From: a virus
Length of the DNA: 36,481 nucleotides
Direction: 5' to 3' (one strand)
IMG/VR virus record: IMGVR_UViG_3300032246_001298
Span: 1-36,481 of that record
Of this stretch, positions 1-36,481 are shown one piece after another; within the stretch, counting starts at the first letter, position 1; the number at the start of each line of letters is the position of its first letter. Made by a program: the position numbers and the translations under genes. Under the pieces are notes generated by a model. It saw nothing but the letters and a program-made list of their open reading frames with translations, was not told where the DNA came from and did no database searches.

Positions 1-774
1 ATCAAAATTAAGTATGTCAGCTAATTTTTGAGCTAATTCATTAATTGTAATAAACTCTTCATCTGGACCAATATTTACAATTTGACCATCAACCACATCT
101 GTTTCGCAAGCAATCATTAATGGTTTTGCTACATCTTTCCAAAATGAAAAACATCTCATTTGAGTTCCATCTCCATATACAATTGGCTGTTCACCCTTTA
201 ACATACGATTAATCATAATTGATGCAACATTTCTAAACGGATCATCATACTTTTGACGTGGACCAATTATGTTATGTGGAACAAGAATTACATACTTCAT
301 GCCATGTGTTTCACAAATATTTTTAATAAGAAGTTCTGCAGCATATTTAGCAATGCCATATGGATCTTGTGGTTTTGGAGTCATATCTTCTGTAAATGGA
401 ACTATTTCTTGTGTTCCGTATCTTGCCATAGATGACATATGCACAAACTTTTTAACTCCGTGTTTAATTGATGCACTTAATGCAACTGTTGTAATATGAG
501 AAGTATTTCTTGTAACTAGCGCTGGTGAAAACACTGAAAGCCCTTCATAAGCAGTGCATGCTGTATGAACAACTAAATCTATTCCTCTAAAATGTTCTTG
601 AACTGAATCAAAATCTCCAAGATCTTTAGCATAGAACTCAACATTAACGGGAACATTTTCGTAATAACCACCTATTAAATTATCTATTCCAACTACGTAA
701 TGACCACGTTTAATAAATTCATCAGCTAAATGGCTTCCCATAAATCCAGCAACTCCAGTGATTAATACTTTCAT
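1..774 (-). CDS. NAD-dependent epimerase/dehydratase, C-terminus cut off by window edge
   Basis: The first 258 codons of an extended short-chain dehydrogenase/reductase are present and run off the left edge without a stop. The N-terminus has the Rossmann dinucleotide motif GVAGFMG (G7, G10, G13), followed by an acidic residue after strand 2 (D31). The catalytic set is visible as S114/S115 and Y139-x3-K143 (YGIAK). The VPHNIIGPRQ stretch near residue 165 matches the RPxNVYGPRQ motif of UDP-glucose 4-epimerase and dTDP-glucose or GDP-mannose dehydratase relatives. Such enzymes remodel the sugar of a nucleotide sugar in the cytoplasm; the substrate cannot be read from sequence. Its ATG overlaps the stop of the methyltransferase gene (ATGA), so the two are probably translationally coupled. 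With the glycosyltransferase just before it, it forms a sugar cassette. Confidence 0.9.
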   Translation of the reverse strand, partial: MKVLITGVAGFMGSHLADEFIKRGHYVVGIDNLIGGYYENVPVNVEFYAKDLGDFDSVQEHFRGIDLVVHTACTAYEGLSVFSPALVTRNTSHITTVALSASIKHGVKKFVHMSSMARYGTQEIVPFTEDMTPKPQDPYGIAKYAAELLIKNICETHGMKYVILVPHNIIGPRQKYDDPFRNVASIMINRMLKGEQPIVYGDGTQMRCFSFWKDVAKPLMIACETDVVDGQIVNIGPDEEFITINELAQKLADILNFD

Positions 775-1334
775 GCTATCTTTTTTACCGCCAAAACAAT
801 ATTATCTTTTCCGTTTGTTTTTGAAATATGATTCATGTTGTACAAATTATAATCATATGAATCATCTAACCCTTCAGCAATGCCACGCCATTCTTCTTCA
901 AACTCTTCATGAATATCTTCAACTACAAACCAGCCACCTGTTTTTAACAATGGAAGTAGTTGTTTAAATGTATCTTTAGTTTCTTGTAAATAATGGCATC
1001 CATCATCTACAATAAAATCAAACTCAGTTCCACGCATAACTGATTTAAAATCATAAAAAGTTTTCATTATTGATTGATCAACATACATTGAAGTAATTCT
1101 TTCTTCTGTAAAAAATCTTTGAATATTATTTTCAAGACCTATAATGTTTGCGTGTGGAAACAATTCTTTCCACGCTCTAAGTGAAGCTCCAAGATGTATT
1201 CCAACCTCTAATACATTTTTTACTTCTTTTCTATCGCTAAATAGTGTTCCATATACATTTTCATAAGTATGATACCCTGTTTTATCTGATTCATACTTTT
1301 TAAAAGTATTTCCAAATAATTCTATTTCAGCCAT
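771..1334 (-). CDS. Class I SAM-dependent methyltransferase
   Basis: The protein has 187 residues. Motif I is VLEVGIHLGAS (residues 41-51), the SAM-binding glycine loop. The acidic stretch FDFIVDDGCH (106-114) and GGWFVVEDIHEE (133-144) resemble the macrocin O-methyltransferase/cephalosporin hydroxylase (TylF/CmcI-like) branch, where D, D and H residues can bind a metal. It probably methylates a sugar or small acceptor, given the neighbouring glycosyltransferase and epimerase genes. I chose the ATG at 1334 because AAGGAGAG lies 7-9 bases before it. A TTG at 1364 would add ten residues but has a poor ribosome site. It overlaps the end of the glycosyltransferase gene by 13 bases and ends in an ATGA overlap with the epimerase. 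The fold is clear; the substrate is unknown. Confidence 0.85.
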   Translation of the reverse strand: MAEIELFGNTFKKYESDKTGYHTYENVYGTLFSDRKEVKNVLEVGIHLGASLRAWKELFPHANIIGLENNIQRFFTEERITSMYVDQSIMKTFYDFKSVMRGTEFDFIVDDGCHYLQETKDTFKQLLPLLKTGGWFVVEDIHEEFEEEWRGIAEGLDDSYDYNLYNMNHISKTNGKDNIVLAVKKIA

Positions 1335-1975
1335 TCGTTTTCTCTCCTTCTTGTTAGATCCCAACCTCTTACTGTGTAATCTCCACTTGTTTTTTTATTA
1401 TTATAATATTCTCTATTTTTTACAAATGTTTGACTATTCATTGAACTTAACGATGGATCGCTTTTTATTGTTTGAGAACCACCACTATCATCAACATCTA
1501 TGCCTTCTGTTTCAAACATATTGGATAAACCAGCAAGGTGAACTCTATCATCATAATCGTTATCTTCGTAGTAAGCTGGATAAATATATTCATCAAATAA
1601 ACCAACGTTTTTAACAATTTCTTCACCTAGCGAAAAACAACTGTAACTTGCAATACTTTTTACAAATTTAGATGGTCCACTTAATTCTTCAAATCTATTT
1701 AAAGAACCTGGCTTAAAACTTGTATCAGCCGATGATATAAGCCACCATGATGAATGTGGAAATGATTTTATTCCCAAGTTCCAAGAACCCGATATTCCTT
1801 GATTTGAAGGCATGTGTAGTATATGAATATTTAAATCTTTTCTTGACGGAGTATATTCTTCTTTTGCATTATTAATAATTAAAATATTATCAATTGGATG
1901 ATCAATGCTTTCTAAAGATTTTTCAAGTAGATCAAATCTGTTTAATACAGGTATAATTAACACTGGAATACTCAT
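1322..1975 (-). CDS. Glycosyltransferase family 2 (GT-A fold)
   Basis: This 217-residue protein begins with the GT-A opening IPVLNRFDLLEKSL (residues 8-21). It has the nucleotide-sugar loop NQGISGSWNLGI (58-69) and a SADTSFKPG segment (82-90) where family 2 enzymes carry the metal-binding DxD; here only one aspartate is evident. GLFDEYIYPAYYEDNDY (125-141) matches the usual F-x-E/D...EDxD catalytic region. It probably moves a sugar from an activated donor to an acceptor on phage or host material. I take the ATG at 1975, whose first bases overlap the stop of the small HTH gene as ATGA. A GTG three codons upstream is the alternative. The protein is short for the family, so it is a minimal catalytic domain without an added acceptor domain. 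Confidence 0.88.
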   Translation of the reverse strand: MSIPVLIIPVLNRFDLLEKSLESIDHPIDNILIINNAKEEYTPSRKDLNIHILHMPSNQGISGSWNLGIKSFPHSSWWLISSADTSFKPGSLNRFEELSGPSKFVKSIASYSCFSLGEEIVKNVGLFDEYIYPAYYEDNDYDDRVHLAGLSNMFETEGIDVDDSGGSQTIKSDPSLSSMNSQTFVKNREYYNNKKTSGDYTVRGWDLTRRRENEWLK

Positions 1976-2142
1976 TTTGTCCACTTTCTTTGTTGTTTAA
2001 TCAATCCCCATCTTTGCAAAGATCTTTGAATAGTCATATGACTACACTTAGCTTCCATTGCCATTTCTAATATTGTTTTCTTTTCAACGACATAGCGTTT
2101 GTAACACCAATCTTTACTATCGTATAACTTCATTGATGGCAT
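1972..2142 (-). CDS. Small helix-turn-helix protein (56 aa)
   Basis: A short open frame fills the gap between the RuvC-like gene and the glycosyltransferase. The product has 56 residues. Its centre, KTILEMAMEAKCSHMTIQRSLQ, has the spacing of a helix-turn-helix seen in resolvase and homing-endonuclease DNA-binding modules: a hydrophobic first helix, CSHMT turn, then IQRSLQRWG. An opening D-W-C-Y-K-R-Y segment precedes it, common in such modules. The start at 2142 has GGGAG about nine bases upstream; an inner ATG at 2133 is possible. It overlaps the resolvase end by 26 bases, and its TGA overlaps the glycosyltransferase ATG as ATGA, the coupling seen throughout this genome. That coupling is the strongest reason to believe it is real. 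A DNA-binding role is inferred; the target is unknown. Confidence 0.72.
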   Translation of the reverse strand: MPSMKLYDSKDWCYKRYVVEKKTILEMAMEAKCSHMTIQRSLQRWGLIKQQRKWTK

Positions 2143-2677
2143 ACCACGCTACTCCCGTCGCATCAGCGACATTATCGGACTCAGTTTCAACACCAAGCGT
2201 TCTACTAAAATCAATAGTGCGCTGTTTTCTGCGTTCTCTGATTTTTCCTTTGATCCATGTGTCGGATTTTTCTGGAAATTCATTTTTTATTGCCTGCTTT
2301 TCTGTTTTATTAAAATTTTTATTACCAATATATGATTGCCAGGTTATAGGATGAACTTCAACCACTTGCATATTATCACTAAGTAACTCTCCCATTATAG
2401 CACCAAATACGTATGCCATCTTAATCCCTGTGTGAACTGACTTTACTGATATGGCTGCTTCTATGACAACAAAATCTGTATCCAGCTCTTGTTTAAAAGC
2501 TTTTATTTTTCTTTTTGCATCAAGAATTCTTTGATAAACATCTGAACCTTCAAAAGTTATTTCTCCCCATTTTATTGGTTTTTTATTTTCTATGAGGCAG
2601 AAAGCAATACTATTTGTACTCGCATCTATTCCCAAAACCCTGTTGGGTTTTGTTTTAACGAGTTTTGCTAGAGACAT
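2117..2677 (-). CDS. RuvC-like Holliday junction resolvase
   Basis: This 186-residue protein has the RNase H-like fold signature of RuvC. It shows GIDASTNSIA (D18) at strand 1, FVVIEAA (E73) at strand 4, and a C-terminal SDNVADATG helix with D168 and D172. These give the four acidic residues that bind two Mg2+ ions and cut four-way junctions. The length fits the family (about 170-190). In a phage it would resolve recombination intermediates and branched concatemers before packaging. It sits in the same operon as RecA and a Cas4-like nuclease. It overlaps the Zn-finger gene upstream by 23 bases. The fold and catalytic set are seen directly; junction cleavage is inferred from the family. Confidence 0.9.
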   Translation of the reverse strand: MSLAKLVKTKPNRVLGIDASTNSIAFCLIENKKPIKWGEITFEGSDVYQRILDAKRKIKAFKQELDTDFVVIEAAISVKSVHTGIKMAYVFGAIMGELLSDNMQVVEVHPITWQSYIGNKNFNKTEKQAIKNEFPEKSDTWIKGKIRERRKQRTIDFSRTLGVETESDNVADATGVAWYAINEVIR

Positions 2678-2951
2678 TTCTTACCATTTCAACCAAAGCT
2701 TTTCGATCTGATTCTCTTTTTGAACTTTCACATTTATCGCATATGCGACCCTCGTTGTACCTACTAAGTATTACGTTACAACCTTGATTTTTACAAACTC
2801 TTGTTTTTCCAGCAAGTCTAGCTTTTTTTTCATAATATGCATCTTTTAATTTTTGATTTGTAGCAATTCTACAACATTCGTCTGAACAATATTTTTGATT
2901 ATGAGTTTTTGGTTTAAATTCATTATTACATTCTTCATAAGCACATATCAT
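2655..2951 (-). CDS. Cysteine-rich zinc-binding protein (98 aa)
   Basis: The protein has two cysteine clusters. The first is C3-x4-C8 with a YCSDECC segment at residues 21-27, resembling treble-clef or Zn-ribbon fingers found in small phage DNA-binding proteins. The second is a C-x4-C pair (VCKNQGC) followed after the RYNEG segment by C-x2-C (ICDKC), again four possible Zn ligands. A basic helix-rich linker (KLKDAYYEKKARLAGK) separates them, and the tail is charged. This points to a nucleic-acid-binding protein with two Zn sites, but I do not recognise a named function. Its ATG overlaps the stop of the Cas4-like nuclease gene (ATGA) and its end overlaps the RuvC-like gene, so it is expressed with the recombination set. 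Confidence 0.75.
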   Translation of the reverse strand: MICAYEECNNEFKPKTHNQKYCSDECCRIATNQKLKDAYYEKKARLAGKTRVCKNQGCNVILSRYNEGRICDKCESSKRESDRKALVEMVRNVSSKTR

Positions 2952-3730
2952 TTTGGCGTCACCATTGCAGGTATAAAAATTTCACCATCATCCATTTCTT
3001 TCCAGCAAACCTTTTTGACTGGGCAATACTTACAAGCTGATTGTGATTTAGTAAAAGGTCTTTCTGGCAAAGTATTATCAGTATATGCTTTGTAGGTTGT
3101 TCTCAACCATTCAAAAACTTCTTCAATGATTGCTTTATTTCTTTCATTTACATTAACTGGAATAATTAAAATTGATTGATCATTTTTATTTTCATAATAC
3201 AAAAACCCTTGTGCAGATTTTCTAATCTTCATGTAGGTAAGAATTTGAAGCAAGTGATTACCTGATGGTTTCATCTCTGCTCTTCGCATAGCAAAAACTT
3301 CATCTTTAGCAGTTTTAATTTCTCCTACTACTTCTTTTCCATTCCATTCGATAATAACGTCTGCAAAGCCTCGAATCGGAGGATCATCGTGGGTAATTTC
3401 AATTTCTGTTGCTTTGAGTACTCCAGTTTTAGCCATGACTTTTTGAATACGATCATGAGCAGCCGTACCATTATCCATGTTAGCCCTAGCCATAGCATCG
3501 AACTGGTCTTCAAACTCCGCACCATTAAAAGCAATGAACCAATATCTAGAACAATTACCGTGACCGTAACCAATAGTACTAGGACTAAATGTCTTTTTTT
3601 GTGTAAAGGGATCTTTTTGTTCTCCATCTGTGTATGCCTTTTCTACCATGATTGCAAATTCATTTACATCAAAACTTCCAGGCTCATGGTTTTTCTGGAA
3701 TTTTAAATTACTAATAATTTCTCTAGCCAT
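2948..3730 (-). CDS. Cas4/RecB-like PD-(D/E)XK nuclease with Fe-S cysteines
   Basis: This 260-residue protein has the PD-(D/E)XK nuclease core: the helix motif GTAAHDRIQ (H92), GFADVIIEW (D124), GEIKTAK (E137, K139) and a QILTY motif (Q162, Y166). One cysteine in the N-terminal region (C60) and three near the C-terminus (C233, C236, C242) match the 4Fe-4S arrangement of Cas4 and AddB nucleases. Relatives are 5'-3' or 3'-5' exonucleases that process DNA ends. No Cas1, Cas2 or CRISPR array is near, so an adaptation role is not supported. Position between RecA and RuvC-like genes suggests end resection for recombination-dependent replication. The start overlaps the preceding stop by one base (TAATG). 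The catalytic and cysteine residues are read directly; polarity is unknown. Confidence 0.88.
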   Translation of the reverse strand: MAREIISNLKFQKNHEPGSFDVNEFAIMVEKAYTDGEQKDPFTQKKTFSPSTIGYGHGNCSRYWFIAFNGAEFEDQFDAMARANMDNGTAAHDRIQKVMAKTGVLKATEIEITHDDPPIRGFADVIIEWNGKEVVGEIKTAKDEVFAMRRAEMKPSGNHLLQILTYMKIRKSAQGFLYYENKNDQSILIIPVNVNERNKAIIEEVFEWLRTTYKAYTDNTLPERPFTKSQSACKYCPVKKVCWKEMDDGEIFIPAMVTPK

Positions 3731-4056
3731 TATGATCCGTACCTTGCTGAATACTTAAGGGCATCCACCAATCTATTAATTGCTTCTTCTGCTGTGTAAT
3801 ATACGTTCTTCTTTTTTGCATTTTCCCCACCCTTTTCAAAGGTGGTATAAAATCTAGATAGCATTGCAAATTTTGCACTTAAAGCTTGCATCTTAATTAT
3901 AAGATCAGGAGCTTTAGCAGAAGGAACATCTGGCTTTGCAATAAGTTTAATAATAAGGTCAAGGGCATAATCAAGATCTTGATCACCCATAAACTCCTTC
4001 ATATCATTAAATTCTGTAATTTCATTAATAATATCAATTGTTGATTTTTCTGTCAT
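3730..4056 (-). CDS. Conserved phage-type protein of unknown function (108 aa)
   Basis: I do not recognise a named function. The protein is predicted mostly helical: an acidic N-terminal half (INEITEFNDMKEFMGDQDLD), a hydrophobic LDLIIKLIAKPD segment, a helix rich in A, L and K with KMQALSAKFAMLSRFY, and a C-terminal YYTAEEAINRLVDALKYSARYG. It has no signal peptide, membrane span or cysteines. Similar small helical proteins sit before Cas4-like nucleases in other phages, in my recollection, which would hint at an accessory role in recombination, but that is weak. It is coupled at both ends, by ATGA with the upstream gene and TAATG with the nuclease gene. Confidence 0.75.
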   Translation of the reverse strand: MTEKSTIDIINEITEFNDMKEFMGDQDLDYALDLIIKLIAKPDVPSAKAPDLIIKMQALSAKFAMLSRFYTTFEKGGENAKKKNVYYTAEEAINRLVDALKYSARYGS

Positions 4057-4235
4057 TCCATAATCCTAACGCAGAATTGACATGGGTCTCCGCCTTCTTC
4101 CCATTCTTTTTCTTCATCTTCTGTTAATGAAGGAACTCCATCGTGTGTTGCACAAAACATTTCAGTAATCCAACCACGGGCAACGCCATTATCATACCAA
4201 ATATGAAATTCATCAAGATCTTTTTCTTCAATCAT
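4053..4235 (-). CDS. Small acidic conserved protein with WYDNG and CxxC motifs (60 aa)
   Basis: A very acidic 60-residue protein with an IWYDNGVARGWI segment near residue 12, a FCATHDGVP motif (C28, H31) and a late DPCQFC pair (C52, C55). The three cysteines and histidine could bind one Zn2+. I recall very similar short proteins in many actinobacteriophages, always without a known function. It overlaps its neighbours by 8 and 4 bases, so it is part of the recombination operon. The gene is supported by its coupled position and its patterned residues; no role can be assigned. Confidence 0.72.
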   Translation of the reverse strand: MIEEKDLDEFHIWYDNGVARGWITEMFCATHDGVPSLTEDEEKEWEEGGDPCQFCVRIME

Positions 4236-4536
4236 TATGTGTCTCCCAACACTCTACTAGTTGCTCTAACAATGCCCATTCTATTACCGCAAGTCTTGTT
4301 TTTTTAGATTCCTTGCCAAGTATGAGCTTAAGGACTGGATATTTATTCCTATCCACTTTAAAAGTGTCTGTGCAAATTTTTGCCCAAATACTTTGTGAGA
4401 TTGAGATGCTTTTTGAGTACTCCTTGTAATCAACCAAAAAATTATGCCATTGAGCATCGCCTTTTTGATAGTCACCACGACCACTATTTTTTTGCCCTTT
4501 TGCGCCATCTCTTTTAATCTCTCCACGCTCTGACAT
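4228..4536 (-). CDS. Small PD-(D/E)XK-like putative nuclease/resolvase (102 aa)
   Basis: This 102-residue protein opens with a basic, glycine-rich stretch (GAKGQKNSGRGDYQKGDA), then FLVDYKEYSKSISIS, a helix WAKICTDTFK, a YPVLKLILG strand and a RLAVIEW strand. The order G/K-rich loop, KGDA (D27), LVDYKE (D36-x-K38), helix, strand is how compact PD-(D/E)XK resolvases and restriction-like folds are arranged: an acidic residue on one strand, then E/D-x-K on the next. I infer a small endonuclease or Holliday junction resolvase-like fold acting with RecA and the Cas4-like protein. It could also be a DNA-binding protein that kept the fold but lost activity. The start overlaps the previous stop (TAATG). 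The gene is solid; the function is tentative. Confidence 0.6.
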   Translation of the reverse strand: MSERGEIKRDGAKGQKNSGRGDYQKGDAQWHNFLVDYKEYSKSISISQSIWAKICTDTFKVDRNKYPVLKLILGKESKKTRLAVIEWALLEQLVECWETHND

Positions 4537-4733
4537 TAAACCACCACACTAGAGTGATGGCCTCTTGAACAAGTCCATGTCAGTCTGTGATTTATTCTAT
4601 CAATAGCTCCTTCATAAATTACTTCATCGCAATCTTCATGTTGACACGAAAAAGATCCACTTGCGGGTTCAATTTGCATTGAACTTTTTTCTTTTGATAT
4701 TTTTTTATTTAAAAAATTTTCAAGATTTGTCAT
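4536..4733 (-). CDS. Small zinc-ribbon protein (65 aa)
   Basis: The product has 65 residues with a lysine-rich N-terminus (FLNKKISKEKSS) followed by a compact Zn ribbon: SFSCQHEDC (C30, C35) and LTWTCSRGHHS (C55 with H59 or H60). The two knuckles are 19 residues apart, as in small nucleic-acid-binding ribbons. A partner or target cannot be named. It overlaps the RecA gene end by 14 bases, so its translation is probably coupled to RecA. The patterned cysteines and the tight placement make it a real gene. Confidence 0.72.
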   Translation of the reverse strand: MTNLENFLNKKISKEKSSMQIEPASGSFSCQHEDCDEVIYEGAIDRINHRLTWTCSRGHHSSVVV

Positions 4734-5718
4734 AAATTTTCTCCTGTAATTCTTTTACTACATCTGGATTATTTTTAAGATATTCTACTACCTTTGCACG
4801 ACCTTGAAAACGTTCTTCTCCAACCGTATACCATGCTCCGCCTTTTTGAATGATTCCCATCATTTCACTAACGTCTGCAATTTCTCCGATTGAGTCCACC
4901 CCCAACTTATCACCTTGGTAGTAAAAATCATATTGCCCTGATAGATTGGGAGGTCCGAGTTTATTGTAATCAACAATCCAGTTGACTGGTCGCCCAACCT
5001 TTTGTTCAATAATCTTGTCACCAACTTGAATGCCAGATTTAATGGCATTAGCTTCAGCTTCTGAAGACCATAGTTTAATGATTGTCGAAGAGAAAAATTT
5101 GACTGCCATTCCTCCTGTTGGAATGTGGGAGGCATGCATGCTACCAAACTGATTACGTTGTTGTGAAATGAGAACCAGTAAAGTGTTTTTATTAGCATAG
5201 TTTAACATTTTGACCGCATGGGTCATATCCTTTGCTTCTGCACCAATCTGCTTAGTATCCTCAAGTTTCTTTAGTTCTGTACTATCTTTTTCAAAATAAA
5301 TTGCAGGAAGCAGTGCTGAAATAGAGTCTACTACAATTATATCAACACCAGCACCCATAAGTTGAGTTGCAACGTCTACCATATCATTAATTGATTTAGC
5401 CTGTGAATAAATAAGTGAATCTGAATCAACACCTAAAGATTTAGCCCAAGCAACGTCATATGATGCCTCTGCATCAATCCAAGCACATGTTTTATCATTG
5501 CGTTGAGCATCTGCAATCATTTGTAAGCAAAAAGAAGATTTACCAGCAGATTTATTTCCCCAGATCATTACTTGACGACCAAATCCCAAGCCGCCCTTTA
5601 ATGCAAGGTTTAAACCAATGCTAGGAGTTTTTTGTTTTTCTACGCTTATTTTTGTTGCTAACTGTACTCTTGCTCTTGTTTTCTGATCTAGCTTTGCTAG
5701 AATCTCTTCCGTTATCAT
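4720..5718 (-). CDS. recA: RecA recombinase
   Basis: This 332-residue RecA-family ATPase has Walker A GNKSAGKSS (54-62), the DAEASYD segment with the catalytic glutamate (E84), Walker B IIVVDSIS (D131), and the DNA-binding loop and allosteric region around LISQQRNQFGSMHASHIPTGG. It forms filaments on ssDNA and catalyses strand exchange with ATP. The length is close to bacterial RecA, but the C-terminal acidic tail is short. In the phage it likely drives recombination-dependent replication and repair, with the ssDNA-binding protein, Cas4-like nuclease and RuvC-like resolvase encoded in the same direction. Its first 98 bases also encode the end of the preceding 84-residue protein in another frame. 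Confidence 0.96.
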   Translation of the reverse strand: MITEEILAKLDQKTRARVQLATKISVEKQKTPSIGLNLALKGGLGFGRQVMIWGNKSAGKSSFCLQMIADAQRNDKTCAWIDAEASYDVAWAKSLGVDSDSLIYSQAKSINDMVDVATQLMGAGVDIIVVDSISALLPAIYFEKDSTELKKLEDTKQIGAEAKDMTHAVKMLNYANKNTLLVLISQQRNQFGSMHASHIPTGGMAVKFFSSTIIKLWSSEAEANAIKSGIQVGDKIIEQKVGRPVNWIVDYNKLGPPNLSGQYDFYYQGDKLGVDSIGEIADVSEMMGIIQKGGAWYTVGEERFQGRAKVVEYLKNNPDVVKELQEKIYDKS

Positions 5719-5875
5719 TCATACTCTTCTCTAATTCAATTGCCAGTTCCCTGATTTGTTCACTTCTACTGGTTGTTAGGAAATCTATAAGTTTATAAAC
5801 TGCCTTTTCATCTTCTGTTCTAATAACCAAAAGATATTCGTTTTCTGTACCTTTAAGAATGTAGGACTGAGCCAT
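5621..5875 (-). CDS. Small protein with basic, disordered C-terminus (84 aa)
   Basis: The N-terminal half (YILKGTENEYLLVIRTEDEKAVYKL) looks like a short beta-hairpin and helix fold; the last 34 residues are rich in S, K, R and N and probably unstructured. That basic tail is encoded in the 98 bases shared with the start of recA in another frame, so it may have arisen by extension into the neighbour. The start at 5875 has GAGAG four bases upstream. The tail could bind nucleic acid, but this is a guess. No family is recognised. The N-terminal part is convincing as a gene; how long the real product is depends on whether the overlap is translated. Confidence 0.6.
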   Translation of the reverse strand: MAQSYILKGTENEYLLVIRTEDEKAVYKLIDFLTTSRSEQIRELAIELEKSMNDNGRDSSKARSENKSKSTVSNKNKRRKTKNS

Positions 5876-5895
5876 ATACTCTCATTATACTACAT

Positions 5896-6114
5896 TTATT
5901 GATTTTCTGTTTGCGCTTTTGGCGCATCAGACAAGCTGAATGTGATCTGCTTGGTTTCTGGATCTTGATCTACTGCAATCATTTTAGATGAATAATCATT
6001 TAATAATTCTTCTAAATTAATTTTTACTGGCCCGATACTTTTAAGAATTACTGCCAAAATTTGTTCAATAGAAATGTTTACATTATTTAAATCTTGCTCA
6101 ACTTTTTCTGTCAT
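5896..6114 (-). CDS. Hypothetical protein (72 aa)
   Basis: A 72-residue acidic protein. Residues 13-40 (NISIEQILAVILKSIGPVKINLEELL) form a likely amphipathic helix-turn-helix arrangement, followed by a strand-like KMIAVDQDPETKQITFSLS and a polar tail. No catalytic, metal-binding or membrane features are seen. Its ATG overlaps the stop of the polymerase gene (TAATG), so it is translated with the polymerase; a role as a polymerase or clamp accessory would be speculation. I do not recognise the family. Confidence 0.68.
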   Translation of the reverse strand: MTEKVEQDLNNVNISIEQILAVILKSIGPVKINLEELLNDYSSKMIAVDQDPETKQITFSLSDAPKAQTENQ

Positions 6115-9100
6115 TATCCTACCTCCTTTACATATAAGGTTCCATCTTCCATTTCTGCAATTGCAGGATCACAAATCATTCCCGCCTGCATTTTTCCTAA
6201 CGCTTTTGTGTAAAGCTTTGGAAAAGCAATAACACGTTCTAACGCTTTGTCTGCATCAGATAAAATAATGTGAGCCATCATCTTATTTGCTTTTGTTTTA
6301 TAATGTGTAAAATCAAGTACCAATCGCTTACCTGAATCAATCTTTAATTTATCTCTGTATAACCATTGTACAAATGGGTCATCAATCTTATTAACAACAT
6401 CATCAATAGTTACATACTTGTGAATACGATTATCTCCTACTAAGAAAAAATACATCATCCCCGTCTCAATTTGTGTATTTTCGCTATGGAAGATACCAAC
6501 AGACCCAGTGTCATCTACAAGCTCCACACGGCTCCAGCCAGTTCCTTTTTTAATGGATTTAACCATGGCTAGGAGTACAAAACAACCTTCTTCAAGGAAC
6601 TCCTGTAGTGGATTGACCTGAGCTTTAATTGAAGGACTTAGCTTTCCTGTATCAAATTTTGGAATACCCAAATATTCATAAAGGTTTTCATTTTCATTAC
6701 CTTTGCGTGGATTATCTGGAAAAGCAGAAGCACCAATCATATTTAAAGAATCTAATGCTCTAGAGTTAATGCCGCTACCTTTTTGCATTGCTTTATCTGT
6801 AAAATCTTTATAAGTTTTAAAAGGTCTTAATGCAGTTATTTTACTTCCAATATTATCTGAAATATATTTAATGTTAGATAAGCCAAAACGAATTGAGTTG
6901 CCTTGAATACTAAAGTCTAGTTCAGATTCATTCACATGGGGTAATAGGACCTTAATTCCCAATCGCTTAGCCTCAAGGAGGTAGTCTGTTCTGGCATCTT
7001 TGTCTTTTTCATTTTTAAGAACTGCAAACATAAACTCAAGAGGGTAATAATACTTAAGCCAAGCCGTATAATAAGAGAGCATAGAATAAGCAATAGCGTG
7101 GGAACGGTTAAAAGAATAACCCGCATGAGCTTCAAAATCATGCCAAAGTTTTGCTGCATCTTCTGGCGTGATATGCTTGCTTGCACCTTCAATAAATTGA
7201 TCTTTAAATATATCAAACTCTTTTGCATCTTTCTTCTTTCCAATAATCTTACGAACTTTATCCGCTTCCATCCATGTCATACCACCCAGGTGTACGCAAG
7301 CTTGCATAACTTGTTCTTGATAAATAATAACTCCATATGTACGCTCTGTAAACTCATGCATAATTGGGTGAGCATATGTAATCATTTCATCACCCTTCTT
7401 GCGACGAATGTATGCTCCACCTACAGTATTCATAGCACCTGGTCGTACCAATGCATTAGATGCTGCAAGATCTTCAAATGTGCTAACACCCATCTTCATT
7501 AAAAGATTTGTATAAGGTGTTGCTTCAGCTTGAAAAACACCCTTGGTAAATCCATTTGAAAGCATTTCAAATACCTTTGGATCATCAAGTGTTAAAGATT
7601 TTAGGTCAATTTTCTTTTTGCTAATCTTCTGAATAGTCTGCAACGTATCATCAATAACTGATAATGTTTTGAGTCCAAGTACGTCAAGTTTAATTAAACC
7701 TAAATCTGCTGTTTGTTCCATATCATATGCAACAACTGGGATACGTCCAGACACTGAATCATCTGGGTCTTTGCGTGTTTCAATTGGAACATACTTGCTA
7801 ATATCATCCTTGGCTACAACAACTCCCGCTGCATGCATACCATTTCCACGAATTTTGCCACGAAGCATAGAGGCATACTTTGTAACTTCTGGATACTTTT
7901 TGCGAAACTCTTCTGTATTTGGACTTGTTTCATATTCTTCAAATGTTTCTACATGCTTAAGAGTTCTTTCAACTTCTTTAAGTGGTACTAAAAATGTACG
8001 AGCAACATCTTTAATAACACCTTTATCTTTAAAATATTGATATGTAGAGATAGAAGCAACGTGCTTAAATTTTTTGCGAAGATATTCTTTAACTTCTCCA
8101 CGACGACGATCCATAAAATCTGTATCAATATCTGGAAAGTCATTACGTTCTGGATTAATAAATCGGAAGAACAGTAAATCAAATTTTATTGGGTCTACTT
8201 CTGTAATACCCATTAAATAACATACTAAAGATCCTGCTGCAGATCCACGTCCTGGTCCAACCAAGATGTTATTTTCTTTAGCCCAGCCCACCATATCGCC
8301 AACAACAAGGAAGTAACTAGCAAAGTTTTTATCAGCAATAACTTTAAGCTCTTCTTTGAGTCTTTCTCTATATGTTTCATTATCTAATCCCATTTCTACT
8401 AAAGACTTCTCACATAAATCTTTTACTGTTTTTAATGCATTCTTTTTTGGTACTGGAAGCAAATCAAGATTTTCATGGAAATCATATGCTTCAACTTTAT
8501 CAGCAATCTCTATTGATGATTCATAAATATCTTTGCGTTGAATTCCCGTTTTAATAAAGTCTTCTTCAATTTCATTGCGGGATTGAATATAAACGTTAAT
8601 GTCAGCGAAAGAAATAGGGCGATTGGGATAAAGATGGTCAAAGCGATCAATAATATTAGATCGTAAACGACCACTTGTATAATCTGCTTCTTTGTTCTGT
8701 GTTGGTTTGGTAGATAAGATAAGTAAAAGCTCTTCCAAATCCCGTTCTTCTTTAACTGCAAAATGACAATCTCCTGTAGCAACTGGCTTAACATTAAATT
8801 CATCTGCTAATTCAAGCAAAGTATTGTTAAGTTCAATCGGATTGTGTGCTTGCACTTCAATATAAAAATCTTTACCAAAACGACCTTTAAATGATTTGAC
8901 AAGTTCTCTTGCCTTATCCATTTCATTACGCTCAATAGCCTTAGAAATAAGTCCATTCATACAACCAGATATAACAATTATACCGTCGCCATACTCAAAA
9001 AGTACTTCCATATCAATACGTGGTTTGTGATAATAACCTTCTGTCCAAGCAATCTGTGAAAGCTTTTGAAGGTTCTTTAAACCTAAATCATTTTTTGCAA

Positions 9101-9389
9101 GAAGTATAATGTGGTTGTAAAGAGAAGTATTATCTTCACGTTTTGAAACCGCTCTTTTGTCAAACCTGTCTGTAGCAGAAATATATGCTTCTAGCCCAAG
9201 TATAGGCTTCATTTCAAGTTCTTTTGCAGCAATCTGCATATCTCTATGAGATGCAAGGCTGCCATGATCAGTAATAGCCAAACATGCCTGACCTTGATTT
9301 TTTGCAGCCACAAGTAATTCATGTGGTGTATTTAAACCATCCATAAGCGAATAGTGCGAATGGACATGCAAGTGAACAAAGTCAGACAT
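6114..9389 (-). CDS. dnaE: DNA polymerase III alpha subunit (DnaE type, PHP domain)
   Basis: This 1,091-residue C-family replicative polymerase opens with a PHP domain (HLHVHSHYSLMDG, H6/H8/H10, and AITDHGS near residue 38). The palm follows with GPGRGSAAGSL and the catalytic PDIDTDF near residues 419-425, then FQAEATPY, YQEQVM and the KKDAKEFD fingers region, a helix-hairpin-helix-like segment near 870, and an OB-fold (RVELVDDTGSVGIF). It lacks an inserted DnaQ exonuclease, so proofreading could come from the PHP domain, whose histidines look intact, or from the host. It would copy the phage genome. No beta clamp or clamp-loader gene is seen in this window, so host factors may be used. The length is slightly below E. 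coli DnaE (1,160). Confidence 0.97.
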   Translation of the reverse strand: MSDFVHLHVHSHYSLMDGLNTPHELLVAAKNQGQACLAITDHGSLASHRDMQIAAKELEMKPILGLEAYISATDRFDKRAVSKREDNTSLYNHIILLAKNDLGLKNLQKLSQIAWTEGYYHKPRIDMEVLFEYGDGIIVISGCMNGLISKAIERNEMDKARELVKSFKGRFGKDFYIEVQAHNPIELNNTLLELADEFNVKPVATGDCHFAVKEERDLEELLLILSTKPTQNKEADYTSGRLRSNIIDRFDHLYPNRPISFADINVYIQSRNEIEEDFIKTGIQRKDIYESSIEIADKVEAYDFHENLDLLPVPKKNALKTVKDLCEKSLVEMGLDNETYRERLKEELKVIADKNFASYFLVVGDMVGWAKENNILVGPGRGSAAGSLVCYLMGITEVDPIKFDLLFFRFINPERNDFPDIDTDFMDRRRGEVKEYLRKKFKHVASISTYQYFKDKGVIKDVARTFLVPLKEVERTLKHVETFEEYETSPNTEEFRKKYPEVTKYASMLRGKIRGNGMHAAGVVVAKDDISKYVPIETRKDPDDSVSGRIPVVAYDMEQTADLGLIKLDVLGLKTLSVIDDTLQTIQKISKKKIDLKSLTLDDPKVFEMLSNGFTKGVFQAEATPYTNLLMKMGVSTFEDLAASNALVRPGAMNTVGGAYIRRKKGDEMITYAHPIMHEFTERTYGVIIYQEQVMQACVHLGGMTWMEADKVRKIIGKKKDAKEFDIFKDQFIEGASKHITPEDAAKLWHDFEAHAGYSFNRSHAIAYSMLSYYTAWLKYYYPLEFMFAVLKNEKDKDARTDYLLEAKRLGIKVLLPHVNESELDFSIQGNSIRFGLSNIKYISDNIGSKITALRPFKTYKDFTDKAMQKGSGINSRALDSLNMIGASAFPDNPRKGNENENLYEYLGIPKFDTGKLSPSIKAQVNPLQEFLEEGCFVLLAMVKSIKKGTGWSRVELVDDTGSVGIFHSENTQIETGMMYFFLVGDNRIHKYVTIDDVVNKIDDPFVQWLYRDKLKIDSGKRLVLDFTHYKTKANKMMAHIILSDADKALERVIAFPKLYTKALGKMQAGMICDPAIAEMEDGTLYVKEVG

Positions 9390-9413
9390 GTTTAGCTTTC
9401 TATTAGTTAGTTA

Positions 9414-10091
9414 TTACCACTCAACAGCAGAAGAGGTGGATGATGCTTCTGCGCTTGATGAGTCAGAAGTAATTCCAAGATAGAAATTCTCCTGCTCTGG
9501 ATATTGAACGTCACGAACTGCTGTCTTGGCAAGGTCAAACAGCTCATACTTATCAAAATCAATGTCTCCTGCATTTGCAGTAGGTAGAGGAATAATTGAA
9601 TAATTAGTATCAGTCTTCTCTCCTGTACGCTTTAGCTTCCAGTTAAGGTTTGTGATGCTTCCTGTTTCCCCCGCATATGCAACAACTTCTTGTGTTGCTG
9701 ACTTAGGACCAACGCCCTGTGAAAAAATAGCAACGTATGGTTCTTCTGTACCATCATCAACTAATACGTTTGCATAGAAACGTTGACGACCTTTCCAACC
9801 AGACTTTGGGTCACGACGATGCATTTCACATCCGTAGCAACGACCTTGATCTTCAATTGTGCAAAGCGCCTTACGCTTGTAGTCATGCGGATTTGTGTGT
9901 TCAATTGCAATAAAAGCTAAACCAGCTTTTTCAACATATGTTGGTGAGTCTGGATCAATTTCTTGCATGAAACGGATTTTTAATGATTGGCCATCTTTTA
10001 ATTGTAGCCATCTTCCTTTTTGTGAATCACTTGAATGTGATTTTTGTTCCATTTGAAGGTTCATTGCCTTCAAGCCTGTTACGATTCCCAT
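9414..10091 (-). CDS. Putative single-stranded DNA-binding protein (gp32-like)
   Basis: The protein has 225 residues. After a basic, serine-rich lead-in (QKSHSSDSQKGRWLQL) it has an OB-fold-like region with a possible Zn site: H65/H69, C77, C85-x2-C88 and H91, followed by KGRQRFYANVLVDDG. This resembles the gp32-type phage SSBs, where a Zn-knuckle interrupts the OB-fold. The C-terminus is low-complexity serine/alanine with acidic residues and ends in a hydrophobic tryptophan (VEW), the kind of tail that binds polymerase or helicase. It lies between the primase and polymerase genes, the expected place for a replisome SSB. The start has AAGGAG seven bases upstream, just after an extended -10 promoter. 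Confidence 0.72.
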   Translation of the reverse strand: MGIVTGLKAMNLQMEQKSHSSDSQKGRWLQLKDGQSLKIRFMQEIDPDSPTYVEKAGLAFIAIEHTNPHDYKRKALCTIEDQGRCYGCEMHRRDPKSGWKGRQRFYANVLVDDGTEEPYVAIFSQGVGPKSATQEVVAYAGETGSITNLNWKLKRTGEKTDTNYSIIPLPTANAGDIDFDKYELFDLAKTAVRDVQYPEQENFYLGITSDSSSAEASSTSSAVEW

Positions 10092-10136
10092 ATATTTTCT
10101 CCTTGTATAGTGAGCTGTAGATGCTCTGTTATTACC

Positions 10137-10145
10137 ATTATATCA
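10137..10145 (-). promoter_or_regulatory. Extended -10 promoter element TGATATAAT before the SSB gene
   Basis: The minus strand reads ATGTGATATAATGG, TGATATAAT being a perfect extended -10 whose TG comes from the primase TGA stop. The next gene's ribosome site AAGGAG lies 28 bases downstream. A leader with GAGC/GCTC hairpin and the AGAGCATCTACA sequence follows. No good -35 box is seen. Confidence 0.55.
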
Positions 10146-11102
10146 CATAACAGCGTACTCAAAATGCGAAATTGCATTTTTAATACATTGTTTTATTTCT
10201 TCGTCAGTCATATCTCCTACATCTTTTGCAGAATGAGGATACATTACATTGTGGTCATATTTAGCCCACAAAACATTTTTACTCTTTAATTTATTAGCAA
10301 TTGTCATGCCTAAAGATTTACCCGCTGCATCTGCATCAGTCATTATAATAATTGTAGATGCATATTTATTTAAATGTTGAATATTAATATCTGATATGCT
10401 ACCACCTAATGTAGCAACTGCATTTGGAAACCCTGCCTGCCATAAACGAATAGCATCAAAACTAGACTCAACAACAATAATAGTTCCACCTTCACGCTTT
10501 GCCCTATGTAAATTAAACATGGTTTTATTACGTGGAAGATTAGGGCTATTTTTAAATGCTTTGCCTTCAATTGATCTACCAATAATTCCAACTGGAAGTC
10601 CATCTGGTGAATGCAATGGAACTGTAACCATTGCTTGTTTATCTGAGTAACCAAGTTTAAAATGATTAATTGCATCTAAACCTATTTGACGTGAATTAAA
10701 ATACTCTACGGCTTTTGGATTGTTTGCCATATCGCTATACAACTTATCTAAAGTGTCCTGCGAAAATTTTGTAAACTCTGGTTTGTCATCAAGTAAATCT
10801 TTTAACCCATCTTCAAATGCTTCCGCTTCTGTTTGTTTGTTTGAAGATATAAAACGCAAAGCTTCAAAATCATTTCTATTTGTTAATTGTTTTACAAGGT
10901 CTAAAACTGTACCCGATGAATTACAATTTTGATTGTAACAAATATAAAGACCTTTTGAATAACTTACTGCAAAAGCTGGTGAATCAACATTATGATGAAA
11001 AGGGCATAAACATAAAAAGTCTGTTCCTGTTTGTGAAACAATATCAATATTGCAGGAACGCAAAATAGAGCGGAGATCCGCTTTGCTATATGCATCTAAC
11101 AT
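10143..11102 (-). CDS. DNA primase, DnaG-type, lacking the helicase-binding domain
   Basis: This 319-residue primase has an N-terminal CHC2 zinc-binding domain (C33-x2-H36, then C55-x4-C60) and a TOPRIM catalytic domain with E212 (IVVESSFDA) and TDADAAG (D256, D258). The zinc domain recognises template and the TOPRIM domain makes RNA primers for the lagging strand. It is about half the length of bacterial DnaG: the C-terminal DnaB-binding helical domain is missing, so contact with the helicase must be made some other way. The ribosome site AAAGGA is eight bases before the ATG. Three bases separate it from the preceding gene's stop. Confidence 0.93.
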   Translation of the reverse strand: MLDAYSKADLRSILRSCNIDIVSQTGTDFLCLCPFHHNVDSPAFAVSYSKGLYICYNQNCNSSGTVLDLVKQLTNRNDFEALRFISSNKQTEAEAFEDGLKDLLDDKPEFTKFSQDTLDKLYSDMANNPKAVEYFNSRQIGLDAINHFKLGYSDKQAMVTVPLHSPDGLPVGIIGRSIEGKAFKNSPNLPRNKTMFNLHRAKREGGTIIVVESSFDAIRLWQAGFPNAVATLGGSISDINIQHLNKYASTIIIMTDADAAGKSLGMTIANKLKSKNVLWAKYDHNVMYPHSAKDVGDMTDEEIKQCIKNAISHFEYAVM

Positions 11103-11105
11103 TTA

Positions 11106-11387
11106 TTATCCTTTAGGTATTAAACTCTGTCCCGAGAAACCTTCATACTTCAGTGCTTTGGCTTTCCCAAGATAAATCCCGTACATAACTAGGTTGAAGG
11201 TGTAATGATCCTTTTCCTCGTTATATTTTATATTAAATTGTGGCTGTATGTCAAGGACGGGAATATAGCCTTTGTCCCTCATCTGCTGGACTAAAAGCCT
11301 TTCGTAATTCTCTCTAGAGCTTTGGAGTTTGGAATCATCTACAATGGTTCCGCTTATCCAAAAGTCATGTATTTTTCTTGGGTACAT
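11106..11387 (-). CDS. Hypothetical protein (93 aa)
   Basis: A 93-residue protein with alternating strand and helix character: IHDFWISGTIVDD, then an amphipathic helix ENYERLLVQQMRDKGY, then strands VLDIQPQFNIKYNEEKDHYTFNLVMYGIYLG. No catalytic or metal-binding motif stands out. It sits between the helicase and primase genes and is separated from the helicase gene by 50 bases that contain an extended -10 promoter. It could be an accessory replisome protein by position only. The small alpha/beta core resembles proteins I have seen in actinobacteriophages without a function. Confidence 0.7.
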   Translation of the reverse strand: MYPRKIHDFWISGTIVDDSKLQSSRENYERLLVQQMRDKGYIPVLDIQPQFNIKYNEEKDHYTFNLVMYGIYLGKAKALKYEGFSGQSLIPKG

Positions 11388-11408
11388 GGCTGCCTAACTG
11401 TCTTGATA

Positions 11409-11417
11409 ATTATACCA
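11409..11417 (-). promoter_or_regulatory. Extended -10 promoter element TGGTATAAT before the 93-aa gene
   Basis: In the 50-base gap after the helicase gene the minus strand reads CTTGGTATAATTATC, a perfect extended -10. The start point should fall about 7 bases downstream, leaving a leader of about 15 bases before the ATG. It lacks a clear -35 box. It matches the elements at 22437 and 32787 over TGGTATAAT. Confidence 0.55.
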
Positions 11418-11437
11418 AGTTAGCCAGACATTACATA

Positions 11438-12664
11438 TTATCCAATAGGAATATCGTAGACTTCCTTAACAATTCCCCGATTAAGATCCCAATCTAGATA
11501 CATTCCAAATTCGGTTCCATGACGGTTCTTACGACTTACAATCTCCATGATATTGCTATCAGGATTTTTATGGATTGCCATAGCCATATCAGCATCATAT
11601 TCAATAGCCTTAGACCAAGCAACTTGGCTTAGCATTGGCGGTGAATCATGATCTGCTACTTCTTCTGCAGTTGCAGCAGTAATATCAATAATTGGAATGT
11701 TGTTAGACATAGCCAACTTCTTGAAAGACTTTGAAATATTCATGTTACGTTCTGTAGGACCTTTTGAATTTTGATTATCAGCAAATAGCTGGTGATAATC
11801 AAGAATAACAATATCTGGTTTATATTGATCAATCTTTCCTTGAATAACGTTAGGTGTTACTTCACCCATACCCTCATTTGAAACTAAGATAAATTGGTTT
11901 TTGTTGGCAAATTTCTTTGAACCCCAATCATCAAATTGATCAATATTAACATCACCTCTGGCAAAGTCTGATGCCTTAAATAATCCCGACCCCATCATTG
12001 TATAAATACGGTCACGCATATTCTCAGGTGTCATTTCAAGGGATACAATCATTGGTTTAAAGCCCTGTTCCCAGGCTTTGCAGGCCAAATAAGACGAGAA
12101 CCACGTCTTACCCTTACCTGGCCAACCAATCATCACAATAAGGTGTCCTGGAGCCATTCCAGTAGGGTATGCGTAGTCAATAGCCTTGAAGCCTGTCATG
12201 ATTCCTGGGCTTCCGCCCATAGCATCAGAACGATCTTTAATGGCTTGAAAATGTTTTTCTGCCTCTTTATAATCAGTAAGGTCAACGTCTCTAACATTTG
12301 ACGTTAATCTGCCAAGGGTAGCAAGCTCTGTTTGCATTTGAGCAATGACTCTACCTGATGCTTCGGTTTTTAAACTTGCTCCAGATGATAACAATAGATT
12401 ACGTAAACGACTAGCAAGGTATTCATTTTTAAGTTGGTCTAAATAGTAGGCTGTTTCACCTTTAGTTTTAGTTGGTTCAAAATCTTTAAATTTTTCAGTC
12501 AGCACAGAAACATCAGGTACGGCTTTAAACTTTAAATAGTAAGACTTAAGACCCTCCCACACATCTCTGTGTGAAGTAAAGACCTCATCAATATTTCCAG
12601 ACATTACTACGGAAATATCTTTATTCTCACATATTGCTGTGATTACTGCTGATTCTGTATTCAT
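11438..12664 (-). CDS. dnaB: Replicative DNA helicase, DnaB type
   Basis: This 408-residue protein has an N-terminal helical domain and a RecA-like motor domain. Seen in order are FKAIDYAYPTGMAPG, Walker A GWPGKGKT (180-187), SLEM (E210), Walker B DIVILDYHQL (D289), and the late WSKAIEYDADMAM...SRKNRHG with the arginine-finger region. It is a hexameric 5'-3' helicase that opens the fork. I use the ATG at 12664; a TTG at 12679 would add five residues but has a weaker ribosome site. Its start lies inside the end of the 119-residue upstream gene (38-base overlap), which suggests coupled synthesis. The helicase-binding domain absent from the primase would have to be supplied by other proteins, perhaps that neighbour. 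Confidence 0.94.
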   Translation of the reverse strand: MNTESAVITAICENKDISVVMSGNIDEVFTSHRDVWEGLKSYYLKFKAVPDVSVLTEKFKDFEPTKTKGETAYYLDQLKNEYLASRLRNLLLSSGASLKTEASGRVIAQMQTELATLGRLTSNVRDVDLTDYKEAEKHFQAIKDRSDAMGGSPGIMTGFKAIDYAYPTGMAPGHLIVMIGWPGKGKTWFSSYLACKAWEQGFKPMIVSLEMTPENMRDRIYTMMGSGLFKASDFARGDVNIDQFDDWGSKKFANKNQFILVSNEGMGEVTPNVIQGKIDQYKPDIVILDYHQLFADNQNSKGPTERNMNISKSFKKLAMSNNIPIIDITAATAEEVADHDSPPMLSQVAWSKAIEYDADMAMAIHKNPDSNIMEIVSRKNRHGTEFGMYLDWDLNRGIVKEVYDIPIG

Positions 12665-12986
12665 TGTCTCTTTCTTCAACCATAGTTTTTGTTTTAGCTC
12701 TGATTAGCTCACGACGTATTTTGTCTTCTTCAATTTGAGTAAGAGTTAAATCTATTTTCTCAAAGTTATAAAAGAACCACTGAAGTGGGTGGCCTGGACG
12801 AGTAGTTTTAAAATAATACTCTAACAACTCCTTGGCTCTGTCATAACCAATACTATCAATAACATCTTGCATAGCCCACTTCTCACGATAACGATTTACA
12901 ACTGGTGCTTTGCCATAGACCTGCTTATATAAAGCACAATAAAACCCAACTAAACCGTAGGCTAACTTTGCTTCATCCTTGGTCAT
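12627..12986 (-). CDS. Putative helicase-loader-like or replication accessory protein (119 aa)
   Basis: The protein is helical with a conserved aromatic core: AYGLVGFYCALYKQVYGKAPVVNRYREKW and ELLEYYFKTTRPGHPLQWFFYNFEKID, then a charged C-terminal helix (EEDKIRRELIRAKTKTM). It sits immediately before the DnaB-type helicase gene and overlaps it. Phages often place a helicase loader here, and the aromatic helical core is compatible with such a protein, but no sequence motif proves it, and there is no Walker motif, so it is not a DnaC-type loader. I regard the role as inference from position. Confidence 0.65.
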   Translation of the reverse strand: MTKDEAKLAYGLVGFYCALYKQVYGKAPVVNRYREKWAMQDVIDSIGYDRAKELLEYYFKTTRPGHPLQWFFYNFEKIDLTLTQIEEDKIRRELIRAKTKTMVEERDNEYRISSNHSNM

Positions 12987-13192
12987 TTTTTACCTTTAAG
13001 TTCCTGCTCTATCTCGCCAACTTTTTCCATTAACTTTTTTTCTACAAAAGTATATACTCTATTTGTAGCTTCGTCAATAGTTTCACCCTGACGTTGATAA
13101 TCTTCAATTCCAATGCCAACTTTTAAACTTTCAAAATTTCCTAAGTTGCGAGTAAATTGTAAATCAACTTTAACGTTAGTTTGATTCGTCAT
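12983..13192 (-). CDS. Hypothetical protein (69 aa)
   Basis: A 69-residue protein with a beta-rich N-terminal half (VKVDLQFTRNLGNFESLKVGIGIEDYQ) followed by helices, RQGETIDEATNRVYTFVEKKLMEKVGEIEQELK. The pattern LxxNLGNYES...GETxDxAxxRVYxxVE recurs, in my memory, in many actinobacteriophage replication regions, always unannotated. It overlaps the next gene's ATG as ATGA. A link to replication is by neighbourhood only. Confidence 0.7.
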   Translation of the reverse strand: MTNQTNVKVDLQFTRNLGNFESLKVGIGIEDYQRQGETIDEATNRVYTFVEKKLMEKVGEIEQELKGKK

Positions 13193-13415
13193 CTTTCAGG
13201 GTCTCTTCCTTTTCCATTAATGCAAAGCCTGGCTTAAACTTTTTGTGACCCTTATCTGATAAATGTTGATAAAGCATCATTAAGCGATCTGATATTGCTA
13301 TCATAGCATCTAAATCCTCTTTTTGTCCAGCTATCTCCATGGCATATTCCAAAACTCTAATTGCAGCATCAAGAGTTTGTTTTGCTTCTTTACTTAATTT
13401 ATTATTCTCTACCAT
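13176..13415 (-). CDS. Hypothetical helical protein (79 aa)
   Basis: This 79-residue protein is dominated by two amphipathic helices (LSKEAKQTLDAAIRVLEYAMEIAGQ and DLDAMIAISDRLMMLYQHLSDK) followed by a short, acidic tail. The first helix has a heptad-like spacing that could support dimerisation. No signal peptide, membrane span or metal site is visible. It overlaps the preceding HTH gene by 7 bases and the following gene by 17. I do not recognise a function. Confidence 0.7.
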   Translation of the reverse strand: MVENNKLSKEAKQTLDAAIRVLEYAMEIAGQKEDLDAMIAISDRLMMLYQHLSDKGHKKFKPGFALMEKEETLKDDESN

Positions 13416-13957
13416 TCAGGTTGTTTCCAAACTGGACTGAACGTCCCATCATTATTTTTAATATATAAAATATTTTCTTGTCTCATCATAGCTTCTATTT
13501 CCGCTCTACTAGGCATATTTCCTGGATGCACTTCTCCATCATTTCTAGGCCTGCCCCTGTGGACAGTTTTAAAAAACTCATGCATTTCTCTAACATCATC
13601 TTCACTCCAATAGTATTTGCCTGGAGTTTTTTTACCATTTAAAGAATAAACTTGTTGTGGTTTTTTAATATTACCCGCATACAAATGTCTTTTGATCGTA
13701 TCTTCATGTCTTCCAATAATTTTACAAACTTTGGAAAGAGGGTAAGCGTTTTGCATATTTTTTTTAACGTCAGTCAATACAAATGCTACACGCTTACCCA
13801 TCTCGTAATCCCAGGCGACCATTAGATCTTCTGCTCTTGATTGTCTTAAGACTTTATAAAGCTTAGTATTTAAATAAAAATACCGTAACTTTTGTGAAGC
13901 CTTTCCTCGTTTTTTGACAGCCATATACCGAACCTTGAATCTCTCTTGATCATCCAT
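13409..13957 (-). CDS. Helix-turn-helix DNA-binding protein (MerR/excisionase-like domain)
   Basis: The protein has 182 residues. After a basic first third (VKKRGKASQKLRYFYL) it has a winged helix-turn-helix: AYPLSKVCKIIGRHEDTIKRHLYAGNI (71-97), then YSLNGKKTPGKYYWSEDDVREMHEFF, where the wing and following helix fit the MerR/excisionase pattern. The C-terminal HRGRPRNDG motif resembles a basic AT-hook-like stretch. It probably binds DNA as a regulator of early genes or at an origin; the site is unknown. The start at 13957 overlaps the Zn-ribbon gene by 88 bases. An internal ATG at 13924 would shorten the overlap to 55 bases, with AAGG nine bases upstream, so the start is not settled. Confidence 0.75.
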   Translation of the reverse strand: MDDQERFKVRYMAVKKRGKASQKLRYFYLNTKLYKVLRQSRAEDLMVAWDYEMGKRVAFVLTDVKKNMQNAYPLSKVCKIIGRHEDTIKRHLYAGNIKKPQQVYSLNGKKTPGKYYWSEDDVREMHEFFKTVHRGRPRNDGEVHPGNMPSRAEIEAMMRQENILYIKNNDGTFSPVWKQPEW

Positions 13958-14052
13958 CTATTCCCACACATAATGCAATACAGTTCAACACGGATTTTTT
14001 GGGAATAAACCCTGTCTACAAAAACCCTGCCATTACATCTTTTACAATACAT
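13870..14052 (-). CDS. Small CxxC-CxxC zinc-ribbon protein (60 aa)
   Basis: The 60-residue product has a textbook zinc ribbon, C3-x2-C6 and C26-x2-C29, with strands RVFVDRVYSQKIRVELYC between the knuckles. The C-terminus is basic and aromatic. It is the first gene of the replication block after the candidate holin gene and overlaps the HTH gene by 88 bases in a different frame, so the C-terminal half shares DNA with the HTH protein's N-terminus. In actinobacteriophages such a ribbon is often found just ahead of an HTH gene, as I recall. A role in DNA binding or transcription is likely but not shown. Confidence 0.72.
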   Translation of the reverse strand: MYCKRCNGRVFVDRVYSQKIRVELYCIMCGNRWMIKRDSRFGIWLSKNEERLHKSYGIFI

Positions 14053-14071
14053 TATTTAGTTTTTCTTTTTT

Positions 14072-14374
14072 CTACTTAGAAGTTGACTTCTTTGCGCTAA
14101 CCTTCTTAGGCTTTGTAGCCTCATCAAGCTTCTTAGTAACGGCTGATGTTGCAAATTGTGCAACCATGCCAAACGCTGGGTCTTTCTTATTTACATAGCG
14201 TAATGCTACTGGAACAAGAGATGCCCATAGAGAGTTTGCTACTAGCAACCACTCATGTCCGCCAAAACTTGAAATGGCTACATGTGTTGTTGATGCAACA
14301 ATTGTTGCTGCTCCAATAACCTGACCAACCAAATTTCGAACGTAAGATTCAATCATTGCCTGATTAATCTTCAT
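14072..14374 (-). CDS. Small membrane protein, candidate holin
   Basis: This 100-residue protein has two hydrophobic segments, about residues 13-36 (NLVGQVIGAATIVASTTHVAI) and 41-60 (WLLVANSLWASLVPVALRY), then a polar turn (VNKKDPAFG) and a strongly basic C-terminal tail (KKLDEATKPKKVSAKK). Two spans plus a positive tail are typical of class II holins, which open the membrane for the endolysin. No endolysin gene is in this window, so the lysis assignment stays open; it might also be an unrelated small membrane protein. The ribosome site AAGGAG lies 10 bases before the ATG. The leader ahead of it contains a nested inverted repeat. Confidence 0.55.
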   Translation of the reverse strand: MKINQAMIESYVRNLVGQVIGAATIVASTTHVAISSFGGHEWLLVANSLWASLVPVALRYVNKKDPAFGMVAQFATSAVTKKLDEATKPKKVSAKKSTSK

Positions 14375-14400
14375 ATTTTTATTTCTCCTTATTTGTTAGT

Positions 14401-14461
14401 GTAGATGTTGCTCTAACGAGCAGGATTTGAAACCTTTTTTATAATTACTTTTTCCATCTAC
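14401..14461 (-). other. Nested inverted repeat in the leader of the candidate holin gene
   Basis: A 7-base stem (GTAGATG with CATCTAC) encloses 47 bases, and inside it is a 4-base hairpin GCTC-GTTA-GAGC close to one arm. It lies in the 98-base gap between the metallophosphoesterase and holin-like genes. On the plus strand the order (7-base stem, 2-base gap, 4-base stem) mimics the start of a tRNA, but no T-arm or anticodon stem is present. It may be an RNA structure affecting the holin-like gene. Confidence 0.4.
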
Positions 14462-14472
14462 GTATATGTTTT

Positions 14473-15276
14473 CTATAAAGAAAACAATTTCCCATCTACA
14501 AAACAAGTGTAGTCAGGGGAAATTTCTACTATCTGTACATGAGGACGTTGACCGTTCTCAATGTGTGCGATAGCAAAACCTTTTTGCCAATTATGATTTT
14601 GTGTGTATTTCATACCAGAACTTTTTTCATCACACATATGACCAATTTCGTAACCACGAATTGCTCTACCACCAGTTGCTAGTGGTAACTCATATGTTTG
14701 AAAGTGTGAGGCAATTCTATGTGAATGCCCTCTAATTAAAGAAATTTGAAGATCATCAATATCTTTTCTTACTGCACCTGTGTCAGCAATTGAAAGACCA
14801 TGATGAACATGAATATCACCAAAACGATGCTTAGGCAATTCATTATAATAAATATATTCATATCCAAGTGAATCTAAAGACCACAAAGATTCTGGTGTTA
14901 CATCTTTAGCATAGTCTGGAAGCTTCTTATCAATATAATCAAAAATTCTAATATCATGATTTCCTAGTGCAGAAAATAGTTGTGCATCTGGAAGCATGTC
15001 ACGGGTTTTAGCATAAAAGTCTCTTGCTCCCTTTGCTTCGTGTCTCATCATTGGAACAATAAGATCTTTGCTATCGTCTTTATGCAGTTGCAAAAATTCT
15101 GCTGACCTGCCCTCTGTGTATTTACTGTAGCATGCTTGATCATCTGTATCGCCAAGGTAATCTACTACATCTGGTTTAAACCATTTCATAACTTTAAACC
15201 ATAATTCAATAGCCTTGTCATCTTGATATGGAAATTGCTGATCAGATGATAGCATCCATTTTAAATCATTACTCAT
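14473..15276 (-). CDS. Calcineurin-like metallophosphoesterase
   Basis: The 267-residue protein carries the binuclear metal motifs of the calcineurin-like family in order: SDQQ (D12, with Q14 where most members have His), LGDTDD (D43), GNHD (105-108), HVHHG (155-159) and RGHSHR (181-186). The D-x-Q form at motif I is common in phage members, as I recall. It would hydrolyse a phosphomono- or diester; in phages, relatives may be nucleases or nucleotide phosphatases, but the substrate cannot be read here. A sigma70-like promoter (TTGACA/TACAAT) lies just upstream, so this gene likely begins a leftward transcript into the replication region. AAAGGGA precedes the ATG. Confidence 0.87.
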   Translation of the reverse strand: MSNDLKWMLSSDQQFPYQDDKAIELWFKVMKWFKPDVVDYLGDTDDQACYSKYTEGRSAEFLQLHKDDSKDLIVPMMRHEAKGARDFYAKTRDMLPDAQLFSALGNHDIRIFDYIDKKLPDYAKDVTPESLWSLDSLGYEYIYYNELPKHRFGDIHVHHGLSIADTGAVRKDIDDLQISLIRGHSHRIASHFQTYELPLATGGRAIRGYEIGHMCDEKSSGMKYTQNHNWQKGFAIAHIENGQRPHVQIVEISPDYTCFVDGKLFSL

Positions 15277-15302
15277 GTAATCCCTTTCTGGGGGTTTAGT
15301 TC

Positions 15303-15332
15303 ATTGTATCGCATATTGTTGTTTTCTGTCAA
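15303..15332 (-). promoter_or_regulatory. Sigma70-like promoter before the metallophosphoesterase gene
   Basis: On the minus strand a perfect -35 box TTGACA (15332-15327) is followed by an 18-base spacer and a -10 box TACAAT (15308-15303, 5 of 6). It lies in the gap after the HNH gene and its -35 overlaps the HNH stop codon. The start point should fall near 15296, giving a leader of about 20 bases with AAAGGGA as the ribosome site. It is the only perfect -35 box I saw and sits at the border between tail and replication genes, so it likely drives early transcription by host polymerase. Confidence 0.75.
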
Positions 15333-15616
15333 GCAGCGTGTGCTTTATTATGTTCTTTTCTTGAACAAATAAAAAGATTAATTAATCTATTATCAGTCTT
15401 ATCATTATTGATATGATGAATAGTTTCCCAATCTTCTATAATTCTATTTAATTGTTTTTCAATTATAAGGCGGTGTTCATAATACCAACCTTTAAAGTTC
15501 TTAGGATGTTCTGGTATTTTTACCAATACATACCCTTCACGACTAATCTTCCTATCCCGCTTTGTCCAAGCATTGATAGGAATATACACTAAGAACCGAT
15601 TCCTATTGCCATCCAA
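15329..15616 (-). CDS. HNH homing-type endonuclease
   Basis: The protein has an HNH core: EHRLIIEKQL, HHINNDKTDNRLINLF (H-H...N-x6-N) and a final KEHNKAH that completes the beta-beta-alpha-metal fold. This pattern belongs to HNH_3-type homing nucleases, which make site-specific or near-specific breaks and spread their own genes. It is complete at 95 residues from a TTG at 15616, overlapping the lectin-like tail gene by 28 bases. A GTG at 15589 gives 86 residues and a TAGTG stop/start coupling with AGGA upstream, which I find equally likely. It sits at the end of the tail fibre genes, a usual insertion point, and could be a recent arrival. It has no intron around it. Confidence 0.8.
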   Translation of the reverse strand: MDGNRNRFLVYIPINAWTKRDRKISREGYVLVKIPEHPKNFKGWYYEHRLIIEKQLNRIIEDWETIHHINNDKTDNRLINLFICSRKEHNKAHAA

Positions 15617-16020
15617 TATAGGTACATGCCAGTTGTTTTAGAATTAGGTGCAGTTTTTGCTTGAATTGTAAAAACAGCCTCAGTTGCTGTAACAGTTTGT
15701 TTTACATAAGCATATGCATTGTCACCATTAGCTGCAAGAACAGTTCCTACAACTGATGAAGGCTTTGATGCAAATGCTTTTGGAAACTTAACAGTTACAG
15801 TTGTACTTTTAATTGGAACAGCATTTCCTTGAATCAATTGTGTTCCAGATGTTGTTGAAGTTTGTCCAGTATTAGGATCAACTGTCATTTGAGTATGATT
15901 AACTGTTGCTTGTAAATTTTCAATAGCTGATTGCTGTGCATTTACAGTATTAATTAATGCTGAAATAGTTGTATAATCAATAACCGCATTATCTGATTGA
16001 ATAATCTTATTACTGGCCAA
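15589..16020 (-). CDS. Tail fibre-type protein with H-type lectin-like domain (143 aa)
   Basis: Residues 1-45 are helical and possibly coiled-coil (ISALINTVNAQQSAIENLQATVNH), likely for trimerisation. Residues 70-140 form a beta sandwich of the H-type lectin kind: TVTVKFPKAFASKPSSVVGT, VKQTVTATEAVFTIQAKT and MYLYWMAIG. In phages this domain sits at the tips of tail fibres and binds sugars. Its place after the fibre genes supports a receptor-binding or distal fibre part. The start overlaps the upstream gene by 11 bases, so it is co-translated. The domain call rests on pattern, not on a search. Confidence 0.68.
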   Translation of the reverse strand: MASNKIIQSDNAVIDYTTISALINTVNAQQSAIENLQATVNHTQMTVDPNTGQTSTTSGTQLIQGNAVPIKSTTVTVKFPKAFASKPSSVVGTVLAANGDNAYAYVKQTVTATEAVFTIQAKTAPNSKTTGMYLYWMAIGIGS

Positions 16021-16411
16021 TTGGTTCTCCTTCTTGATGGACTAAAATTTCTTTTTGCCCCGCATCTATTACATTTGCATTAATCCAAGATAAAACGTCT
16101 GGATCAACAACATGTCTGCGTTTTGAATCGCTTATAAGATATATTTTACCATCAGAAATGTCTTTGACCAAAGAACCATCTCTAAATCCTAAAGTCCCGC
16201 CAGATGCTAATTTATTTAAAAATGCAACGTCAATTTTTAATACTGGAAGAGACCATGATTGCATGGCTCTTTCAGAAACAAATTTAAACCTTTTATTTCC
16301 TTTTACATAGTAAAAAGAACCAGCGGCTGATCCTATCAAACCGCTGGGTACAAAAGGTGCATCTTTAATTATCTGATTTGATTTTTTCTGAAAGACTTTG
16401 AGAATATTCAT
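16010..16411 (-). CDS. Protein with duplicated cell-surface-type motif (133 aa)
   Basis: Two copies of one motif are visible: GSFYYVKGNKRFKFVSERAMQSW (about residues 31-53) and GKIYLISDSKRRHVVDPDVLSW (88-109). Each has the order G-x-(F/I)-Y, then a basic K/R pair, V, and S-W at the end. An RDGSLVKD segment precedes the second. The motif occurs in bacterial cell-wall proteins with VYLIxNGKKRHI repeats and in phage proteins; its binding partner is unknown. The neighbours are fibre and lectin-like genes, so host surface contact is plausible. The opening residues are basic (VFQKKSNQIIK). The first 47 bases overlap the 58-residue coiled-coil gene. Confidence 0.68.
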   Translation of the reverse strand: MNILKVFQKKSNQIIKDAPFVPSGLIGSAAGSFYYVKGNKRFKFVSERAMQSWSLPVLKIDVAFLNKLASGGTLGFRDGSLVKDISDGKIYLISDSKRRHVVDPDVLSWINANVIDAGQKEILVHQEGEPIGQ

Positions 16412-16541
16412 CCTTAGCTTTCTCTTTATCCATTAATTGTGTAAGTTCTGCTCTAAGTATAGCAACTTGTGTTTCATACTGTGAAACAATTTCACCAATA
16501 CGTTGTTGTAGTGCAGTAATTACTAGTTCTGCTTTTTCCAT
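16365..16541 (-). CDS. Small coiled-coil protein (58 aa)
   Basis: A 58-residue open frame starts at ATG 16541 with AAAAGGA six bases upstream and ends in TAA at 16365. It opens MEKAELVITALQQRIGEIVSQ and continues with YETQVAILRAELTQLMDKEKA, an almost continuous heptad pattern with L/I at a and d positions. It was too short for the usual length cut-off but has the standard ribosome site and the same direction and spacing as its neighbours. It overlaps the start of the duplicated-motif gene by 47 bases. A role as a fibre assembly helper or trimeric stem is guesswork. Confidence 0.68.
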   Translation of the reverse strand: MEKAELVITALQQRIGEIVSQYETQVAILRAELTQLMDKEKAKDEYSQSLSEKIKSDN

Positions 16542-16556
16542 TTTATTCCTTTTCTA

Positions 16557-16778
16557 TTAGTTATCTTCTGATAAAGATGTAAGTTCTGCATTAAGTGCAG
16601 TAAGTTGTTTTGTAATCTCAAGGATTTGAGAATTATATCCGTTTATAACATCTTGATCTGGTGATGTTTTTGCATTTTCTTCAATAAGATTGATTTGAAG
16701 ACTATACTTATTAAATTCAAGATTTCTTTGATGAGAATTAATTATATTAATTTTTTCCGCATTTGGTAAATTTGTCAT
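16557..16778 (-). CDS. Small coiled-coil protein (73 aa)
   Basis: A 73-residue protein. Its helical stretches (IINSHQRNLEFNKYSLQINLIEENAK and INGYNSQILEITKQLTALNAELTSL) show heptad spacing, so it may form a coiled coil. I take the ATG at 16778, which has GAAAGGAGG six bases before it. A GTG at 16805 would add nine residues, but it lies in an extended -10 promoter sequence and its codons read through the ribosome site itself, so the ATG is the better start. It is one of three small helical genes between the Ig-rich fibre gene and the lectin-like gene; function unknown. Confidence 0.7.
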   Translation of the reverse strand: MTNLPNAEKINIINSHQRNLEFNKYSLQINLIEENAKTSPDQDVINGYNSQILEITKQLTALNAELTSLSEDN

Positions 16779-16793
16779 TTTGCCTCCTTTCTT

Positions 16794-16802
16794 ATTATAG
16801 CA
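16794..16802 (-). promoter_or_regulatory. Extended -10 promoter element TGCTATAAT before the coiled-coil gene
   Basis: The minus strand reads TGTGCTATAATAAGAAAGG, with a perfect extended -10 TGCTATAAT. The ribosome site AAAGGAGG begins only four bases after it, so a transcript starting at the usual distance would have almost no room for a full ribosome site. That makes the element less sure as a promoter. It may be a chance A/T-rich sequence. Confidence 0.4.
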
Positions 16803-16813
16803 CACATGAGCAA

Positions 16814-17020
16814 TTAATTGTTGGAATTTATCCAGCTTCCGCCAAGCTTTTTTAATTCATTTAAAAGTACTTGTTTTTTTTCATCACAAATTAACAATTC
16901 ATCTTTTAAAATATATTTGCCAGATGCTGTTTCTTCGTTTTCAATGAATGAATTATGCATAGCTTTTATATTATTAAGTCTATTAATAATAATTTCTATT
17001 TTTTCTTGATCAGTAATCAT
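16814..17020 (-). CDS. Small helical protein (68 aa)
   Basis: A charged 68-residue protein with a long helix (DQEKIEIIINRLNNIKAMHNSFI), a polar EENEETASGKY loop, and a second helix (EKKQVLLNELKKLGG). Heptad-like leucine/isoleucine spacing again suggests a coiled coil. AAGGAG lies seven bases before its ATG. It follows the Ig-rich fibre gene after 21 bases. Similarity in size and shape to the next two genes hints at a shared origin or purpose, but direct sequence identity is low by eye. No function is recognised. Confidence 0.65.
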   Translation of the reverse strand: MITDQEKIEIIINRLNNIKAMHNSFIENEETASGKYILKDELLICDEKKQVLLNELKKLGGSWINSNN

Positions 17021-17041
17021 TATATCTCCTTATTTAAATAA

Positions 17042-18727
17042 TTATACATATGTTGAAGCTGATGGATACCATGCTGACCACGATGAATCTCCAGCTGAAT
17101 TGCTTGCATAAACTCTTGCATCTGTATAATTACAGTATACACCTGTACTAGGGTTGTTTGCATATGGGATTTGATATGAAGTAGTATTTCCTACATTTAC
17201 CGTTCCAGCATTAAATGCATTTGCTCCTGATGAATTACTTGCAAGCCAATAATTTATTGTATAACTTGCAGCACCCGATGAAGCATTCCATGTAGCAAGA
17301 CCACTACTTGTTATAGAAAGTCCCGTAGGGGTGATTGGAACAGTTACTACAACTGGATTATTTAAAGTTGCAGAAGGTCTTTCAGCTGATGAACCAGCCG
17401 AGTTTGATGCTGTTATTAAACAAAAAAATCCATAATTTGGATATATGCTATTAAAATTGGATGGCGGTGAATAACTTGAAGACGTTGCACCTGATACAGG
17501 ATAATATGTAAAAGCACTATTGCTAAAATATTGCCATTGATAACTTATTGTAGGAGTTGGAGTTCCCGTTACAGTTCCAGGAATTGCATAAAATGTAGTA
17601 GATCCTGCAGTTCCTGATGATGGGCTAATATATGAACCATTAATTGTTGGTGCTACTGCTGATGGTTCTGTATAAGTATAATATGATGACCAAGAAGATA
17701 TTGTTGATGATGGTCCAGTTCCAGTGTTTCCTAATGAAGAAACAGATCTTACAAAAAAGTAATATGTTGTTCCTGAAGAAGCTGTTAAATTTGTTACGGT
17801 TATTGGACTACTGGTTCCATTTGCATCATATCCAGCCCCCACTCCTGTACTACTATTCCACCAAACTTGATAATATGGACCAGATCCACCAGAAAAATAA
17901 ACTAAATAGTTTGAACCAGATTTAACAACACTAGATATTGTTGGTGCTGTTAATGATGCGTCTACAATAGTTCCAGTAGTTCTTGCTGTAGTTGAAGCAC
18001 TTGTTCCACCACTATTTGTTGCTGTCATATACACACTTACTGCTCCGCCAAGTGCACCTGACGGTATTAAATATGTATTATTAGCAGTACCTCCTTGATA
18101 CCAAGTGTTGTGTGTTGTTCCAGTATTATCTGTCCAATATATATCATAAGAATCTGGTAACTGATCATTTGTAATTGTATTTGTTGTAATCCAATGCGAA
18201 GATAATGATAGTGTTGATCCAACCGCTTGAGTTCCAGATAATACAGGATCGCTTGGATAACTTGACAAATTTAAAGCTGGAGTACGTTTTGTAATATAAA
18301 CAACATTACTATATTTATTTGCTCCATTATAAAAGACTTTAAATCTTATATACAATTTATCATCTGTTAAATCTGTTACATATGTACGTCTTACTGTGTT
18401 TCCAGAACCCGAGCCTGTTGCTCCTGTTCCAGTTTCATTTGACCAGTTATTTATTCCATCTGAAGAATATTGCCACGCATAAGTATAAGAACCAGTAGTA
18501 TTAGACCCTGAATATCCATAAAGAGTTAGTCCAACATATTGCGTTGATATTGTTGTTCCAGCGTAGTTTTGAATTATTGGTAATCCCACTTGAGATGAAA
18601 AAACTTGAGTCCATGTTCCTTCTACTTTTGCAAATACTTTTGATATTGAAGTCCATGTGCCTTCTACTTTTGCAAATACTTTTGATATTGAAGTCCATGT
18701 GCCTTCTACTTTACTACGAATAGTCAT
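17042..18727 (-). CDS. Tail fibre/receptor-binding protein with Ig/Fn3 domains and N-terminal tandem repeats
   Basis: This 561-residue protein is glycine-, serine- and threonine-rich with several Ig-like and Fn3-like domains. A YAWQYSSDG signature appears near residue 83, TISYQWQYF near residue 390, and a WNASSGAASYTINYW Fn3-like strand pair near residue 480. The N-terminus has three VEGTWT motifs made by a 14-residue tandem repeat (VEGTWTSISKVFAK), encoded by 42-base repeats. Such exposed beta domains decorate phage tails and bind host sugars weakly. It lies between the other fibre genes and the small coiled-coil genes. AAGGAA is the ribosome site. Receptor binding is inferred from domain type and position. 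Confidence 0.75.
   Translation of the reverse strand: MTIRSKVEGTWTSISKVFAKVEGTWTSISKVFAKVEGTWTQVFSSQVGLPIIQNYAGTTISTQYVGLTLYGYSGSNTTGSYTYAWQYSSDGINNWSNETGTGATGSGSGNTVRRTYVTDLTDDKLYIRFKVFYNGANKYSNVVYITKRTPALNLSSYPSDPVLSGTQAVGSTLSLSSHWITTNTITNDQLPDSYDIYWTDNTGTTHNTWYQGGTANNTYLIPSGALGGAVSVYMTATNSGGTSASTTARTTGTIVDASLTAPTISSVVKSGSNYLVYFSGGSGPYYQVWWNSSTGVGAGYDANGTSSPITVTNLTASSGTTYYFFVRSVSSLGNTGTGPSSTISSWSSYYTYTEPSAVAPTINGSYISPSSGTAGSTTFYAIPGTVTGTPTPTISYQWQYFSNSAFTYYPVSGATSSSYSPPSNFNSIYPNYGFFCLITASNSAGSSAERPSATLNNPVVVTVPITPTGLSITSSGLATWNASSGAASYTINYWLASNSSGANAFNAGTVNVGNTTSYQIPYANNPSTGVYCNYTDARVYASNSAGDSSWSAWYPSASTYV
18617..18711 (-). repeat. 42-base tandem repeat in a tail fibre gene
   Basis: A 42-base unit is present at 18617-18658 (first base differs) and 18659-18700, with an 11-base partial third copy after it. 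Each unit encodes VEGTWTSISKVFAK in frame, so gain or loss of units changes the N-terminal region by 14 residues without a frameshift. The near-identity at DNA level points to a recent duplication. Confidence 0.93.
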
Positions 18728-18736
18728 GTTATTTCC

Positions 18737-20698
18737 TTAATATTGAAACCAAAGATCGCCATTTATTCCATCACTTGAAGTTGGATTTCCATCAGATGAA
18801 GGTCTTATATAAGAATTTCTTACAAAACCAGAAGAAGAACTTCCAGTGGTGCCACTAAAATTTTGTTGAATACTGAAAGTTCCAGTATTTACATATGATT
18901 CGCTACCATTTAAAATTGCTCCATAAGCACCATCGGATGCTGTATAAACACTTAATCCTCCAGTATTACTGTTTGTAGTAAGAGTTCCTGAATAAATATT
19001 TGTCATTGCAAAGGTATAACCAGAAATTGTAGTAACAAGAGGATAAATAGTTGCTGGTCCTGCTTCATAAATAGACCCACTATAATATTTTAAAGTATCA
19101 TCAGAGCCATCTAATAATATTCTTTGGCCTGTGGCACTTGTTTGTAGAACGCCTCCAGTAATTGTTGATCCATTAATATTTCCACCTGTAATCTGTGGTG
19201 AAGTTATTCCAATTGATGCACTAATAGTTCCTGACGTTATAACAGCAGCATCAAGATTTGCAATTGTTAATCCACTAACTTTATTTTGTATCCACCCACT
19301 AGAACTTGTACTATATGTATATTGTGCAATTACAATTAAATTTCCATCATAAACAAACCAAGTATCTCCATCTATTGTTCTAACACCGCTTGCGCTTGAC
19401 AATGGGCCAGCTGGAAATGTTGATGATGGAGATGTTGGAGATGTGCCCGAAGTTCCTGCCGTAACGCTATATTGTGTTCCATTAGGACCATTTCCATATG
19501 CTGTTCCAGTTATGGAATTTCCAGTTCCTTTATAATAATATATTTTATTTACACCATTTGCAGCAGATTGTGCTGCAGTTGTAGATGTTGAACCAATATA
19601 AGAAACAATACTTGACCCACTAATTGTTGATGCTCCAACATCACCTTTAAAATAAGCATTTCCATCAACATCAATTCTAAATTGTTCTGATGTTATGGAA
19701 CCATTATTTAAATTAATTGCCATGCCATTAGTTGAAAAAGTTGAACCATCTGTTACGCCAGAATATGAGGTGCTTTCAATTATTGTTGCTTGTACTGTTC
19801 CTGAAAAATATGCATCTCCTGTATCAGCACTTATATAAAATTGTTTTGATCCGCTTTTAAAACCTGCTAATCCTGTTTTATTTAATACAACTCCCGTTCC
19901 CGTTGTTGTACCATTTACAACATCAATTAAACCAACATCTGATCCAAAATCTCCAGCAAAAATAGACCCACCTGCTAATTGAGTATCTCCATTATTATTT
20001 GTTGATAAGTGGTTTGTTCCAGAAGCTGAAAACCCTGGAGTAGTTATATATATAGGAGATGAATATTCAGAATGTATTTTGTTGCCTTCTGCATTTGTTG
20101 TTATAGCACGAACTTTAATTGCATATGTTTGATTGGGTGCTAAATCTCTAACTGGTAAAGATATTCTTCCTGGAGCATTTAAATCTGATGGTCTTTCTGC
20201 ATCTGTAACTCCCGCCAAAAACTGTGGTGTATTTGAACCTGCTGCATCTGAAGCTTCAATTGTTCCACCATTTGCAGTTGATCCTGTAGAAGAATTATTA
20301 TTTACTACACCACCATTTGTGCCAACCGTTCCAGTTAAAGGATTATAGGAAACTGTTGCTTGAGGTTTTGTAACTGTTGCATTTGCCATTTTAATTGTAT
20401 TAACTGGACTAGATGTGCTATTATAATAAATTCTTGCAGTTCCAGCAGTTGATCCATTATATGGAGTTGCGGAAAGATTATATTTTTGAGTTGATATTAA
20501 ACCAGTAAAACTATATGAAAGATTAGAGCCTACAGAACCAGCGGGTATTGTATAAGTTTTTTGTATTGCTGTACCATTAGGATTTTTAGGAGTTACTGTA
20601 AATATAACTTTGGTACAATTTGCTGGTTTAGCAAAACTAATAACTATGTTTGTAGTATAAGCTGATACGCTTAAACTAGCAATTGTTCCTACTGCCAT
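18737..20698 (-). CDS. Minor tail protein with Fn3-like domain and tail-spike-type middle
   Basis: The 653-residue protein starts with an Fn3-like domain (CTKVIFTVTPKNPNG, about residues 23-100) and a second one with LPVRDLAPNQTYAIKVRAIT near residue 185. A middle region then shows repeats common to GpJ-type central fibres and spikes: FYISADTGDAYFSGTV and FRIDVDGNAYFKGDV, each with a D/N-A-Y-F turn. The C-terminal third is G/S/T rich and ends with GINGDLWFQY, a short hydrophobic end seen in fibre tips. It probably forms part of the host-contact apparatus under the tail tip. A strong AAGGAG site lies before its ATG. Homology to GpJ is judged by pattern only. Confidence 0.72.
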   Translation of the reverse strand: MAVGTIASLSVSAYTTNIVISFAKPANCTKVIFTVTPKNPNGTAIQKTYTIPAGSVGSNLSYSFTGLISTQKYNLSATPYNGSTAGTARIYYNSTSSPVNTIKMANATVTKPQATVSYNPLTGTVGTNGGVVNNNSSTGSTANGGTIEASDAAGSNTPQFLAGVTDAERPSDLNAPGRISLPVRDLAPNQTYAIKVRAITTNAEGNKIHSEYSSPIYITTPGFSASGTNHLSTNNNGDTQLAGGSIFAGDFGSDVGLIDVVNGTTTGTGVVLNKTGLAGFKSGSKQFYISADTGDAYFSGTVQATIIESTSYSGVTDGSTFSTNGMAINLNNGSITSEQFRIDVDGNAYFKGDVGASTISGSSIVSYIGSTSTTAAQSAANGVNKIYYYKGTGNSITGTAYGNGPNGTQYSVTAGTSGTSPTSPSSTFPAGPLSSASGVRTIDGDTWFVYDGNLIVIAQYTYSTSSSGWIQNKVSGLTIANLDAAVITSGTISASIGITSPQITGGNINGSTITGGVLQTSATGQRILLDGSDDTLKYYSGSIYEAGPATIYPLVTTISGYTFAMTNIYSGTLTTNSNTGGLSVYTASDGAYGAILNGSESYVNTGTFSIQQNFSGTTGSSSSGFVRNSYIRPSSDGNPTSSDGINGDLWFQY

Positions 20699-20710
20699 TT
20701 ATATTCTCCT

Positions 20711-21640
20711 TTACAACACCTGAACGTAATATTCAACATCAAGCGGTATGCCATAAATTTTTGCTATTGGTGTTGAAAGAACTGATTTGCTAATTAAATA
20801 ATCTTCATTGGTTAATTCAGTTGTTGTTGAAGCTTTAATAGCATCAATTGTAACAGATGCAGTATTATCTGTTTTTATATTAATAGAATTAATTGTATTT
20901 ATAAAAGAAACATTTGCTGGAAATGGAGCGCTTAAAATTTGATATCCAGAATTATCAGATAATGTATAATTAAACACATAAGAATTATTTTGAACATCTT
21001 TAAATGTAACAGTTAAATTTCCTGCTGCAGTATTATATGCAAGAATTTTTAAACTATCTAAGTCTGAATATCCTAATAAATTAAATCCAAAAGTATTATT
21101 CTCATACATTGTGTTTTGTGCTAGGTCTACTGAGAACCCGCCAATTCTTGGTGAAGCGGAACCTTGAGGAGAATAGCCAGTAATAGAAACTGTTCCTTGA
21201 TCTGTAATGCTTTGTGATTGATCTGAAATGCTTGCAACCCAGTTTGATAAATCTGAAAAATCAGTAATAATTTTATTATTTCTATTTGCAACATCTGTAA
21301 TTCTTGATTCTGGATATAAACCAATTTCATAAATATTTGCATATAAGCTTGCTGGCAATGTGCCTCTTACAATAATTAAATCTGGATTATCAACTGTTGC
21401 AGACTTATAAGTTTTTAAAGTTACTGGAACTCGTGCTGTTTCAAAATTAAGCTCAACATCAGATAAAGATGGTGTGGTATTAATAGCTCCAAAACACATA
21501 TCAGCAGCCCATTCATTTCTTATGCCAGCAATATATTGTAGAAGAACTTTTCTACCATTTGTTGTAATAAGGTTTTCAGATCTACCTATTTCTTTACCAT
21601 CTTGTTTAAATACATAAGTACCTTTAAATTGTAAAGCCAC
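20711..21640 (-). CDS. Minor tail/fibre protein (309 aa)
   Basis: The N-terminus has FKGTYVFKQDGKEIGRSENLITTNGRKVLLQY, the leader seen in phage fibre proteins that carry an N-terminal attachment region, then ANIYEIGLYP. The middle has a carbohydrate-binding-module-like beta region (FGFNLLGYSDLDSLKILAY, then FKDVQNNSYVFNYTL), and the C-terminus ends with a beta strand (IYGIPLDVEYYVQVL). I take the GTG at 21640, which overlaps the preceding gene's end by 17 bases. AAGGCGG lies about ten bases upstream. The exact binding role is not known. Confidence 0.68.
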   Translation of the reverse strand: MALQFKGTYVFKQDGKEIGRSENLITTNGRKVLLQYIAGIRNEWAADMCFGAINTTPSLSDVELNFETARVPVTLKTYKSATVDNPDLIIVRGTLPASLYANIYEIGLYPESRITDVANRNNKIITDFSDLSNWVASISDQSQSITDQGTVSITGYSPQGSASPRIGGFSVDLAQNTMYENNTFGFNLLGYSDLDSLKILAYNTAAGNLTVTFKDVQNNSYVFNYTLSDNSGYQILSAPFPANVSFINTINSINIKTDNTASVTIDAIKASTTTELTNEDYLISKSVLSTPIAKIYGIPLDVEYYVQVL

Positions 21641-22421
21641 TGTATGACACCGCCTTTGTTGTTAAATTAGTATATTTTGCTGCTATTGTAAAAGAATAAC
21701 TTCCATTAAATGATGTACCAGATTTAGGATATATGTTAAAATAATGATATCCGTTAGTTACTGTGGCACCTGTATTCCAAACTTTAGAATTTCTTCCCGC
21801 TGCATTATCTTGATTTTTTCCATTTACTGTAACTTCATAGCCAATAACTCCAGCAACTGCTTTCCATTTTAATTGAATATGACTTCCAATATGTATCGGA
21901 GATGATATTGTTGATTGTACAACTCCAGGTTTTACAGCAGTACTTGTAACAGTTTTTGTTCCCGCAGCATTTGTTGAAGTAGTACCGCCAACATCGTTTA
22001 TTGCTGAAACTACTTGGTGGTTTGAAATATCCGCAACAGCTTCATAAGATATTGTACCATCTGTTGAAATATCATCAGTAGCTGGATCAAAAGTTATATT
22101 TATAGTAATAAGACTGTTTGCATTTGATTGATCATAGCTAGTGTCAGCTGGATTTGTAGCATCCCAATATAAATTGGTTGGGGGATGAAGTGTTGTAGCA
22201 AGAGCTCCACTATCTAATTCTACCTCTGGTGCTACGTTGTTAGTTTTTAAATATTTAAGATATTGTTCATCGCTAAGTATTCTAATTTCTCCAACATAGT
22301 TAGAGATATAAAAAGGATCTTTTGCTCTAGGATCTGATTCATGCAAAATGAGGGTCTTGCGTTTTTGTACGCTTCCCGCTAATCCCGTAACTATTCTGCT
22401 ACTTGAATTGATATCAGTCAT
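21624..22421 (-). CDS. Minor tail protein with Fn3-like C-terminal domain (265 aa)
   Basis: The 265-residue protein has an N-terminal segment of tail-attachment type (KRKTLILHESDPRAKDPFYISNYVGEIRILSDEQYLKYL), then two beta domains: one around TLHPPTNLYWDATNPAD and a second with IQLKWKAVAGVIGYEVTVNG (near residue 195), where the W-x-A-V-x-G-x-x-G-Y-E-V order is a typical Fn3 B-C strand motif. The last domain ends GTSFNGSYSFTIAAKY. It probably sits in the distal tail. AAAGGAGG precedes the ATG, right behind an extended -10 promoter. The role is inferred from context and domain shape. Confidence 0.7.
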   Translation of the reverse strand: MTDINSSSRIVTGLAGSVQKRKTLILHESDPRAKDPFYISNYVGEIRILSDEQYLKYLKTNNVAPEVELDSGALATTLHPPTNLYWDATNPADTSYDQSNANSLITINITFDPATDDISTDGTISYEAVADISNHQVVSAINDVGGTTSTNAAGTKTVTSTAVKPGVVQSTISSPIHIGSHIQLKWKAVAGVIGYEVTVNGKNQDNAAGRNSKVWNTGATVTNGYHYFNIYPKSGTSFNGSYSFTIAAKYTNLTTKAVSYSGFTI

Positions 22422-22436
22422 TTATCCTCCTTTATC

Positions 22437-22445
22437 ATTATACCA
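22437..22445 (-). promoter_or_regulatory. Extended -10 promoter element TGGTATAAT
   Basis: In the 31-base gap between the tail tip gene and the next fibre gene the minus strand reads TGGTATAAT, a perfect extended -10, followed by the ribosome site AAAGGAGG. No good -35 box is seen. It may start a transcript for the fibre cluster. The same motif recurs at other gaps, which is the main reason to believe it. Confidence 0.55.
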
Positions 22446-22452
22446 TTTAGCC

Positions 22453-25400
22453 CTATGCTATCTGATTTAAGGTTAATATTGTTTTTAAACCTTGATCAAA
22501 TGTTTGTTGAATTCCTTGAACAAAATATGTTTGATTAGATATGTTTTTTAATGAATAATTAATTTTAACAACATCTCCAATTTCAAACAATGGATTACCA
22601 TATATTGAAACTGTTGTATCTCTACTAAAACCATCTACTGCTCTAAAAATATTTTTTAATATACCCAAAGCAGCATTTTTTGATTGAACCCAATTAGACC
22701 TAATTTCTATACTTTCATTTATATTGGCAGGATCAAATATTTTTTCTATTGCTGTTTCGCTACTAAGGGATACAAGTTCGTTTGTATTAACAAAAAAACT
22801 TACATCTATAGGATTAATTGCATCTGGAGATTTTTTAATCCAAATTGCTGATGGTGATCCATTAATAATTGCAAACCTTCCTCTAAATCCAGAGCTATAA
22901 ATTCCAGAATATGCTAATGCGTCTGTCTCTACAGTTACATTTCCAAGAACTTGCTTTTTATCTCCGTAATAATAATACCAGCGGTATGGTGATGGAACTG
23001 CATAAGCACTTAGTGCTGGTGCAGTTTGATACTGAACATCATAATAGTTAATTCCAAAAATTTGTGGTTTTGTTTGCATCATATAATTAATTTCAAACAC
23101 TTTATGTCCGCCAGCTATTGTGCTTGCAAAACTTGGTAATTGCCAATGATACCAAATTGATGGATCATCCAGGGCAGTTTGAGTTGCATATAATTCTGAA
23201 AACACAATGCTTCCAGCTGTAGAATTTTGTGCATTTTTTGTTTGAGCAAATATGCCATATTGTCCTGAAGTATTAATGTTAATTTCTTTTGTTTGTATAT
23301 TCAACTTCTTTTTATTAAGATGAATTTCAAAAGATGGACCCTTAACAGATTGCTTAGTAATTGTATCGTACCATGTCGGAGGATTTTCAATTTTAACAAA
23401 TTTTAAATTAACAGACTTTCCCAACTCTTCAAATGGAGATTCTTTTGGATATGCTGCTATATCATTTAATAAAGATTCGCTTATGTTTACATATTGAACG
23501 CTTTTGCCATCTTTTGATAAAAGAGAATTATTTTCATTACCTTGATAAACATATAAATGATAAGCTGGTGTTTGAACAAGTGATGATCCTAAATACTTTG
23601 CTCCACCATTTTCTTGTCTTAATTCTATATATACTGGATTGCCACCAAGGTTTACTACTATTCCGCCGCCTAATCCAATATGATGTGGGTTTCCAGAATT
23701 TGGACCTATATGCATTTTTACAGAAAATGTATTATATGGATGATTTGTATCGCTTTGCTCTCCACTACTAGGAACCAATATACTATACGTTCCAGGTGTT
23801 GTGGCATTCATTTGAATATCATTGTTTGAATTTAAAGAAGGATTTAATCCAGAATAAACTTGCATTTTTGAATATAAAGAATTTTCATCACTTGAACTAT
23901 TTAAATTAGTTATTAAATTATGTGTTCTTACTGGAGTGTTAAACAATCCTCTTTCAACATTGGCAATTTTTCCAGTTGGGGTATACTTTACAGTTCCTCC
24001 CCAACCAGATCTGGCTGAAAAATCAGATATAGCAGCACTTAAATCAGAGCTGTTTGAAACTATAACCTTATAATTTGAATCAAAAAAGTTTGGAGTTATT
24101 GATGAATTAGAAAAATCTAAACCGTGTATATCAAATTTAAACTCTTTATCTTTAAACGATACAATTTCTCCTTCAATTATTGCATATCCAGAATGATCAA
24201 CTCCAAAAGAATGAAAAGTGCTTACTAAATCATCTGGTTTAATATAAAAATAATTTTGTGAATAAGATGATATAGAGCCATTTAAATAATTAAATGTACA
24301 AACATCTTCTTTTTCTGCTTGCCACAAAACATCATATTTATCTATTAAATTAGTTGTAAGATTTTTAATATTTGCTAATCCTTCTATATCAAGAGTCTTT
24401 ACAATTTGAGGTGTTTTAAATCTAAGGGTGGCTTTTCCAAGTTTTGTTTTTACTTTTTCTGTATAAGTATCCTGTGTAATATTGCTTGTTACTGTAAGAT
24501 TATCTGTATAACCCGCTGCCGTTGTAATTGATTGTGGACTTGAATTATCGTGAAGCAAAAGGTTTGCTTGAGTGTTAGATAATATATTGTCTAAGCTTAA
24601 AAAATTCATTACTCCATAAGCATCAATATATGCTCCAATTTGATATACCTCAAATAATTCTCTAAGAACGTCAAAAACTTTTTGTTGTTGTCCATCAGCA
24701 TAAAAAAACGAAGAATCAATTGCTTGCTTATTTGTATGTACAACTCCATCAACCATAGTTACTTGAGATTGAGTTACTTTTCTTAAACTGTCATAATCAT
24801 AATCAGTAAATCCAGCAAAATCTAAAATGTTGCTTATAACTTTAAATACATCTTGAGATTTAGAAACATAATCTGTTGGTGATAATAATTGTAAATATTT
24901 TGTAATATCAAATGTTGTTACAGTTGTTCTTTGAAGATCTTGACCTTCCCAACTTTCTGCATACCATACGCCACCTGGAATAACTTTATCTGCTGATGTT
25001 ACTCCAGTAATTGCATCTTTTATTACATAGTTAACATAAAACTTAACGTTCTTTTTAAATAATCCAGACAGTGGAGATTTTGAAGAATTGTTTGAAAAAA
25101 TACTTAAAACATATCCACTAACATTAAATGGAATATTTGAAAGATGAATTAAAGCGCTATTTGAAGATATTGCAGATATAGGCAGGGGATTTTGCTTGTT
25201 GTCTAATTCAGAGTTAGTTTCAACATTCATAACAAAATTTGTTAGATCTAATTCAATTCTTGGTGAAATTTCTACAACTTGAAGCCTGCCCATATCAGCC
25301 TGATATTGAGCATATCGTGTTGAGTCACTTGTAATGGTTGTACTTGGATTTGAATATGCAGATGTAATTGCAAAAGAGTTTTGTGTAACAATAATTTTAT

Positions 25401-26580
25401 TAATTGCTTGTGATAACGTTATGTCTCCAACATTATTAAAAGTTGGCATTGTTGTCCACGGTGTAGTTGTCCAATTTCCATTTGTTTGCAAATAAAGAAT
25501 ACAAACTCCTGCATCAGATATATCACTACCAGAAATACTAATTGATTTTGAATAGCTTGTTATAGTATTATATAAATTAATTGTCATGCTTGTAGGCTTT
25601 GAATAAGCTATATTAAACTTTAAAACAAGCTTATTTGTTGACATTAATTTATCGTATAAAGCACCTATTGAATGACTTGATGTGTTTGAAACAAAATATT
25701 TATATGTTGTATAGTCTGACAGAATTCCATTTTTATATACAGGGTTTCCAGCAGATGAGCTTAAAACTTGTGGATGATATAAAACTGGACTACAAGGCAT
25801 TGTTTGTGTGTCCCAGTATGTAGATGATGAGCCTTTATTAAATCTTGTATTGATTGTTCTAAATCCCGCAGGCAATTGTGTCAATGTATTTCCAGATGGA
25901 ACATAACTTTCGCCTGGTCTAAAAAATCCAAATGCAGCATCTGTTTTCCAAATATTTCCATATTGATAATCAAAATCTGTAGATTGAAAAATTTCAAGTT
26001 GATCAATAAGAACATCATAGGTTGTAGGTGCTCCAACAACTTTTGATGCAATTGTTGTATCTGTAGAAGTAAAATCTAAGTTTAATATAAATGATGAATA
26101 TGCTGTATCAACTGGACGGGAACTAGCATAAAGCTCAAATTTAGTCCATGTAGTATTATCAATTCGCTTAGATTCAGAATCTGACCTATGACTATCTATG
26201 TATGATAAAGCAGTTAATGTTACTTCAACATCTGTAATGGTCTTTGCATAAAATACTATCTTATATGTATTAAGCCCACTAGTTGTGTTTACTGTTAGTT
26301 TTCCCGACCCATTTTGTCCCGTTGTAGAAAATTTTAATGCACTTGTATCAGAGTATCCATTTGATACCCTACCTTTAGATGAGTCATATGTAATTGCACA
26401 ATTTGATACAGTCCAGATGCTAGGGGTTTTCCAGTTATTTGATACTTGAGTTCCATCACCTGCAAAAGTAACATAAGGTGCATAAAAAAGATTATAATTC
26501 CATTCAGCAGATACGGCAGGAACTACGTAATGAGAATCGCCTGTTGAAAAATATTGTTTAACTGCTGATGTACCTAACAT
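22453..26580 (-). CDS. Large tail tip/minor tail protein (Tal-like, 1,375 aa)
   Basis: The largest gene here after the tape measure. The N-terminus (residues 1-210) looks like a carbohydrate-binding beta sandwich: TPSIWTVSNCAITYDSSKG, DTSALKFSTTG, YKIVFYAK and DVLIDQLEIFQS. The central region has TFDITKYLQLLSPTDYV and FDVLRELFEVYQIGAYIDAYGVM (near residue 640), which resemble the hub and adaptor region of tail-associated proteins. A LamG-like stretch follows (FSVKMHIGPNSGNPHHIGLGGG, near residue 960). The C-terminus ends YGNPLFEIGDVVKINYS...YFVQGIQQTFDQGLKTILTLNQIA, a closing segment I recall from actinobacteriophage minor tail proteins. It probably caps the tail, contacts the host and may carry enzymatic or binding domains. 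GGAGG lies immediately before its ATG. Confidence 0.78.
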   Translation of the reverse strand: MLGTSAVKQYFSTGDSHYVVPAVSAEWNYNLFYAPYVTFAGDGTQVSNNWKTPSIWTVSNCAITYDSSKGRVSNGYSDTSALKFSTTGQNGSGKLTVNTTSGLNTYKIVFYAKTITDVEVTLTALSYIDSHRSDSESKRIDNTTWTKFELYASSRPVDTAYSSFILNLDFTSTDTTIASKVVGAPTTYDVLIDQLEIFQSTDFDYQYGNIWKTDAAFGFFRPGESYVPSGNTLTQLPAGFRTINTRFNKGSSSTYWDTQTMPCSPVLYHPQVLSSSAGNPVYKNGILSDYTTYKYFVSNTSSHSIGALYDKLMSTNKLVLKFNIAYSKPTSMTINLYNTITSYSKSISISGSDISDAGVCILYLQTNGNWTTTPWTTMPTFNNVGDITLSQAINKIIVTQNSFAITSAYSNPSTTITSDSTRYAQYQADMGRLQVVEISPRIELDLTNFVMNVETNSELDNKQNPLPISAISSNSALIHLSNIPFNVSGYVLSIFSNNSSKSPLSGLFKKNVKFYVNYVIKDAITGVTSADKVIPGGVWYAESWEGQDLQRTTVTTFDITKYLQLLSPTDYVSKSQDVFKVISNILDFAGFTDYDYDSLRKVTQSQVTMVDGVVHTNKQAIDSSFFYADGQQQKVFDVLRELFEVYQIGAYIDAYGVMNFLSLDNILSNTQANLLLHDNSSPQSITTAAGYTDNLTVTSNITQDTYTEKVKTKLGKATLRFKTPQIVKTLDIEGLANIKNLTTNLIDKYDVLWQAEKEDVCTFNYLNGSISSYSQNYFYIKPDDLVSTFHSFGVDHSGYAIIEGEIVSFKDKEFKFDIHGLDFSNSSITPNFFDSNYKVIVSNSSDLSAAISDFSARSGWGGTVKYTPTGKIANVERGLFNTPVRTHNLITNLNSSSDENSLYSKMQVYSGLNPSLNSNNDIQMNATTPGTYSILVPSSGEQSDTNHPYNTFSVKMHIGPNSGNPHHIGLGGGIVVNLGGNPVYIELRQENGGAKYLGSSLVQTPAYHLYVYQGNENNSLLSKDGKSVQYVNISESLLNDIAAYPKESPFEELGKSVNLKFVKIENPPTWYDTITKQSVKGPSFEIHLNKKKLNIQTKEININTSGQYGIFAQTKNAQNSTAGSIVFSELYATQTALDDPSIWYHWQLPSFASTIAGGHKVFEINYMMQTKPQIFGINYYDVQYQTAPALSAYAVPSPYRWYYYYGDKKQVLGNVTVETDALAYSGIYSSGFRGRFAIINGSPSAIWIKKSPDAINPIDVSFFVNTNELVSLSSETAIEKIFDPANINESIEIRSNWVQSKNAALGILKNIFRAVDGFSRDTTVSIYGNPLFEIGDVVKINYSLKNISNQTYFVQGIQQTFDQGLKTILTLNQIA

Positions 26581-27110
26581 TATACCTCCGTAAATTCTAT
26601 TGTTATATTTACGAGATCGTAACCTTTTCCATTACCGCCTGCGTTTCTTTTAACAATTTCATAATCAAAATTGGTAATATAAGCAGTATAAACTACATTA
26701 TCTGTATCTGTGGCTGCTTCAAAAGAAGAGTAATAAGTATTTTCGTCGGGTGTAAAACCATCTGTTGTATTTATATTTTGAGTAGTAATTCCAGCATTGA
26801 TTAGTTTAACATAAATTGGAACAAACACATTTGCTTCATAAAAAGACTTCATCCATGCTCCAGCTTTACCGCTGTAAGAATCTGTTGATTTATAATCAAC
26901 TGCATTTTGTGTAAGTGAAGGAACTAAATTCCAACTTGAAGTAATTTTATGCTTTCTTGCAACAACATAACGACGTAAAGTTCCATCAGCCATGCGGTTA
27001 GTTTTTTCAATAACCTCATATCCAATTCTAATTGGTTGACGATTATGATCTGTTAATTTATACCAATTAGTATTATCTATTGATACTTGAATTCCAGCTT
27101 GTAATTGCAT
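26580..27110 (-). CDS. Distal tail-like minor tail protein (176 aa)
   Basis: This 176-residue protein has beta-rich character: QLQAGIQVSIDNTNWYKLTDHNR, IGYEVIEKTNRMADGTLRRYVVARKHKITSSW and a late VVYTAYITNFDYEIVKRN. It comes directly after the tape measure and before the large tail tip protein, the usual place of the distal tail protein (Dit) in siphoviruses. The ADGTLRRYVV segment resembles the N-terminal tail-tube-like domain of such proteins. It overlaps both neighbours by one base. Naming it Dit rests on position and length rather than on a search. Confidence 0.68.
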   Translation of the reverse strand: MQLQAGIQVSIDNTNWYKLTDHNRQPIRIGYEVIEKTNRMADGTLRRYVVARKHKITSSWNLVPSLTQNAVDYKSTDSYSGKAGAWMKSFYEANVFVPIYVKLINAGITTQNINTTDGFTPDENTYYSSFEAATDTDNVVYTAYITNFDYEIVKRNAGGNGKGYDLVNITIEFTEV

Positions 27111-30100
27111 TATCCACCCACCTTATTTTTTGTTCCAGACATTGCTGTTTTTACTCCAGCTTGTGCCAAAGCACCTGATACTGCATTTTTTGCAGCAGAC
27201 TCAAGTTGTTCTGATGTTAAATTGCTTCCATTAATTACAACATTAATTGCTGGAACATTTGCGCCAGTTGTTCCCAATTGTGATGCACTACCATATTGTA
27301 CAGCAGCTGGCATATTTACAGAACCAGCATTGTATGTTCCAAGCTTTGGATTATAATTTTTTAATGCATTCACTTCTGCTTTTGTAAGAGATTTACCTTC
27401 TGCAATTTTTGCTTGGGCATCAGAATACATTTGTCTACCCTTATCAATCATTTGTTGATTTTGATTAGACGTAACATTCATTTGATATTTATCTGCATTA
27501 CCAGCCATTTGTTGACGAAGTAAATTAGCCTTTAAATAATCTCCACTTGCCATTGCTTGTCTGATCTGACCTTGTAAATCTGTTTGCTGTGTAGCATAAT
27601 TTATAGCATCTTGAGCAGCTTGATTTTGTGAATCCATTAATGCTTTTTGTCTTTCAAGCTCTGTAGTTCTTTTATTTTCTAAATCTAAAATTGGCTTATA
27701 TTTCTTTTGAAGAACTGAAATTTTATTTGCAGCAATTTCTTCTGCACTTAAAGGGGTGCCATCAGGCTTTAAGTTTGAATCAGCAGGTTTTTTTGTACCA
27801 GATATTGTAACAACAGCATCAGCAATTTGTTTTAATTTATCAGCAAACTCTTTAGTTCCTGGCTTTAAAGTTGTAAGTTGTGTAAGAAGTGGGGAAGGAT
27901 TTTTTCCAGTTAATTCAGCTAATTTAAAATAATTAATTGTATCAGCAAGTGGCAAATTTAATTTTTTAATTTGATCAGCTGTAGTATTTGTTGTTAATTT
28001 ACTCTTTAATAAAGCATTAATAAACAATGTAGATGCTTGTGTATTACCCTTTAATTTAGATTCAATTGCAGCAAGCTTTTGCTTATATGCATCAACAGAT
28101 GTTCCAGCATCCAGCATGCTCTTGCCAACACTTACTATGTTTTCAGCAAGTTTTCCGCCAATAGTTGTTGTGTCTCTTTTTTTAGCAAATGATGCAACTT
28201 CAGCTTCTGTTCTAGCATACCCTGGTGTTCCCTTTTGATTTTGATTTTGTGAAAGCCAATATGAATCTTGAGCCATTGTTTGTTGTTCAGAATAAGTTAA
28301 ATTGCCAGACTGCATGCCTTCTGCACTTAATAGTTTTTCAGTAGATCCTTTTACATCTTTTGCTTTTCCAGACACTTTGCTGTGTCCTGTTGCAGATAAA
28401 TAAAGATCAATCATTTTTTGTGCTTTTGCTGGATCCATATTTCCTAATGCTACCTGTGCTGCTGCAAAAGATTCAATAATAGATTTAGCTTTTTTATCAT
28501 CAACGCCCTTTAATTGATCAAAAATTAATTTCATAGGATTATCTGGTTTTAATTGATTTATTGAATCAATAAAATCTTTTGTTGCTGATTTAAATGAATC
28601 CATTTTTGGTATCACTGGGGTTAATGCCTTATCAAGATTAATAACTTGAATATTTTCACCAGATACAGCTCCACCAAACATACTTACTGCATCAGCACTT
28701 GCTTTAAAAGTTGCTTCAGCAGTAGCTTTATGTATTTTTTCTGCATTTATTAACTTACTTATTCCGCCTATAAGTCCACCTATTGCAGCTCCCGCTGCAG
28801 CACCTTCAGGTCCTAAAAATGCTCCATAACTTGCACCAGTTATTGCAGCATTAGCAATACTTCCCCCTGGAAGCTTTTCTATTGTTGGTCCAGCAAATTG
28901 TTGTGCTAATTGAAGTCCTAAACCCATTCCAAGACCACTAAATCTTCCTGTCATCATCTTAGGCATTTTAGATTGAATTTTTGCTCTTGTTGCCATTCTA
29001 GCCTGATTAAATTTTGAGAATCTACCTTTAGGTCTTGATGTTGATGCTAGGCCTGGTTCTGTTTCTGTTGCAAGATTTGTATATTCTGATCTAGATCCTG
29101 AAAGCAAAGTTTCTTCCATAACAGAATTTGCTGCTGCTTTAACCTTTGGCTTTGATTCTTTAATTCCTTCTGTAACACCATCAACCATGTTTTTAGCGGC
29201 ACGTTTTGTTGCTTTTGATGGAGATGCCGCACCTGATGCAATATTTAATTCTTTTGCTAAAATTTCTTGTCTTGCTCTTTCTTCACGCTCTGCAACTAAA
29301 CGATTGACCTGTCTTGTTGCAGATGGTCGGAATTGTGGAAGTCCTTGTGGAGAAGCGGTAAATCCTCCCATTTGATCTAATCTCATTCTTTCTGCCATTG
29401 GCAACTCTCCAGCCAATCTTGCACCTGTTACTGCTGACGCACTTTTTACCCAAGGCAAAGTTCGAGATCCAAAATTCTTTCCTGGCTTTAGTTCTCCACT
29501 TGTTACTCTTTTATCAATATCATCAAGTGCAGTTTTAAACAATTTCATTTCTAATTTTTCAATTGGTTGTTTGCCAGTTAAAATTCCTTTTGCTGATGCC
29601 CTTAATTCTGATTCAGAAAAACCTTCATTAACCATTGTTGTTATTGCATTTTCCATTGACTTTCCAAATGCCGCAACATTATTTTTACTATTAGGTCTTG
29701 TTAAAAGATTTAATGATTGATTTTCTGGAGCAGTTAAAGCATACATCTTTGAATAATCGCTCCAATCTTTTGGCATAGCGCCTTCTCTTGGTGCGACGTG
29801 AGATATATTTCCAAACATCATTTCTTTTTCAGATTTGCTAGATATAGACATTCCAGCCGCTCTCATAGAAGCAATTTCTTTAGCAATAATTCCAAGTTGT
29901 GTGTCTCTTACACCTGGCATTGCTCCATATACTCTTTCAGCCTGCGTAAATGCAGAAGAAGGTCTGCTTGATCCACCTGGAGTTATTCCATCTCCATGTT
30001 GTGGCAATGTTCCATTAATCATTGCACTAATAAATGGTCCATATCTCTTTGTTTGTTTTGTAGGTATTACAGATTCGCCACCCATAAGTAAAGCTGGATA

Positions 30101-32131
30101 AACATCTCCATGAGATGGGTTGCCAGGAACAATTCCGCCTGATGCCATTTTTGGTGCCTTAAATGGTATTCTTCCTCCTGCCAATCCCGCTTCTGCTGCA
30201 AGAAGCTTTCCTGCTAAATTAGTGCCAGATGCTGCTGCCATTCCTACAGCCATTCCTTCAAGACTTATAGTAAGTTCTCTTACAGCTTTATTTAAAAGCA
30301 TTACTGCAGTTTCATCTTGTAAAATCTTTTGACTAAATAATTGTGCTGCATTTTGTGAAGCAATAATTTCTGGTGTAAACAATTGTCCAAAAGTTTTAGT
30401 TCCATTAATAAGGTCTTTCATTGAGAATAAGCCTTTAATTAAATACCCAACAAAGTTAGCAAGTACACCAGTAAACATAATAATTGGGCCAGACAATGCT
30501 ACACCTGCTGCAATAATTCCAAGTACTGTTTTGGCTGGTCCTGGAAGTCCGCCAAAAACTTTTGCAATACTATTTCCAAAATTTAACAAAGATGTTGCAA
30601 CTTGCATAATCTTTTCACCTACTGGTAAAAGATCTGCTTTCATTGTTTCTACAGCTCTTCTAAATTTTCCAGTAGTTGATTCGGTAGCGGTTTTTAATTC
30701 GCCTGATGCAATTGAAGCAAGTTGTGTATCTGAAGCATTTGCTAAATCAAAAGCTTGTTTTGTTTGACTATTTACTGCACCTAAATTTGATATAAGTGCT
30801 TGAATTCTTGCCTCTTGATATTTTCCAAAAAGTTTTTCAATAAGTTGAGCTTGAACAAGAGGCTGTAAACCCTTCAATGATTCTTGAAGCATCATAATCA
30901 TTTGCACAGGATTTCCGCCAGTTTTTGTAGCAATTGATGAAAGGCTTATATTGTATTGAGCAAAAGCATCTTTTGCTGCTTTGGTTGGGTTAATAAGTGA
31001 TGCTAAAGCTGATTTAATTGCGTTTGCAGATTGAGCTGCTGGAACACCCGCTTCTTTCATAGCAACCATCATAATTGCTGTATCTTTAAATGATCCACCC
31101 AATTGTTGAACAATTGGTCCAACTTTTGGAATACCTGCTGCTAAATCTTGCAAGCTTGTTGAGGTTTGGTTTTCAACTGCGTTAAGAAAATTTATTGCGC
31201 CAGAGAGCTGTGTTGTACTTAACTTATATACATTTTGTAAAGAAATGGTTGTTTGCATTGCACTTTGCTGATCCATTTCACCAAGTTTTTGCAAACGTAT
31301 TGATTCTCTTGTTGCTCCAATAAGGTCAACGCCTTGCAATCCAGTAGCTGCCAAATCTGCTGCCATTGCTGCAGTATCTTTTACTGCAACGCCCATTCCT
31401 GCAGCCAATTCTTTTGACAAACCAAGAACTTGTTGCTTAATAGATTCTAATGCTTCTTTTGTTGGTTGTTGAATTCCAATTCCATAAACTTTTTGTAATC
31501 TTACAATTTCATCATTAACTTCTTGAAAAACTCTTGTTGCAGTACTTCCAAAAATTGTAAGTGGCACAGTCATACCAACTGTTAATTGACGACCTGCCCA
31601 CTGAGTATTTTTACCCCAGTTAATAAGAGATTGAGTTCCTTTATCAACAGCAATGTTATAAAGATTTTGAGTATTTGCTGCAATTTTTGTAGCATTTGCT
31701 ACGGCATTAATTTTTGTTGGAGTGAATATAGAAAGAACACCTTGTTTTGTAGGGTCTGACATAATCATTGAATTTTGAAGCTTTGTTTGCTCCATAGCAA
31801 GTGCTTTCATTTGAGCAGTTGCGTTTGTTGTACCAGATTTAATTATTTGAAAGTATTGTGTAAGTTTTAATTTACCGTTTACTAATGCCTCGCCAAACTT
31901 ATCTGTTTCAGCTTTAAGCTTAACTGTTTGTGCTGTAAACTGCCCAGTAGAAAGCAATGTTGCTTTAAATGCAGCGTTAGCCTCGTTTAATTGTTTTGCT
32001 AAATTAGCATTAACGCCTACACTTGAAACGCTTTTATTTAAAATGTTTACTTGTTCTTGTAGAGCTTTAATTTGAGAATTAACGGATTTAAAGTCACCTA
32101 AAGCAACTATATTGAGTTCTACTCTTGCCAT
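27110..32131 (-). CDS. Tail tape measure protein (1,673 aa)
   Basis: The N-terminal quarter is helical and coiled-coil (FKSVNSQIKALQEQVNILNKSV), then a TP901-type core appears: ATRVFQEVNDEIVRLQKVYGI, DTAAMAADLAATGLQGVDLI and FKDTAIMMVAMKEAGVPAAQSANAIKSALASL. A hydrophobic block near residues 527-565 (AKTVLGIIAAGVALSGPIIMF) marks the part that enters the host membrane. GGIVPGNPSHGDVYPALLMGGESVIP near residue 667 is another common tape-measure element. A glycine-rich zipper is near residue 1,110 (AAAGAAIGGLIGG). At about 0.15 nm per residue the tail shaft would be around 250 nm. It follows the tail assembly chaperone, as usual, and overlaps its end by 13 bases. Confidence 0.95.
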   Translation of the reverse strand: MARVELNIVALGDFKSVNSQIKALQEQVNILNKSVSSVGVNANLAKQLNEANAAFKATLLSTGQFTAQTVKLKAETDKFGEALVNGKLKLTQYFQIIKSGTTNATAQMKALAMEQTKLQNSMIMSDPTKQGVLSIFTPTKINAVANATKIAANTQNLYNIAVDKGTQSLINWGKNTQWAGRQLTVGMTVPLTIFGSTATRVFQEVNDEIVRLQKVYGIGIQQPTKEALESIKQQVLGLSKELAAGMGVAVKDTAAMAADLAATGLQGVDLIGATRESIRLQKLGEMDQQSAMQTTISLQNVYKLSTTQLSGAINFLNAVENQTSTSLQDLAAGIPKVGPIVQQLGGSFKDTAIMMVAMKEAGVPAAQSANAIKSALASLINPTKAAKDAFAQYNISLSSIATKTGGNPVQMIMMLQESLKGLQPLVQAQLIEKLFGKYQEARIQALISNLGAVNSQTKQAFDLANASDTQLASIASGELKTATESTTGKFRRAVETMKADLLPVGEKIMQVATSLLNFGNSIAKVFGGLPGPAKTVLGIIAAGVALSGPIIMFTGVLANFVGYLIKGLFSMKDLINGTKTFGQLFTPEIIASQNAAQLFSQKILQDETAVMLLNKAVRELTISLEGMAVGMAAASGTNLAGKLLAAEAGLAGGRIPFKAPKMASGGIVPGNPSHGDVYPALLMGGESVIPTKQTKRYGPFISAMINGTLPQHGDGITPGGSSRPSSAFTQAERVYGAMPGVRDTQLGIIAKEIASMRAAGMSISSKSEKEMMFGNISHVAPREGAMPKDWSDYSKMYALTAPENQSLNLLTRPNSKNNVAAFGKSMENAITTMVNEGFSESELRASAKGILTGKQPIEKLEMKLFKTALDDIDKRVTSGELKPGKNFGSRTLPWVKSASAVTGARLAGELPMAERMRLDQMGGFTASPQGLPQFRPSATRQVNRLVAEREERARQEILAKELNIASGAASPSKATKRAAKNMVDGVTEGIKESKPKVKAAANSVMEETLLSGSRSEYTNLATETEPGLASTSRPKGRFSKFNQARMATRAKIQSKMPKMMTGRFSGLGMGLGLQLAQQFAGPTIEKLPGGSIANAAITGASYGAFLGPEGAAAGAAIGGLIGGISKLINAEKIHKATAEATFKASADAVSMFGGAVSGENIQVINLDKALTPVIPKMDSFKSATKDFIDSINQLKPDNPMKLIFDQLKGVDDKKAKSIIESFAAAQVALGNMDPAKAQKMIDLYLSATGHSKVSGKAKDVKGSTEKLLSAEGMQSGNLTYSEQQTMAQDSYWLSQNQNQKGTPGYARTEAEVASFAKKRDTTTIGGKLAENIVSVGKSMLDAGTSVDAYKQKLAAIESKLKGNTQASTLFINALLKSKLTTNTTADQIKKLNLPLADTINYFKLAELTGKNPSPLLTQLTTLKPGTKEFADKLKQIADAVVTISGTKKPADSNLKPDGTPLSAEEIAANKISVLQKKYKPILDLENKRTTELERQKALMDSQNQAAQDAINYATQQTDLQGQIRQAMASGDYLKANLLRQQMAGNADKYQMNVTSNQNQQMIDKGRQMYSDAQAKIAEGKSLTKAEVNALKNYNPKLGTYNAGSVNMPAAVQYGSASQLGTTGANVPAINVVINGSNLTSEQLESAAKNAVSGALAQAGVKTAMSGTKNKVGG

Positions 32132-32762
32132 TCATCCCCCTCCATTTGCATAAAGCCAAGCCCTTCATTTATTCCAAAACCTTCGCTTTGTGCAACTCTT
32201 GCAGAATTTAAATCAGTAACATCATTTATTACTTCTTCTTCATTTTGCTCGTCTAAGTCTACTCCGTTTATAGCTGCAGCAAACTTTTTATCATTGTTAT
32301 CCTTACTTCGAATTGCTTCAATAGTTGCCATTAATTCTTCTAATGATAAACTTTCTTCCAATTCTTCATAATTCTTCCAACGACCTAACAAGAAAACTTC
32401 GGACTCAAGGGAGCGTAGGTCTAGTCCGTCCCAACTAGTGCCGCTCCCAGCAGGTTTGGGTCTGTTAGCTTTAATCCACCAGCAATTTCTAAAATCTTCA
32501 TCATTGTTGGAATCTCAACTACTTCTTCAAACTTGTCTCTATCTTTTCCTAGGTCTGAGTTTGGATATAAACCTGCAATGCAAACCATTGCAGCATCAAT
32601 AAATATATCCATTGCTGCATCTTCTGATGCATTTTCTGGCAGATCCATTCTCTTAATAAGTTCCATGAACTGTCTAAGCTTCTTGATTGGAAGAGGCTTT
32701 AATGTGATAGACTCACCATTTGATAGTTCAATATCTACTACGTCATATACTGTTGTTGCCAA
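32119..32762 (-). CDS. Tail assembly chaperone, -1 frameshift product (GT-like, 214 aa)
   Basis: The second tail assembly chaperone frame has no ribosome site of its own and is open upstream through the slippery sequence, so it is made by a -1 shift. Reading 103 codons in frame 0 to AAC and then re-reading one base gives PAGSGTSWDGLDLRSLESEVF, then LLGRWKNYEELEESLSLEELM and a charged C-terminal part (214 residues in all). The SWDGLDLRSLE and RWKNYEELEESLS segments are typical of the extension in actinobacteriophages, in my recollection. The longer form bridges the tail tube protein and tape measure during assembly. The end overlaps the tape measure ATG by 13 bases. Confidence 0.86.
32421..32762 (-). 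CDS. Tail assembly chaperone, short form (G-like, 113 aa)
   Basis: The 113-residue protein of the lambda G type. It opens VYDVVDIELSNGESITLKPLPIKKLRQFMELIKRM and continues with MDIFIDAAMVCIAGLYPNSD and EEVVEIPTMMKILEIAGGLKLTDPN. The beta then helix arrangement and the position between major tail protein and tape measure genes are what is expected. The stop is at 32421. Most ribosomes should make this short form, a smaller share the frameshifted one. The start is at 32762; upstream lie AAAGGAGC and an extended -10 promoter. Confidence 0.86.
   Translation of the reverse strand: MATTVYDVVDIELSNGESITLKPLPIKKLRQFMELIKRMDLPENASEDAAMDIFIDAAMVCIAGLYPNSDLGKDRDKFEEVVEIPTMMKILEIAGGLKLTDPNLLGAALVGTD
32454..32460 (-). 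promoter_or_regulatory. Programmed -1 ribosomal frameshift slippery site CCCAAAC
   Basis: On the minus strand the heptamer is read C CCA AAC in the zero frame, the canonical X XXY YYZ form with X=C, Y=A, Z=C. The -1 frame stays open for 111 codons after it, while the zero frame stops 10 codons later at TAG. The downstream base-paired element was not folded by me. Confidence 0.88.
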
Positions 32763-32786
32763 TTTATAGCTCCTTTGTTTAGTTAA

Positions 32787-32795
32787 ATTATACCA
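32787..32795 (-). promoter_or_regulatory. Extended -10 promoter element TGGTATAAT
   Basis: The minus strand reads TATTGGTATAATTTAAC between the terminator hairpin and the tail assembly chaperone gene. TGGTATAAT is a perfect extended -10. A partial -35 (TTGTGT, 3 of 6) lies 16 bases upstream. Initiation would fall near 32780, about 17 bases before the ATG, leaving AAAGGAGC as the ribosome site. With the terminator directly upstream it resets transcription for the tail genes. Confidence 0.62.
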
Positions 32796-32820
32796 ATAGA
32801 ATGAGCATACACAAATTCAA

Positions 32821-32844
32821 GACCCCGTCATTTCTGACGGGGTC
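32821..32844 (-). terminator. Rho-independent terminator-like hairpin, GC-rich
   Basis: A perfect 10-base-pair stem (GACCCCGTCA with TGACGGGGTC) closes a four-base loop. On the minus strand the stem is followed by TTGAATTTG, a T-rich but broken run. It lies 35 bases after the major tail protein stop, and a weaker AT-rich hairpin with TTTTTT sits before it. It should stop or reduce read-through of the major tail transcript. Confidence 0.85.
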
Positions 32845-32862
32845 CGAATATTATTAAATTGT

Positions 32863-32888
32863 TAAAAAACTAACTTAATTAGTTAGTT
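32863..32888 (-). terminator. AT-rich hairpin with T-run at the major tail protein stop
   Basis: An 8-base-pair inverted repeat (AACTAACT with AGTTAGTT, loop of five) spans the stop codon of the major tail protein and is followed on the minus strand by a run of six T. It has few G-C pairs, so it would be weak alone, but it precedes the strong GC hairpin in tandem. Confidence 0.5.
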
Positions 32889-33631
32889 CCCCATACACGA
32901 TCAATTACAACACCATATTCAGAACCAGCATAGCTAGCCTGTGAATCATCTGGTAGGCAACGGAAGCTTACTGGGAATACAGTAGCTGAATCACGCTTTA
33001 ATCCGTGAGCAGTTGTATCCATAGAAACAACACGACGTGCAATGTATACACGCTCTTTATTTGCCAAAGCAGATGTGGTTGGAGTAACATTCTTAACTTG
33101 AGCTGGAGCATTTCCAACTGCAACAAGAGTGCGCTCTACTGGAGCATCTCCAAGAGCACCAGCTGCCATATTTAAAGTTGTACCAACTTCTGATCCACCA
33201 ACTGGTGTTACATCAGTCATTGAGCTAACTGCAGTAATTGAGCTACCTGTTTGGTTTACATAATATGTATCCATCTGACCCCATGAAAGAGTAAGATTGT
33301 CTAGGGTTGCTTCTACTAATTCTGTCTTAAGTGTAACCTTAAGTGTTTGCTTAAATAACTTTGCTGCATCTAGCAACTGGTCAACCATTACTTCACCGTA
33401 ACTTGGTTCGTAAGAAATTTCTAAACCTGAATTTGTGTAACCAACTTCACGGTACTTAGAGCCTGTTGCAAGTAAACCTGTACGTGCTGAAGCACCTGCA
33501 GATAGAAAACCACCATTTGCTGTTGTACCTGTAATAATTGCGTTTGTAGTTGCTGGACGTGCTGTATCTTCTTGAGAAGATATGAAAAGCGACGCTGCAC
33601 CAACAATAACATTTTTTGTATTTGTAGCCAT
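32879..33631 (-). CDS. Major tail protein (tail tube subunit, 250 aa)
   Basis: The protein has 250 residues. It is rich in A, T, G, V and S with few lysines in the central region, as in other tail tube subunits. It opens MATNTKNVIVGAASLFISSQ, then shows GYTNSGLEISYEPSYGEVMVDQLLDAAK, a beta-hairpin and strand segment seen in tail tube proteins of the siphovirus kind, FKQTLKVTLKTELVEATLDNLTLSWGQ, and ends with ARRVVSMDTTAHGLKRDSATVFPVSFRCLPD. The gene is between the tail terminator and the tail assembly chaperone, as expected. It has its own promoter and a terminator, in line with its need for high copy number. AAGGTGG precedes the ATG by 13 bases. Confidence 0.9.
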   Translation of the reverse strand: MATNTKNVIVGAASLFISSQEDTARPATTNAIITGTTANGGFLSAGASARTGLLATGSKYREVGYTNSGLEISYEPSYGEVMVDQLLDAAKLFKQTLKVTLKTELVEATLDNLTLSWGQMDTYYVNQTGSSITAVSSMTDVTPVGGSEVGTTLNMAAGALGDAPVERTLVAVGNAPAQVKNVTPTTSALANKERVYIARRVVSMDTTAHGLKRDSATVFPVSFRCLPDDSQASYAGSEYGVVIDRVWGTN

Positions 33632-33662
33632 TTTTTTATTTCACCACCTTATTTGAATTAAA

Positions 33663-33686
33663 TTAAAAATCAAAAAAAGATGACAT
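33663..33686 (-). other. Possible 7-codon leader ORF (MSSFFDF)
   Basis: Inside the transcribed leader of the major tail protein the minus strand reads ATGTCATCTTTTTTTGATT and ends in TAA, encoding MSSFFDF. A good ribosome site, GAGGAAG, sits five bases before the ATG. It is shorter than most genes but has better ribosome spacing than the major tail ATG itself. It could be a leader peptide, a translation pacing element or chance. Confidence 0.35.
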
Positions 33687-33705
33687 ATTTACTTCCTCAT
33701 GTAAA

Positions 33706-33733
33706 ACTATAGCAGGAATGTTTAATAAGTCAA
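33706..33733 (-). promoter_or_regulatory. Promoter before the major tail protein gene (TTGACT / TGCTATAGT)
   Basis: A -35 box TTGACT (33733-33728, 5 of 6), a 16-base spacer and an extended -10 TGCTATAGT (33714-33706) lie in the 106-base gap after the tail terminator gene. Both boxes and the extended TG agree with a strong sigma70-like promoter. The transcript would carry a leader of about 65 bases that includes the 7-codon ORF. It explains how the major tail gene could be expressed above its neighbours. Confidence 0.75.
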
Positions 33734-33737
33734 AGTT

Positions 33738-34253
33738 TTATATATATCGTCCAGTAAGGGGGTCTAAGGCTCTACTGTATGAATATCTTATTGATATAGT
33801 TCCGTTCATAAACCCGCCTTCATTTGCAAAGGCTTGTATTGGATCTGCTGACTCTACCTTAAAATAATGGTATGTATATGGACTTGTAGAAATTAAAGAC
33901 AGATTAATCTCTCTTGCTGAATCATCATATCTTCTAAAAAAATCTGTGATAAGGCTGACTATTGTTTGAATTTCAGACGGATCTCTGGAAACAATATCAA
34001 AGGTTATAACGTCTTCACTCATCCACCATTGAGTAACACCATGGCTTTGAGTAATATCGTATATTATGTATGTTTTGCCTGGCAATAAGTTGTTAAATTC
34101 AGGTACTTGTTGTGCGGGTATAATAGGCTCTAGGGGGCTATCAAAGCCGTCCGCTATATAATTATTAAGGTTTATGATATTCTTGTCTGTAAGCTCGTTT
34201 AAAAGCGCTTTACGGATATCGTATGATGCTGCGTACTTATAGTTTACTGTCAT
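33738..34253 (-). CDS. Tail terminator/tail completion-like protein (171 aa)
   Basis: The 171-residue protein has strands KTYIIYDITQSHGVTQWWMSEDVITFDIVS, then a helix EIQTIVSLITDFFRRYDD, then strands YTYHYFKVESADPIQAFANEGGFMNGTISIRYSYSR. The order helix, beta-hairpin, helix, strand and the place directly before the major tail protein gene match tail terminator (gpU-like) or tail completion proteins. It would cap the tail tube where it meets the head. Its start overlaps the end of the upstream gene by four bases. I judge the role by position and fold pattern. Confidence 0.72.
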   Translation of the reverse strand: MTVNYKYAASYDIRKALLNELTDKNIINLNNYIADGFDSPLEPIIPAQQVPEFNNLLPGKTYIIYDITQSHGVTQWWMSEDVITFDIVSRDPSEIQTIVSLITDFFRRYDDSAREINLSLISTSPYTYHYFKVESADPIQAFANEGGFMNGTISIRYSYSRALDPLTGRYI

Positions 34254-34981
34254 TTAATTATCTCCCTACCCGCAACAATTGAATTTACAATCTGCTGGGT
34301 AACAGCTTTTACATCTGAAATACCCGCATTATTTTTAGAAAGAACTTTAGCTGTTTCATTAGCTATTCTTTCATATAGTCCAGAGGAATCTATAATTGTT
34401 TGAGCATTCTTATTATACCAAGCAGACATAAAAATAGCCAAAGAGCCTTTTACGTGCTTGCCGCCTGGATTATTAATGTTTACTGTGGTTCCAGGACGTA
34501 TAAATTTAATACCTAAATCTGAGCCCATAAATGCAAGCATTCTTTTAGTTTGATAATGAACCGCTCTTCCTTCTTCCATAATTTGAGCTTTATCTTTAAA
34601 AATATTTTTTTTACTTACTATTTTGCCAGTAGGTCCAGGAGAAAGTAATTCTGGGTTTATTGGAACTGAGGTTTTTGATGGTTTAAATTGTGTCCGTATT
34701 GTCATAGATCCATTTATTAGTATTTCTTTATTTAAAACAAAAAGCCTTGCAGATGGGGAGCCAACTTTATTCCACTCATATATATGATGCATTCTTTTTG
34801 GGTTTGTTACAGAAAATCTATCTACTGCCAAAACAAATTTTTCACCTAATATTACAAACACTGCTTTTGCAATTTCATTTAAAAACTCTGGTTGCTTCAT
34901 ATGATTAATTGCTTTTACTTTAAGATCAATTTCTCTATTTAAAGCCTCAACACTTTTTTTACTTATTGATAGTTTTATCAT
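34250..34981 (-). CDS. Head-tail connector/neck protein (HK97 gp10-like, 243 aa)
   Basis: The 243-residue protein has a helical, basic N-terminus (KSVEALNREIDLKVKAINHMKQPEFLNEIAKAVFVILGEKFV), then a basic middle (VSKKNIFKDKAQIMEEGRAVHYQTKRMLAFMG) with GTTVNINNPGGKHVKGSLAIFMSAW, ending in a helix AKVLSKN. The N-terminal amphipathic helix and the placement resemble HK97 gp10-like neck proteins. It is longer than most of that family (usually 110-160), with extra C-terminal residues. It is co-translated with the next gene through an ATGA overlap. Confidence 0.66.
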   Translation of the reverse strand: MIKLSISKKSVEALNREIDLKVKAINHMKQPEFLNEIAKAVFVILGEKFVLAVDRFSVTNPKRMHHIYEWNKVGSPSARLFVLNKEILINGSMTIRTQFKPSKTSVPINPELLSPGPTGKIVSKKNIFKDKAQIMEEGRAVHYQTKRMLAFMGSDLGIKFIRPGTTVNINNPGGKHVKGSLAIFMSAWYNKNAQTIIDSSGLYERIANETAKVLSKNNAGISDVKAVTQQIVNSIVAGREIIK

Positions 34982-35420
34982 TGTCTTGGACCTTTACCCT
35001 ATGTATTGTAGTTTCATAATAAGAAACTTTGCCAAATGGGTCTAAGACTGCGTGAGATGATGTTACCTCAAAAATAGTATCTGGCTGATCAATTTTATCA
35101 ATTTCAATAAATACTTGTTGACCATCACTTGATCTAATAGTAGCAACTCTCCAACGCTTACTTAAAAGCTCAAGGGTTTTCATTTTAAGTTGAAAGCCTT
35201 CATCATACCCGCCAAGTGCACCATCTGATGTATCAAAAGTTTTATTGTCGCCTTTTGTATTTGTTCCCCTTGCTTGAATAGGTTCAATTTTGCAAGAAAT
35301 TGTTTTTTTATAAACCCATTGTCTAGATATAGCTCCAGTGTCTGTATCTTGTACATTTTGTTGACCGTAAACTTGAGCGGTCATATTCATTATTGATCCG
35401 ATAACTGATGTATTAAACAT
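34959..35420 (-). CDS. Head closure/stopper-like protein (153 aa)
   Basis: A 153-residue beta-rich protein. It shows TAQVYGQQNVQDTDTGAISRQWVYKKTISCKIEPIQ, KTFDTSDGALGGYDEGFQLKMKT, and WRVATIRSSDGQQVFIEIDK, ending in a strand (VSYYETTIHRVKVQ). Short beta-barrel proteins of this size just after the adaptor gene are head closure (stopper) proteins, SPP1 gp16 or HK97 gp9-like. It overlaps the next gene by 23 bases and the adaptor gene by one base. The function is inferred from place and beta character. Confidence 0.68.
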   Translation of the reverse strand: MFNTSVIGSIMNMTAQVYGQQNVQDTDTGAISRQWVYKKTISCKIEPIQARGTNTKGDNKTFDTSDGALGGYDEGFQLKMKTLELLSKRWRVATIRSSDGQQVFIEIDKIDQPDTIFEVTSSHAVLDPFGKVSYYETTIHRVKVQDNDKTINK

Positions 35421-36370
35421 TAAATTATTACTATATTAACATTACGGTATTGATCTAGAATATTATCTACAGCAATATTTCCCGTACCATTAAATGCTCC
35501 TGTCGCCATTTCAAATGAAATTTCTGAAAGGTCTATCTTTTTTAAATATTTATTACGCCAATTATAATCATTAGCTAAAATATCTCCAACCAAAAGCATT
35601 GAAGCAATTTTAATGTCTTCTGGAACGTATTTCCATCCAATTAGGCCTTCAAACTTGTATCTTGAACCATTTCTAAATCTACCATTACCCATTGCAGTTG
35701 GATCTACTTGATTGTCATATCTAAGGTCCCAGCCTACATTTATAATTCTAATTGCTTTCTTTGTAGGGCTTAGCTCTAGCGAAAATCCAAAATTATTATA
35801 AACTGGGGTTATTGTATTGTCAATTAACAATTCATCGTTTTCCCAAACTTTATCTAATGTGAGCATCTTCTCAACAAGTTCAATAGCATCTGATCCAAAA
35901 CCAAATTGCTCTTGCTGACCATAATATTGAATAAACTTTTGCCCTGTATATCCATCAATAATTGTTCTTGCAACCTTTTCAGCTGCTTCAATTTCTTTAG
36001 GGTTTTTGTAATTAATTTCTGACGGGCTTGTTCCTAGACCTAAAAAGTCTTGAATTTCACTTACGCTTGAATATTGTGTCTCTACTGCATAAAACTGAGT
36101 TTCTGATGTAACCACACTATTTAGTGCATATGACCAAACAAATTTTAAAACTCTATTAATTTGAGTAAGTGCTGGGGTCATTGTATAAGAATAAACCCCA
36201 GCAGCATTCTCGTCTGTTACTGTAATACTGGAATATCCAGTTAACGCAATGGTATCGCTATCTGCATCATATACGCTCAAGGTTGGTACTGCTGTTGCCT
36301 GTGTTAAGACCCCATCGTTGTATACATTAAGGTATATCTTTTGTTTACTTCCCTTGACTATATTTTGCAA
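35420..36370 (-). CDS. Head-tail adaptor (gp6/gp15-like) protein (316 aa)
   Basis: The protein has two parts. Residues 1-95 form a beta domain (KGSKQKIYLNVYNDGVLTQATAVPTLSVYDADSDT, YSYTMTPAL). Residues 100-316 resemble phage head-tail adaptors: SSVSEIQDFLGLG, IEAAEKVARTIIDGYTGQKF, a WENDELLIDN segment, and PEDIKIASMLLVGDILANDYNWRNKYLKKI. The start codon is TTG at 36370 with GGAGG eight bases upstream, a clear site. The adaptor forms the ring below the portal. The added N-terminal beta domain is longer than in the usual adaptor (100-110 residues). It leads the connector gene set. Confidence 0.76.
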   Translation of the reverse strand: MQNIVKGSKQKIYLNVYNDGVLTQATAVPTLSVYDADSDTIALTGYSSITVTDENAAGVYSYTMTPALTQINRVLKFVWSYALNSVVTSETQFYAVETQYSSVSEIQDFLGLGTSPSEINYKNPKEIEAAEKVARTIIDGYTGQKFIQYYGQQEQFGFGSDAIELVEKMLTLDKVWENDELLIDNTITPVYNNFGFSLELSPTKKAIRIINVGWDLRYDNQVDPTAMGNGRFRNGSRYKFEGLIGWKYVPEDIKIASMLLVGDILANDYNWRNKYLKKIDLSEISFEMATGAFNGTGNIAVDNILDQYRNVNIVII

Positions 36371-36384
36371 TTAAAACGCCTCCG

Positions 36385-36481
36385 TTATGCGTAGAATTCT
36401 TGAGCCTCTCTTGGAGTCGCAAGTCTAAAACCTTCTTGTGTATCAAAGATACGTTGTGCATCTGATTCTGACATAGCTACA
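36385..36481 (-). CDS. 3' end of an unidentified upstream gene
   Basis: The last 31 codons before a TAA read VAMSESDAQRIFDTQEGFRLAT and end PREAQEFYA, running off the right edge. A stop at 36385 and the same direction as the connector genes show it is the upstream member of the head block. It could be the end of a capsid, scaffold or small protein gene, or a short gene starting at the ATG in the third codon. Too little is visible to identify it. Confidence 0.6.
   Translation of the reverse strand, partial: VAMSESDAQRIFDTQEGFRLATPREAQEFYA

Follow-up and report, generated by a model that had tools for sequence, protein, structure and literature searches.

Extended -10 promoters, in which a TGn triplet precedes the -10 hexamer, are an established class of sigma-70 promoters that escapes AsiA, a T4 protein acting on region 4 of sigma-70 (PMC2988021). 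Region 4 of SigA is bound by WhiB7 (PMC3905903), and a study of Nanopelagicales phages treats a WhiB-like protein as one key sign of actinophages (PMC10202952). A separate class of promoters directs the RecA-independent response of actinobacteria to DNA damage; it is controlled by PafBC and has the consensus tTGTCRgtg - 8 nt - TannnT, ClgR having also been proposed to act at the host DNA-damage promoter (PMC5656591). Single-stranded DNA activates PafBC, whose PafC subunit makes contact with domain 4 of SigA (PMC11804915). Our literature searches found nothing on the promoters of the phage family considered here, and nothing linking PafBC to phages.

The window analyzed here is a 36.5 kb IMG/VR fragment (IMGVR_UViG_3300032246_001298) whose genes all lie on the minus strand, with accessory genes at the left, replication genes in the middle and tail genes at the right. 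Matches to PHROGs families include a UvsX-like recombinase, a DnaE-like polymerase, a single-stranded DNA-binding protein (SSB), a primase, a DnaB-like helicase, a RuvC-like resolvase and a tape measure protein. The best relative among isolates, though a distant one, is the Streptomyces phage BillNye (Stanwilliamsviridae), which shares the order of the replication genes and has a polymerase 57% identical to that of the window. A WhiB-like protein is encoded in 9 of 9 relatives tested, and the sequences read contain four cysteines and a GV-W/R-GG turn. Because of the relatedness to BillNye and this WhiB-like protein, we infer that the host of the window phage is an actinobacterium; a search of genome contigs for a host returned one contig in a bin labelled as a cyanobacterium, which we take to be a binning artefact. 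Here we describe a set of putative extended -10 promoters in this phage group, together with a second class of candidate promoters on the opposite-strand arm of its longer relatives.

Motif sites in the window and its relatives

A first-pass annotation of the window proposed that TGnTATAAT marks nearly every gap of 30 bases or more in an otherwise closely packed operon. The five exact sites that it listed and the variant TGCTATAGT were found at the coordinates and on the coding strand that it gave:

10137..10145, minus strand: extended -10 TGATATAAT of the SSB gene (9414-10091), exact match, predicted +1 near 10130
11409..11417, minus strand: extended -10 TGGTATAAT of gene 11106-11387, exact match, predicted +1 near 11402
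16794..16802, minus strand: extended -10 TGCTATAAT of gene 16557-16778, predicted +1 near 16787
22437..22445, minus strand: extended -10 TGGTATAAT of gene 21624-22421, predicted +1 near 22430
32787..32795, minus strand: extended -10 TGGTATAAT of gene 32421-32762, predicted +1 near 32780
33706..33714, minus strand: extended -10 TGCTATAGT with TTGACT 16 bases upstream, major tail gene 32879-33631, predicted +1 near 33699

Several of these sites are interlaced with coding signals. The TGA of TGATATAAT at 10137 doubles as the stop codon of the primase gene, the Shine-Dalgarno sequence of gene 21624-22421 begins at about the +1 of the 22437 promoter, and the site at 16794 falls within the longest possible reading frame, yet upstream of an ATG preceded by AAGGAGG. 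The annotation had divided the six downstream genes into structural and replication genes, which is accurate for SSB (10137) and the major tail gene (33706) and partly overstated for the remainder: gene 11106-11387 lies upstream of primase in the replication cluster with its family unassigned, while 32787, 22437 and 16794 precede unassigned families in the tail region, gene 32421-32762 being placed ahead of the tape measure gene. The interval 32119-32762 holds two small genes before tape measure, the second without an ATG start, which are a probable pair of tail assembly chaperones joined by a frameshift.

Eight true gaps of at least 30 bases are present in the window, and the motif occupies six of them; of the two without it, 15277-15328 carries TTGACA-N18-TACAAT and 14375-14472 neither kind of sequence. 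The statement that the motif marks the few gaps needs qualifying, because two conserved gap promoters lack TGn and one conserved site is inside a gene. TGnTATAAT occurs eight times on the coding strand and never on the opposite strand, five of the eight in the scarce gap sequence and the other three within genes (2394, 5336 and 34412). In the window alone the signal is one of strand and location; the total is not significant, with 8 matches against a mean expectation of 4.2 and 8 of 100 shuffles reaching 8.

The comparison of gaps, genes and randomized sequence that the annotation had suggested was decided at the level of the family, using the window and 20 related contigs (21 in total), with genes in the relatives called by a simple codon-based caller made for this analysis. 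Within co-directional gaps of the 21 contigs, 186 sites are in the sense orientation and 2 antisense (93:1), against a gap-sense expectation of 8.5 +- 2.6 under a first-order Markov model built on these gaps. Densities are 1.52 per kb for gap sense, 0.02 per kb for gap antisense and 0.049 per kb for coding sense, so that, far from being as frequent in genes as in gaps, the motif has a 30-fold excess in gaps. When the letters of TATAAT are placed after TGn in each of their 20 possible orders, the hexamer TATAAT accounts for 186 matches and the runner-up for 17. About half of the family's gaps of 30-300 bases (304 of 555) have no recognizable promoter.

The motif is also conserved in orthologs. 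TGnTATAAT lies upstream of 32 of 40 SSB orthologs (all 40 have TGnTAnnnT), 41 of 42 orthologs of gene 11106, 15 of 20 of gene 16557 (16 of 21 in a recount), 9 of 10 of gene 21624 and 48 of 48 of gene 32421. Upstream of the major tail gene, TGnTAnnnT is found in 51 of 51 orthologs, mostly as TGCTATGAT with a TTTGA-like -35 region. For seven gapless control genes (dnaB, polymerase, gene 22453, tape measure, gene 33738, uvsX and primase), TGnTATAAT was found upstream of none of the orthologs. The position of the motif at orthologous sites is fixed and its flanks are variable; it has therefore been kept by selection and not by recent descent. Gap enrichment and ortholog conservation rule out chance or composition as its source in the family.

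Three further sites in the window, none of them among the six above, extend the set:

2394..2402, minus strand: intragenic extended -10 TGCTATAAT in the RuvC-like gene 2117-2677, exact match, conserved
5884..5889, minus strand: conserved -10 TATAAT lacking TGn, located 8 bases ahead of the ATG start of gene 5621-5875
15303..15332, minus strand: metallophosphoesterase gene 14473-15276, conventional promoter TTGACA-N18-TACAAT, the best -35/-10 match in the window

The motif at 2394 is exact in 27 of 31 unique RuvC-like orthologs, synonymous positions included, and the strongest window of synonymous constraint in this gene falls upon it (0 of 1000 permutations). The constraint runs about 7 codons past the hexamer. 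The site is probably an intragenic promoter of the downstream HTH and glycosyltransferase genes, as judged from its sequence and conservation; possibly the constraint reflects some other overlapping element. The other two coding matches, 5336 (kept in 5 of 62 orthologs) and 34412 (11 of 91), lack a synonymous peak and are attributed to chance. The gap 5876-5895 has TATAAT in 32 of 36 orthologous upstream regions, usually as TATAATATAAGTATATG, the signature of a near-leaderless promoter at 5884, and upstream of the metallophosphoesterase the -35/-10 pair is found in 35 of 38 orthologs and TGnTATAAT in 0 of 38.

Promoter architecture and the polymerase that would read it

Where a start site would be expected, 7 bases after the hexamer, 140 non-redundant gap sites have a purine in 81% of cases and a YR step in 50%. 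Apart from the base directly following the hexamer, no position from 9 to 23 has a stronger peak of this kind; weighting by 51 downstream gene families gives a YR frequency of 44%. A cluster of 7 sites has its ATG precisely at the predicted +1, suggesting leaderless messages. The annotation's statement that most sites lack a -35 box was borne out, although 33706 has TTGACT: a -35 match of 5/6 or better occurs in 17% of promoter families compared with 2% at a control spacing, and in the -35 region only the T at -35 is favored (59-64%). The features that define an extended -10 promoter of the sigma-70/sigma-A type are thus found in the sequence: TGn directly before the hexamer, most sites without the -35 box that such promoters do not need, and the expected signature at a start about 7 bases downstream.

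The proposal that these are phage promoters read by the host polymerase emerged as the best explanation from the phylogenetic, strand, spacing and start-site tests. From the observed location, strand, enrichment, conservation in orthologs, spacing and start-site signature we infer, with a probability of roughly 0.9, that the motif represents active sigma-A-type extended -10 promoters, read by the RNA polymerase of the host together with its housekeeping sigma factor. Sigma would read TG at -15/-14 and TATAAT at -12 to -7, and with both contacted a -35 box would be unnecessary; transcription would begin about 7 bases after the hexamer, with short leaders. Such promoters would re-start or boost transcription at chosen genes of a single-strand, nearly gapless arm, namely SSB, the small gene before primase, the major tail gene, the gene behind it and other tail genes.

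Host RNA polymerase with its main sigma is probably the enzyme involved because the phages appear to have no sigma-70 factor of their own. The sigma-70 region 2 domain (PF04542) was found in none of 21 phage records, several longer than 80 kb and some of them fragments; applied to 14 control genomes, this search recovered it from 10, and a phage-encoded sigma was accordingly rejected as the reader of these promoters. A phage-modified holoenzyme is an unlikely alternative, in which binding of the phage WhiB-like protein to region 4 of host SigA weakens recognition of the -35, so that extended -10 phage promoters prevail, as with T4 AsiA on sigma-70. The presence of the protein in every relative tested, the binding of WhiB7 to region 4, the immunity of TGn/-10 promoters to AsiA and the scarcity of -35 boxes are all consistent with this arrangement. 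However, conserved promoters of the same arm (15303-15332 and 33706) have a good -35, which argues that its use is not abolished; WhiB7 itself activates at promoters having a -35, and an unmodified sigma suffices for extended -10 promoters.

A different function could be imagined for the 11409 site, where TTGRTATAATTATCAA is nearly self-complementary in many relatives. A dyad across this promoter might act as a T4-like lock, with read-through RNA folding so that the gene 11106 start is masked and translation is confined to the local transcript. This is very improbable, and a locked late promoter hairpin of the T4 type was rejected, since the conserved, covarying hairpin over the start region that would define it was not found at 11409: the consensus fold of 42 sequences is unstable (-0.25 kcal/mol, z -0.9), compensatory changes are lacking, and the outer 5' arm varies freely. 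In the roughly 20 bases upstream of 11409-11417, an element resembling TATGTAATC/G and unlike TTGACA is located at about -35 before gene 11106 in nearly all relatives.

That the motif simply arises from AT-rich leaders and from stop and start codons, and has no function, is scarcely credible: TATAATG can arise at start codons, the TGA of TGATATAAT is the preceding gene's stop codon in 14 of 61 such cases and the window count alone is compatible with chance, but none of this accounts for the 93:1 strand ratio in gaps, the preference for TATAAT over its rearrangements, the fixed positions amid variable flanks or the synonymous constraint within ruvC.

Elements in the leaders and gaps

Predicted leaders or gaps next to three of the promoters contain additional elements:

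10112..10126, minus strand: SSB mRNA leader hairpin GAGC-ATCTACA-GCTC, just after the predicted start
32821..32844, minus strand: GC-rich hairpin GACCCCGTCA-GAAA-TGACGGGGTC, after the major tail gene and before the 32787 promoter
33662..33685, minus strand: possible leader mini-ORF ATGTCATCTTTTTTTGATTTTTAA (MSSFFDF) upstream of the major tail gene, preceded by GAGGAAG

The SSB leader hairpin has a 4-bp stem with 99% of cells paired across 41 sequences, including two pairs changed on both sides (G-C to A-U), and could be a stabilizer or an SSB autoregulatory site. In the neighboring primase gene (10143-11102), the first codons show the gene's highest synonymous constraint among relatives (0 of 1000 permutations). 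At the position of the 32821 hairpin, the relatives listed have a hairpin with changed yet complementary arms, a candidate terminator or 3' stabilizer. In 44 of 48 orthologous major-tail leaders a start codon follows GAGGAA, often opening a frame of variable length that encodes M/L-S-S-F. Another conserved leader, seen in relatives, is a hairpin ACAGRATGCC..GGGTYCTGAATTTAAC right after the extended -10 and about 60 bases before the gene (for example G007:73181, G015:38760 and G017:27403, as 0-based strand positions).

A candidate second promoter class and comparison with known systems

Long relatives bear a block of short genes on the opposite strand, and the promoters of this block have TGTCRG exactly 10 bases before TANNNT:

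Opposite-strand arm of G003, G005, G006, G008, G017, G018, G023 and G025: second-class promoters, for example L251 and L305

Of 55 TGTCRG-N10-TANNNT gap sites in relatives, 54 are on the minor strand, and 49 of them also have TG at -15/-14. Other spacings tried gave 1-6 gap sites each except for 18 at spacing 5, a peak that arises mostly because an upstream TA in these sites is read instead. At least 120 viral stretches contain ATGTCAGACCC-N3-TGnTATAAT, and none has it with one extra spacer base; at least 120 likewise contain the literal form TGTCAGTG-N5-TGnTATAAT. Genes downstream of ATGTCAGACCC-N3-TGnTATAAT belong to 22 families among the matches listed, and among 40 carrier contigs a WhiB gene is present in 28 and a gene for a relative of the window polymerase in 21.

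The fixed spacing of TGTCRG is that of the PafBC-controlled promoters, and no match to TGTCRG-N10-TANNNT was found in the gaps of the window, whose promoters are accordingly not of this type. No WYL protein was found in 8 records or in the 40 carrier contigs, which led us to reject a phage-encoded WYL regulator; host PafBC would therefore be needed, and the relatives may use it for the opposite-strand arm. Another activator of the same site, such as ClgR, could possibly drive these promoters instead. An early timing for this arm is guessed from the shortness of its genes and from their lying on the opposite strand. We tentatively suggest, at somewhat less than an even chance, that the phages maintain two promoter sets on host sigma, a plain extended -10 set on the arm seen in the window and, on the opposite and probably early arm, copies of the PafBC promoter with TGn added, where host PafBC, once activated by ssDNA, would turn on phage genes by way of sigma adaptation. 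If true, these phages would exploit the damage alarm of the host as a trigger. The second class is a lead that lies outside the verified finding in the window; if confirmed, it would couple the expression of phage genes to the response of the host to DNA damage and could provide a sequence tag for actinophages.

Compared with the PafBC promoters of the host, the opposite-strand sites have the same core letters and the same distance from TGTCRG to TANNNT, and differ in adding TGn and in often having TGTCAGACCC in place of TGTCRGTG. BillNye also has extended -10-like sites in its gaps, including TGGTACAAT between primase and SSB. Unlike the window family, it has a GC content of 53% and a genome of 127 kb, and its motif is weaker, with TACAAT and TATACT beside TATAAT; a scan for PafBC-type sites in it found none. 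T4 early and middle promoters are likewise phage promoters on host sigma that include TGn, and the T4 set has its own extra boxes, whereas the window promoters have no shared upstream box. The sites described here make up what is apparently the first promoter map, derived from sequence, of a widespread environmental actinophage group seen mainly in metagenomes, with start sites predicted to the base and one of them within a gene. The promoter class is already known; what is new for these phages, as far as the searchable literature shows, is the set as such, the site inside a gene and the arrangement in two arms. With the extended -10 sigma-70 promoters described to date, the sites in the window share TG at -15/-14, TATAAT, a predicted purine start about 7 bases downstream and a dispensable -35; those of the window family sometimes re-use an upstream TGA stop codon or sit within a gene. 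Nothing essential differs from that class, which here dominates a whole phage arm.
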